Positions 1-64,000 of a stretch of 64,000 nt of DNA are shown here, piece by piece. The position numbers and the translations under genes were made by a program. The first letter of the stretch is position 1; each line of letters begins with the position of its first letter. Below the pieces are notes generated by a model that was given only the letters and a program-made list of their open reading frames with translations, was not told where the DNA came from and did not search any database. The stretch comes from Sclerodactyla briareus (lineage: Eukaryota > Echinodermata > Holothuroidea > Dendrochirotida > Sclerodactylidae). The DNA lies in assembly GCA_026419785.1 (NCBI GenBank), contig JAODTK010001210.1, positions 62,001 through 126,000 of the forward strand, given 5' to 3'.

Positions 1-880
1 GGGCACTTTATCTCTTAACTTGGCTCGCCCCAACAGCCTGACACTGATAGTTCGAGACTCCCAACAAATTCTTGTTAACATTGTCTAATGTCCCCCCGTA
101 TGTAGCTGCCTCCCTTTCTGTATGAGCTGGTTTATAACGACTAGTACGTATCCACAGGATTTATACACTAAGAATAATTATATATCACATACAACTAGTA
201 AACACTATTTGTCATATGCTCTGGTAGTCTGTCTCACTTCACTGATACGCAAATTTATTCAAAGGTCTAGAGCACAATAGCCTATATTGCATAGATGCTA
301 TTGTCGCATCCTTTCCTATAACTGGTTGAGCCCTAAAGTATAATGGGCTTATACTTGATAATTCACCCATTTGGTTTGTTGTATTCATTGTTGGGTGGAG
401 AATATTTGAAGGACCCTCCTCATGCTTGAATCCTAGCTATAGGGGGGAGTCATTCATTCCACAGTCTACCTTCCATTGTGTCCATTCTTCATTGTATTTA
501 GAACACAAAAATATTTGTATTAATTATTAGTATCATCAGTATTTATTATGTGACTTTGGGATACTCATAATGCTATTTTGCCTATATAACACTGCTGCAG
601 GGTGCCATAGCAATGGTTGCTATGGTAACAATTATGGTTTGCAATAGGTTTCCATTGAATGGTATTTTATGGCTGGGTACCGGTATGGGTGCTGGGTGTC
701 CAGCAATGAGGTGCACTCGAAATGGTGTCTGTTTGTGTGCATGTTCGTTTTTTTGTGTGATGCAAATTTCTGACCGATTTCAACAATATCTCGAGTTGAA
801 TGGCCGAATATGCTCACATTTTTCATAAGGGTAATTGTCACAGAGCACACATTTTTTCCTAGAATAAGGCTAAAATGATT
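1..880. other. No gene seen; contains an X-box-like repeat
   Basis: AT-rich non-coding sequence. The only feature is a repeat at about 600-760, listed separately. Confidence 0.5.
600..760 (-). repeat. Dispersed repeat with X-box-like palindrome, copy 1
   Basis: Contains a perfect inverted repeat (CCATAGCAA at 605-613, TTGCTATGG at 617-625) overlapping GTTGCTATGGTAAC at 616-629, which fits the RFX X-box pattern. The neighbouring segment (GTACC..., then GCACTCGAAATGG) is the reverse complement of the unit at about 17150-17265. Confidence 0.6.
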
Positions 881-2870
881 GGATATTAAGTTGGGGTTAA
901 TTACTCATTTTATGTGAATTATTGTTTGAGCTCGTTAGCAGGATTACACAAGAACCATATGTGCTACAGTGATGTAGTTTGGCATGTATGACCTGGATGA
1001 CAGGTAGATGAACTGATTAGATTTTCAGCCTAAAATATGCTAATTAAGTGGTCTAATTTGTATGATTTATGCGAACTTGTGAAGTTTGGCGGATTCTCAC
1101 GAAACTTGGTAGATGTGGTCTACCATGGTTCCGAGAAATTTAAAATTGAAGTCGGGGTCACTGGAGGTCATTTAATGTGTTTAATTTGCATAATTTATGC
1201 AATTTTTGAAAGTTGTTGGATTTCCACAAATCCACCTTTGATCCTGATTATTTTGAAGGTACAGCTGGGTCAGTAGAGGTCATTGTATGTGCCTAATTTG
1301 CATAATATATTCCAATTTCCAACTTGGTAAGAATTTCGCCAAACTCAGTAGGTATGATCCATTAACATTTTCTGGATCTGATGTGTTTGTGGTTCAGGAT
1401 TTGATTGAATTCCATCACATAATATCTCCTGTTAGAATAAAGCACTGAGGAACGAGTAAACCATAGCTCCTGTGACAATTGTGCTGTTACGAGCTGCCCA
1501 CAAGCAACCCTCTCTTACCCAACCAATTTTATTAGGTTGATAAGACCTTCAAAAATACTGTAACATTTTTCTTTCCTCTCTTCTTGCCTGGGGACTGGGG
1601 ACAAATGTGGAGGTTTCCTTAAGATATTTTTGAGACATCTGTGCCTGCTGCATGGGGATAGTTGTTGGTGTGTGGGGGAGGCAGGGGAGGGTGTCTGCTG
1701 CCTGGCAGGAGGGGGAGGTGGCATGTCCTGGCTGCTTGGAAAATACAAGGACCAATGAATAATGAAGGAAATGATTTGAAAAGGAGTCAGTTGACTGAGC
1801 GATAAAACTTTTCACATTTGGGTATTTATGGAGCGAAGAGTGGGGGGGGGGGCATAAAGAAGGAAAAAAACAATTGAGGGACTTTTGTAATAAAAGTGAA
1901 ACTTATTGGTCAGTTATTTTAGGAATTCTTAGGATTTTTATGTGCTATATGTGAAAATATGTGATGTTCGGTGGACATAACGTGGTCTGCATGAACCAGT
2001 TGGTGGTGTATAGTGTGTAGTGTAGTGAATAATAGAAACCACTGATCGCGCAACCAGGCGAGATACTTTTTGGCGATCGCCTTGTTGAAATTGTGTATGT
2101 AGTATCGGGGTTGAGTGAACACAAACGGCTTAGATTTTCGGCACAAAAGTCACTAATTAGTAGGGTAATTAGCCAATTATATGTAATATATTGTTCAGGC
2201 TTGTTTAGCAAGATTACAGACGTACATGATATGGTGTACAAAACTTTTTTGTTGAAGATTTGCACATTTTGGAACACCGCAATCGTTCTGAGACCAACTT
2301 TAGTTTCAGCCCGATGGGACCCCACCTGGCCATTTGGGATTTATTGACAAAACTTTTTTATCACTGATTTGCGGAACATTGGCGATCATTTTGGGACCAA
2401 CTTCCATTTTACCCTCATCGGACCCCTACCCATCATGATATCAGGCATATCGAATGAGGTTACCGGCCAGGCAATGTCTAGTTTTAACACAGATTTGAGT
2501 CACTGGGGGGTTATTGTGGTGTCCAATTTGCTTCATTCATGCAAATTCTCAAGTTTGTTGGATTTCCTTGAAACAAATGAAGTGCTGTCCACTATTACGC
2601 TATTAATGTGTCAATGTGCATAATTTAGGGCAATTTAGTCACATTTCCATAAAACGTAATACTCCTTTGGTAGACATGGTCAATAATCAGTCCCTATGAA
2701 TTTGAAATTGGTCACTGATTTTTGTACTTGTTTTTCTTTAAATCTGATTACCAAAATCTGAAGCCACACATGGAATACTTTGAATTTTTTGCATGGGGTG
2801 ACTGATAGAAAAACCACTGATCAGCGTGATCACGCAACCAGGCGAGACACTGGGCGATCGCCTTGTTATT
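880..2870. repeat. Oligomeric dispersed repeat family
   Basis: Roughly 110-125 base units recur, recognisable by TTTGCATAATTTATGC, ACTTGGTAGATGTGGTC and GGTCACTGGAGGTCATTTAA (about 1040-1340 and 2515-2700). A second unit with GGGACCAACTT and AAAACTTTTTT recurs at about 2235 and 2350. A third, CGCAACCAGGCGAGA plus GGCGATCGCCTTGTT, occurs at 2045-2090 and 2830-2870. Confidence 0.6.
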
Positions 2871-3358
2871 CTGAGATTAAAATGACTGCCTGATGAATGG
2901 TTCTACATCACAAAACTACAGTTCTCTTTAGGGTAAACACATAGATTTCATATGATTGCACTGCAAAGAAATCTTACAATTCTGGGGATTGCCCTCTGTT
3001 TTCATTATAATATTATATTGAACATGGGGTAACCAGATGGGTGAAGATAAACTGTGTTCTGTATAGCTTCTTATGGGGAGTACAAAAAAAACTACTTTTG
3101 TTAGTAGATCGGCAGGGGCAGGTAAGTTTATAAAAGTGAAATTTGTGAAAAATCTAAATTTTAGCTTTGGAGCCCTAGTCCTGAATGAATGAGGCTCCGC
3201 AATGCAAATTCCACAATGCTCTGACCTAATTGATCAAGATGAAATCTACTCAGATTTGTTATTCCCGGATCATGTGTCATCTGTTTCAAATGAAGGAATC
3301 AATTGTTTTTTTTTTTTTTCTCCCTGGTTGATAATCATATTATTGATAATATTTTCAG

Positions 3359-3468
3359 GTCACTGATGAGCTGGAGATGGCAGAGTACCAGAGAGAGTTA
3401 CAGGCCTGGGAGGAGGAGAGGCGGAGAGGAGACAGGAGTATGAGTTCACGATAACAGACCCAAAGCAC
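3359..3468 (+). CDS. Left gene, exon E1 (unidentified, possibly ciliary protein)
   Basis: After a TTTTCAG acceptor the frame reads VTDELEMAEYQRELQAWEEE, a charged helix. After a slip in the GGAGAGGAG run it reads RQEYEFTITDPKH, ended by a GTCAGT donor. Helix plus a short beta-type segment fits large ciliary MSP-domain proteins, but no diagnostic motif is present. I see no earlier exon in the first 3.3 kb. Confidence 0.5.
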
Positions 3469-4121
3469 GTCAGTATAACTCACCCTATATTCTTTTGTAT
3501 CTCAAGAAGGCCCAGTTCACGGTTGCGAGTGCGCAAGCGTGCTCACAACTATGTCAAGGCTCGTTATCCTAGTGCAACATTATTCCCTTATCATTATCAT
3601 TACGTCCTATTTTGAAACTCTCAGCATGATCAAACCAAATCGATCCCAGTGATATTGAGTATGGTGGAAAATTTGCCAAGTTTTGTGTTGGTAGGTTATG
3701 TAATCTTTGCCACAGGAATTTCAAAAGAGTGATCAGTTCTCTGATCCTGCCCCCCCCCCCCCAAAGAAAATATATACTTTGAAACAGTGGTTGCCATGAA
3801 GCATTCTACAACTGGGAGAGAGACTGTTGACGGGTCTAAATAAATGAGATGCGTGGTATGTTAAACTCAGGAATAAACTGCTATTGCACATAGAGATTTG
3901 CCTATTGGAATACTGATGTGGGGAATGAAACCAAGTGCTTCACGGCTGAAGAAAAAGCCGGAACGGGCACAGCTGGTTTGATCAGCATGTTGTACATCAT
4001 TGGAATGATTTGCTAATTTCCAGGCCATTTATCATGTGGGTGTGCAGTCATGGATTATTTAAACCATTTGGAGGGTTTAAAAAAGTTTACCCTTACATCT
4101 AACTCTGGTTTTTCTCCGCAG

Positions 4122-4425
4122 CCCGCCAGTCACGGGAGGCTCTGCCGGACGGTGAAGGGTTCTTCACAGGGGGGACGGAAGACGTCCTCCCCGGACGAGT
4201 TCAAGAAGTACAACACCCTCCCCCCGATAAAGAACGCCCCCTCTGACAAGGAGCTTAATGCCAAGCAGAGGCGGGAGCGGGAGACAGAGACTGGGACCAC
4301 GCTGTGGGAGAAGCCATCCCCCCCAGAGCATTCATTCTTCATCTGGGAATCACGGGGAGGACCATGGATATATCGGAGTTCCACAGCAACTTCCCGGATC
4401 GGGCCAGCCAGTTCTACATCGACAG
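4122..4425 (+). CDS. Left gene, exon E2
   Basis: The 304-base exon lies between a CTCCGCAG acceptor and a GTTGGT donor. One frame gives SPDEFKKYNTLPPIKNAPSD and KELNAKQRRERE; a shifted frame then gives WDHAVGEAIPPRAFILHLGI, then TGRTMDISEFHSNFPDRAS and QFYIDR. The last part has the shape of the end of an MSP/ASH beta-sandwich followed by an F-P-x-x-x-x-x-F-Y-I-D-R stretch, which I associate loosely with HYDIN/CFAP65-type proteins. Exact family is not established. Confidence 0.6.
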
Positions 4426-5206
4426 GTTGGTGGACCGCTGAACTTTGGTGTTTTCTTCTTGGTTTCTCGGGGAGTGGTCTGGGAGGTAGATCATCCACAT
4501 GTATCCCATCAACAAGGTATGTGGTACTTCATCCATTTCCCAGTGAAGAACGATGAGTTTCTCTCTGTGGTGCAGTCTCTGGTTGAGTCATACGAAAGAC
4601 TTCAGACATGGGATGTATTGCCAATATACATGGTGCTCCACATTAGCTCCACATTAGCTCCACATGAACAATCCAGTGCCTCAATTTTTGAGGAAAAAAA
4701 CACCTTTGGGCTGCACTTGGACTCATATGTATGAATTTGAGAAATTGAAATCTAACGGCGGCAACACTGTAACGATACGGATATTGAGACAAATTTTCAC
4801 TCACAACACGACCCCAGCAGCCCCAATCACCCTTACGAGATGATAGAATGTGGACGATCTATGCGTGATAGCTGTCCGAATAAACTTGAATGATTAAACT
4901 ATTGACCAATCAGGAGACGCTTCCCATGATGTCACAGCCTATTCTGCTCCGAGCTGCTGTCATCCTGGGCTGTTTGTGTGACTGCTCCAACTTCTTGTTA
5001 TTGTAATAGTTATCATTATGATTACAGTGTTACCAGGGCTTCACTGCCCTCTGCTCGTAGAGAGGTTTGTCAGCTCATTTTTTGAACTTACTCCTGTGGG
5101 ATCCATGCACCATTCAGGTATAGCTGTAGAAGGCTTCCAGCTTCCACTCTCCTCTCATCGGCGATAACATAGGTTTATCAATGTCACCCATCGTGGCAGA
5201 GGCTGA

Positions 5207-5446
5207 ATCGTTCCTGTCCCCACCCCCTTCACATACACACTGAAGAAAGAGGAGTCAGGAACTGGGAATATGGAGCCCGCAGAGAGGCCTGTCAATCCCA
5301 GTCCAACTGTACCATGTCTACGATCCTCACCAAAAGTGATGGGACAATTCCAGGGCAAAAGAGTAGACCAGACCATCATGTTCACAATCCCCGGTGGAAA
5401 AACCCCCCCACCTCCCTTCGATGGTCGGATACAGAACGCGTCCTGA
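5207..5446 (+). CDS. Possible coding segment E3 of left gene
   Basis: An 80-codon open stretch: VPVPTPFTYTLKKEESGTG, then NMEPAERPVNPSPTV, then VMGQFQGKRVDQTIMFTIPG. Composition looks coding. Clear splice borders were not found, and the opposite strand is also open here (98 codons, with a TATCAG acceptor and a GTGAGG donor). Which strand is used is uncertain. Confidence 0.3.
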   Translation: MVPVPTPFTYTLKKEESGTGNMEPAERPVNPSPTVPCLRSSPKVMGQFQGKRVDQTIMFTIPGGKTPPPPFDGRIQNAS

Positions 5447-6407
5447 TACATTGTACAGCGCGGTGCGGGGGTTTTGTGGTGTCCATCTTTTTTTTGGCCG
5501 AGGGAGGGGTTGTAGAGAGTGGAAATGGTTCCCTGGTAACCCTGCCTTCCCCTATCATTTGGAGCTAGGCCCCCCTCCCAGCCCTGAGATGGGGAGTTTT
5601 TAGGAGAGGCATTGCCATCCCCAGGATCCGTCTTTAATCCAACTGGGGATCATCAATCTGGATATGAAAGAATATTTGCAAGGAAGGCGAGGAGATATGG
5701 ATGACCTTGGATGAAGAAGTGCCATCGACCATGCAACCGCAACAATGCAGCAAGAAACGTGAAACATTAGGCCCATAACACAGATGGCAAAAGTTGTAAA
5801 ACCAAGCACAAAAAAAACCAACATTCATGTTTAGGGTGTCTTGCTCAAAACAAAGAAACACTATTTGCAACACAAACATGTTTATCACCCAAAATGAGTG
5901 TTCTGTGAAACAAATGTTTTGGATTGCTGTGTGCTTTGTTTTTTTTTTTGTCGTTCAGCGATGGCACACATGTCTGCAAATGGTGGCACCCATGGAACCA
6001 GTCGGCGGTTCTGAAGCAGCAATGGTTATAAACGGATATAAAAAGCATCTGTAATTGTTTTTTTTGTGTTCTGTCGCGTATTCAGGTTATTGCACGCGAC
6101 AGGCAAAGTGCAACACAAACTACGTTTGACACTTCAGCGTAAGTCACACACAAAAATGACAGGCTGTGTAGCAACCAAGGCTGGAAAAGATGGCAAATCT
6201 CTCAGGAATTTCCCAGCAAGATGACAGGGCTTTCCCTGCAAATGGAAAAGATTTCCTCCAGATGGCAAAATGTCCCTTCAAGGAAGAGACCACCTGGAGT
6301 AAAATGTTATTCAGAGCCCTTCCAGTCTAAAAAAAACAAAACAAAGAAAGGTGTTATACAGTTGCTGCTTGAAGTTCACATTTGCCCTGCTACCTTCCAC
6401 CCCATAG

Positions 6408-6522
6408 GAAATCGGGGGGTTGACAGACTGCGTCCTGTTAGCTGTATGGATCAGAGCTCTGCGGAGACAGAATGCAGTGAGGGCGAGAGGGACATGGTCG
6501 AGGACACCTTGGCCCATTACCG
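6408..6522 (+). CDS. Left gene, exon E4
   Basis: The segment runs from an ACCCCATAG acceptor to a CG-GTAAGG donor. The best frame is MDQSSAETECSEGERDMVED, then TLAHYR, acidic and probably disordered or helical. Function is not recognised. Confidence 0.5.
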
Positions 6523-7088
6523 GTAAGGTCAAAGTTCTCTTAACAATTTTGCCTTGTCACTCTCTTTTCCCTCTTCTCGGAGATTCAGGGTCTAGTCTGA
6601 GCCGACAATACTACTTGAACAAGTGTGTAATGCCACCAATGGAGGCTCCGAATGGACACCAGTTCGGGGAGACAATCTAGTGCAACACAACTGGAACTCA
6701 AGACCATGGGTGCTCTTAGATGAACCAAATGGATAGGAATGAATCTATATATATAGTGTGAGAACTGTTAACATTGATAAGTGCAGAAAGCTTAATCACA
6801 AAAAATAAGCATATTGTCTTCTTATCTAAACAATAAAACAGGTCAGAGGTCATCTCAGGTCACTGGACCATCATGGCACTGAAGGAGTCACTAAGTCTTT
6901 TGGCTTTCTGGTTACCAAGTCCCTACATGTGAATGGTGTGCAACGAGAAGACATGCCTTTCTGTTAACAGCGCGACGTGCAAACTTCTACCCCATGCGTT
7001 GAATGGGTGTTATTATATAGCTGGAGTGAAAATCTTGGAACAGTCAGTATTCTTGAAAAAATCGCATCTCATACCTCTTCACCTGCAG

Positions 7089-7304
7089 AGCATTGCTGGA
7101 TGATCACAAATTCCAATGATTCCTTGAGAGGCATCGCCAAGGAGCCCATCCCATACTTCACACAGTTTGCAGACCCTTCAGAAAGTCGTTTGCAGTCGAG
7201 GGAAGCGAATGACAATGTTACCATCGGCAGAGATGGAGAAGAGCCTCCACTAACCACCATCCTGCCGACCTCTCCCAAACTGAAAACGTCTCTGAAACAG
7301 GATG
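7089..7304 (+). CDS. Left gene, exon E5
   Basis: Acceptor CACCTGCAG, donor GTGAGT. The main frame reads SLRGIAKEPIPYFTQFADPS, then ESRLQSREANDNVTIGRDGE and PPLTTILPTSPKLKTSLKQD. Continuing E4 in phase gives ALLDDHKF before a stop, so a one-base slip near the start is likely. No known domain is seen. Confidence 0.6.
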
Positions 7305-7339
7305 GTGAGTCTCTTCTCAACACTAGTGCCAGTCAAAGC

Positions 7340-8400
7340 AGTTAAATTGGCAGAAATAAGTGTGAAAATTTGAGATTTCCTTTCGAAAGATTTCTATGGA
7401 CTTATATGGGACGCCGAAATTGATCTTTTTTCCTTTTATTCTAGCCCAAGCTCCACTGCAGCCCAGCAGGAGATTAAAATATAACAATAGGTGTTACCAT
7501 GCATCATTAAACATACTAATGTCCCTGTAAGGTGTATAGTGTGATGGTTTCAAAGAGATTTGGCATAGCTGCAGCTATGCTGAGGCAACACAGCCATGCT
7601 GAGGCAGCTGCTGCAATGCTAAGACAGTTGTAGGCAGCTGCAATCATGCTTAGGCAGCTGCAGCCATGCTGAGGCAGCTGCAGCCATGCTGAGGCAGCTG
7701 CAGCCATGCTGAGGCAGCTGCAGCCACACTGAGGCAGCTGGAGCCATGCTGAGGCAGCTGCAGCCATGCTGAGGCAGTCGCAGCCATGCTGAGGCAGCAG
7801 CGGTTATTGTGCTTCAGACATCATCTCAAATCCTGAATCATATACATGAGCTTCATCAGCACACAGAAGTGCCAGCAATCCAGATTGCTCAAGATCTCAT
7901 CACCAATCCTGTGAAATTTATTCATCCCTTTGTTATCAACATAAATGTTTTCTATTGCCAACCAAGCAGGTTTTGACTAGCAGAATAAGTATGAAAATTT
8001 GAAATTTTTTTAGAAAGATTTTTCCTCCATGAGTCTGAGGAAATGGGCTATGACTTATATGGGATGCCGAAATTGATCTTTTTTTCTTTCATTTTAGCCC
8101 AAGCTCCACTGCAGCCCAGCAGAAGATTACAATATAACAATAGGTGTTACCATGCATCATTAAACATACATAACGTCCCTGTAAGGTGTATGGTGTGAAT
8201 GGTTTCGTAGAGACTTGGCATATATTGTAGCCATGCTGAGGCAGCTGCAGCCATGCAGCTGTTCTTGTGATTCATCATCATCCCATTCCTTAACATGAGC
8301 ATCATCGTTAGCCAAGAGGGCAGCATCCAAGATCTCATCACCAATCCTGTGAAATTTATTCATCTATTTGGTTATCAACATAAATGTTTTATTTCATTTT
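7340..8400 (+). repeat. Local tandem duplication (~650 bp) with minisatellite
   Basis: Two copies start near 7350 and 7980. They share AAGCTCCACTGCAGCCCAGC, GTGTTACCATGCATCATTAA and AAGATCTCATCACCAATCCT. The first copy carries an expanded 20-base minisatellite; the second has only about one and a half units of it. Confidence 0.85.
7565..7802 (+). repeat. 20-bp minisatellite, unit GAGGCAGCTGCAGCCATGCT
   Basis: About eleven imperfect copies of a 20-base unit containing the E-box/PvuII site CAGCTG. It sits in the intron between exons E5 and E6 of the left gene. Because 20 is not a multiple of 3, all frames cycle through repetitive pseudo-peptides. Confidence 0.9.
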
Positions 8401-8645
8401 TTTGTATTTGAAATCAATCAGTCAATCATCTTTGTTTCCATATTTTGGACTGATTAGATAAGAAATCAGTCCAATGTCCTGAGACACACTGAATTATCTT
8501 GTTACCTACTTGCTCATTTGATGAATGGGTAGCTGTTTTACAGATGGAACAGTCTATTCAGCTTGTCTTCACCTTGCTGAGAAGAAGATATCCGTCAAGT
8601 GTAACTGCCATCAATATGTATTATTTACCATCTTTTGTCACAAAG

Positions 8646-8749
8646 GTCAACACTTACCCCTCTACCTGGTGGTGACATGGTGTCCACTGATTACCAAACA
8701 GAGTTGATGGAGGCGGAGAAGAACAGATACGAGGAACAATCATTAAGAG
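8646..8749 (+). CDS. Left gene, exon E6
   Basis: STLTPLPGGDMVSTDYQTEL, then MEAEKNRYEEQSLR, between an ACAAAG acceptor and a GTTTGT donor. It lies just past the duplicated minisatellite intron. The phase from E5 is off by one, consistent with the slips seen elsewhere. Confidence 0.5.
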
Positions 8750-9984
8750 GTTTGTTATCTCCAGCTGCTAAAAACCTTTCGATTACCAGTTTTGGAGAAA
8801 GGAAATCCATGGGGGGAAAGATGCCATGGTATGACTTGAAGCTCCATTCAGGCTGATTCAGCCTTTGAAATATTAAAGAAAATGTTCGGAGTGCCTGTGT
8901 AAGCTGTTCCACGAATGCGGCACACCACAAATGGAAAGCCTCCTCCCATAGAACTTGGTATTCGTTATAGATTTGCCCCATCGTACGGATAGTTAGAAGC
9001 TCTCCCAGGTGAGCGGGGCCAGGCATGGAGAAGCAATTGGGACATGGGAACGTGGGGCAAAGAATGAGGTTGTGAGTATGAATCTCATTGCAAGCGTGAG
9101 GAACCTTTCTGCTGTGCTAGCTGTTGAACGAGGAATGTCTCACATTTGTGAAAATTGGTACCTGTGAAGAGACGGAGTACGGCTGCTTTGTCACTACCAT
9201 GTGGAGGCAATCATGAATAAACAGCACTCTAGGAGATGCAGGGACATGGTTCAGTGTAAGCCTTACAATATGGAAGGGTAACAGTGAACCAAGGAGAGGT
9301 TAAGTACCAGCTTTCCATTACAGCTGTTCTGGATGTTTCTCATGCCATGTACAATTTGCATCATTCTGTCATTATCCAAAGGGTTCCTCAGGATCCAGCG
9401 TTGTTAATATTGCGTGATTTGCCTTGAATACAAAGATGTTCTTGCAGTACTTTTCACTGCTATTCATAGTTTTATTAATGGAAGTCACCGTCAAATGCAG
9501 AAGCACTATGGAGGAGAAAAAGAACTCAGTACAAAGTCTCATAACTAAAGAAGTGAAAATTATGTGTCCCACTGCAACCATTTAAAATCTAAAATTTGAA
9601 ATGGGGAAAGCTGGAATCTATTTAGAACTGCCATGAACATTATATTAGATAGTGCTGACTCAACTTCTTTGATGTCATCTAGAAAGAGAATTTGCGACAT
9701 TCCAGAGGCTGGTGACTGTAATTCTGCACCTGTCTTAACATTATCATCATGCAAGATTAAATTGAGGGCGGGCTTCATCTTGACTGTCATTTCGTTCTGC
9801 AGGAGTGGCCATGGTGATTGTATGAAATGAAACACTAGTCAGCTGGGACAACATTCTACAATTTAGGTCAGGATGGGAAATTCAAGGTTCCTGATTGGCT
9901 GATATAATGACATTTTGGAATCCCCCCTCATTGGTGATGTCGCCTGTAGCATGAGGAGATTAAAGGCAACTGCAGGATAAATTA

Positions 9985-10515
9985 TAAGGAGGCTAATAAT
10001 ATTAGCTGGAGAAAAACTGAATGAGTCAGTCCAAACCCAAGTTCGTACGACTTTCCGTTGCAGAGTTACAGTCCTTTGAAGTTGTGAATGTGTATTGTGC
10101 AAGATAAAATAACATCCCATCATGCAATAATACTGAAAAAAAAAAATTCGTCACACTACACAACCCTACAAACATTCTTTGGTTTTCCATTGAATTCACT
10201 CACCATTTCACTGCGAAAAACATTTAGTCTATGGGAGAGAATTGCTGTAGTGGGTTGGTATGTGTTGAAGGTCACTTTGGCGAGAGAAAGACAACAGAAC
10301 TTCTGCTAAATTTTGACTTATTCAACAAAATGAAACAACGAAATACATAACCTAATTTCCTGTGTTGTCCAAGTTGACGTCCATGCATTATTGCGCAATT
10401 GGGATTCTCCCCAATTTTGCTGCGTAATGAACCAAACTTTGAAGGCCAATAACTCCACATGTAGGAACTCTTATTGATAAATGGGGTTTGGACTATATAT
10501 AGAATTTTTTCCATT
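9985..10515 (+). repeat. ~500-bp dispersed repeat, copy 1
   Basis: Direct copy of 46955-47440. Shared runs include GGAGAAAAACTGAATG, AAGGTCACTTTGG, AACAGAACTTCTGCTAAAT and AATGAACCAAACTTTGAAGG. It is in an intron of the left gene; no ORF is conserved between the two copies. Confidence 0.9.
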
Positions 10516-10633
10516 CTCTCCACTATATCTCCTCTGTTGTATCCAAGCCTGCAGTTGTCCTTCAAGAACGACTGAAAAGAGAGTGCCACCTCAAGCACAC
10601 TGAATGATGCAAACAGAATTTTCTCTTCCCCAG

Positions 10634-10892
10634 ATGTCCAGAGTTTGGGGTGCTTCTCGAATCCATCCTGGAGAACACCATCTTCAATGTGATATCCGAG
10701 GCCGTGAAGAGAGAGGTCAACCTCACCGCTAGGCCGAGGCTCATCGCTCTGCCTCCCCCACAGAAGCCCCAGACCCCACCACTGGGGAAGCCGCCCCGTC
10801 CCGATCTGGGTCGGCTGCCTCTCTCAAGAGCGGGGCCAAGTCTGGTTCGAAAGCATGTGCACATAATGCAATCATCATCATTTTGGTCGTGA
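10634..10892 (+). CDS. Left gene, exon E7, probably near the C terminus
   Basis: After a CTTCCCCAG acceptor the frame reads CPEFGVLLESILENTIFNVI, then SEAVKREVNLTARPRLIAL and a proline-rich tail. In the alternative frame the tail is SASPTEAPDPTTGEAAPSRS, then GSAASLKSGAKSGSKA, a more protein-like low-complexity C-terminus, so a slip near TARP is likely. The leucine/isoleucine-rich helix with L-T-A-R-P-R resembles C-terminal pieces of ciliary MSP proteins, but this is weak. The end is approximate. Confidence 0.5.
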
Positions 10893-13800
10893 TGTCACGG
10901 AAGGTGGCTGTGAGGTATTATATAGTGCTATGAGGCAGGAAGTATTCATTCTGTATCTTCCTTCTTGTTTTCCTAGAAATTTGGTGTGGTGCTCTGCATG
11001 AGCAAAGGAGTAGGGAAAACATTTCAGTTCCCCCCCTCCCCTCCCCCCCTAGTACACCGGTGGGCTCACCCTGGCAATCCAATGATAACACCCCTATACT
11101 GGATTGACCATGTCTACATGACTTTTGGTATCCGCCACCCGACCTATAGCCGAGCCATAAGAATGTCCCCCACACATTATGGTGAAGACGATTGCACTCC
11201 CTTGCAATGGTACCACGTGCATGTCCCTACTGGCACTTTTCAAATCTATGTTACTCTACCTAGAATTTGCCTCCACAGTTCTCCTGTTAGAGTAACACGA
11301 AATGTATTTTCCGCTACGATGTCACACTACAATGCATGACTTGTCCTTCAGTGTAGCTTGCGCGGGGACATTTTTCTGTTTGAATGGTTTTACAAACACC
11401 TCACTGCCATTGCCTTCCTAGTAATTATATACCTCCATGCCAGTAGGTCATTAGAAGTCTACTATGAGTTGGCTAACAGCGCCGTAGTACCTTGAGAACT
11501 TTTTTTTGGTATGGTTAATCATCATAAAACAGTCTTATTTGGCCCTCTTTTAGCTGGGGTTCACAGATGCTGCCCACCTCGTGCTCCAATCTTGTGTGAG
11601 AGGTCACTAAGTCCAAATTGTCTCAGAACTCTATAGATTCAAAACATAATGATGGTGTGTTGTTACACCTCGCCAGTCCACAGTCTGATTCTGAACAATA
11701 TAGGAATTCATAGAGTTGGTTTTCAGACCTATAGACCACTATATTGTTAACAAGGTTGTAATAAGTCACCAGAAATTAGGTTCAGTCGAGATTTTTGGAC
11801 CAAGTCAAGTCAAGTCACCAAGTCACTGTACAAAGTCAATGGGACCAAGTCTTTAATTGAATTTATTCAGTCACGTGGACCAGTTTGAGTTGGAGACTCG
11901 AGCGGCGACTTGGTTACAACACTGATGTTCAACTCCCAAAGGAACTTTAGAAGACCATGGCAATCGTGGAATAATTACTAGTCCAGCATAGCTAGGCCCC
12001 GTTAAAGCCAGTTTATGTGCACTTCCAACGAGGTGTTTCCTGATTGGCTGCTTGTATCGAGTATAACTGTGATCCTCTTCAGCTTGAATATAGTCATGGC
12101 AGTGTGTAGTGAGATCAGTTATTCAATAACAATGTTTAGCAAGACATCAATGTGGTATACATGTTCCAGCAAGAACAAGTTCTCCATTTTAGTTACTCTT
12201 TGAAAGGTGGGAACACCATTTGGGTATTCCATCAACAAAGCCTGCTGGATGTGTCCCAGGTCAATATTTCATCTTGTGAACAGGATAAGTCAATTAAGCC
12301 TTGGTTGGGTAATAAAGTCACACATTTTCATGTGAAGAGTGTATGATTCCTGTGGTGTTTTTGGGGAGGTTGACCATTTTGCAGGTGACCATAGTCCCTC
12401 TTGTCAGACCTTAGTAGTAGTAGTATAGCGCAGTCTTGTCTATCTGACATTCTCATTGATCACCTCCCCCACGTATCACAATCCTTGCCCAAGTTTCTTG
12501 CTTCCTCAAACTGTTATGTTGATGTCCCTGAATTACTAGCATGTTAATGTTGTCATCCCTTGCAGGGGGGTTAAATATTGCCTTACGAGTACCTCTAAAC
12601 GATGGTTGCCATATATGTAACCTTCCTCAGATGGACCACAATAGATTTCTAAATATAATATTCAAACTGCCCATTTTAGATCCACTTTTAGCTAGAATTC
12701 CATTGAAGCAAATACGGTTCCATTCTCGTTAAAAAATTGCGAATTCCGGTGAGCTGGAGATGGAGACAGCGTCTGATATATCCTATCATTTGAAGAGATA
12801 GATTATTGGTTCTTATGAAGCAAAACAAGTTCTAAATGCAAGCTACCAACACTGAAGAGGAAAATAAGCACATATCCAATGTTCTGCGAATTCGTACCCG
12901 CAAATTTACTTCGGTGGAATGCCTTCCCCAAAATGGCCCATCCACGACCATATGCATGAGCTTCTGCATTTTTTGGTCTTCAGCCATACACTTACAGTGT
13001 GTTCTCTTCTGAACACTGTCCTTTTTTCGTGAATATGTGATTTTCACTTCCGCCCGAGTCTGCTCCCTCTTCTGTTTCATGAAGCCTGTTAAGCTATTGT
13101 ATGGGTCCTTGGCTGCTTGGAGGAAAAGGCACCCTCAATCGAATGTGTAACAAGGGCAAACCTGGGCACTCTGCAGATCAACTGATCGTTCTTGAGATTC
13201 GTCAGCTTTCAACCCAGGTCGTTGGTTTCCAGCCCACTCTGTACCTATGCTCTATCCCGATCACTCGAGGAAATACATTTCATGGTATTTTCCCTAGAAA
13301 TTGACCCCCATCAACATCAAAAGCAATAAGGGTATTTGAGGCCATCTGAGTCAAACCCATGTCAAAGTATGAAAATCTTGGTGATCATTTGGCATGCAAC
13401 GTTATTTATGGGACTCAAGACCCTTTTTTTGTTTTTTAGAGTCAGATTGGAGGCATTTCCCTCAAAAGTTTGGGAAATTGTCTAAAAATATAAATTCTGG
13501 CCTGTTAAAACAAAAACTGACCCTACCTGGTTGGATCAACTCAGTTGTTATGTGAGTTCTCCATGGTAAGTACTTGGTTCCTATGGTTTGGTGTCAGGAC
13601 AACTGTTATCTGAGGTTCATGAACTATCCAAGGCATCAATGAATCACTCAGTCCATGTTGCACAACAAATTGACTTTACTTTGCATATTAGTTTGCACAT
13701 AGTGTAAAAACCTAGGTGAATGCCTTTTTTACACAACTGTGAAGGGTTATTTTATACTCTCGAGAATTCTTCGCAAAAACTGCTAAGAGCAGGCCACACA

Positions 13801-15822
13801 ATACATTTGTTTTCAATACACTACGCTAAGATTCCATGCTGATCTATAGAGTGAGTGGTGATGACACAATATGCCACTTGAATGAGCCTTTTCCAAATCA
13901 GAATGGTCTCGACAAGCCAATTTTCCTGAGTAATGAATATTGCAAAACAATCAAAAGTTAGGACTAGTTTCACTAAAACAAAATGCGATCCATTACTGGG
14001 ATTCAAGCATATCTAAAAGTATTGTTTCTGAAAGCTGACAAAAAAAATTGTGGTATACGATACAGTATCATATTCTGGAACCAACCAGCACTAAATATGG
14101 CAACATATCAGCAGCTCAAATGAATGATGAATTGATGAGGTGAATTTTGAGGAGAGGTGTACAAGAGTCCCGTTGACAAAACTCACTCGCTCCAGGCGTC
14201 GATGATTGCTCATCGGGTTTACACAAGAAGTGTAAGAAACCAGTTGATAATTATTCCGATATAACTTTTATCACAGAGTACAAAAGGCCTTGATTCGTGT
14301 TTATGATACAGTGTTTCTTCCTTGTAAATACATTTCACTGTACAATAGGTTTTGTTCATGCCTGTTATAATGCTTACTATTGCTCCATGCATCAGGAGTA
14401 CTGAAGAACAAACGTTTAAAATAATAATACCCATAACTTTTTACAGTATTTACAATAAATATGTACAAATATATAATTAATAGATAAATAGGCAATTTCA
14501 CGCACAATCGATGTGGAACCTTTTCTTTGTCTTCCCTTATGATTGAACTTGCGATCGAGGTTGTATCCACATGATAAATATTAATAATTTACAAAAAAAT
14601 ATTACCTGTACATTTGAATACAGTAATAATAATTGTCTACATACTTGAGATCCTATGTTTGTTCCTCTCTCAGCGCACCCATGTTGTATGTGTTCACTAG
14701 CGTCTCCCTGTCAGTTTCTGGGCAATATACTTTTTCAAATTTTGTACAAGAACTCTACCTCAAAATGACGCTAAATACTGAACACAGTTAACCTCCGAGG
14801 GGGACCGAAAACTGTTCCAAAAAAAGTATCAGGCCCTTCCCCTTGAATCCTCTCTCCAAGATGGCGATCTTTGGGCGATACCCCCCCCCCCCCCCCCCTC
14901 CTGCCGTCGTGTGAAGCCCTGTAATGATATGAAGAAATTGTAACCGTGCACTTAAGGAACTATGCCTTTCAACACAAGAAAGAACTGTTATTATCTCCTC
15001 CCGCGAATATATTTATTAACTTCAACTAGTAATTCCCATCCAAATTCCTTGAAAATAAAGAATATACGTGTCACATAACATATTCATTTTATGGTGTAAA
15101 TACATCACTTCAATGAACCCCTACTCATTCACAACTACTCACATGATACTGCTCGACTCTCGCCTTTATCGATCGGGTCGCCAGTCGTATGAGGAGCGCT
15201 GCCCTTTGATACGAGACTATAAACCAGAATCTTAATCTTACTATCCAAGGTCGTCGATAGAATGTTGCATGTTGCAAAATAGCACATGCCTCCAAATACC
15301 ACTGTTTTCTAGCGGATCCAATCAGGCCTCTCTACCTGCGTAATCGCTATGTGATACAGATGACCTATTGATATATTGAGCATGATGTTTGCTCTTTATT
15401 GTTACATCGTGACCATACATACACATTTGCAAATCACTTGTCCTCTAGCACCCAATCAGCCTTGATAACATGGTAATGTAAATGATCTTCATTACTCATG
15501 AGTTGTCCAGAGCTTCCAGTCTCAACTGACTAGTTTCTCAAACCTCCTGGCTCCAACAAACCTTTTGCCTCGTTAGAAACTGTGGCTAAATCACCCCTCT
15601 TTCCGGCCAAGAGCAACACACTTTTATCGTCCCAGACAGTGAGCAACGATGGGCAATCAATTCCACCAGCATATAGAATCATGCCTACCACCATACTCAA
15701 CAAAAGTGTAGTGGATTCATCCAGCCTTTGAGCAACCAGTTCTCTGGTTACCCTCTTCCCAGCAAGCAAATATGCAAGTGAGCCTCTGCCCCACTGTTGT
15801 TACCAGTAGTCAGCCATGCCTG
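10893..15822. other. Region between the two convergent genes
   Basis: About 4.9 kb with no recognised gene. It should hold the 3' ends of both converging genes. A C-homopolymer of about 18 lies at 14881. Open frames here are short, frame-random and without recognisable motifs. Confidence 0.5.
15395..15400 (-). terminator. Candidate polyadenylation signal of the protease gene
   Basis: AATAAA on the minus strand, about 420 bases past the stop codon. The motif is common in AT-rich DNA, so this is only a candidate. Confidence 0.3.
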
Positions 15823-16002
15823 TCATCCAACCCCACCGCTGCCACCATTTACCGGGAAGGTGAGTACGGCCCGAAATATCCACGTGTTGAATCCGGCGGG
15901 TCCGGTCTCCGCCTTCATACCAGGTCGTTCCCATCGACAACGATCTGACTGGTTTCTGGTGCCGCAGTAGGTGTACCCAGTCCTGCCAATAGTGTCAATA
16001 AT
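15823..16002 (-). CDS. ADAMTS13: CUB2 domain end and stop (last exon)
   Basis: The exon joins phase 0 to the previous one: IIDTIGRTGYTYCG, then (slip) APETSQIVVDGNDLV, then (slip) MKAETGPAGFNTWIFRAVL and TFPVNGGSGGVG, stop TGA. Y-C-G followed by a hydrophobic strand and G-F-x-x-x-F-R-A-x-x-T-F closes a CUB domain. A GTAAAT inside TTCCCG-GTAAAT could be a donor, so an additional downstream exon is possible. A TTTATT (AATAAA on the minus strand) lies about 420 bases beyond the stop. Confidence 0.8.
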   Translation of the reverse strand: MIDTIGRTGYTYCGTRNQSDRCRWERPGMKAETGPAGFNTWIFRAVLTFPVNGGSGGVG

Positions 16003-16489
16003 CTGCGAGAGACAGGTTGGGGGCATATGAAATATTATTATTCACTGGAAGCTACAACAGCAAATACCATGTAGTAACACAGACTGATACCTATAGGTTT
16101 AGGAAAACGGTTTATGCGAATGTGTCATTTGCCCAGATGAATGCTAACTTAGACAACCGAAAACAAACGATTTTGCTTGCGAATCTGGCTGGAGTAGACA
16201 TTATACACATGAAACAATTTTACACTAAGCTAGTTTTCACTGCCAGGTCGAGTTAATAATAATTGATTTGGTTTTAGCATGAGACGGGCTAGTCCCAGAC
16301 ACCTGTACTCCGTCTGTTAAAACATCGGTTCTTGCAATACTTGCATCATAGATTATAAATAGTTATTGAATAGAAGTTGCATCTTAGAGTATTCTGAATT
16401 TACATAGATGCCATAGAAAACGACTTTTACTCTAACAAAAATGTAAACAAGAGGCAATAACCGGAGTTGCATGATCTCATCGGCAAATG

Positions 16490-17065
16490 TGGAAACTATT
16501 TAATTGTTTCTACTTGTACCTTTTCGCGAGTTGCAAAAGGACAAAATTTATCAAAATGTCTGAAAACAGCCATTTTCCCCAAAAAAGTATTCATATTCAT
16601 GGAAATTTCAGTTAATTTACGGCATGAATGTTGGAAACCCTTTGTTTTGATACTTTGTACCTTCTTCTGAAATTTGGAATCATTCAGTCCTCCCAATCAT
16701 TAAGTATACCAAAAACTGAACAGATTTTCCAGAAATTCTCAAATTTGGCCAAAAATCTATTTCCCCCCCTAAAATTGACATTTTTGGTAATTTTGGGCTG
16801 ATTGCATGTGGAAAGTTGTTATTTGTGCCTTTTTACATTGCTACAAAGTTTGAAATCATTCAGCCATTGGAATAAGGGAATATCTTGAAAAATAGTGAAA
16901 AACTTGTAAATATGAGAAATTGCCCCAAAATTTTTGTCTTTGCCTCCTAAATTCCCCAATTTTGATAGTTTCCGTCTAATTATGAGAGCAACTATGTGTT
17001 TAGTGACTATTCAAGTCTGTGCAAAATTTCACTTTGTTCAGCCACTCCAAAATGGAGATATTTGA
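16490..17065. repeat. ~175-bp satellite-like tandem units
   Basis: At least three diverged units, each with AATCATTCAGCC-like and AAAATTTGCC-like blocks, recurring at about 16675, 16850 and 17025. The array runs into the CA microsatellite and the X-box repeat. It is intronic in the protease gene. Confidence 0.6.
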
Positions 17066-17088
17066 GAAAACCATCAAAAATCTGACGG

Positions 17089-17092
<4 letters not shown>

Positions 17093-17139
<47 letters not shown>

Positions 17140-17146
17140 CACAAAC
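17093..17146. repeat. CA microsatellite
   Basis: About 25 CA units with two CG interruptions, intronic. Confidence 0.95.
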
Positions 17147-17149
17147 GGA

Positions 17150-17265
17150 CTCTTTTTGCCAGTGCACCTCATTGCTGGATCATCCGGCACCCATGGGTAC
17201 CCCACCAATGGGTACCCCTCAGTGGATAGTACCAAACCACCACTATGGTTACCATGGCAACCAGC
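17150..17265 (+). repeat. Dispersed repeat with X-box-like site, copy 2
   Basis: Shares GTGCACCTCATTGCTGG and the GGGTACC segments with 600-760, in inverted orientation. It contains GTTACCATGGCAAC at 17248-17261, a perfect RFX X-box palindrome. It lies in the intron before the last exon of the protease gene, next to a CA microsatellite. Confidence 0.65.
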
Positions 17266-17340
17266 AATAGTAAATATAGGTGAAATGGCAAAGTGACTAC
17301 AATTTCTCATCCGGCCCTTCGGGACCGATGAGATAATTAC

Positions 17341-17525
17341 CTCTAGTTTGTCGTATCTGCAGGTTGGATAGGTTCCTTGCATCATGAATCTCGAGAAGGA
17401 AATCCGTATCTGGGGTCCCTGGAGGTGTCACTATCCTGTACCGACAATCGGCGTTGGATGGGTACCTTCGAGGGTAGGCCGGACTCTTGATGGTCCCGCT
17501 AGGAGTCATGAATAGCCGGTCAACC
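17341..17525 (-). CDS. ADAMTS13: CUB2 domain, first exon
   Basis: It joins CUB1 in phase (P-VDRLF): LFMTPSGTIKSPAYPRRYPS, then NADCRYRIVTPPGTPDTDF and LLEIHD. After one slip it reads GTYPTCRYDKLE. G-x-I-x-S-P-x-Y-P-x-x-Y-P-x-N-x-x-C and C-x-Y-D-x-L-E are textbook CUB motifs. The donor is GTAATT. Confidence 0.9.
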
Positions 17526-18019
17526 CTGTTCATGTCGAGGAAATGACGGAGAATGGAAATGAATAGTCGTGCCTTCGGATTTTCGAGAGGTCCTAGATGG
17601 CGTTGGTATATTAGGAGGGGAGAGTGTCAGTTAGCTTACAGCTTACAGTTACTTTTGAGTGATAGTGCAACTCCGGTACAATGGGAGTGAATGATTGAAT
17701 GTGGTACCGTAATCAACATTTTTCCTGAAGAAAATACATATATATCGCTAACACAATCGCGAAACGTACAGCTTGCAGTCACGTACATCCATTTATCATT
17801 ATTTTTGTTTCGGTGGCTAGGTTGGTTAGTGTGGCTCCTTCCTCGCGGGAACTCGACTACCAGACTTCCTTCCTATGCTTAATTTTGACGCCAAGTTGGC
17901 GACCCCAGTATCGTGCAAGCACAACGCACATCTCGAACTTCAATATTGAGAGATAGCAGATAGGTTATTTTTAAATAATGGTTACTTGCTATTCGACCCT
18001 GAACAGAGGGCGTACTTAC

Positions 18020-18191
18020 GGTCTGCAGCTCGTCCTGTCGTTCTTCTTGAATGACAGCGCGTAACCACTCTCAGATGATACGGTCTTCACGATGATGGAT
18101 ATCACATTGTCTCTGTAGTTCAGTACGTAGTCCGTCTGCTGTCCGCAAACGTTCCTCTCTCTTGATCCCTCGATAATCTTCAGGTATTCTC
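18020..18191 (-). CDS. ADAMTS13: CUB1 domain, second exon
   Basis: The exon is intact and in frame with the first: GEYLKIIEGSRERNVCGQQT, then DYVLNYRDNVISIIVKTVSS, then ESGYALSFKKNDRTSCR. The alternating beta pattern and the G-Y-x-L-x-F end are typical of CUB domains; the R-x-x-C-G in the middle fits ADAMTS13. The donor is GTAAGT and the acceptor is TTTTAG. Confidence 0.9.
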
Positions 18192-18681
18192 CTAAAAATC
18201 GGAATAAACATCGTATACACATCTAATTTTTGTACATGAATAACGGCTAAAAATGAATGAATAAGTCTCCAGCGTTTAGATCTACCCAGTTTTGCTGCCA
18301 ACTGTAACGACAGGCAGCACAGAAATATCGTCTTGAAACATGTTATGCCAATGTATATCTAAAGGAAAGTCCTTTTGGGGTGAAGATTAGGTCAATTTCT
18401 AGTCCAGCAGGTGCAAGTTTTATAATACGTAACAACACCTGAAAACGCGAGTGACATTAACATTGCTGTCATTCCGTGCCACATTATCAGGGGACATTAG
18501 ACGAGTCCCCCTGTACCACCCGTATTGTCCCCACATCCTGCAGTCAGTCCTCGGTAACTATTATCCTAACTTACAAGCAGGACATTGCAATAAAAGCTCC
18601 TGACACTCAAGCTTTACTTGAAGCGACTTTGTTACTCATTCCTGAGCAAATTTTCTAAGAGATAACGTAATTATAGCATAC

Positions 18682-18825
18682 CTTGATCGCAATTGATTAG
18701 GCTGTTGATCCGTAGCGAGAAGGACTTGCCGAAGGGTGCTACCAGTGTGGTGGTGCAGCCGTCAGTCCCCGTCGGGTGGGACTGGGTGTAGGAGCCCGCT
18801 GGAACCTCCAGCAACTGGTTACACA
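18682..18825 (-). CDS. ADAMTS13: CUB1 domain, first exon
   Basis: The exon is intact: CNQLLEVPAGSYTQSHPTGT, then DGCTTTLVAPFGKSFSLRIN and SLINCDQ. The spacing C-x-x-x-L-E ... D-C-x-x-x-x-x-x-P-x-G-x-x-x-x-L-R-I ... x-N-C is that of ADAMTS13 CUB1. The donor is GTATGC and the acceptor is CAACAG. Confidence 0.88.
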
Positions 18826-19249
18826 CTGTTGAATATGATCAGAACCAGAGATGTTGCTTAAATGGGTAAACAGAGCACATGTTTCCAATTTCTACTCTAC
18901 TTTTTGTTCTTCTGGTGTAGCAGTTGGGGTCGGCAACCCATTTTCTTTCATGGACTACCTTAACCACTGGCACAAATCTTCCCTCCTAGAACTGTCACCT
19001 TGTATATTCCCCATATATAGGTAGCTGAACCATACCCGTTGTTAGTTTTTATAGTAAATTTTGGGGAACATAAAACGTGGTAGCCAGGCTTAGGTCTCCG
19101 AGAATCCTGCGGCGACCGTTTCTTGTGCAGGTGCAAGAAATAGAGGAGGATATGTTCCGAACGCCACAATTTCATAAAAGTCACATAATCTGACATGGCG
19201 TCATATGATCGCCAGATGACATATTTGTCAAATATTTTGGCAGACATAC

Positions 19250-19415
19250 CTTCTTCTGGGTTCACGTCCTCCCCTACCACGCATGTTCAGCGTCACATGG
19301 TCGCTCTGTATCGGGTTTCTCCTCCTCGGAGCACTCTCCATCTGCCTGCTCCCGTCCCTCCTCTTAAAATGGTCACCGTTCTCTCCTGTGTTCCGTGACC
19401 GCATGTAGCATCACA
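19250..19415 (-). CDS. ADAMTS13: TSP1-12 exon (last repeat)
   Basis: CDATCGHGTQERTVT opens the repeat. After a slip it reads ADGECSEEEKPDTERPCDAE, then C-V-V-G-E-D-V-N-P-E-E. The donor GTATGT leaves one base, which joins the CUB1 exon as V-C-N-Q; the phase changes here from the 0-0 pattern of the array. C-D-A-T-C-G is an O-fucosylation site. Confidence 0.82.
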
Positions 19416-19599
19416 CTGTCGATAAAGTGATCATATCGATGATAGAATATTTTATCCATTAAAACCTGTGGTATTTTTGTTTTACCTGTTTCCAGCCCGA
19501 CACTAATCACTAGATTGAAACAATACGAATTTGCTAGTTTCCAAGGCAAGTACCGGTATCAGTTTAGTTAGGCCGATGCGCTCCAGAACAATTTTTTTT

Positions 19600-19960
19600 T
19601 CTTGTTGGCTAACGCTAACCTAACTCAATTTCTGACTAACCCTCAATCTAAAGAACGCAAATCAATCCTGTACAATACGATTAGGCAATCAATCACCTTC
19701 CCAGCGAACACAAAATGTTTTCATAACTTTTCGAAAAGAGCTTTAAAAAATGTCTTCATAACGTTAAGTGTGGTGTTATTAAAACTTTTTGATATCGTTT
19801 TTGATGGTCGAAACATGTTTTCAACGTTTCAATAATGTTATAATATTGTTGGAAGAGATGGAATGTTGCAAACAATGTTTATTAAAACATGATTATTATA
19901 CCACAAAATAATGTTTTTTAAGACATTAGATGAAACATTTTCATAACGTTTTAACTATGA
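19600..19960. repeat. AT-rich repeat rich in AACGTT and AATGTTTT
   Basis: Short motifs such as TTTTCATAACGTT, AATAATGTTATAATATTG and AAACATTTTCATAACGTTTT recur in both orientations. It resembles an old palindromic element. It lies in the intron between TSP1-12 and TSP1-11. Confidence 0.45.
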
Positions 19961-21401
19961 CTATTAAGGACATATTTGGCCCAAGAAAGCAACAACAGTT
20001 AATTAGGTATTGTTCGTAGTAGTGATTCATTAACCATAGGTTGCGCCAGCGCCATTTCGTCGGGAAATCCGAGTGGGTAAGCTACGATTTCAATACGCCC
20101 CGACGAGGGTCTATTGCACCTACAGTATAAATTTCCCCAACCTTCGTCAGTGAAAATTTATACTTTATAGCTGAATAATCTTTATCGCGCTAAGAGCGCC
20201 GGACATTTTTCATCTTATTTTTGAGTTCATTTTCGAGTCGGCACCACCACTGTGACTGCCATCAGCTGCAGTATTGAGAATTGTTGCCAAAAGTTGTAGT
20301 TTGCAGCAATTGGGACTGAAATTATCAACATATACTCTGTTCAATTTGTTCGGCGCCATAACCCGTTCTGCAGGACATTTTAATTTGCATGATAGTGAGG
20401 AGACCGCGGAGAGGAGGGGGGAGGGGTGGGTTATTGGTCAGTCAAAATTTTCCATTTGTCACATGAGTTGTGACTGTGGTTACAAAAAAAAAAACTCCGT
20501 AATTTTCCAGTGAAGCCAGTCTGCAACACTTCTTTTTAGAAATAGCAAACGACAGGTGCTGGTCATATATACCATTTTGAAGAGTCAATACGTTCGCGGG
20601 AAACAACACGTGTCGATAAGCGTCTATTCTGGCTGGTAATTGGTAGCCATTGAGTCTCCTCCAAACAATTTCCGTTCTCCAATTATTATTAATTGTTCGT
20701 TGTCTAGCCTGGCTATCTGAACCCTGGTGATACCGGTATGGCCATTTAAATGTCCATTTCCTTCTATTAATTACGTGGGTGTGCCCAAGAAAAACTGGAG
20801 TCTGCACGAGCGCAAAGACATTTTAAATGTTCCCTTCGTCCACCTGATCCAAGAATGTCTAGCTGCTTAGATAATGTCGAACGCCGGAACCTTCTGCTTG
20901 GACTTCCGTCCTGAATGTTCATGTAGGGCAACACGCACAATGGTAGTAGATCGGAAATCCACTTTTGGAAAGAATTTTTTTTTTTTCAGAATGTATCTCG
21001 GCTAGGAAGGCAATTCGGGCATCCCTGCAACAGGTCGGACACGGATGGATGGATGGAACACTCGACATGTAGGGAGGGGGGGGGGGGGGTCTTGTCGTCC
21101 TAGCTCAATAGTGTCCATAATAATGTAGGTATTTGTGATGTTTTATTCCTGTTCCATGAACAGCTATTTCACGTTCTCATCCGACCGATGCGAATGAAAG
21201 TTTCGATATGTTGCACAAGTAGAGAAGGTGAAGGTCAAAGCTTCGCAGAAAAAAAAAAATGCACGGTGAACAAACATACGTAGCGCACGTTCTCCTCATA
21301 TCACTAATTGTGATGTTTTCGGGAATGATCTTATACCAATAGCAGGAAATGATCTTCTCACAGTGTAAATAAACAGTAAGGAACTGGAATTCGAAGCTAA
21401 C

Positions 21402-21581
21402 CTCAGTCCATTCGCCAGTAACCCATATAGCAGGGGGTAGTGTTGGACACGCGTCGAGGCTACAATCCTGTCGCGTAACTGGTATCTGTGCTTGGTCACA
21501 TTCGGTATCTTCTACATTTTCGTCCCCAATCTGACATCTGACATCACGAGACTGAGACCCATTTCCACACGTTGCACTGCA
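21402..21581 (-). CDS. ADAMTS13: TSP1-11 exon (recent triplicate, copy C)
   Basis: The exon is intact (60 codons): CSATCGNGSQSRDVRCQIGD, then ENVEDTECDQAQIPVTRQDC, then SLDACPTLPPAIWVTGEWTE. It is nearest in sequence to copy B. The C-S-A-T-C-G site is kept. The donor is GTTAGC and the acceptor is TTATAG, phases 0-0. Confidence 0.93.
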
Positions 21582-21737
21582 CTATAAACAAAAAGGGGAA
21601 AAGAGAATCCATCATTCTACCTATCAAATGCGATAAATAGTTTATCACACAACCAATTGTTAGCTAATACATTTTTGTCAACAATTAAATTGTCCGGAAA
21701 TAACAAATAAATATGACTTTGAAAAATGGACACCAAC

Positions 21738-21916
21738 CTCCGTCCATTCGTCGATCACCCATTTAGCAGGGGGTAGTGTAGGGCACACATCAGTATTGCA
21801 ATCTTGTCGCGTAACTGGTACCTGGGATTGGTCACATTCGTCATCTTCTACGCTTTCATCCCCAATTTGGCATCTGATATCACGGACTGGTACCGTCTCC
21901 CATGTGGCGGCTTACA
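21738..21916 (-). CDS. ADAMTS13: TSP1-10 exon (recent triplicate, copy B)
   Basis: The first 25 bases are damaged: a TAA in the frame needed, with several differences from copies A and C. The rest is clean: RDIRCQIGDESVEDDECDQ, then SQVPVTRQDCNTDVCPTLP and PAKWVIDEWTE. The donor is GTTGGT and the acceptor is CTGTAG. Of the three similar exons it has the worst start, either a genuine lesion or a local read error. Confidence 0.83.
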
Positions 21917-22334
21917 CTACAGAATCCGGAAAGAACCAAAATGTTATCGAATGAGTTAACATTCCTGATAAAGTTAAAAGTTCATTTTTTGGAAATGATT
22001 ATTATGGTTGTTAAAACTTCACAGTTGGGCGAATGCACACGACACTGCTAGAAATAGCTCAGGGGCCTATTAATGACTGACACTTGAAAAAATCTTTGTT
22101 TTGACTATATTCGCCTATCCTTCCTTTCTGTTAGTGCCAGCTTCTATGCGACATGTACTGTACTCACTAAAATATACATGGCGATTACGCTTATAACAAA
22201 ATAATAAATATTAAATTTAGAGAGAGTTTACAGACTCCACAACAGTCTGGCAATTATATTGTTGGTCAGACATGTGATCGCTTCGTAATGAAAGCATGTA
22301 AAACTGTAATACACTGTAGAATATAGATACCAAC

Positions 22335-22513
22335 CTCAGACCAATCACCGATCACCCATTCAGCGGGGGGTAGTGTAGGGCACACACCGAGGTTGCAGTC
22401 CTGTTGCTCAACTGGTATGTGTGCCTGATCGCATTCGACGTCCTCTACGCTTTCGCGCCCTCTTTGGCATCTGACCGCACGATACTGGTACCCATTACCA
22501 CAGGGGCGCTACA
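22335..22513 (-). CDS. ADAMTS13: TSP1-9 exon (recent triplicate, copy A)
   Basis: After one lost base in the CCCC run the frame is CSAPCGNGYQYRAVRCQRGR, then ESVEDVECDQAHIPVEQQDC, then NLGVCPTLPPAEWVIGDWSE. It is closely similar to the next two exons along its length, including the shared C-P-T-L-P-P-A linker, which marks recent tandem duplication. C-S-A-P-C-G has lost the O-fucosylation Thr. The donor is GTTGGT and the acceptor is TCACAG. Confidence 0.9.
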
Positions 22514-22926
22514 CTGTGAAAACAGGAGCAATGATTCGTAAATTTTCAAATTAATTTTTCTGTTCTGTAGTTTTAGTTACCATCTCACCGCCGCTGTAAA
22601 CTGAGCATTGTCAAACTTTAGTCATTCTAATAGGCACCCAATCCGCAACGACCGATTCCCGTAGGGTCCAAGGTTGTGACCAAGTCATCCTAGATACTCT
22701 AAAATGGACCTAATAATATAACTGTTGTCCATCAGTGAATGAAATCAGGACATAAATGATACTCGCCGTGGGTACGAGAAATCCAACCTAAAACACAGTC
22801 ATCGGCATGAAACGTGGCAGACGTTTGAGCAATGTGCATGCGTGACAAAATATGAACAATTCTTATGAAGCGAATAATCGAATTGCGGGAAAATATAATA
22901 ATCGAGATCAAGTCTAATTGACCTAC

Positions 22927-23100
22927 CTCACTCCATGAACTAGCAGTCCATACCGCGAGTAAGGGACACTCTGCAACAAAACACGTGTCCTCAGCGTCGG
23001 GGATTTCATCGGCGACACAGTCCTCCCGGCGCCAATTCCTCCCCTCTTCGCAGTCTACAGATCGCACACGCGTACCACCTTCTCCGCAAGTTTCACTGCA
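22927..23100 (-). CDS. ADAMTS13: TSP1-8 exon
   Basis: The exon is intact (58 codons): CSETCGEGGTRVRSVDCEEG, then RNWRREDCVADEIPDAEDTC, then FVAECPLLAVWTASSWSE. Six cysteines are present and C-S-E-T-C-G is an O-fucosylation site. The donor is GTAGGT and the acceptor is CCTCAG, phases 0-0. Confidence 0.93.
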
Positions 23101-23603
23101 CTGAGGTATAAAAAATCATACTTGGTTTTTAGTCTATTTTAGGAATATCGCTCGTGCGTGACAACTAGATTGGCTTTTACTGGCGACGCCGATCCCATAT
23201 CATGTGTTAATTAGGTAATGGAATGTTGCATCGAAAGAACCTATAGTTATCGGTTTGTGGTGATGGCAACTCTCGGACGTCCACGCTCCATACTCCCACT
23301 CAATTCGAGTGCCTCGATAGTCGATACACCCTTTCGCCGCCCAGATAGAAATATGCCCGACCGACCGCAGACCATATCACAAATATAACGGGAGGAGGGG
23401 AGCGGTAAGATAATTAACATTCACCCAAACTGTTCAAATATCAGTTGTTAGGGGCTAGAGAGGTCAGTTACAGGGACATAATCAGGGCATATTTCAGGAT
23501 AGAAGTTAGAGCAATATTAAAAGCAACACGATTTTGTAGTATGCGTGCAATTATGCTTGCAATATGCGTGGCCAATGGCAGTATGTCAACCAATCAGGCG
23601 TAC

Positions 23604-23788
23604 CTCCGACCAGTTCCCGACAACCCATTCGGCCAGGCGGTTTTCGGTTGCACGGGGGGCTCCCATACTGCATCTCTTGAATCTGGGCGGCTTCTGATCT
23701 CCCTTGCAATTTCTCCGAGTCGCAGGGGTACCATCAGTTCACAGGTCACCTCTCGTATCTGGACGCCCTCTCCACATGTTGCCGAACA
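23604..23788 (-). CDS. ADAMTS13: TSP1-7 exon
   Basis: CSATCGEGVQIREVTCELM opens the repeat and NRLAEWVVGNWSE closes it. The middle is out of frame by two slips, one near the CCCC run and one near the CCCCCC run. A canonical C-S-A-T-C-G site is present. The donor is GTACGC and the acceptor is TTTTAG. A 3-kb intron with TA and CA microsatellites separates it from TSP1-6. Confidence 0.85.
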
Positions 23789-24357
23789 CTAAAATTGGAA
23801 AGAGGGCCCAATTGGTTATTCATTCACGACAATAGGAATAGTTTATTAAACTACATGACATGTAACTAGCACCCGAGGAGCATGCCGTCCCCGAAGACGG
23901 TTGAAACATAATTGAATAATTTCGGAACCCTCTTCCAAAGTGACTCATATATGTTAGGGAAGGTTCCTAACATGGATTACAAAAGATTCACAATGGGTCT
24001 TGACACGGATTAACTGTGGTCTCTCAAATATCTCCGGTGTATGTTAACATTCGTATGGTGTATGTTCAAGTTGACACTTTAAATCAATGTATCTAAAAAT
24101 GTTTGGTATGGCGAAACACCACCTCTTATTATGCCCAATTTTTAGTATAATGGCTAGGTCAATGTTTAGGCTAAATGACATACATATCATAGCCAGAACT
24201 CGTTTTGCTAGCCACAATTTTAATGCTTTGTTGAATGAAGAGAAATCTTTTTCTTACGCTAATTTAATGTTCCATGCTCAATTACTCAATCAAAACAAAA
24301 TAGGCCTAGTTTAAATTAACTATCCAATCGGGCAACAAGGCATCGATCCAAAAATCA

Positions 24358-24440
24358 TATATATATATATATCTATATATATATATATATATAGTATATA
24401 TATATATATTATATATATATATTATATATATATATATTCA
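24358..24440. repeat. Interrupted TA microsatellite
   Basis: ATAT runs broken by single bases; intronic. Confidence 0.95.
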
Positions 24441-26389
24441 CCAATTAACATTTAACAAAATTAAAAAAAATATTATTATTTTATTTATACTGGGTATAGA
24501 TATAGTAATTGAGAAAATAGTGCTGTAATTGTGTTGAGGAGGTAAATACTAGGTAAAATGACTAGGGGGGTGGGTATTCGGGGTATTACCATATTCCGAG
24601 TATAGAAGCGTTTCAGATACACCATTTTTCTACGCTAAAAGAATGTAAATACAACCACCAGTGGGATTTGATTAACTGGCCAGGGGTAAATCAGAAATAA
24701 TGGTGTGTATTAAGCAGTCAACATCAACGGTCAATGCATATATGAATATTCAGTAATTGTTATTAGAGTTAAGTTGGTGTATAATGAAGGGTCCGTGATA
24801 CACAACAAAGTGACCATACGTTAGTTGGTGATGTGGCGATATTTTGAACAATATCACAAGTATGGTATACGTTAATGACGCAGTTAGTTATATGAACAAC
24901 AGACTGGACATCGTGGTTATGTCACTAATAGGCCTAAATGTAATTCTGAGCGGAGCAATTGATGAAAGCTGCCCAGTCGATTTGTAGGGTATCAACGCTG
25001 ACTAGGTAGGCTGGCATAGTAATTCAAATTCGAAGCAGTCTTCGATAAGGTTGTCACGGTTCAGAAATAACCACATTTTACTCCTCATTAGGCTCGACCC
25101 ATTAGCGTAACCAACAGCAACCTCCCCTCGTCCTTCCCAGATGTTTCTTCCCTCTAACTTGATTACTTTCAGTTTTTCTTAGTTTTGCACGTACCGCACC
25201 GTAGTTTTCCCGCTAATAGCGACGTATAGGTATATGTATCTTTTTTGCTCGGGATTCTTGCCGGGGACAGAGGTGTGAACATATACACATCGCCCAACGA
25301 GGGGCAGATCTGTATACTGCACTGCCGACATGGATGTTGCCGAAGTTTTTTCAAGCTTCAAGATTGTGCGGTAGCTTGTGAAAAGTCATGCAGTTTATCT
25401 ACAGCGATTTTCTACTTTACTGTGTACCCGTCACCGATTTATTACTTTACTAGCATGAATTTATTGAAGGGATACCTGAACATCTGCCTTTATCCTTCTT
25501 TACTACCCAGCGGGAACGGAGGCAGGTGTCCAATTGAAACGAAAGTATGGGATTTTTTTTTTTGCAAAAAAAGTACCTATGATACTATATTTATTGCACG
25601 GAGATTTATAGAGGAAACAAGAGGTTGGACGTGTGTTGCCGAAACAGGTAGTTCACCAGACGTAGTCTGTTGTGAAGTACTTTTTTTTGTTGTTGAAAAA
25701 AACAATAATATTTTTGAGTAAATGTAAGCACGACATGTCGCCCGACAGTTCACAATAGAGGATCTAGACAGTCTACACGATAAAATATTGGAACAGATTA
25801 CGAAGGTGTTCAACATTGCATGATCAACTTCGAGAGATACGAAACTTTTTTGCGTGTTCGTTATTGTGGAAAAAAAATATTCGAACGAATAAACTATCTA
25901 CAATGGCTGGAAGGACAATGATTGATTTCTTCGAAGCATTACGTGCCTTTTCGCAAATTCATTAAGGTACATGAGAAGCAATACATGGGAACTATACAAC
26001 CTTACAAGGGAACGAAAACTTAAAAACTGGGTGCGAAAAAGGGGAGATGAATGACAAATCAAATCGTGATAAAAAAAATTAAAAAAAAATGTTCTAAATG
26101 AGGGCACTGAACCGCTGAATGCAGTGTGGGGATTATGGGACAATTTGGCTTAGTGAATGGGATAGTTTTCGCGAAAATCCTGATGTACATTACTGGACCA
26201 TACATGCTGTAAACCCGTCTCCTCGTCTGGTAACTGCGTCTGACAGTCCGACGAGTGACAACCGCTCCAATGATTGCCGTGCCTTTAGGTAAATTTCGCA
26301 AATAGCCCTAGATAACCCTGTCTTTTTGTTTTTCCTATTTCCCGACAGGATGGTATTGTATCCTTCAGAAGTGCAGTATATTATTTAAT

Positions 26390-26392
<3 letters not shown>

Positions 26393-26430
<38 letters not shown>

Positions 26431-26490
26431 TATATATATATATATTATATATATATATATATATATTATATATAATATATATATATATAT

Positions 26491-26556
<66 letters not shown>
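26393..26556. repeat. Compound CA/TA microsatellite
   Basis: A CA run of about 35 bases followed by about 130 bases of TA repeats. Long open frames on both strands here (Ile/Tyr repeats) are artefacts of the repeat. Confidence 0.95.
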
Positions 26557-26559
<3 letters not shown>

Positions 26560-26866
26560 TCTGATGGGAATTAATTTCGAATGCCACTCCCTCGACGATA
26601 TATATCAACCTAAATATTTCCTGAAAAAAAAAATTGTGGAATGAGGTGGCAAGTAAGCGAAATACACGATGGTGCACAGCAATACAAAGTAACTGAAATA
26701 AAGCATTTAGTGTGACGGTGATGCGGTGGCAATGAAGCGATCACAGTAGCAGGCATTTGGGTGATCGAACTTACAGTTGTCATGCTACAACACTGGCGTT
26801 AACGGAGGGTGTCAGCACTGCAACATTTGGCGCGAAGCATGAACGAACAGCCAACGAGCCACTGAC

Positions 26867-27052
26867 CTCCGACCAGGGGCCGGTTTCCCACATGGGTTGG
26901 CGGTCGTCCTCCGAGGGGCATGCCTGCCGGGTACATTCCCTCTCGCTGTCTGGGCGGGTCCCGGGGTCGCATAGTTCGGCGTCAACCGTCCGTTTTGCCT
27001 GGTGACAACCGACAAACCTGCTTTCTTTGCCGGTACCACACTGTACGTCACA
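26867..27052 (-). CDS. ADAMTS13: TSP1-6 exon
   Basis: The exon is intact (62 codons): CDVQCGTGKESRFVGCHQAK, then RTVDAELCDPGTRPDSEREC, then TRQACPSEDDRQPMWETGP and WSE. Six cysteines are in TSP1 order. C-D-V-Q-C-G lacks the O-fucosylation Ser/Thr. The donor is GTCAGT and the acceptor is ATACAG, phases 0-0. Confidence 0.93.
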
Positions 27053-28055
27053 CTGTATTAGAAACAAACGACTGAATTAGGACTAAGTGATTCAGTCTGC
27101 GTAGCTCATATGATGCATCCCTCGATGTAGTTGCCCGTGATTGCAGTCAGATCTAGGTGATGTGAACACACATCATATCGGTGCCCTAGAAGCGTCTATT
27201 AGTCACGGACACGTGTAGTACCCTTGCAAACCGTCCCTCTTCAGTAACAAACGGCTGTGCTACGACCACATGCATCAGATAGTAGAATAGAATAATGTTT
27301 GAAAATCAATTCTTCTCAATATGGTCGTTTTAGGTTTCACCCTGTGACGCCACCACAGCGTAGTAGCAGCAAAACACGACACATGCGTTGGCAAGTCAAG
27401 GGTAAGGCCTATTATCTTTGACCGTTCAGGCTTTCCACAGAGGGTTTTCGCAATCACAATCAACTAGCCAATCCCGCTGCATGACGTGAACATTTGGGCT
27501 AATGGCACCTGATCTTCTCATGGTATGTCGGAGTGATATAACGTCATTTTGCATGGTATCATTCGACGGACTTTCACGGACGGAGCGTCCAGGAAATTGG
27601 GGATCAGTCATGAGTTGGACCGAGTCTGATTACAGCTAGCTTCTGACCACTTCAGGGGTGTGAATATGTGTAGCATAAACATAACCTCTGTCGTGGTGAA
27701 TAACTTGTTAACGGTGTATTCTGGAGCATCCACTTAGTAGATTGATGAGTCAGTACAAATCCATGGACTGTTAGAAGCATAGAACCATTTTATCAGTGGG
27801 AATAGATTCATTATCATATGAGAAATCAGTAAAGAAAGGTCGCCTTGATCAGAGGAATTAGCAACCCGAAGCACAACAGAATCAGCAGACTGGAAGTGAG
27901 AGAATAGAGTAATGAGCGTATAATAACCTGATCCCCTGGCTGTTGCTCGATTGTTGCCGAGTTTTTCTTGCATCAACTCATTGTCCTGTTGAGTCAGAAG
28001 GAACAGAAAAACTATGGCATCTCAAGGAGATTGATGACAGAACAAAGTAACTTAC

Positions 28056-28228
28056 ACGTGACCAAAGACCCGAGATCCATTTTGCAGGGACAGGACACGG
28101 TGGCTGCTGACAGGGGATTTTGACCTGGGCCTCAGTTCCGGGTCACACTCGCTCTTGTGGACAACCTCGCCTCCCTGTTGACACGTTGCGGTACGGTATT
28201 TGATGCCGAAGCCACACGGTACATTGCA
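28056..28228 (-). CDS. ADAMTS13: TSP1-5 exon
   Basis: CNVPCGFGIKYRTATCQQGG, then EVVHKSECDPEL; after one missing base, AQVKIPCQQPPCPVPAKW and ISGLWSR. C-N-V-P-C-G lacks the O-fucosylation Ser/Thr. The end is R rather than the usual E, and the donor GTAAGT follows. The frame break lies at GAACTGAGG. Confidence 0.87.
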
Positions 28229-29354
28229 CTGTAAGAATAGGGAGAAATGTCAAAAATGTTGAATCACCTATGTATACACTTTTCTTACGAGGATTGGAAA
28301 CTTCTTTTCTTGTCTTATTTTCTGCAAACTCTACCTATATTTTTCACTTTATACAAAACAAGTACATAATAGTAGAAGCTCCCTCGGAGAAGATGCGTGG
28401 TCTTCATCATTGCAGGTACCGATAGGGCTGACGATCCCTCCAGTGTGGAAGCTACACGTAGTCAAATGTGGAACATTTTTGTGGCGAGGAAGGGGAAGGG
28501 GAATTAACTAAAATTTTCCGTAACAATAATTTCTACATAGCCATTTTATTTGCGAACTATAATCCTATGCGGCAATCAGTTCAGTTCACGGTTGTGGTTT
28601 GATGACATGACAATGATATGATAACATTATGGTACCAGAGGCATTGGGTGCACTGCCAAGCGGAGGTGGGTACACGTTTTACGAACCCAGTGTACCGAAC
28701 GAAATTCAATGACGAAATCTCCGTCGTCGAGAATGACACATCCCACCAGTACAGAATCGCCCACATATGCACACACTCATCAACAATATTATATACAGTG
28801 AGGCATGGAATAGATTAGGTGCCACAGATACGATGTAATGATGACAGCGGTATGGGGGAAATCACGTTCGTACGTACCCTGCTTAGTTGTGAGCATGCGC
28901 ACCTGTAACGCTGAACTAATTTATTACTCACAGATCCGAAATACGCACAAAAAACCTGCGTCACAATAGAAAAATATCACCTACTGACGGCACTAGGTGT
29001 AAAGAAAGAGCTAAACCCTGTACAAAGTCATAGGACGATCTTTCTAGACATTGCGTATCAAGCTTTTCGAGAGATTCATGTACCGTTTTCTCCAGTCGAC
29101 ATGGTAGCTGAAATAGTTTCATAAATACTTTGTACATATGCACAAAAATCGCACCACGCGCGCTACAAAACGTGAGTAAATCGGCGTCAAAAGCTTGGGA
29201 TGCGCCCTTCAGTGTGTAACGAGTAACATTAGGCCACTGTGTGTACACACACTGACTTAACGGCGAATCCATGAATTATTTGAATTTCTCATGACTCGCT
29301 TGCGCCTCGAGATTGTGTGGTGGCACACTCCTCTTATTCGCGGCATGCACTCAC

Positions 29355-29516
29355 CTCGCCCCAGTCCTCGGAGACCCACTCAGGGCATGCGCCCTGGTCG
29401 CATGACCTCTCTAGCTCTAGCCCATCCCTGTAGTCACACTCTCCGGGGGTCAGTCTATCACCGGTCCAGCACTCCACCTTCCGCCTCTGAACCCCAGTCC
29501 CGCAATCACCATCGCA
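29355..29516 (-). CDS. ADAMTS13: TSP1-4 exon
   Basis: The exon is intact (54 codons): CDGDCGTGVQRRKVECWTGD, then RLTPGECDYRDGLELERSC and DQGACPEWVSEDWGE. All six TSP1 cysteines are present. C-D-G-D-C-G has no O-fucosylation Ser/Thr. The donor is GTGAGT and the acceptor is CTCTAG, phases 0-0. Confidence 0.93.
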
Positions 29517-30109
29517 CTAGAGGAGTGGATAGATGATGATATTGTACAGTTGTCATTATACGCGAAGTGATCATCAAAAAACCATATGACCAAATGAGAT
29601 ATGACATCATATCAACACATTTGCGCTATTGTCTACATGGGGCCTACTCTTCGCTGTACCTACTATTGGAAAAATATGACACTGAAAAATGTTATAATGC
29701 GTAGTTTACGATACTACTAAAATTGCTTGAGAATAAATATATATTTCATGAAATAAATAAATTACTTATTGTTAGTGATTTGGCTAAGGGAGACGCATTG
29801 ACCATGTATAAAGTAACTCACGTTAAGGTATTCCGTTTTGCGAGAAGAAATCATACAAGGGTTATCCTGGTTATAGAGGCATTCTGTATATATACACAAA
29901 CTTAGACCAGCGCCAGCCACCATAATTATATAATTAGGATGACTGACACGGAACAACTGGAATGTAGACGAAATTAATGAAAATACAGAAGAATAGGTTC
30001 TCTCGAACAACAAACTTCCACGCAGCATAGGAACACATCAACGCATGATGCTGCGTGATTCTATTAATATGCCAAACACCGACAGGGTATGTATGACCTG
30101 ACTGCTTAC

Positions 30110-30279
30110 CTCCGACCAATCACCGACCACCCATTCGGGGCTGGGTCACATTCGCCCGCAAAACATTCCCGCGTGCCACGTGGCCTATCACTGTCACTGC
30201 AGTCACCAGGGGCCAAAACCCCGCCCCTCTGGCATTTGACCTCCCTGGTTTGCTGTCCCTGTCCGCATTCGGCGTCGCA
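30110..30279 (-). CDS. ADAMTS13: TSP1-3 exon
   Basis: CDAECGQGQQTREVKCQRGG, then VLAPGDCSDSDRPRGTREC and FAGECDPAP; after one lost C it ends P-E-W-V-V-G-D-W-S-E. C-D-A-E-C-G lacks the Ser/Thr needed for O-fucosylation. The donor is GTAAGC and the acceptor is CCGTAG; intron phases are 0-0. Confidence 0.9.
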
Positions 30280-30726
30280 CTACGGTTGGAAGAAAGGCCA
30301 GTTAGCTGCCACAGTATTATAGGCACGATTTGCAGAATATACATGAGTTTCTCAATAATGTAAAATAAACAAAAAGTACAATAGCTGTTAGAACCAGATA
30401 GAAATACACTTACGAGTTTCCCTGGTAGGTAGAGTATAATTGGGTAGGTGGACTTTTAATCTGCAGACCTTACAACGACGGCCGTGATTGGCTCTTTGCA
30501 TTGTATAAGATCATGTCTACTCAATGTCAAGATTAGAGATTGAAGGGGGGGGGGGTCAGAGGGTCAGAGTCAGTTTCAACCAATGCAGAAGTTCCTTGTG
30601 AGTGCCTGGTCAATGGACTGGCCTACAATTAGGCTGAAATACCTACTTCAAGGACAGACGGATGAATAACGAATTAACTACCAACATGGAACCCATATTT
30701 GAGGAATAGGTTGAGCTGACACGTAC

Positions 30727-30935
30727 CTCTGACCACGGGCCTTCACCCATTCGGCAGGGCCGGACACGGGCCTTGATCGCATGGAATGGTTGTCGGTGGA
30801 CGAATGGTGTTGTTGCACCGTGAGTCGTCCACCTCCTTGGGACGGTTGTTATGGATCCGCGCGCACCGGAGTGGCCGCGTCTGCACGCCCTCGCCACACG
30901 TCACACTGCACTCTCCATACTGGCCAGCCATCCAC
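30727..30935 (-). CDS. ADAMTS13: TSP1-2 exon
   Basis: WMAGQYGECSVTCGEGVQTR, then PLRCARIHNNRPKEVDDSRC and IPCDQGPCP, then (after two single-base losses) the P-E-W-V and P-W-S-E end. It follows the spacer directly as in ADAMTS13. C-S-V-T-C-G is a canonical O-fucosylation site. The donor is GTACGT. From here on each TSP1 exon ends W-x-E and the next starts with the C of C-x-x-x-C-G, so the introns cut the repeat at the same point. Confidence 0.9.
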
Positions 30936-31595
30936 CTGTGAGTGTGAAGCAAGAGTTGTGCAGAGAAAGGCATAGCGACGGATCATGTAGAATGTAGGAT
31001 GTGGATTCTCGGTTCATTACTCTTCTCACTAATAAAGTCAGTAACTGTACTGATTTGGCGTTCGATCAAGTCGGATAGGATTCGTCGGAAAACGATGAAG
31101 TTATCCCTGCTATGTGAGTAGGCTATTCGTCATTGGAACGACGATGATGGTACATCAACAGGACCGAGGTCAATTATGGGTGTCAATCCCTTTTCTCCAA
31201 ATGATTTATCTGATCAACCAATGTGATCAACCTATTGCTACTAATTTCTCGCATCGCTTGAGATTTCGTCCTCGATTGCGTTGATGTCGCTTGGTTTACA
31301 GATCTTTAACTATTAAATCTCAAAACCTTGTATATTCATAGACTGTTATATATTCATGGCTCTCACGTAGACCGTGGCCAACTGGTCTGATGTAAAAATG
31401 CATAGTGCCATAAAAAAAAGAGAGGGTACGCGACAGTAAGACACATTCGTTGAGAACGATTCTCGATTGTAGACGTATAAATTCTAACGATCACACGTAT
31501 TGACGCATGGCGTAAATTTATCGCAACAGTGGCAGGTAGTAGCGGAAGGTAACACACGGGTTACGTTAAAACTCACTGAAAAAATCACAACTCAC

Positions 31596-31860
31596 TCGTA
31601 TACTGATCGATCGATTGGCACGTAGTAGCGGTATGTAATCTTTGGTTTCACGTTCACCCCGTAGATCGCATTAGGGTCATACAAGAGGTAGACCCTTATC
31701 GCCAGCGGGACGCTGATTGGTCCCTCGACGAAGATAGTCTCCCTGAAACTGGTGAAGTCTGGCAAGTACTTTACAATGCTGTTTCCCGGCGCCGTATCGT
31801 CCGGCCGATGGTGGCGTGAAGAGTAACCTTGGAACAGTGCTCCGGAATCGGTCGAAACGG
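31596..31860 (-). CDS. ADAMTS13: Spacer domain exon s3
   Basis: The exon is intact over 265 bases. Readable segments are IVKYLPDFTSFRETIFVEGP, then LAIRVYLLYDPNAIYGVNV and KPKITYRYYVPIDRSVYE. E-x-I-x-x-x-G-P-x-x-x-x-x-I-x-V-Y with a terminal P-x-I-T-x-x-Y-x-x-P corresponds to the end of the ADAMTS13 spacer, which leads straight into TSP1-2. The spacer is the main exosite region for substrate in the vertebrate enzyme. Confidence 0.88.
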
Positions 31861-32348
31861 CTGTCGAAGAGAGGTATACATTCACGATGTGACGGAAAAA
31901 TCGTTCTTTTTCCTATTAATGGGTTGTATATACTATGGACACATGCAGCAGTGAAGGGTGAAGATGAATTTAACACAGGGGCATACTACGATCGTTACGA
32001 CACGCGTTAGAACTACATCGTTCCACTGCGAGGCATCTTCAGACACCCAAATTTCTTTGACAAGTCACAAACTGTTGGCACCGCTCCGCCAAATGTAAGT
32101 TGTAATTCAATAAATATTCAGTTATGGTCATTTTTGGCATAGACTGGATAGGCGCAGCAGCCGATAGCTTCGTAGAAACCATATAAATGACCTGCATAAC
32201 TAAAAAAACCTTCTTACTTGGGACCTTATGGGTGAATGTCCCTGGTTTTGATTTTGACATAATTAGGAAAAAGACTGATTCAGAGAAAGACGAAATAAAT
32301 CATAAAACTGCGTGGAAAGGTTACGTAAATGGACTAGTTCCCACTCAC

Positions 32349-32383
32349 CCACAACCGACAGCACCGGTTCCAATGATGAACGC
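32349..32383 (-). CDS. ADAMTS13: Candidate 35-base spacer micro-exon s2
   Basis: The segment lies between a TCTACAG acceptor and a GTGAGT donor. It has exactly the length and phase needed to link s1 (two bases over) to s3 (needs two bases). In frame it reads WRSSLEPVLSVV; a neighbouring frame reads AFIIGTGAVGCG, which looks more like the spacer and would imply a slip. Support is splice sites and phase only. Confidence 0.4.
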
Positions 32384-32569
32384 CTGTAGATCTTGAAGCA
32401 TAGAAACACTCAACTATTTCATAAGTAACTGCCGTATCTTATCTTCTCCAAAAATAGTATGAAAACGGATAACTAGGAATGTCTAAATCGGATATCAATT
32501 TGCTAGGCGGGATACTACATTGAAGACCAGGCGCGTAACGAGAGATTTGTCTTGGAGGGGGGAAGGGGG

Positions 32570-32815
32570 GGGGGGTTGAGGTCGGAACCAGGGGAAGCGC
32601 GCCTTCATAAATGGCCTCACCCTCCCTATTGGCAAATAAGTACAATTTATGGCCCCTGGAAACGTGCTGGCTGCAATTTTGCTGCAAAATGAACAGCTGC
32701 AAAGCCTCTACCGAACTGCAAAAAATCAGTTTTTGTGTTGAAAAATTATTGATCACTCGGTCATGGGTTGGGGGTGATGACCCACCCCCCTAGGTACGCC
32801 ACTGTTGCAGACTAC
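32570..32815 (+). repeat. Dispersed element ending in TACGCCACTG, copy 1
   Basis: Shares ATTTATGG, AACAGCTGCAAA-CCTCTAC and the terminal GGTCATGG...TACGCCACTG with sequences at about 62400-63040. It abuts spacer exon s1. Confidence 0.65.
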
Positions 32816-32819
32816 TCAC

Positions 32820-32898
32820 CATATGCGGTATGCGAGGTTTGCATTGGTTATCTGGATTGACGTAGCATCCACTGGTATCTCAAGGAATGTTGTGTGCT
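32820..32898 (-). CDS. ADAMTS13: Spacer domain exon s1
   Basis: The exon is intact: HTTFLEIPVDATSIQITNAN, then LAYRI. The pattern T-F-L-x-I-P-x-x-A-T-S-I-x-I is the first spacer strand pair; ADAMTS13 has T-F-L-T-V at the same point. The donor is GTGAGT and the acceptor is TTTACAG. The phase fits c3 before it. Confidence 0.85.
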
Positions 32899-33539
32899 CT
32901 GTAAAAAAGAAATGAGTGTGAATAAAAACCTACAAGTTAACGTCATTCTGCTCATACGAATAGGTGAAACGTGATACAAATTGGTATTTTGCATGGAGTC
33001 GGGGAAAATTTACTTTGACAGCTCTATATTTTCATACGATATTAAAACCTAATCCAAGTTTTTGTGAGAAGCACTTATCAGTTTTAATCTAGTGTTGGTG
33101 ATAGTGTCAAGCAGGACCCTTGACCCAGCTAGTACGATCTAAGCATCGACACACGAATGAACGCCCTAATAAACAGCGAACAGCATAATGGAATGGGGAC
33201 AGAATTATCAGTTGCGATTGTTCTGCTATGAATTAACCAAGAATACGAATACTGCGTTCTGATCATGAAAACCTAAACGTTAAGACGTGTGGGTCACTAA
33301 GCAGCCAATTAGAATTACATCATTGAATTGATGGGAACAAGCCATCTAAGAACTTCTTCTCCAAAACAGCACCGGAATGGCATGAGCGCTTTCAGCAAGG
33401 AGTGAGGTCCAGCTAGTTTTACCCAAAAAGTGGCTACCGCCAGCATAGAAGATCCGAATGAATTTGGGCCAGTTAGTAACTAAAAGAAGGTTTTCACCAT
33501 TCCAAGAAACATGAAATCATGCCAAACATTGTGTCTTAC

Positions 33540-33659
33540 TTCGATAGCGTCCACCGTCGTATCTGCCAGTGATCTGCTCGCAAGAGGAACCGTCGCCGTC
33601 GCATTCGCGACAGACGTCAAAGACCTTCGAGGATTCCTGGACACCGTCCATCCAAAGGA
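33540..33659 (-). CDS. ADAMTS13: Cys-rich end and spacer start exon (c3)
   Basis: With one base missing after TTTGGATG it starts S-F-G-C-D-G, continues VQESSKVFDVCRECDGDGS, then SCEQITGRYDGGRYR. ADAMTS13 has C-R-x-F-G-C-D-G, a C-x-x-C-G-G-D-N-S-x-C and a G-x-F-x-x-G segment at the same places. The one-base overhang joins the spacer exon in frame. Confidence 0.87.
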
Positions 33660-34014
33660 CTGTTGGAAGAGAGAAGGTAATAATGGGACGTTACTTGTAT
33701 TCTCCCCATCAGCATATTTACCTCAATGGAATGAATAATTCAACTGCTGATCAATATATTTGAATCAACCGAATCTAGGGTAAAGCACACATTTTGTGCA
33801 ATCCTTCCAGTCACGCTGACCCGTCCTTCTGTGCGTGAGTAGTGGGAGAGTGACGAGTATGTTACTGGCTCTTGCTACTCATAGCGTCCAGTTGATATCT
33901 ACAAGCAGGGAAATGCTAATATTTCCCTGCTTGAAGTAGAATTTCCGATATTTTTGCAAAAGTGGTAGCCAATGTTTCCTAACGCAAACTCTCAAAACAT
34001 GCATTGACGCTTAC

Positions 34015-34164
34015 CCGACATTTCCTGATACACACACACAGCTTAGCTGTTCGTGTCAGCGGCGTCGCCGTGCCAACACCTCGTGCCATCGACATACTGA
34101 TATGGTGGCCTGGTCGCCCAGAAGTTACTGCTGGAGAGACACTTCTTGGTGCACAAGTCATCGC
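34015..34164 (-). CDS. ADAMTS13: Cys-rich domain exon (c2)
   Basis: DDLCTKKCLSSSNFWATRP, then YVDGTRCWHGDAADTNS; after a break in a GTGTGTGT run comes C-V-S-G-K-C-R. D-L-C-x-x-x-C, D-G-T-x-C and L-C-V-S-G-x-C-R are the ordered landmarks of the ADAMTS Cys-rich domain. The frame stop in this exon lies at a dinucleotide run. The donor is GTAAGC and the acceptor is ACCACAG. Confidence 0.85.
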
Positions 34165-34722
34165 CTGTGGTAAGAGAACGTTCAAGAGGAGAATGAGAAA
34201 TTGCGTTGACTACGATTATACAATGCGCGCGCATAAGAGTGATGTGAATATGAGTAGTTGTGCAACTAGGCACGATTCTTGAAAAAAGCTGTGGTTATGT
34301 CTGACCATTTTTATTGATTTTTATCAGGGAATGGACAATAGTTCTTACTGATCAAAATGATTGACCAATAATTATTGTCCGTTATCCACCGAACTGAGGG
34401 CAGTCACATCGCAATAAACTACTGAACTATGGGCAACGACCAGTAAGGTAAGAAGTGAATATTTGGCTACGTTGATTTGCTGAAATCTCTCAAAGTCACG
34501 GCTTTTACTTTACAATAATCTCGACTTTTTATTTTGTGTGTTTTTCTCCGAAAAAAAAAGAAGAAAAGGAGGAACAAATTGGCCTTTTTGGAAGCATGCC
34601 TTACTGCTCCAACAATTGTCGTCAGTAGCCTGGCTAAAAGCATTTTGACATAAACCACGAACGGATCAGGTTTAATTAGTTGTCATATATAAATAGTAAT
34701 TAGTTTCGTAATCGTCACTCAC

Positions 34723-34821
34723 CAATTTGTCCGGTAGTGAAAGCCCGCCAGGTGTAATTATGACGTTGAAGGGTACGTCGTCCGTTTTGAGCATTGATGG
34801 TCGCGGGTATCATCTTGATTA
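34723..34821 (-). CDS. ADAMTS13: Cys-rich domain start exon (c1)
   Basis: Frames joined over one or two slips give QDDTRDHQCSKRTTYP, then QRHNYTWRAFTTGQI. This matches the ADAMTS Cys-rich opening (x-Q-C-x-x-x-x-x-x-P-F-x-x-x-x-Y-x-W). It follows TSP1-1 directly and its donor (GTGAGT) leaves one base that fits the next exon (G-DDLC). Confidence 0.72.
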
Positions 34822-35598
34822 CTGTCACAGGGCTGTGATCGTAAATAAAAGCAATTCTCAACCAAAGCGTCATAACAGGCTATAAAATAGAGGCATGTGA
34901 TTCTTTAGCGCAACCATACAAGTCCTATGAGTCACGCGATCTTTTTTTGTTTTGTACCATGATTGAACCCGCCACTTAGTTATATCCTTTGCCTGACTGC
35001 CTGTCTCCCGTCCATTAAAAACAGCATCCGCCCTCCACCCATGTCGGATCTCAAGGAGAACGAGCATGTACAGAACTTTGTCTGTCAGAATAAAACCGTT
35101 TACCGGATATACGTAAGACACTGTCTCAATGGTTTGACCCCGTTTACGACAGAAGTAATCACCCGTGCTTTCCATTAACATGCTGATTGGCATAATTATA
35201 TCCCCTTTCTAAAGTATAAGTAACTATTTAAAGCTAGTAAACTAAATTTTTAGCTAGTAAACTATATTTTTCAGATAGTCTGAAATAGGAATGTGAGTGG
35301 AATTACACGAACACGCCAGTGTAAGTTCAGTGAAAAAGTTGGTTTCATCCTGGAACAATTTGCTTCGTACAAAAATAGCACATTCAATCGAATGTCTACC
35401 CCACCATGCGGTGCTAACATGGTACAAGTAAGGACAAATGGGTCCTCGCTCAATTCTGGTAGTAGGTCTACTCGAGGAGATGTCAGCACACCTTCCCACA
35501 TAGGATTACATCACTATCATAACCATTATACGTAAATCCTGGACGATTGCTACCTACGTTGCAAAACCACCCTCAGCTCCGCGACCATCACTACCAAC

Positions 35599-35809
35599 CT
35601 GTAAGTTGCAAGCCTGGTACTGCTCCGCTGGTCCATCACAGTTACTGCCGCCGAACTGCGGTCTCGGATTGGTGCAGTAACGACGGCGCATGCGCACACC
35701 ACCTCCGCAGTGCGCGAGCACTCCCCGTAGGTCTGCCCCCACTCCGACCACCCCCTTCGATGGGATTAGGGAGGGGTTCCTTGTCGACGCAGTTCCCGGA
35801 GAGACACCA
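35599..35809 (-). CDS. ADAMTS13: Central TSP1 repeat exon (TSP1-1)
   Basis: The exon opens WCLSGNCVDKEPLPNPIEG, the K-W-C-x-x-G-x-C-V linker between disintegrin-like and TSP1 domains. With single bases lost in a GGGG run and in the TGC of TCG, it continues WSEWGQTYGECSRTCGGGV, then RMRRRYCTNPRPQFGGSNC and CDGPAEQYQACN. P-R-P-x-F-G-G-x-x-C is the signature of the central ADAMTS TSP1. It contains a canonical C-x-x-T-C-G O-fucosylation site. The donor is GTTGGT and the acceptor is TTTGCAG. Confidence 0.92.
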
Positions 35810-36139
35810 CTGCAAAATAATATACATCACATCTGGGTTATGGCTGTTCTGATTCTATAGATCATGGGCTCACAATGGAAATGCAAATTCGCTTGTTAGT
35901 CATTACAACGTGTCAGCCCTATTCCCAACGTTCTTGTAAGCAGCAGTAAGGGGACTGCGAGCCGAACTGATCCTTTAGACCGCATGTGGCTTCTTGAGAC
36001 ATTATTCCATGTTAATTTCATGTTCTGTATTGACATTTACGAAGACTTGGTACCGGCATTTTATCAACATGTTCAAATTATTATGATGATTCCAAGGATA
36101 CCCACTTCAATCGGCTATTGAGCGTTGAGACGTACTCAC

Positions 36140-36205
36140 CTTTTCGACGCCACACATCGAGGTACCATCCATTTACCCACGCCGAGACTAAGCACCCCGA
36201 TCGTC
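36140..36205 (-). CDS. ADAMTS13: Disintegrin-like domain end exon (d3)
   Basis: Read with a one-base slip in the GGGG run, the exon gives CLVSAWVNG; a second slip gives DGTSMCGVEK. D-G-T-x-C-G-V-E-K followed by WC in the next exon is a close match to ADAMTS13. The donor is GTGAGT and the acceptor is CATGCAG. At least two frame breaks occur in 66 bases. Confidence 0.75.
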
Positions 36206-36692
36206 CTGCATGAGATAACCGCAGGTAACCTGTCGGAGAAGTCGTAAATTATTGCGGACATGTTCCAGTTAATATGAACGACGATGAGTAAGTTCGTCAT
36301 TTGTCAGTGAATGAACAATGAAATGGGATTCAACTGTGATACAAGAGACCTATCGATATCAACCATTAACCGGTTACACCATCAATAAAAGTTATCACGC
36401 TTATGTTGGTTTTTAATCGGGATATTGCATAATCGGACAATAGTTTCCATATTAACGACACGATTTTTGTGAGTTCCGTAATAGTGATTTTATTCAAACA
36501 TTAATTCAAACAAAACAAAGGAGATGCTATCACTTCTGTGAGCTGATAAGCTTTTTTCCTGGTCCTATTTTCCAAGAATAAATAATTGTAGCGTACCCAT
36601 TTGTACTTATTTGTAACCGTACTTATTATAAATATTTGTAACCATACTTTATATTGGCAGTAGCCTAGTTGTTCTTAATTTATTAAGTTGTT

Positions 36693-37214
36693 TTGTTTCC
36701 ATTCCAGGAGAGCATACGCTTGAACGTGTCAAAATGGTCAAACAACTATTGTAACGATACTTATATAGACAACAATAAATTGGTTGGGTACATATCAATA
36801 AGCCCTTCGAACTACAGAGACACTTCTGCAGTGGGCAACACCATAATGACCGCAGTGACATCTAGGTTAACGCGTAATTCCAAATCGTCCTCAGGTACTC
36901 ACTATGAAATTACTAATCCCATAAATAAAGAAGTAATGGAATTAGTAACTTTTGACGAAGAGACCGCCGACCGCCGTCCGGAGACAATTCTCGGTGCTGT
37001 TGTTGCCGCTGTCTCCTGCAGTCTTGGCAACATTAACTGCAGGGATGGTGATTTTTTAACCTGTTGTGGTTTCCCTGGCGTCGAGAGGGTATTAACTGCG
37101 GTCATATCATGTTTTATAGACTCATTTTACGGCCCATCGGGGAGAGGAATCCATAATATTAGGTCCATTAAGCTGAGGCTGACAAACATATTAGTAGAGG
37201 GACACGTACACTAG
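36693..37214 (+). other. Longest uninterrupted ORF of the window (173 codons), unassigned
   Basis: A plus-strand open frame inside the intron between d3 and d2 of the protease gene. Near its ends are AATGACCGCAGT and ACTGCGGTCAT, an inverted pair. The translated composition is plausible (a C-rich, hydrophobic stretch near codons 110-145) but no family is recognised. It could be an old mobile-element fragment or chance. Confidence 0.2.
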
Positions 37215-37889
37215 AGGCCGTTGGCTCGCCCTATGGGTTTACACCCACGGCGCTGGTTTGAACCCAATAAACCTAGGAACATTACTGACCTTGTTATTGT
37301 AAGTATGTTGCGAGACGAATGCTGTTTGTTTCCAAAATGGGGGGAACACGAGTCCCAAATGAAACATTGTCCACCCACATAAAATGATATATATCGGGTA
37401 CCCCTCAAAATATTTGAAAGAATGTAATTTCAGGGGGTGCGGTATACACACAATTTGGAAAAAAAAAAAAAATGCTGGCAGTTTGTGGATAACATTTTCA
37501 TAGAGAAATTCTAACGCTGTGGATTGAAAATCTAATAAAATCATTGTCGATGTTTCACTCAGCGGGATCAGCGCGAACAGTCAAGAGACAAACACTCATA
37601 ATGTGATATCATCCGGCAAACCCTCACAATAGCAGGGCCGACTACTCATAAAGAGAATAGTCCTTTTTTCTGGTTATCTCAGCATGAAATAACCTATAGA
37701 TGATAACTACTATCTCTTATAATCATGTTCTGACCTATTCCATCTACATATTATTACGACGTTGCCGAGTTATTTCTTCTGCTTCAGTTGTGCTCTAGGT
37801 TTCGCTAGCTAACTTCAGTACTTCCATTAACTCGCGAACATTTGTTCCATTCATTTACGCCGAACACGTTGCGGGAGTAGGTCACATAC

Positions 37890-37944
37890 GGCACTTAGCG
37901 GCATACGGCAGACCAAGCACAGCGCGGTGGGGACATTCAGGGTT
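37890..37944 (-). CDS. ADAMTS13: Candidate short disintegrin-like exon (d2)
   Basis: A 55-base segment between a CAGTCAG acceptor and a GTATGT donor fits the phase left by d1 and the phase-0 start of d3. The joined frame gives HLTLNVPTALCLVCRMPLSA, which has the spacing of the A-L-x-C region of ADAMTS13 disintegrin domains. Residue support is modest and a frame slip is possible, so the call rests mainly on position and phase. Confidence 0.5.
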
Positions 37945-39262
37945 CTGACTGAGCTACCCTGGGACGAAACAACTGGACGAACAACCTGGACGAACTGCGA
38001 GTCTCATGTCACAACTACCGCTGTCGGTCCGAAATCGCATGCGCTTTTACCTCACTTAACACCTAGACAATCCGTATCAACACATCCCATGGAAAACATT
38101 TATTACTGGGCTCTTTCCTGAAACGCTACATTACGGACTTTTAAGAAAGTGATTTAAAGGTTACTTGTAACATATATATCCCAAAATTAAATACCTCCAT
38201 TTTGAAGGTTATACCGCACAATGTGGCACACCCCGGAATAGGATATCAATACCATATGAATGAACCCCCGGGGTCCGAATGTTCTAATCCCTAATCCCTT
38301 CGTGAAAGCTGTGTTTTCCATTAGCCTGATTAATGTCATTTCCCACCCTCCAACGGTTTTGACCTCCTGTGAACTTCGCACCTATCGTGGTGTCGCCTGG
38401 TGCCAATCCCCACACGAACCGGGAACGGGTAATATTCTCAACTGGGACCAAAAAAATATATAGCTTAGTGCTAACCAAGGTGTGTTTCCTGCATAAGTAA
38501 GAGTTCAGTACGATATTGGTGACATATCATGTACGAGGAACTTTAAGCCATCTCGAGCAAAGTAACAAATCATTCAAAGTAGGCAATTCTCTCACAGAGA
38601 TGTCATTCATTCTTACACACACACGCAGGATTGTAAAGGGTACACTATACCGCCAGGTGACTACTCCTGCTTGTCCTCACCCCTGTCTGAAGAGTATACA
38701 GCAATGGGTGGACGGAACTCGCGCCAATATCAATTACGGTATATGATATAAGTGACCATATCGCGACCGACTGAATGTCTCCTGCTGTGGTATTTGTATG
38801 AATTAGCAATGGTACTCGTCCTATGGAGCGCATGTCTACGTAACGTAACGGCAACGATGTTATTTGATTTTGACGGGCGTCTATACTATACTGGCCAATA
38901 TTTGTAATCGGTGCCCCGAGTAATCTGTTCTGCGATCAAAGGGGCTGAAAAGAAGTGGAAAGATAATATGGCGTAATTCAGAACTTGACTGCAATGAGAC
39001 ATTACTATCGACAATATCGGACGAACCTTTCGAGACTGCGCCAGGCGGCGGCTGGGCCAGTCAATAGTCTGTTATGTGACACGGAGCCATTCCTTAATCT
39101 CCGCATATTCCGTGTATCGATTTCCAGTTAGGTACCAACGCCACCCCTCCCCCCAAATGTCGTATTCCTATCAGCTTTCCCTCTACAACCAGATATAATG
39201 CCGCTGACAGCTGTGAAGTCACCTGAAAATGTCATCGATATGCATGAATGGTGAGTACTCAC

Positions 39263-39403
39263 AAGTGTCGCTGGCATGTCTCAGCCCCGAATCCCAGAGC
39301 CAAGACGCATTGTCGGTCCATGTCATAGACCGCCCCGGAGAGGTCGTCAACTGGGAGGGGGCTGTTGGACGGGACGTCATCGAGGCAAGTCGCGACCGGA
39401 CCC
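39263..39403 (-). CDS. ADAMTS13: End of protease, start of disintegrin-like domain (d1)
   Basis: The exon is intact: GPVATCLDDVPSNSPLP, then VYDMDRQCVLALGFGAETCQ. C-L-x-D-x-P followed by x-Y-D-x-D-x-Q-C-x-x-x-F-G-x-x-x-x-x-C is the standard ADAMTS disintegrin-like start. The donor is GTGAGT. It joins m5 in frame (FLG-GPV). Confidence 0.9.
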
Positions 39404-39872
39404 CTGATGACGAAGATGAGGAATTAACTACTTGTTATTGATGGATCCGATATGGTGTCACGATACATCAGTACGTATGTGTACGAAGTGTCTTCGGTAG
39501 CAAAACGGTGAATTTACTTCAGTTCAATGATGGTGCGGAAGAAATATTTACTGGGTATGGGTATGTGATGAACTAATGAACTATCATAATGAACTGATCT
39601 TCAGTAATTGCAGGTGTCACGTACCTCGATTTTCTAGAAAGTATCCATTATAATGCACTACATTGCCTTAAGACATACTTTTGAAAGGTTGCAATGAGCC
39701 AGTTTATAATTCAGGATGTTTAACAACACAACCGTAATTTCTCTTTCTTTCTCCCATAACTCAGTAAAATCCCAGTGAAATTGGATTACAAACGTATTTA
39801 TACGTTGTAACAATCAGGTAACAATTGTCCCATTAACAAGGACAAAGCGTTTCGTGAAATTCGTGTGCTTAC

Positions 39873-40004
39873 CCAAGGAAGGTTCGTATATTTCGCCGAC
39901 TACATTCTGACCACGTGAACGAGTCAGGCCCGGCAGGTCTCCATGACGACATGATGTTCATACCGCTAATACACCCATAGTCGTCGTCGTGGTTCAAGCC
40001 CAGT
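39873..40004 (-). CDS. ADAMTS13: Third zinc ligand and Met-turn exon (m5)
   Basis: The exon is intact. Joined to m4 it reads T-LGLNHDDDYGCISG, then MNIMSSWRPAGPDSFTW, then SECSRRNIRTFLG. This completes HExxHxxGLNHD, gives the Met-turn NIMSS, and the W-S-E-C-S-R-R motif that closes ADAMTS catalytic domains. The donor is GTAAGC and the acceptor is TTCAG. The one-base overhang fits both neighbours. Confidence 0.92.
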
Positions 40005-40067
40005 CTGAATGGAAAAAAAATGAACAATTAGCTTTGTATTCGACGGCGTTCACGGAAAACATCCTAC

Positions 40068-40142
40068 CCAGCGGGTTGCCATGGCACCGTGATGTTCATA
40101 CTATTCATACACGAGTAGTCATCACTGTGGCTCAGACACAAC
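40068..40142 (-). CDS. ADAMTS13: Duplicate third-histidine exon, possible alternative exon (m5')
   Basis: This is a partial copy of the exon 64 bases further on, with similar flanking intron sequence (CATTCAG acceptors). Joined in frame to m4 it gives HETGHTLCLSHSDDYSC, then MNSMNITVPWQPAG and a GT immediately after. The third zinc-ligand histidine is kept. The motif glycine is replaced by cysteine, and the Met-turn methionine (NIM) is replaced (NIT). The copy ends before the W-S-x-C-S segment. It could be a mutually exclusive exon giving an altered active site, or a decaying duplicate that is never spliced in. Confidence 0.55.
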
Positions 40143-40512
40143 CTGAATGAAATATTGAACAATTGCCTCAACGGCAACTTCCGCAACCATGGACAGATTG
40201 ATAAAAATGTTGTATGTTTTATATAAACGCCGACCTGGATTACATAACAGGGGAAATAGAACACATAAATATATTCAATCCATATCGACCTGAACTTCGG
40301 ATACTTGAATTCTGCTTTACTGGATACCAACCGGCACCATTCCAGCAATCAATCATTATTTGAATGATTAAATGGACCGTTCGGTAATTTTGATCCGCCT
40401 TTGTTATACTGTTTCTGTAAAGGATAGCGGCACACCTTTCCGACAATGTGATCAAAAACACTGGCACGATGACGATCGATGGCGAGGATGTGACAGATGA
40501 ATATAATACTAC

Positions 40513-40619
40513 GTGTGTCCAGTCTCGTGGGCTATCACCAACGATGAGCCGAGTCCATCGTCTTGGTTGTAGGAACATTGTAAGGCCTCTTCTGCAGGTG
40601 CTGCTCAAGTACGCTTTAC
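40513..40619 (-). CDS. ADAMTS13: Catalytic exon with zinc-binding HExxH (m4)
   Basis: The exon starts with GKAYLSSTC. After a one-base shift it reads LQCSYNQDDGLGSSLV, then IAHETGHT. HETGH supplies the first two zinc-binding histidines and the catalytic glutamate of the HExxHxxGxxHD motif. The donor GTAGTA leaves two bases (AC), which join equally well to either of two downstream exons: the standard one at 39873-40004 or its duplicate at 40068-40142. Confidence 0.87.
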
Positions 40620-41010
40620 CTAACAGGCTATCGTCTCGTCCATTGGTCAGTGATGTGTATATATTCTTTCTGCGTGGAAACCACAGTGAATTTGAATTGC
40701 GAAAAGAAAAGTCACGTGAGCTCGATTTCGTGAGAACAGCAACGTGGTATGAACCCATCGCTTATGTGACTGACTTTCTAGTGAAACCGAAAATCGTAGT
40801 CTTCTACCGTCTTTTTTCTTAGTTCCCTAAGGTTGACACCGCCAATATCTTGGCCAAGACGTGTGGCCAATGTATAGGGGGGAGGGGTTTGGTTATGCCT
40901 CTTCTTACCGTGAACCCGTAGTAGAATTTAGAAGGGAGTGGTCCTACCTGATCATTAACTGGAATATTCAGCATGAGAGTTATGATTTTAATCATGAAAC
41001 CTAGTTCTAC

Positions 41011-41140
41011 CTTGTTAGTAGTATCGCGTGTCCCAGTGTTCCGGGTGGGGTCCTGGATTCGGATTGATATTCGACTGCCAGGCGCAGAAGTCATCCAGTG
41101 TCGCCGATGATCCGGTCACGGCGAAGGACGAGGAACGAAG
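41011..41140 (-). CDS. ADAMTS13: Metalloprotease exon with FCxWQxxIN and HxDTAILLT (m3)
   Basis: The frame reads LRSSSFAVTGSSATLDDFC, then AWQSNINPNPGPHPEHWDT. After a one-base loss the sequence ACTACTAACAAG reads as AILLT. The pair T-L-x-x-F-C-x-W-Q-x-x-I-N and H-x-D-T-A-I-L-L-T is diagnostic of ADAMTS catalytic domains. The donor is GTAGAA and the acceptor is CTTACAG. The exon-to-exon phase into m4 is not clean, so a small exon between 40.6 and 41.0 kb may be missed. Confidence 0.88.
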
Positions 41141-44100
41141 CTGTAAGAATTAGAGAGGTATTAAATCAGGGAGGTAATCGAAACCGCGTTCAATCGTCCC
41201 TACCTCTCTCATGTAATCATGCCAGGGTTGCGCTCCTCTAAAGGCGAATTGAGCTTCATCGTCCTTCCCCGAGGTGTGAAAAACTCGAATTGCATCTCCC
41301 AACGCAATTTGCTACCACCATGCGGGACTAGCCAGAAACTGTTGACAAGTTTGGAATTCACCCGAAGAGTGAAAACCTACTGTTAATTAGTCGGCTACCC
41401 ACTGTCGATAGCTGCAGCATCAGTCGTTTCAACAACCTGCGAAACAATATATATATTTTTTTTCTTCTTCTTCTTTTTTTCTTCTACGCTCTGGTCTTCA
41501 ATTATTCTCCATACGTACCACGCTTTTACTGTTGCGGGTTTGTGACCCACAACAATATGTCATACGCTACATCCTATTCACTTGATAACCTGACTTTAAT
41601 TATGCTTGCCATACTCCACATGGCAAAAATTTTTTGTGAAAAAAAAAAAAAAGGTATTTGGAACATTACATTGCTGAGGATCGTGAAGTCCTAGCGTCCA
41701 TGCAGCAAATCATGCATGTGTATCAAAGGAGGGGGCATTTGAGGTGTCTTAAACTGATACGTGATTGACAAAATACGGGTTTTAAATTATGATGTAGTAA
41801 TTAATTAAACATTCCCAATAATAAAAATCACACACAATATGCTAGATCCGTATAACTGTAAGCGGAATGAGGAAGAAACAGGCATAACAAGCCAATCCGG
41901 ATGAGTGTTCTAATAACTCCTCGTCGTTGTCCGCTCATCGGATCTGTTCTGCCCACTTGAAACAAATAAGTGGCAGGTTGACGGGTGAAGACTCTCAATC
42001 AGCCACGACAGACAATGGATCAAAACAGAGCGCAATAAATATACCCGTTACCCTTCACACTAAGTTGGGTAGGTATGGCACAGGGCCAAATTTGCTTACG
42101 GATATAAGCTGCGCCACCTCTTGAAAATGTTGTGGAACTAACACACCTATCGCGAAATTACATATCAGTGTGTATAACCTGCCCAAATTGTGTTACAACA
42201 ATATAGGGTTTCGAGTATTAGGCTAACCTATAAGAACAACTCAATTGCGACGGGTGGAATTCAGTAGAAGATACCCAGACAGAAAGTTCCGAAAATACGA
42301 ATGAGCTTACCTGGCTACGTGGGGGACTTCGCGAATATCGCCAGGCTACCATTTCACTGACCAGAGTGGGAAAAACACTCAAAAACACGGGCTACAACGG
42401 ACTTGAAACTAAACTATCAATAGCATGCACACAGGACTGCAGTGCTTATACAACGTAAGTGCACATGAAGGGCCCACGGTGCGCAGGTCAAATATTAACC
42501 GCGGCAACCGGTGGCAAACAGGCTCAAGTACAACGCTGTTGTGTGGCGGTCTATGGGGCAGGGTATGATTGAGTGACTATGAAACCGATGGCCGGGATCT
42601 GATTCGGGCGGGGAATCATTTGAAATTGCCAAAATTCTCGAAAACGAAACGGGGAACGTTTTTTTTTAAACAGGCCGGCAATATCTGTAGATCTGGAATT
42701 TTGTCTTTCCAAATATTCAAGTCGTTTGGGGCAGCAGGTTGTATAGAATTCCTGAGCGATTTCAAAGAATTGCTGTATTGTAATGTTCTTCTTTCTCGAA
42801 ATGAGGATGGCCACCTCATGAAATACTAATTTTTTCATATGCGGGGGAAAATTGGCTTTCACCGTTTCTGGCCTAGCTACCGCACTGACAACCGAACATA
42901 GTCGAGCAAGGTCGCAATTACATAAAATAAATGTTACGGAAGTCGACGACCCGTCCACTGACAGTGTGGAATTAATATTCTCCCAACATTATCGGTCTAT
43001 AGTGTTTTGTTTGGTTCCTTCCGTCTTGTCCCGGTGGATTCTGATCACAGTGTTTAATTAGTATTTGGTTATCCCGTGTCGTCCGCTTGATTTGCGAATT
43101 ATGATTTGATTCGGGGGCAATAAGCTCGTCCAGAATCGCTGCAGCATTAGACACAATCCAGAGATCGCAGCGAGAAGTGCAGTGCACATAACATCCTTTA
43201 TCAACCGATAATAGAATGACCCAATATTCTCGGCGGCGATGTCGGCCAAGTGATACAAACTCAGAATGTTTCAATGAAATATCAATTTTGGAGAGCGGCT
43301 GCGGCGGGACACGGTGGGGTCTGTTTGCCACATTCGAAATTCCTTATTGGCAGATTGGAGGGTGGACCCAAAAACAGGTACCGTGGGTAAAATATTTATA
43401 TAGGCCAAACGGAGATTAGAAAAATATTAGCAAAATCTGAGTGATTCTTCGAGACGATAAAGCTACAATTTTGCCGATGGAAATATCAAATAGCCAACTT
43501 CCTAACAGTGGGAGTGGAACTGGGCTCGGCTATAGTGGATTACAAACAGTAGGCACCCATACGTGGTGTACCAGTTCATAAGTTGTCGATGTCTGATCGA
43601 GTCGGTTACACCTTACCAAACGAGTGGTATGTGGGAGACGAAAACTCAGCCTGACCTTACGTGGTCTTCTGTAACTGGAGTGTTAATTATTAATCCAATT
43701 GCCTAGGTTAGGATATGAGCATTGGGTAGTTAGTTATAACAACAAAAACACAACCTAAACAACAAAACCTAAACTAAGTTTTTAAGTGTTATGGCTATAG
43801 GCCCAGGTTGCGATTCCCGATTGTGTAAATTGGATGGAGTGACACTTGCGAATCTTGCGGTGCCACTCGATCAAACAGGAGCCAGTAATAGGTTTAATTC
43901 ACACATCTGTGGGGCCATTGGATTACAGTAACCCACCTGGTCCTGGAGACAAATATGCCTATTTAGGTTAGGATATCTCGTATTGTCTGACTGTATGAGT
44001 ACAACGTTGGTAAAAAAAAGCAGGACGGGCACTGATATCAAAACATTGGGACCATCTGCTACCTATAGCTTCGAAATGGCTCTCCTAGTAAGTCAAAGAC

Positions 44101-45057
44101 TCCATCGTTTAGAACTTAGCATGATGAGTTTTGACAAAGCTGAGACAGAAACCATTGATCGGTAATTTATTCTGTCCTGACAAAGCTAAGTATTGTAGAT
44201 CTCATGTATACCTAATATGGGGATATAGATATATGGTTGCTGGACAATTCCCACCCAGGCAATTCCCACCCAAGCGTGACCCTAACTTTAGACCCTAACC
44301 CTATCTGACATAAAAAAAACTTCGTTGAGGGAGGAGGGGAATTGTCGGGTGGAAATGTTCCGGGTGGGAATTGTCCCGCTCATGTAGTATATATACCTGG
44401 TAGTGAGCCTTCATGCATCAAGTGAAGTAAAGTTATTGTATGACACTCTTCAAATTGGCCATAATAAATCAAATTTCCACAATTCCCCCTCAAAATAACC
44501 TGGCGACACCAAAATATAGGGTTCGTGTACTTTCCATGAGTAGTGGTAGCTGACGTACCAATTTCAACTGATCGAGACCCGAGCATTATGGGACCATTTT
44601 GCCCTTCAGATTTGGACATCCCCTGACCTTTGTGAGCCTTGGATCATTGTACTTCATAAGAAAACACAAAAACAATGCAGAAGATGATGTATTTTTAAGG
44701 TGCACCTACACATCAAGTATATGAGTTAATCCATCCAGGTGGAAGTAGATCGAGTTTTTGGTTAACAAAGGCCAGGGTTCGAAGCGAAACGTGGTAATTT
44801 CGGTTAGTCATCGAAAAAGTTAATTTTGGTATCAAACAAACCTATTTGACAACGATCACCTGCAGTTGTTGTATCTGATCACTGTTTCGATGCCATGAAG
44901 CTGGACATAGAATCAGGCACTTAGGAATGCAATCTCAATTGTGATGCGATATAAGAACGAATTGACAGAAACCCATGATAAGTGAATAGTCTCCTGGATA
45001 GACAGAACGCGTACGGTCAGGGACACTGATTGACACTTTCATCAGAATATGTCTTAC
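41141..45057. other. Large intron in the metalloprotease domain
   Basis: About 3.9 kb. It holds a MITE-like inverted repeat (44242-44376) and a 0.9-kb patch (42551-43420) open on both strands, which may be a mobile-element relic. No further exon was recognised. Confidence 0.45.
44242..44376. mobile_element. MITE-like element with 15-bp perfect terminal inverted repeats
   Basis: GGACAATTCCCACCC at 44242-44256 is the exact reverse complement of GGGTGGGAATTGTCC at 44362-44376. A second inner copy of AATTCCCACCC and a diverged GAATTGTCGGGTGG make it a nested hairpin. The centre contains CCTAACCCTA. It is non-coding, so any transposition would need an enzyme supplied elsewhere. Confidence 0.65.
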
Positions 45058-45146
45058 CATTGGGTTATCCGTTTCTAATAACATGAACTTCACTATATGA
45101 ATCCTCAAGGTTATGTCTAGATGGGGTCGGCGTATCTCCGGCTAAC
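45058..45146 (-). CDS. ADAMTS13: Metalloprotease exon with second helix and strand (m2)
   Basis: The exon starts VSRRYADP and, after a one-base shift, continues LDITLRIHIVKFMLLETDNPM. Together with m1 this gives the ADAMTS pattern M-N-x-V-x-x-x-Y-x-D-P-S-L followed by I-x-I-x-x-V-x-x-x-x-L-E. The acceptor is TTTCCCAG, the donor is GTAAGA, and both boundaries are phase 0. The frame break sits in the ADP-CCCAT run. Confidence 0.8.
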
Positions 45147-45537
45147 CTGGGAAAGAGAGCAAAGGGAATCGATGAATTACACCTATCGTAATTACACTCT
45201 TTCAAAACTGAATTCTAGTAGCGTAAGTGAGAGACAGTGAATAACACCATGGTGGCGTGATGATCTTACTTATTCCAGGGAGAAGATACCACAGGACGAT
45301 GCATCTAAGAGATTGTCGGGGGCTAAGAACGATATCTTGTGGGAACCTCACTGTAATAGCTGAAAGCAATGGGAACCACTGGTTAGTAGTACGAGTTCTC
45401 TATGTACGAGTTCCAACTTTTCTTTCGCTTTCCAGTCTTCAAATATTCACTTTCTTACCGACATCCCGACATCTATTTTGAAGAATTGATAGGGAAACTC
45501 ATCATTATGATTACAAATAATCATTACATTAACTTAC

Positions 45538-45719
45538 CACATTCATGAGCGCAAAAACATAATCCTCCGTGTCGTTACCGTGGAACTCGACCATATCTTT
45601 GTCTGCGGACCACGAAAAGCTCGAGGTACTTTGTCCCACGTATGGAAGGGGTTGGGAAATGGCACTTGGTCCCTTGTTTTGGCGAAGATATGGCATGGCC
45701 GTAGGACGGTACCCGACCG
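45538..45719 (-). CDS. ADAMTS13: Prodomain end and start of metalloprotease domain (m1)
   Basis: The first half reads MPYLRQNKGPSAISQPLPYVG and should span the pro/mature junction. It is followed by TKYLELFVV and, back in the first frame, ADKDMVEFHGNDTEDYVFALMNV. This is the classic first strand and helix of the reprolysin fold (x-x-V-E-x-x-V-V-A-D-x-x-M-V-x-x-H-G). A one-base loss after GTGGG and a one-base gain before GCAGAC temporarily shift the frame and then restore it. The donor is GTAAGT and the acceptor is CCTCAG. The phase-0 end matches the next exon. Confidence 0.85.
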
Positions 45720-48700
45720 CTGAGGACAGAAACGTTCAAATATTTGTAAATTTATGATTGTCCTATGGGGTTGAGCTGAATCCATTAGTTCGAACCTAGT
45801 CTCCTGCAACAGGCTTTCGTAATACTTGGAGGTCAATGACGTATTCGGGTATCAACCCGAGACTTTCATAATCCAAACTTTTGTAATGATGCTACGGCAC
45901 CAAATTGTAAAAAAATCAGTTTGTGCATGAATATTGTACATGAATGTAAAAACAATCTTGCAAAAATACAAGGCAAATGTGGCAAAAGCGATTATACTTG
46001 TTACAACCCTACAAAAGTTTTCATTTCTTATGAAACTGAATTACCAATTGTTGATATTTGCTAGAGAAATAATATTTTGTTTCAGAGTGGGTTCTCATTT
46101 TGTAGGCCTAGAGAAAGACCGAAAACAGCATAACACTTGAGTATTGTATGTTGTCAAAAAGTGACGTCACATGTTGTTTCGTGAGCGGCTCCCCCGTCAA
46201 TTTCTACGACAAAAAGCAGAGGTTTTCAACTCCTCAAAGAAATTTTGTTCGCAGGTGAGGTTTGGACCTATAGATGTGAGTTTTCCATTCTTCTTTACAT
46301 TATTACTTCACCTATACTCAGCCCATTTTGTTGTTCTCTGAACGTCTACATAAATATAATTCGTGGAGGAAATGACAATGTGTTAATCCATGAAACGTTC
46401 GAAAAAGTGAACGTCTCCTCCTAGAACGTCATTACAGAATGATTTTCAATATGAATGTTTTCGACTATCCTGCAGCCGCTTTAAGCTGATCCCAATCTGA
46501 GTCATGCGGAACTCATTCATTTACTGCGGTCCGTCGGATGATGTTTCTGATCTCTCATTTAACATAACTGCATACTGATTATCATACCGCAGGAATGTCG
46601 CAAAGACTTCCAAGTTTTGCCAATGACAGGGCATATCACCTACAAATCTATAAATATCGAGCAAAGTACTTAAGTAGGTCAACAAATCAGGGTACATGTG
46701 GCGTGTTCACCAGATGCCACATTCGTATAACGTCACTCTTCATTAATGTCGATTCATCACGGTGAGAAAACAGGGGAATCAACTGACGCAGCACCAAGCT
46801 CGGACTCGGAGATTTCACCCCCTGTATTGAGCAGTGCTTCAGTCTAGAGATGTACTACACAGTACTACGCTGCATAGATAGGTTAAATAGGTCAAGTCGA
46901 TACCTGTTCAGTTGTCAAAGCGTTGAAGAACTTGCAGGATGAATTTTAAAAAAAGCTGATATATTAGATGGAGAAAAACTGAATGTGTCAGTCCAAACCC
47001 AAAGTTCTTACGACTTTCCGTTACGGAGTTACGGTCCTTCGAAGTTTCTGCATGTGCATGCGCAAGATCGAGAAGCATCCCATCATGCAATAATAAATGA
47101 TGTCATACTTGCACAACCCTGCAATCATTCTTTGTTTTCTATGAAATTCACATATTATTTTCATGGGAGAGGATTGATGTAGTGGGTTGGTATGTGTTGA
47201 AGGTCACTTTGGTGAGAGAAGGACAACAGAACTTCTGCTAAATGTTGACTCATCCAACAAAATGAAACAATGAATTACATAACATAATTGTCTGTGTTGT
47301 CCAAGTGTGACATCATGCGTAATTGGCACAATTTGGATTCTCCCCAATTTCTCTGCATAATGAACCAAACTTTGAAGGCTAATAACTCCACATAGGAACG
47401 TCGTATTGAAATGGGGTTTGGACCTATAGATAAAGTAAAGTAAATGCATACCAAGATATGAATCCCATGAGAGCGAACCATGCATACGGAAATCTGAAAC
47501 AATTTTACTGTTAAAATGGTCTAAACAGATATAACCTGGGGTAGATGTTGAAAGGCGTCGTAAAATTCTGCCTAGAAAGAACGAATTAGGTGTAATCATG
47601 GAACTAGTTTTTTTCCATTTTATTGCTGCAATCCCCACTTTGCATCTTTCGTCATCCTCATCTTCGCATTAGCGATTCGGGTCTGAGTGCCAAATAGCTG
47701 ATTTGAATTGCCAATCGATTTCGGGAAATGTCAACGCGTATATCATATCCTGGAATCGGCTGTTAATCTCTATAACACATTTTCTCAAAAGTTCGTAGTG
47801 TGGTGCCATTTAAGTGTTCTTTTGGAAATGGTCCGTCTGCGCCTTGGACATCGTCCAAACGGAAACTACGGAGCACAGAAGAAAACTACGAAACTCAGAA
47901 GTAAACAGGAACATTACATTGGTCAGAGCAAACAGCGGAAGGTTACATGTAACAATGACATGGCGACCTCATAAATTGGTTGACATATCGGATCGGCGGG
48001 TATTGTCACCCCCAGTAATGACTGGTTACCATGTATGGCAGTGTCGAGGGGGCAGCACGGCGGTGGTCCCCGCGGGAACCTTGGAGGGCCATGGTACCCA
48101 ACAAAATCGACCTTGTGGGACCAAATAACTGGGAGTTAACGAAATTAGTTCCAGGTTTGATATACGGACATAACAGTTATCAGCGTTAGTCAGAAATGTA
48201 GAAACACGAAAATGTAGATACGTGGAAATGTTTGCTCTTGGGTGGTGTTGCATTGTTATGAACAGCACTAGGTCAGTAGGTACATGATGTTGTTTTTAGC
48301 CATTAGAGTACCAGAGAAAAGACGGGTGTCGATAGCATGTTACGATGGATCGTATGACACATATCGCAACTAATTAGGGGCAAATATGGTTTCCTTCCAC
48401 GAGGACCACACGTCACACCTATCTGGCCTATGACCACATGTGGAAATTCGAAAATAAATTTAACCTGTGTATTCACTGACGAGAGCTCCTTCGAATTTCC
48501 GGTGCAGTTATGTTTTACTATCTCCGAAATGCATGCATGAGATATGTTTTATTCATTACCAGGGGTTTCATGTCTTGTTGATTACGTGAAGCGTGCTTTA
48601 AACCGCACTTTTGGTTATACTTTCAAATATCATCTCGTCATTCGCCTGAATCTGTGTAAGTGATATGAAACTTGTTCTACTTGGAGTACCACAGGTTTGG

Positions 48701-51312
48701 GTCGCGAAGGTACTAGTCCAATATTCAGGATGAATATGTTTAGTCTAAAAACATTCCTTTTTACCACCAATAAATAGTGTCTCATATATTAAGTACATCC
48801 TATATGCAAAACAATGTATTTTCATGGCAAGGACGTCACACTTCTCCACGACCTGTTCTGCCCTGTTCTCATAGTTATGAATCCCTTGTTCCATCACGAA
48901 ATGGAACAAGCTCCCATCAAATATAGTTGGACTTAGCAATGAGAGTGCCTCCAAGAAGGCAGTCGGCACCTGGCTATACATCAATAATATGCGCACCAAC
49001 TATCCTCCATCAAAATGCCACGCATGGGCACATTAGAGTATTGCAACGAAGACGAAGACGGTCTTTTTTGTGGAATTGATCGCAATATTGCGGCAACCAT
49101 GAACAACTATGACAACATGATACGACTATATGAAACACTTTTGTTTCAATAAAGCTCGCTACATAAAAACGTAATTACTTTGTCACTGTACGTAGCTTTT
49201 CTCTGCACAAACATGTCTAAACTACAAATATTCAAAGTAACGAAAGTTTTAAATAATACTGCGGACTATACGATTGATTTGTTAGTCTGCAAACAGGTTC
49301 AGTCAGGGCCATGTATCGGCAGATCACTGCGAGCACAATTCGAAGAATTTATTTTGGAACGAAATCGAGCTTAATTTCCGGTCTACCTTCGAGTAGGATC
49401 GCAGCGCTGTTAGCAACACCTGGTATCACACCTGCGCTTACCGTTCCTGCTAGAATGTATTTCGCCGAAATTTGAAACACAATCAGTTAGCTTGATATGA
49501 CTTCGTGTGGTCCATTACAAAATGGCGACCACATCGTTGACTACAATGAAGGTAATAAGAGAGGACCAAAAACTAAATCCATGGTTCCATATTCCGCCGC
49601 GGAGTTGTTGATGGGATGCCTTTCTGTCTTTTCGGGGGGGCCCCCCCCCAAAAATGACAGGTACATTAATTATTCAACTCACGATAGCCATACTGTTGTC
49701 GTTTACATTTTTAATATGTTGCCCTCCTCCAAAAAACAACAACAAAAAACAACAAAAAACAACAAAAAACAACGATCGTGCCCTGCATCACACCAGGAAT
49801 GTAATGTATTGCTTTGCTGAAAAACAAACCAAAACAACCCCCCCCCAAAAAAAATAAAAAATAAATAAAAAATAAATAAAAACAAGCTCAATCGTAAACG
49901 CCTTTGCAGCTGCCAGCGAATACACTGCTGTACAGGCCCGGCAGATCAGGTTTGAACTTCATGAACGTCTTGATGAAAGAGATTAGAACTTTTTTTTTTT
50001 TTTGCATGGCCTGCATGCATCCTACCAGGTTCACGATGAATGCATCAGACCGCTTCCTTTCGCATCTTCCAATGGACTTGTAGGTTACTCCGTAGCTTCA
50101 TCCAACAAAAATTAGTTTATTAAATTATTTCATCAAGCTAAACGGAAAGGTGACACGCTTTCTCCTTAAATCTTTCATTGCAAAGTTTTGACATAATAAT
50201 TCATATTGAATGATGGAAATTTAGAAGGCTTTCGAATGAGCGGCATCCTTCCCAACCGGCTCCATTCGCAATTAGCCATGTTAGCCGCAACTTGTATCGG
50301 TGCCGTTTCAACTTTGAACTTTTTATTGTTTTAACTTTTCTGGTCCTAACTAGTCTTCAGAAGGTAGCAGTGATCTAGGTTACTTAATTTGTAAGGAACT
50401 ATTGCAGTCATATCGTCATTTCTGTTTTGCAACAATAGAGCTGTTATTCGTTTGACCGTATCAATGGCCAATGGCTTGCAAAGTCTAGGCACACAATGGT
50501 GAGATCTAATGAACCCATCATGGCTTTCTGATTCGTCTATACTCTGTCTGGTATATATTTGTGAGTCACTGGATGTAACAATGTTGCCATGTAGCCTTGG
50601 TCGTCCGTTGCGTTGTGACTTTCTGGGTCACACAAACACTAGCAGGTGGTATAACTCAAACAGGGATTCCTAGAACAGGAAAACAGGGGGACAGTGCATG
50701 TGTTCCAATGATGCCTTTCATAGGGGGTATAGTGTGTATTTAGTAGCAAGATTTTCGTCACGAGAGCCGACCGTACCAGCGAGACACAAACCATTTGTGT
50801 GACACGTATTTCCAGCACACACAATCTGATCAACCTCGAATGCGATTATACTCAAATTGGAATATAGTTAGGGCGGGTATGTGTATATAACGGCAACAGA
50901 CTGTTTTTGAGTTGAGGCCACCTCACCCGAACCTCTTCCCCAGAAGTTGTCCATTGTACTCAATCATTTACTAACGTTGGACTGTACGACTGTTGAACTG
51001 TCACCAGTAACAACATTTCATTATAACAACAAATAGCTCACGAGAATCGAATGGAATTGAACGGATCTTGTGTAGTCCCATTAACTGCAACACAACTGCA
51101 GTGAGGTCCAGTAATGCCCCGTAGGTCTTATTTTGGGAATCACCAACTGGACCATAAGTTGGAATCCCTGTTGCACTTTCGGGGTCTCATATATATACAA
51201 TTTCAGTTGGGTCTCATTATTTCCAGTAAGGTCCCATTGAAATTTTCAACGAGATCTTACGAGATTCAACTGGGAGTCATCATCTTCCAAATAAAAAAAT
51301 CGCTATACTCAC
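45720..51312. other. 5.6-kb intron between prodomain and metalloprotease exons
   Basis: Contains the second copy of the ~500-bp repeat and A/C-rich low-complexity sequence (about 49730-49870). I recognised no exon, though a short one could be missed. Confidence 0.45.
46955..47440 (+). repeat. ~500-bp dispersed repeat, copy 2
   Basis: Second copy of the element at 9985-10515, in the same orientation, inside the large intron between prodomain exon p2 and metalloprotease exon m1. The copies differ by point changes and small indels along their length. Confidence 0.9.
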
Positions 51313-51507
51313 GAGCTTCATAAGAACAAAATGAATGGTGTTGTTCTAGCGGCCGCTCCCCGTGTGCACTTGGTCGAGTCGATGTCGTTCGTTATATATT
51401 ATATGGGGGTTATCGTCGACATCTCTTCTCGACCGTAACCTGTCCGCATGGTGCTCCTTCAGCGGCTGGATGATGAAGTCCGTGTCGTTCTGACTCACCA
51501 TACCATG
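51313..51507 (-). CDS. ADAMTS13: ADAMTS prodomain exon (p2)
   Basis: After a TTTGTGTAG acceptor the frame reads HGMVSQNDTDFIIQPLKEH, matching the conserved prodomain pattern of a short glycine-containing strand followed by D-x-x-F-I-x-P-L. It continues with RLRSRRDVDD (a basic, furin-like RSRR), then NPHIIYNERHRL, like the P-H-x-x-Y-x-R segment near the end of ADAMTS prodomains. The frame meets a TAG at the GSGR position. The likely donor (CTC then GTGAGT) lies about 25 bases further, so a small frame break near the 3' end is likely. Vertebrate ADAMTS13 has an unusually short propeptide, so an exon like this shows a more typical, longer ADAMTS prodomain. Confidence 0.7.
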
Positions 51508-52277
51508 CTACACAAAGGGAAAAGGGAATTTGAAAGGTCAGGTTAAGATCCCACCGTTACATCATAATAGGATGAAGGATCGTAAGAAGAGGGCTTCGGT
51601 ATTCGGCCCAAAGCCCGGCTAACGGGCTTAGCACTGACCATCTACGTTTCTCAAATTACAACATACTTTTCCCAGAGGTAATTAGGAATTGTCCTGGTAT
51701 ACACTCCTAAAGGCGCGGGTTACACCAGTTGATCATAGCTTGTTTCTTCACCGTTTCTTAAGCCTGTTAAGTACTGACAAAACACTGCTAACCGATAGGG
51801 TCAGCGAAACGAGGTATTTCAACTCAGCATCTCTAGGTTGAATCAGATACAACATTCAGACTCAATACACTTATTGTTTTGGAGTCGAGGTGGAAAAAGG
51901 TTTTGTCATTTCATGCGTCGTCCGGCGTGTTGCTACTCCATCTGCCATTAACATTGCGTAATTGCGTTAATGCTCTATGGCTGTCCGCAACGTTTCTCAA
52001 AATTATCCTTTTCTTAAAATATGAAAACTTTGCCAGGATATGATCTCTTGTTACTAATACGGACTTTATATGATTTTATATAGCTTTAGGTTTACTAAGC
52101 AGTCGAGCGGCGCAACGCAGATGTCGAGTACTCGAATGTTACAGTATGTTGAGTTCACTTATGCAAAACGGCACGCAAGCCAGTTGATCCCTCCATGTCT
52201 TTAGCCTAAAAGAAATGTTGGTATACCATCAGTGGAACACCTGATTGAAGCTGGGTTTTAACTTTTTTCACTTTTAC

Positions 52278-52492
52278 GGCCTCGCCTGTTATGCTTCCAT
52301 CGAAGGGCTCGGAAATGGAAATGGTAGAGGGCTCCAGCTTTGGGGGTGGAAGGACAACGGCGAATCTCGCGTACTCTTCTCGAAGAGTGCTCTGAGTAAC
52401 GGGGCAGGGGTGGGAATTCCTGCTCCCGGGTCGCCATTTAACGTCCCCATCCGACGGACGAGAGTGTAGGCTTCACTCGTGCAGCCACTTTC
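52278..52492 (-). CDS. ADAMTS13: Candidate ADAMTS prodomain exon (p1)
   Basis: The minus strand has an acceptor ending GTTAG. One frame runs to FEK, and after a one-base shift a second frame gives LREEYARFAVVLPP followed by ISISEPFDGSITGEA. The proline-rich PP motif followed by an EPFDG segment recalls the N-terminal part of ADAMTS prodomains. The donor GTAAAA is weak. The phase-0 end fits the phase-0 start of the next exon (p2). I saw no hydrophobic signal peptide, so this is probably not the first exon. It could also be chance coding potential. Confidence 0.4.
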
Positions 52493-52839
52493 CTAACGAG
52501 AGAACGGAGCGGGGTGAAAGTTGTGTCTGTGACGATACGGAGGTTTGAACAGGGACCTCAGGCATTGCAGGCGAACACTCACCTGCCACCTCACCGTGGC
52601 GTTTTCAATAGGAATGGTTGGTTTACCATCTGCCCGGTTAATGGTTTTCGAGTCAATAATGCATGTTTAATTGTCTTGTGTTCATGGAGTTCAATCATGG
52701 CTGTAACACACTGGAAGCTTCGCATCCACCTCTCTGCAATAGTCGTCACCCCGGAAGCGTACGACCTCAGCTGGGGACAGACCAAGGAACGTACCAATAC
52801 CAGTATGCCAGTAGAGAGTTTAAGATAGTTAATGCCATG

Positions 52840-53893
52840 GCGTAAACATGTGGGGGACGGAGGGGGACATGTTCCCCCATTTCAAAAGTGGGGGGGATAT
52901 CATATCGTTTGTCCCCCCACTTTTCCGGACCGTAATAAAATTTAATAGGAACATGCCCGATTTTGGATCAATTTAGACTGATTCAATTTTTGTCTACCAA
53001 ACCAATACTCGCGTGGAAATTTGTCTTAAGTCACTAATCCGGTTGCGGACCCCAGATGAAGATTTGGACCCGACTAGGGACGCAGGGGAAGGATACCCAT
53101 GCTTCATGCCGAGTTCTAGAATTTTAAATCGAGTAGCCAAATTGCATAATTTTTCAAGTGTTTTCGCACGCAATGGCGTGTTTATTCCAAGGCGTTGTAG
53201 GCTAAATATGCGAGGAATGTTCGAATCATCTTCGTTCACCGATATTTAATTTCAGAAGTTTGGGGGAGACTCCCTCCCCCCCCCCCAATTTTTTGAGATG
53301 AAAACATTTGGGCGGAAAATCGTGGAAATTGAAAGAATGCTCAATTTTTTCGCAGCGTTCCGATAGAATGCCCCGGAAAAACATGCAATTTTTTGGCGCG
53401 CTTCGCGCGCGCCAGTAGTTTACAATGACCGACTTGAAATCGGGTCAAAATTTTCTGCTCCCAAAATTGGAGTGGTCCTGTACGCCTATTGCTTTTCCCT
53501 TCGATGCCACCAGAGACCGTTCGGTAGACCCCGGGATCACACGCAAACAAAGTCAGAGTAGAAAAAGGTGATAAAAAGAAAATCCCAGTGTGATACTCGG
53601 TAATCATATTAGATGAAAGAGGAAACTTTTTTGTCTGGCTTTTACTCAATCAACCATGTGATGGTCCTATTGTGCATGGCAAGGGCCGTTCCGTCGATCT
53701 GAAGGGTATGAAAATAGGAAATTTCGTTGTACGCTCCGAGCAACCGATGGGGACGCTCCAGCTAAAAGGTCGTTTAACTCGATGTGCCCCCCCACTTTCG
53801 AAAGGCTTGCCGACGCCCGACGACCTGAGTGAAAGTCGGAGAGGGTCAGTGCAATGTGTGGTCACTTTGATCTGAAAAATTTCGCGCTTCGCG

Positions 53894-53925
<32 letters not shown>

Positions 53926-54170
53926 CACCTTGGTGAAATCGGTAAATCCTCTAGTATGCACAATGACACTTTTGCTTTTACTCAAATCAACACATTAGAT
54001 GGGGCTATGAGCTTGGGCAAAGTGCGTTTACCGTCGACTAGAGGCTATAAAAATCTGAAATTTTCTTAGGCACTCCGCGCCAAACCATGTGCGCTCGCTT
54101 AGATGGTCATTTGCATTCGATGTGTCCCCCCCTTCGAAACGCTCCCGGGGGGACGCCCCTGGTTAATGCG
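52840..54170. repeat. Tandem/dispersed ~345-bp repeat family
   Basis: Successive diverged units share CTTTTACTCAA, a GATGTGCCCCCCCACTTTCGAAA-like block and GACGCCC ends (about 53640-53850 and 53970-54160). A related C-rich block sits at 52850-53290. GGCGCGCTTCGCGCGCGCC near 53394 is a perfect GC palindrome. An A27 run lies near 53899. Confidence 0.6.
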
Positions 54171-57100
54171 CACATGCAGCTCCAACAAGGGTTACATGGT
54201 GGTTATTGTATTGTATGGAATCGATTGTGTTCTTTGTCATGCTCAGGGATCAAATTGGGGATTATAGGTTGGCGCTATATAGGTCCAATGAAAAGCGATG
54301 GTTCAAAGGCAACAGAATTGCTTCAAACTAGCATTGATCTAGCATGCTGCCTTGTAGAGTTATTCCAATTTATTTTTGACTTTGAGGAAACTGAAGGAAT
54401 TCGAATGATTCAAGGCCGCCAATGGACTCTACGCAGTAGGTGCATGCATTTCCGCTCTTGATAACGAAAATAGGTATTCACTTAGAAATGAACGAGTTTA
54501 TTCTTTAGGATCTGTGGAGAACGATTTCGAAAGTAACTATTTGATTTCAATCTTGATCTTGTTACAAAGTCTTCACAAATAATGTTTTACATCGATTTTT
54601 TAATACAGCGGTGACGCCACGAGGAAAACTTTGCAATAGCTGATGGTGCCTTAGTGGCGCGCACTCGGGTCAGCTGAAATCAGTCCGGGGGGTGGACTGC
54701 CACATTGTTCAGATTGTAATCAAACAGGAATATCAGATTCTTTTTACGCGACTATTTTTCGTTTTTTTTTAGGAACGAACATAGAACACAAACAACGAAC
54801 CAAACTTACCATTACAACATCACTCTAAAACGTTATGGCAACCAGCTGATTTATCTTCGTCGGAGATTCGTCCAAAATAATGGCAGTCTTGGAGACTTTT
54901 AAGGCCTTCTCTCTAGTTGCCATCAGCTTTTTAAAATTTCTACTGTCGTCCTTCCTGAGTAAGCCAGTCGTTCTATCTAGATGTAGACTGTAACTCCTAT
55001 CGAAAAAGCGTTCGTATTGTACTTCCTTTTAAGACGACGGCTGGAATGAGTCTAAGGACTCTGTACTGCGTTTGAATACACCGTTGCTGATAAACTGAGG
55101 TGATATGATGTGATTCTGTAGAGATGGGAATTTTTTTATGAGGAAAGATGATAAACATTTAAAACGGAAGGCGAACACATGCAACAAGCACGGGAGGACA
55201 CAAACTATAGGTAACCTGCGTGGAACATCAAAAAATAAGCCAACTTGGCAAACTTCAACCATTTTACCATGTTTCAGACCTAGCTCCTTGTGTGTATATG
55301 GAGTTGAAACGTTGATGAAAGTGACATGTGGTTATTAAGATATGGGTCTTCTTTGGTCGGGGGAATTCGTGCATGCCAAATAGGGGTATTAGTTTGCCTC
55401 ATGGAATAGATTGGGGGGGGGGGGGGGGGAAGCTAAAAAACCCTCCGGTCAAATTGCAAAAGAGAGCGGTCAATTATAGGGTATTGAACAGTTAAGGGTC
55501 TTGTTTGTCTTGGCCGTCGGTCAACCAGCAATTCAATTTCCATTGTTTGCAATGAACCCCTCAAAACACTGGTGGTCAACAATCATGATGACCCAGGAAA
55601 ACAACTTCCCGACACACGGGGGTTCACGGACTTGATTTAGGCGTAATCCAAAATGAAGAGTTCGAGTGAAAACAGCAGACAAGGCCACTCACTAATGTTA
55701 AAATAGAGTCGAGCCGGCCGTCACCAAATAGAACAATGTGCATTTTTATCCTTTGTAGTGAATTCCCTCAGATCCAGCCAGAGAAGAGGAATCCCTTTTC
55801 CTTTTTTCTATTTTGTTTCTATGTGGCTATACTTGCCGAGCACAGGATTCGTTCCTATTAAGGGCCCAGCAAGGATGCAGACTCGATACTGCATCTACTT
55901 GCAGATGTGAATCCCATCCCAGGACCGGAATAAGGGCAATGCCTCTTAGCGGTTCCCTTAATGTGGGGTGGGGATATCTCACGGCTAATTGCCTACCTCT
56001 CATTTGCCCCTGCTCTGATCCCTTGTGCTGAGCGATCCATGGTTTTGTTTGCTCTGAGCCTGCCACGCTTCATGAATACATGAGTATATTTGTTTTAGTC
56101 GAATGTCAAAGGTAATTCATATTTTGACCAGTTGGGTGTCCTATTACCCCAATAACCTAATTGAATGGATAATATTCGGGAAACACTGATTGGAGCGGAA
56201 CCGACAATTTATTAGTACCGTACGTAACTGGTTTAGGGTGTTTGTATCCATGGAAGGCGGTGTTTTCATTCGCGTGTAACCACAATTCACAAGGCCAGTA
56301 AAACTAGGAAGAGAGTTGTAAATAATCACCGTAGTCATTTTAACGTAGAACAGGTGAAGCCTTCTGGAGGGATTTGTCGAAAGTACATGGTGCCCCGACA
56401 CATGTACGCCGCAGTATATATCATTCTGGATCAGACAACGATTGAAGCCACGCCACCGCTAATGCCAAAACAAGCGGTGCCATCGTTCATTTTCGAAGAA
56501 CGGGAACACCGGGTCGAAGAAGGGGCCCGCATTGAGTTGGTGCCGGGAAGCTATCACTCAACGGCCTACCCAAAGCGCAGGAGAGGAGACGTAGCACAAA
56601 CGGCGACTGTTCAACCCAGCTCTGACTTGCACCCGATGAGTCACCTGACCAACACGGAATTGTTTTAAGATAAAAGACCACGGGTAGTCAATGAGGAACG
56701 TAGTGGACATGGGACAGTTAAGTTACGAAACTGGGTATAACAATGGACGCTTACGTCACCATTCTAAGAGCTACGGTGAATAATAATAATAATTATTAAT
56801 ATCCAGTGCTTATATAGCGCTTTCCAATGCCTCCATCAAAGCGATTCCCGGTCCAGAACAGACCCTGATTCATCAGTGACTTGTCACGCCCGTACTAGCC
56901 AGCGGGCATTTCTGGCTTGTTCACTCCCGACGCCCCAAGTCAGTTGGAAACATGATCGTGTTCCCCGGGGACTTCCCAAATAGGGCAGCCACATACAGCG
57001 CTCCCTACTCTTCAAAAGCCACCTCACAAGGTTAATACGTACACGTGGGTGGCGTGACACATTTCAAGAGACAGGCCTTGTCCAACAGGCTTTCAATGGG

Positions 57101-58750
57101 CTCCGAAACTCGCAATCAATTGGTTTTGCAGTCTCGGAGCTTCGCCGACTGAGATAATTCGGCCTCCCTTCAGCTCAGGTACGAATGTGATTAAAACGAA
57201 GGTGGTTCAGAACCAATTGGTTCAGTTTTTCGACATAGCCACTGGAGTAGTAGGAGCGAATAACAAAGGCAAATCCCACCACTGGGGGGAAGAGCGGGCA
57301 GACACTGATAGAAACCAGGAAGGCAGCCGGCTACCCCACCCATGTTCACTTCAAATTTTAGCTGGAGAGACTACGGCGTTTGACTCGGGTTGACAGAACA
57401 TATGCTAAATCTCAAACAATCCACTCATGACAAACGCTGCGTCTTCGATCTCTATGAGCTAAATGAAATGGCCATCTCGATGAGGACACTATATGTCTTG
57501 GTTACCAATATCATCTAACTGGTCATCTCTCTCCAAATGCCTAACTGCAGAGAGAGGGAATGATCAATTAGTGAACAGCCTTACAGAGGATGTGTTTTGT
57601 CTGAGAGGGGAATGCTTAAAAAAGAAAACGGTTATTATGCTGGGATTTGTTTGTTTTTTTGTTTTGTTTCAATTCACGGTCTTCATCTCTTTCAAGATGT
57701 TGTGGCGTTCGGGCGTTCATCGGAATCATGTCCCTCTTCACTTATGATAACTGCATCTTAATATTCATTGGACAGGAACAATACGAACGATCGGAGAGAG
57801 ACGGAGGGAGAGAGACATGGTGAAATGACTGCGCTTTCTAGGCGGGACACATAGTGTGGCCACCCCCGTGTTAAACTTAGCATGATAACTATAGTTCGTG
57901 AACATATAGCCTTAGGAGATGACTTCGTAGGAGCAAATTAGCCCACAGGCACGGCTAACGTGGCTAAATGAGTTAGTTCGATGCTTCGAACCATTAGCAC
58001 ATGACTGATGTTCCGCCTCGGCTGCTGCTCTGCGGTTGCTCTACAGAGAATCTGAGGGAAATTGGAAATTAATATTTGGAAGCGAGTATTGCAGTTGAGA
58101 CGGTTGTTTGAATACTTCATAGCCGTTAGGGAAGAAGATAACCGCGTGGAACTCTAATTCGGGAATGTACGCCACACCATATTAATACAGACGAGAGACC
58201 AGTTACCGGTGGATCCTTTGTGGTGGTTACACGCCACTGTTACTTGCCCTAACGTTAACATCCATAAGGAGTTGACCATGGAGTCAGTGACACAATGATA
58301 AAAGACATCGAGAAAGTCAGACCTGGCTCAAAGTGCATAGACTGTTAGTCGATAAGGTGATCCGTCAGATGACTATTTGACCAAGAAAAAAATTGATGAA
58401 TCGTTGGCCCAAGCTGCGGACAGTATAGGCCCATATTCATATTGAATGGTATATGGTTGTAATCAATAATTGACACTGACTGGCCCTCATTAATTTACAA
58501 ACAAACTCTCCCTGGCACACACCGACAGCTTGCGAGCCATGAACGTGAAAAAAAGCAGGCTTGAACGGTTGTGTTAAAGTCAAAGCTTGTAGTTGATAAG
58601 AGATCTACATCAACTACTCCAGTTCGTACAACAATTCGCTTGAATCTGCTAAGCGCGATATTACCGGCTAAGCTCAGCGATGCTGTTGTGGTTTTTGTGA
58701 TTTGATGTAAATTTGTTCATAGCTATCAAACTCAATCTGTAAATCTGACT
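54171..58750. other. Upstream flank of the protease gene; no gene recognised
   Basis: Expected location of the first exon and promoter, but none could be recognised. It contains a G-homopolymer at about 55411 and the LINE/SINE tail at 56776-57020. Minus-strand frames near 56487-56681 are open but without recognisable features. Confidence 0.4.
56776..57020 (-). mobile_element. LINE/SINE 3' tail, minus orientation
   Basis: Starts with an AAT/ATT repeat and TATCCAGTGCTTATATAGCG. This matches the reverse complement of the 3' end of the retrotransposon at 60500-60560 (AAGCGCTTTGAG...GGGCTATATAAGCAC...TTATTATT). It is therefore a minus-strand insertion of the same or a tail-sharing element. Confidence 0.65.
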
Positions 58751-60565
58751 TGAGAGGACATTACAGCTCATGATTCCTCTACCGAGCTTGTTTCCAACCA
58801 ATTTGCCAATTTCTTCACTGAGAAAATTATGACCTGATGCAAGGGAGCTGCAGCAACCCTCCTGCTAGAAACCGTCCGCCAGATCCAGTCCCTATCTCGC
58901 GTACTTCAGAAGTTCAGTGAATTATCCACTGATAAAGTTCGAAGTGTCATGAAGACGCTCCACGAGACTGAACTTTAGATCATATTCCGTCCCCCCTCTT
59001 GGTTAAGTGCATAGACGCTGTTCTGCCGTTATCACGGACATCGGAAATCGCTCTCTTGTTTTTGGTACAGTTCCTGACATGCTCAAAACAGCGTAATGTT
59101 GTTCCGATTTTGAAGACACAAACAACTTGGACAAGGACACAACTCAGCAAGTACCGTCCGTAAAGCGTGCTAACCCTTTCTCCTCCAAAGTCATTGAACG
59201 CTGCTGTGTTTCTGCCACGTTGACAGAACTACTCAAACAGGAAAAACTGTACGTCCACCATTCAATTCTGCCTATCGCCATGCGTACGGCATTGAAAACG
59301 GCTCTCCTTAAAGTTATTAATGATCTACTTGGTTGCCTCTGAACAAAAATCGTCAGGATTCTATTATTATTTTTCTTGATATGACCGCTGCTTGGACACA
59401 ATCGATCACTGTATCCTAGTGGCATCGTCTCCAGACCAGGTATGGTATTGTTGGGTCTGCTCTGAGCTGGGTCATTCAAGTCTTATTGCGCCAATAGGGA
59501 ACGCAGTCGGTTGCCATTGGCAACTCGGTTTCACACTCGCACTGTCTACATCGCGGTTGTTTTCCACAAGGTTCTTGTCTAGGTGCTCCTTATACACATT
59601 TTATACCAGTCCATCAGGCGACATTATCAACTCCCACGGCGTCAATCACATGGTTTCGCCGACGCCACTCAACGTATAAATTTTCATTAAAGACGCCGAA
59701 CGCACTTCTGCCATGCAGCTACCGAGCGCTGTCGTTTCTGAGTCATGGATGGGCAGCTGCTAACATGCTAAAGGTAAATTCAGCAAAGACTCAACTGATC
59801 CATGTCTCCTCTAAGTTTTGTAATTCTGATCCCATTCCACCACTCCATGGTGGCGGATCTTTGGTGTAACCCAGTCCCGACGCCCAAGGAAACCTTGGTG
59901 TTCTATTGATAGCAAGCGGACCTCAAAAACGCATGTGCGTAAAGCGTATCAAGGCTGGCTGGTTCGGTGTTAACCAGATCGGGAAAATCAGAAATACCTT
60001 GACCAATTCCTCCTCAGAACGCTCGCACACTCGTTCGTTTCATTCCCGCCTCGATTCTGCAATGGCATACTCTTTGACTCTCCTGCCTTCCGAAACTAAG
60101 AAACGGCAAAAAACATTCAGAATTGCGGCCGCCAGAATGGTCACCAGACACCTCCAAGACATAAATCACAACGGTTATTGAGGGATCTTCACTGGCTCCC
60201 TGTCACGGCTCGTATCTCTTCAAACTTTACTCACCATGTTTAAGATCTCAAGAGCATCGGCCCAACCAAAGTTACCTGGCAGACCTTGATTGAGCCGTTA
60301 TCCCTTACACGCACTCTGCGTTTGTCCTCTCGCAACTTATATATCAAAAAAAAGAACGCATACTAAAACTTATGGTAACAAGGCTTTTGTCTCGGGCAGG
60401 ACCATCTCTTGGAATAGCCTACGACGACTTCGGTCGGCACAGTGTTGACTCCTCATTCAAGAAGAAGCTGAAAACTTTCAGCTTCCGTAAACTGTTGACC
60501 TTTTCCCTCTTTCTTAAGCGCTTTGAGGCTTGCGTAAGGGCTATATAAGCACCACATGATTATTA
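58690..60565 (+). mobile_element. Degraded non-LTR retrotransposon (CR1/L2-like)
   Basis: Multiple frames hold pieces of a reverse transcriptase in order: FANFFTEKI, DHIPSPLLVKCIDAVLP, KYRPV...SKVIERCC, LLKQEKLYVHHS, then LDMTAA, DTIDHCI, GCFPQGSCLGALLYTFYTSP and a damaged catalytic box (FADA in place of x-A-D-D). Downstream come AGWFGVNQIGKIRN, AAARMVTR, HWLPVTARI and KKKLKTFSFRKL, the usual C-terminal region of this group. Stops and shifts are abundant, so it is dead. The 3' end has the GGGCTATATAAGCAC tail and a TTATTATT run. Confidence 0.85.
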
Positions 60566-63500
60566 TTATGCGCGCACACACGCGGCCTCATACCGTATTT
60601 GAAAAATAAATCCGTCCAGTCGAAAACTCGATCCGCATTACGATGATATCTAAAAGTATTATATGGAATGTTACTGGTGTGGTAGGGTGACGACGTCGAA
60701 ACTCCTAGTCGAACTCCTATCTTCATGTGGGATGCCTCATATTAAGCTTTGAATCCGTTTTCAAAAAACCAGATTATACTAGAGAAGGTCGGGTTTTTTT
60801 TAATATGTTGAAGTAACTGTGGGCTCAGAAAAAAAACAAAACATGGTAAGACTTGCTTCAGGGTATAACACTGGCCTGGTTATCAACAGACAACTAGTCC
60901 GGGTAAGCCAGACCACTGAACACATTGATGCAGGGCTCTGCATATGCTATAATGTTATACAGGCACCCTCGATGCGATTACAGGAGGAATTCCACCTCCA
61001 CCCCCCCATACCTCACCCCCTACCCTCGGCCCGGCGGCTTTGCGCGATTATGTGAATTCCGAGAATCTGTCGAATCGGTTGATAAATTGCGTAGTACATA
61101 CCACGAGCCTAATGTTTCCCAACATCTACGGGCCATCGGTAGCCTATTACTGGAATAAGTTCCGATGAATACACTGACCTTGCATTGCATTCCGCCCGGA
61201 ATATTCTCGAAGTTCTTCTGTGGATAATATGTCACGCCCCTGTGAAAATGCTGGCAAATAGAGAAATTATCTTCATAAGCGATTATGTTTTGCATGGCGC
61301 CATGAACTACATCCTTCGCTGAATGCGACCCGTTTTGGCTATTTTTGCATTCAGTTTATTTCTACGGTTATTCTATTCGTATATAATGCCTCGCTGACGT
61401 ATAGTTCTCGCATATACCATTTCTTCATCAGTACATCGGAAGAGAACAATTTAATGTGACTTCGTTTGTCGAGCGTTTACGGATAGCCGTGTGTTTTCCT
61501 CAATTCCCCTGACTTCAATAGAACGTTATAGGCTCGCCATGTCCTTACTACATAGGCAGGGTCGTCTATTTGCAGAATATTCAATGATTTCGCTCTCTGT
61601 ATTCGTACCACGCATCTTAAGAGTACATTTTTGCGATCTGTAAACTGAATCGATGGAAAGGAAGGAAGGCAATTACGCCCCTGAGGACATTAATATAAAA
61701 AAAGATTTTCAGCGTTGATCACGGTATTCGGCTCGCTCGATGAAACAGTGGTACTGAAGACCGGACGATGTGACGTTTCTACAAAGTGAGACGCACAACA
61801 TCCCCCCCCCCCAAAAAAAAAAAGAAAAAAAAAAGATTGCAAACTGCATAATGTTCAAAGAAAAAACAAAATAACACTCTGTGGAGCACTAGGGATATTT
61901 AAAATATTGATCATGATTTGGCTGCGAGCCAATGTCCAGCAAATAATGGTAAAATCGATTAATCGGATGTGTTGGCAACAATTTCCCTTTACTCGTTACA
62001 AGGGTCACTGAGTCTGCCTTGAATTGGATTGTCCAATAAATAAGACGTCGTTTAAGCAGGTGCCTGGATGTGGCCCCCGGGATCCGTCACGTCCAGGACA
62101 TGTTGCGCCTCGTGGGAACCAATAGGTTATTTAATACATGCATACACATGTTTGCGTTGCCCATCGCGATATGAGCTAATACGTCACATCGTATGAATTG
62201 CTTATCCAATCGCTACCTCAAGTTTCCTGTGGTTAGTGGTGGATTACACTTGAACTTTCAGTAGTAGCCCTCTGTCCAAATTACAGAACGTCATATCTTT
62301 TTCTATCGGTATTGGGTTTCAAGTACCTATCTAGCCGCCGCGACCGAGGAGATTGGTCTTGGCAGATGAGTACAAAGTGTGGGCCATGCAAATGCTGCTG
62401 CGATATTCGATGATAACAGCTGCAAAACCTCTACTGAACCGTTTGAAAAAAAGTTGTGGGTTAGAAAGTTATTGAAACTTGGTTACGCCCAATGATCCGA
62501 GCCATCCTCGGACGAAAGTTTGAGATTTGAGTAACAGCAGAGGAGGTTTCTCAAAACGATGATAGCTAATGTTACAACATGCGGTCATCTTGAATAGGGT
62601 TCCATTGAAACGACGTTGTTTAGACTTTCAGGGAATGCCACATTGGCACAATTGTCATGGCTTACTCAGCGGAGAGCAGCTTGCCACAAAAGGGAGGAGA
62701 AAGGAGGGGCCATGATTTAATTTCTTGTTGAGTTTAGGATCTTTCAATTATCTCCTGAATATCTTTCACAATAGGCAAAGGACTGACTGGAGGAAGATAT
62801 AAACTAACACCTATTAACAATATATATCGCGAATTGGATCCGGCTACATCCCTCCCTATTAGCCAATCAATGCAATTTATGGTTCCTAGACACAGACTGG
62901 TGCATATATGAGCAGGAAACAGCTTGCCAAACCGAACAATTAAAAAATTGTTGGTCATTTGAATGTGTGTTCAATATTTCTTGGTCACTTGGGTCATGGT
63001 GGAGGGTGAACCCCCCAAACCCTCCGTGCTACGCCACTGGAACAAATGATACTGCAGTATGGGTAGCCCGTGGCTGGAAAGGGGGACAATTAGAAATAAG
63101 GCTGTGGAACTGAACTTTTAAGCATGCATAGAGGTAAAACCCTTCAATTGCAATGCCAAGAACAATTAACACTGCTTGCGGATTACTTCGCAAATATTCA
63201 ATGTCATTTGATTGATGAACACATTTCCTAGCAATCGAGTCTCAGTTTCAGGGTTTCGGGGAACTGTCAACTGTTTACGAAGGTCCACGGGAGCTTTCAA
63301 CTATAAATGTGTTACAGAGACACCGTTTCCGACATTTACACGACAACTGGACAAGCTGGACAAGTTGCGCCGAGTTCACAGTTTATAGTGCCCTTCAATC
63401 AGTCACAAATAAAAATCAGATTATGCAGTTAAGGAACGGATTGCCATGGCGATGAAAACAAATTATTGGAAAGGAGAGAATCGTTGAACTCGTGTACAAG

Positions 63501-64000
63501 CGGTGTGATTCTACCCAGGTTCGTTATAGTTCATTAGCGATACCACCTAACCGCCCGTGGCCCCTTGTTTGCAGATGCGTTGGCAACAATAGCGATCAAA
63601 ATTGTTCATGACGACAAAGAAATAACAATAACTGGACTGCCGTATGCGCTACTAGCTGATAGCTTAGTGTAGTCTTAGTCAGATAGATATATTGTAAATC
63701 GAAGACTGTAATTTGCAATGGCGCAACCGCGGAAAGGGGGGGGGGGGGGGTCGGAGAGAGAGCGAGAGTGGGGGGGGGGGCGTGACCACACCAATTTAAT
63801 TGCCTCCATACATCATGGCTTTCTTTTTCTCACTTTCACAAATTGCTCTTTGTTGCTCTTCACTCTCAACATGTCTTGTGGTTGCACCTTCATCTATTTT
63901 GCTTCACTTTTGCTCCTCAAAAAATTACATGAAGTATTTCGATTAATCATTCGGCGGGGCTATTGTTCATTATTTTTTTTTTTCAACTAGTCAGCAAATA
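60566..64000. other. Right end, no gene recognised
   Basis: Contains partial dispersed repeats (62395-63040) and G-homopolymers near 63737 and 63770. Open frames are short and without motifs. Confidence 0.45.
62395..63040 (+). repeat. Dispersed element ending in TACGCCACTG, copies 2 and 3
   Basis: Two partial copies, at about 62395-62490 and 62840-63040, of the family seen at 32570-32815, in the same orientation. Confidence 0.6.

Follow-up and report, generated by a model that had tools for sequence, protein, structure and literature searches.

In the 64,000-nucleotide stretch of the Sclerodactyla briareus contig analyzed here (the window), we find what is, with high confidence, a holothurian gene of the ADAMTS13 lineage, that is, a gene for a zinc metalloprotease, predicted to be secreted, with a CUB pair that goes back to an early deuterostome ancestor, read through an error-rich assembly. 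The domain order, the intact zinc site, and the ancestry of the core and of the CUB domains are demonstrated at the sequence level.

Gene Structure and Domain Order

According to the exon alignment to the Apostichopus sequence P0002, the gene lies on the minus strand and runs from the ATG at position 61276 to approximately position 15859 (Table 1). P0002 aligns exon by exon and in the same order across the whole gene, which comprises the prodomain, the metalloprotease (HETGHTLGLNHD), the disintegrin-like domain, TSP1, the Cys-rich domain, the spacer, 11 TSP1 exons, and two CUBs. The sequence-only reading had placed an ADAMTS13-like domain string at 15823–52492; matches to PF00431, PDB, and P0002 confirm this string on the minus strand inside the range, but the gene is longer, with prodomain pieces at 54793–55124 and approximately 61179–61276, and no exon boundary was found at 52492.

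Table 1. Exons and domains of the Sclerodactyla gene. Fractions are residues identical to Apostichopus P0002 over aligned residues.
Feature	Position	Strand	Evidence
Exon 1: ATG, signal-peptide-like start, first prodomain residues	61179..61276	-	DILSTEELREYS/DVLSVEELQEYS P0002 match; frame break between the two parts
Prodomain stretch	54793..55124	-	59/100 identical; tblastn E 8e-8; 5 frame breaks, 2 stops in alignment
Prodomain end	51314..51507	-	36/63 identical; 1 frame break
Linker and metalloprotease start (KYLELFVV..ADKDMVEFHG)	45538..45719	-	41/59 identical; 2 frame breaks; flanked by cag and gtaagt
Metalloprotease exon (LDITLRIHIVKF)	45058..45146	-	22/27 identical; 1 frame break
Metalloprotease exon	41010..41140	-	30/43 identical; 1 frame break
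Metalloprotease exon with HETGH	40512..40671	-	49/53 identical; 1 frame break
Metalloprotease exon LGLNHDDDYGC..IMSS (third Zn His, Met-turn)	39872..40003	-	40/44 identical; frame intact
Disintegrin-like, exon one	39263..39403	-	32/44 identical; frame intact
Disintegrin-like, exon two (..DGTSMCGVEK)	36140..36229	-	18/24 identical; 2 frame breaks; flanked by cag and gtgagt
Central TSP1	35599..35809	-	53/70 identical; 2 frame breaks
Cys-rich, exon one	34718..34835	-	24/38 identical; 2 frame breaks
Cys-rich, exon two	34015..34164	-	40/48 identical; 1 frame break
Cys-rich-to-spacer exon	33540..33659	-	27/40 identical; 1 frame break
Spacer, exon one	32820..32905	-	18/28 identical; 1 frame break
Spacer, exon two, long loop VYLLYDPNAIYGVNVKP	31595..31861	-	56/87 identical; 2 frame breaks; long loop as in ADAMTS13
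C-terminal TSP1 array, 11 exons, introns between	19248..30934	-	P0002 alignment
TSP1 array exons 1-6	30727-30934, 30110-30279, 29355-29516, 28062-28231, 26861-27052, 23604-23788	-	
TSP1 array exons 7-11	22930-23103, 22335-22519, 21738-21916, 21402-21581, 19248-19424	-	
CUB1, two exons	18680-18825 + 18022-18192	-	37/48 and 35/57 identical; frame intact; profile match to fish ADAMTS13 CUB1
CUB2, two exons	17338-17530 + 15859-16005	-	51/63 and 25/47 identical; 3 frame breaks, 1 stop

Exon 1 has the donor AAG/gtcagt, its match taken alone being weak (26.9 bits, E 0.27). Nine of the 11 TSP1 array exons, as placed, start with TGC or TGT after ag and end in AG followed by gt, and PF00431 matches the first CUB2 exon with E 2.5e-6. 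One catalytic exon is present twice, as an intact version and as a decayed copy next to it. A regular-expression scan of single ORFs for HExxH and TSP1 did not pick the gene up, its motifs being interrupted by introns and frame breaks.

TSP1-like ORFs strung together by chance were considered as an explanation and rejected, and so was a mis-joined CUB gene: P0002 and P0001 (from a 5,998-base contig, probably a transcript) carry the same domain string.

Placement Among the ADAMTS Proteins

Both the reprolysin zinc site HExxHxxGxxHD and the Met-turn IMSS are intact, and the ADAMTS domains (prodomain, disintegrin-like, central TSP1, Cys-rich, spacer) are ordered in the gene as they are in P0002 according to Pfam. 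In the tree of 41 ADAMTS cores, which omits ADAMTS1/4/5/8/15 and 17/19, represents 2/14 by ADAMTS3 only, and includes at most one tunicate row for 6/10, the Sclerodactyla gene forms a clade (support 100/99) with six echinoderm rows, the acorn worm Glandiceps, six fish ADAMTS13, and the abalone Haliotis, separate from ADAMTS3, 16/18, 7/12, and 9/20. The clade is retained when Haliotis, fish ADAMTS13, or ADAMTS3 is left out of the tree (SH-aLRT 99, 99, and 100, respectively), and AU tests reject both alternatives in which the echinoderms join ADAMTS3 (p 0.00017) or ADAMTS16/18 (p 1.5e-8). The long branches of fish ADAMTS13 and Haliotis count against this placement.

The structural comparisons are mixed. 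In a PDB search with three joined catalytic and disintegrin exons, ADAMTS5 came first (E 1.4e-15), followed by ADAMTS1, ADAMTS4, and ADAMTS13 (E 1.1e-11); the bit scores of ADAMTS5, 1, and 4 (60, 56, and 52) exceed that of ADAMTS13 (48), which counts against the ADAMTS13 reading, and the spacer exon alone had no PDB match at E 10. For the whole-protein model of Acanthaster P0007 (pLDDT 73.2, pTM 0.44), the best Foldseek match was human ADAMTS13 (6qig), but by Z the catalytic structures of ADAMTS4, 1, and 5 fit better, also counting against; no CUB structure was seen among the best 50 matches of each of two fold searches with this model.

Grouping with ADAMTS13 rather than with the other ADAMTS tested, as the sequence-only reading had proposed, is upheld by the tree, the three leave-out runs, and the AU tests. 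Its suggestion of a non-vertebrate gene was also correct, the closest named protein being holothurian (Apostichopus, 71% identity over 569 core columns). What does not stand is the novelty of a pre-vertebrate ADAMTS13 relative, as echinoderm (including sea urchin) ADAMTS13-like genes and the deuterostome CUB pair are already in print (PMC4448532, PMC4349717, PMC8746392). Judging by sequence, the homology to ADAMTS13 holds, and the Sclerodactyla gene adds one more member to a class of genes already described.

Comparison With Known Relatives

The ADAMTS13-like protein of Apostichopus japonicus, an animal of the same class whose cDNA has been published (PMC8746392), has the same domain string. 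The frame of P0002 is intact, whereas that of the Sclerodactyla gene is broken, and P0002 has ten PF19030 stretches compared to 11 C-terminal TSP1 exons in Sclerodactyla. The last TSP1 repeats of the Sclerodactyla array, T9–T11, look recently multiplied. The CUB-containing ADAMTS of sea stars and sea urchins (P0004, P0006, P0007, P0011) belong to the same clade and have two CUBs and 225–266 residues ahead of the protease, but only two PF19030 TSP1 stretches (in P0004 and P0007, the two examined).

With vertebrate ADAMTS13, the gene shares the core clade, the long spacer loop, the TSP1 array, and the C-terminal CUB1–CUB2 pair. It has 12 TSP1 exons (one central and 11 in the array), compared to eight in human ADAMTS13 (PMC8746392). 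In fish ADAMTS13, the protease begins at residues 18–69 in five out of six rows and at residue 281 in P0038, and the CUBs of P0030 are not recognized by Pfam. Haliotis P0101, in turn, shares the clade, HETGHTLG, and the long spacer loop (VYRIYGDMY), but has ShK repeats, no Pfam CUB, and a long branch.

Spacer Loop, Gatekeeper Triad, and Possible Substrate

The spacer loop (L9) of the Sclerodactyla gene has 31 residues. Loops of 28–33 residues are found in all 15 ADAMTS13-clade rows with the complete region, compared to 22–25 residues in 25 out of 25 others; the models of Glandiceps (17) and Mercenaria (0) are cut there. The gatekeeper triad Arg193/Asp217/Asp252 (PMC6706451), which in human ADAMTS13 maintains latency until the clotting target is encountered, is absent: Leu, Gly, and Trp occupy its positions in Sclerodactyla. 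It is absent from eight out of eight echinoderm and acorn-worm rows, Haliotis retaining Asp217, and present in human and in six out of six fish rows, which distinguishes vertebrate ADAMTS13 from the gene considered here.

Among the spacer exosite residues Arg660, Tyr661, and Tyr665 (PMC8051872), the first corresponds to Leu, the second to Tyr, and the third to Ala or Tyr depending on which of two alignments is used. Leu replaces Arg660 in holothurians, and the vertebrate (fish) rows have Arg, Lys, or Asn at this position; Tyr661 is conserved in the three holothurian rows and in Haliotis. Ser stands in P0001 and P0002 at the position of Arg349, which we take to be an exosite-1 residue.

These observations bear on whether the enzyme could already cleave a VWF-like multimer of the coelomic fluid in a shear- or unfolding-sensitive manner, itself closed by the CUB–spacer contact as in vertebrates. 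We consider this unlikely: the loop, CUB-binding in man, is already long, Tyr661 is present in the rows mentioned, and a Tyr lies opposite Tyr665 in one of the alignments, but the lack of the triad in all eight rows appears to speak against a VWF-like role, as do the Leu for Arg660 and the Ser for Arg349. Since the triad is absent and Arg660 is replaced, a VWF A2 domain is a less likely substrate than some other target. A literature search found nothing on hagfish VWF and the origin of ADAMTS13, nor anything on topic for the evolution of the lamprey VWF A2 domain.

The ADAMTS13 prodomain is unusually short (PMC6706451, PMC4448532); that of the Sclerodactyla gene is not, with stretches at 61.2, 55, and 51.4 kb, and one out of six fish rows is also long there. 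The product would be made with a long prodomain and secreted; the protease would cut an extracellular protein of the body fluid or matrix, and its partner may be chosen by the Cys-rich/spacer face together with the C-terminal TSP1–CUB arm.

Integrity of the Reading Frame

Following P0002 through the 5,068 aligned coding bases requires the frame to change 36 times and meets three stops; nine out of 31 aligned exon pieces have no frame change. These breaks and stops, and the decayed duplicate beside an intact catalytic exon, speak for an ADAMTS13-like pseudogene in which the breaks are genuine mutations and no enzyme is produced. However, a single base too few (22 cases) or too many (eight) accounts for 30 of the 36 breaks, with the surrounding peptide conserved; the two catalytic exons containing the zinc ligands are 40/44 and 49/53 identical to P0002, with these ligands intact; acceptors are AG in 22 out of 27 and donors GT in 22 out of 27 splice edges as placed, the remaining ten being at most five bases off; and the stops number only three, while neutral decay is expected to yield many more. 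We therefore hold a pseudogene to be improbable, an error-rich assembly being the better fit to this pattern of breaks. Pfam found no families in ten other long ORFs of the window, and hence these provide no yardstick for its indel rate.

Ancestry of the CUB Pair

Profile comparison (hhalign) of echinoderm and fish CUB1 yields probability 96.9 (E 1.9e-10), while fish CUB1 scores 6.8 against echinoderm CUB2 and 16.5 against seven other CUBs; hence, the CUB1 match is specific. For CUB2, the fish–echinoderm comparison (96.0) is hardly distinguishable from that of fish CUB2 with other CUBs (93.7), so this pair is not specific. The CUB tree, with weak deep forks, leaves the CUB1 ancestry unsettled and splits echinoderm CUB2, placing that of sea stars with fish CUB2 (94/74) and the others elsewhere. 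A CUB-region search from Acanthaster P0007 retained three out of 323 candidates, all from sea stars and including P0007 itself; as shared five-residue words were required, the result does not show that such CUBs are lacking elsewhere.

That CUBs were added independently in echinoderms to some other ADAMTS (e.g., of the ADAMTS2/3/14 stem), the likeness to ADAMTS13 being convergent, is very improbable: HETGH is common to ADAMTS3, Haliotis of the same clade has ShK repeats and no CUB, ADAMTS13 stems from ADAMTS2/3/14 according to Brunet et al. (PMC4349717), and the CUB2 similarity is non-specific, but the grouping of echinoderms with ADAMTS3 is rejected by the AU test, the long spacer loop is common to ADAMTS13, fish CUB1 finds its match in echinoderm CUB1 and hardly anywhere else, and the two CUBs stand in identical order. 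The outcome that would have spoken against the initial reading, placement in another ADAMTS clade together with an independent CUB gain, was not obtained, and the CUB pair looks inherited from the common ancestor with vertebrate ADAMTS13.

Age of the Lineage and Implications

Judging by the Haliotis row, the lineage may be older than deuterostomes, with the CUBs gained later. The AU test does not reject a deuterostome-only ADAMTS13 clade excluding Haliotis (p 0.17), and therefore Haliotis may be sister to all its members. We tentatively propose, at somewhat less than even chances, that the ADAMTS13 lineage and its long spacer loop are older than the protostome/deuterostome split, with ShK in the abalone and the CUB pair added in deuterostomes; that the loop and the CUB arm first served another extracellular target; and that the triad and the fit to VWF are later, vertebrate acquisitions. 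No work linking ADAMTS13 to mollusc ShK forms was found in a literature search.

The kinship is masked by the database names of the relatives (ADAMTS6, 9, 15, 16, 18-like): P0002 is named ADAMTS6-like, P0003, also from Apostichopus, putative ADAMTS9, and Haliotis P0101 ADAMTS18-like. For a medically important enzyme, our data suggest an order of events in which the spacer loop and the CUB arm precede VWF and the latency triad follows, and sea cucumbers and sea stars thereby offer a way to test what ADAMTS13 cut before VWF.

Gene structure and integrity

The string of domains in ADAMTS13 order proposed by the sequence-only reading is genuine and is encoded on the minus strand, with TSP1, CUB, catalytic and spacer pieces visible in stop-to-stop reading. 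According to the alignment to the Apostichopus japonicus CUB-ADAMTS protein (P0002), the exons are consecutive and in order from the start codon at 61276 to about 15859, a span of about 45 kb; the upper gene end proposed earlier, 52492, leaves out two prodomain stretches, at 61.2 and 55.0 kb. As placed, 22 of 27 acceptors have AG and 22 of 27 donors have GT, and the remaining ten sites have AG or GT at most five bases away. An intron splits the metalloprotease motif between HETGH and LGLNHD, and the Met-turn is IMSS. TSP1 exons T9, T10 and T11 are 74–79% alike in DNA vs. 54–69% for other pairs, and thus this part of the array has probably been multiplied recently.

Features of the ADAMTS13-like gene and of its surroundings (positions in the window)
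Feature	Position	Strand	Basis or remark
Prodomain	61.2, 55.0, 51.4 kb	minus	alignment to P0002
Metalloprotease	45.7, 45.1, 41.1, 40.6, 40.0 kb	minus	alignment to P0002
Disintegrin-like	39.4, 36.2 kb	minus	alignment to P0002
Central TSP1	35.8 kb	minus	alignment to P0002
Cys-rich	34.8, 34.1, 33.6 kb	minus	alignment to P0002
Spacer	32.9, 31.8 kb	minus	alignment to P0002
TSP1 array, 11 exons	30.9 to 19.2 kb	minus	alignment to P0002
CUB1	18.8, 18.1 kb	minus	alignment to P0002
CUB2	17.5, 16.0 kb	minus	alignment to P0002
TSP1 exons T9–T11	21402–22519	minus	
Decayed, frame-broken copy of catalytic exon 39872–40003, splice acceptor included	40067–40164	minus	70% identity over 101 alignment columns
Tandem repeat	7632–7798		unit 20 bases, 8.4 copies, 91% matches
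AC, AT and TA runs in gene introns	17089–17143, 24357–24437, 26429–26556		

The frame-tolerant alignment to P0001 and P0002, the two best protein matches, requires 36 frame changes over 5,068 aligned bases, of which 22 are one base short, eight one base long and six of other lengths, and meets three stops, two within one poorly aligned prodomain stretch and one in the last CUB exon. The peptide between the breaks is well conserved: two catalytic exons keep 49 of 53 and 40 of 44 residues. The pattern has the appearance of an assembly with indel errors, and the rival reading, a pseudogene, is very improbable. None of ten other long ORFs of the window contains a Pfam family, and hence there is no second gene to serve as a yardstick of the error rate.

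Relationship to ADAMTS13

The hand-read protein of 1,434 amino acids matched 498 proteins, the best two being P0001 and P0002 (97–100% of query length, 54–55% identity). Among the best 120 of the 498, eight have a Pfam CUB domain (P0001–P0004, P0006, P0007, P0011, P0067), and seven of these eight come from echinoderms or an acorn worm. In the databases P0002, P0003, P0004, P0006, P0011 and P0067 are named ADAMTS6, 9, 15, 16 or 18; among the named invertebrate CUB-bearing relatives in the matches listed, only P0007, from Acanthaster, is called “13-like.”

The core tree comprised 41 rows: the window, six echinoderms, the acorn worm Glandiceps, six fish ADAMTS13, four ADAMTS3, the abalone Haliotis (P0101), and 22 others (16/18, 7/12, 9/20 and other forms); Saccoglossus P0067, whose model is missing some of the catalytic core, was left out. 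The window and Apostichopus form a pair, with 71% identity across 569 columns (a few window residues at frame joins were inferred), so that the source animal is probably a holothurian. As the sequence-only reading anticipated, the gene groups with ADAMTS13 rather than with the other ADAMTS sampled: the window, echinoderms, Glandiceps, fish ADAMTS13 and Haliotis form one branch with support 100/99, in a tree without ADAMTS1/4/5/8/15 and 17/19, where 2/14 are represented via ADAMTS3 only and 6/10 perhaps via one tunicate row. The branches leading to fish ADAMTS13 and to Haliotis are long; SH-aLRT for the clade is 99 without Haliotis, 99 without fish ADAMTS13, and 100 without ADAMTS3. Forced grouping of the echinoderms with ADAMTS3 (p = 0.00017) or ADAMTS16/18 (p = 1.5e-8) is rejected, and a deuterostome-only clade excluding Haliotis is not (p = 0.17). 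Against the ADAMTS13 grouping, ADAMTS5/1/4 outscore ADAMTS13 for three joined exons, and crystal structures of ADAMTS4/1/5 fit the P0007 model best by Z, human ADAMTS13 (6qig) being eighth; 6qig ranks first for the whole P0002, and first in Foldseek with the P0007 model.

The spacer stretch holding human Arg660, Tyr661 and Tyr665 is 28–33 residues long in all 15 complete clade rows (human, six fish, seven echinoderms including the window, and Haliotis) and 22–25 residues in all 25 rows outside the clade, the Glandiceps and Mercenaria models, cut within this stretch, standing outside the counts; this length is not independent of the tree, to which the same columns were open. In the literature searched, we found no published report of a long spacer loop common to the clade.

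P0101 is named ADAMTS18-like, yet falls inside the ADAMTS13 clade, and has ShK repeats where echinoderm and vertebrate proteins have CUB domains; such an abalone protease was likewise not found reported in the literature searched. The Coilia fish ADAMTS13 model (P0038) has about 280 residues ahead of the protease, resembling an ordinary ADAMTS prodomain, whereas the other five fish rows have a short start.

Origin of the CUB pair

Profiles of seven echinoderm rows (including the window), ten fish rows and seven other CUBs from PDB matched CUB1 to CUB1 (96.9%, E = 1.9e-10) and CUB2 to CUB2 (96.0%, E = 4.5e-9) between echinoderms and fish. Fish CUB1 has no good match elsewhere (echinoderm CUB2 6.8%, fish CUB2 16.6%, other CUBs 16.5%). 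The remaining pairs are less telling. Within echinoderms, CUB1 and CUB2 match each other at 96.4%, and echinoderm CUB1 matches the other CUBs at 96.2%; echinoderm CUB2 behaves as an ordinary CUB (99.9%), and for fish CUB2 the match to the other CUBs stands at 93.7%. The specific evidence is therefore CUB1 together with the shared order. The simplest reading of these profiles is that the pair was gained once, before the echinoderm–vertebrate split, and then strongly altered in vertebrates; the CUB-only tree is too weak to decide CUB ancestry.

Earlier studies describe a pair of ADAMTS13-like genes in sea urchin (PMC4448532), a CUB pair newly arisen at the deuterostome base out of an ADAMTS2/3/14 stem (PMC4349717), and an Apostichopus ADAMTS13-like cDNA of 933 amino acids with 10 TSP1 domains, placed near the same sea star proteins as matched here (PMC8746392). 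The gene is thus not a new kind, and is a further example of the published echinoderm ADAMTS13-like genes.

Functional implications

PMC6706451 describes the gatekeeper residues Arg193, Asp217 and Asp252 as found only in ADAMTS13, with conservation extending from human to zebrafish. The window has Leu, Gly and Trp at these positions; the triad is absent from all eight echinoderm and hemichordate rows and present in all six fish ADAMTS13 rows, while Haliotis has the middle Asp only. The literature searched yielded no published report of this absence in echinoderms. According to PMC8051872, Arg660, Tyr661 and Tyr665 of ADAMTS13 contact the CUB domains; in the window Leu replaces Arg660, Tyr661 is conserved, and the residue at 665 differs between two alignments (Ala in one, Tyr in the other). 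An older form of the CUB–spacer contact may exist. For a dividing sea cucumber, transcripts labelled ADAMTS13 are listed in intact and not in fissioning animals (PMC5897022).

The zinc site is intact, the prodomain is long, and the domains are those of a secreted ADAMTS. The protein would be processed in the secretory path and then act as an extracellular protease, its partner chosen by the Cys-rich/spacer face and the TSP1–CUB arm. Since the triad is absent and Arg660 is replaced, a substrate other than VWF A2 is more likely.
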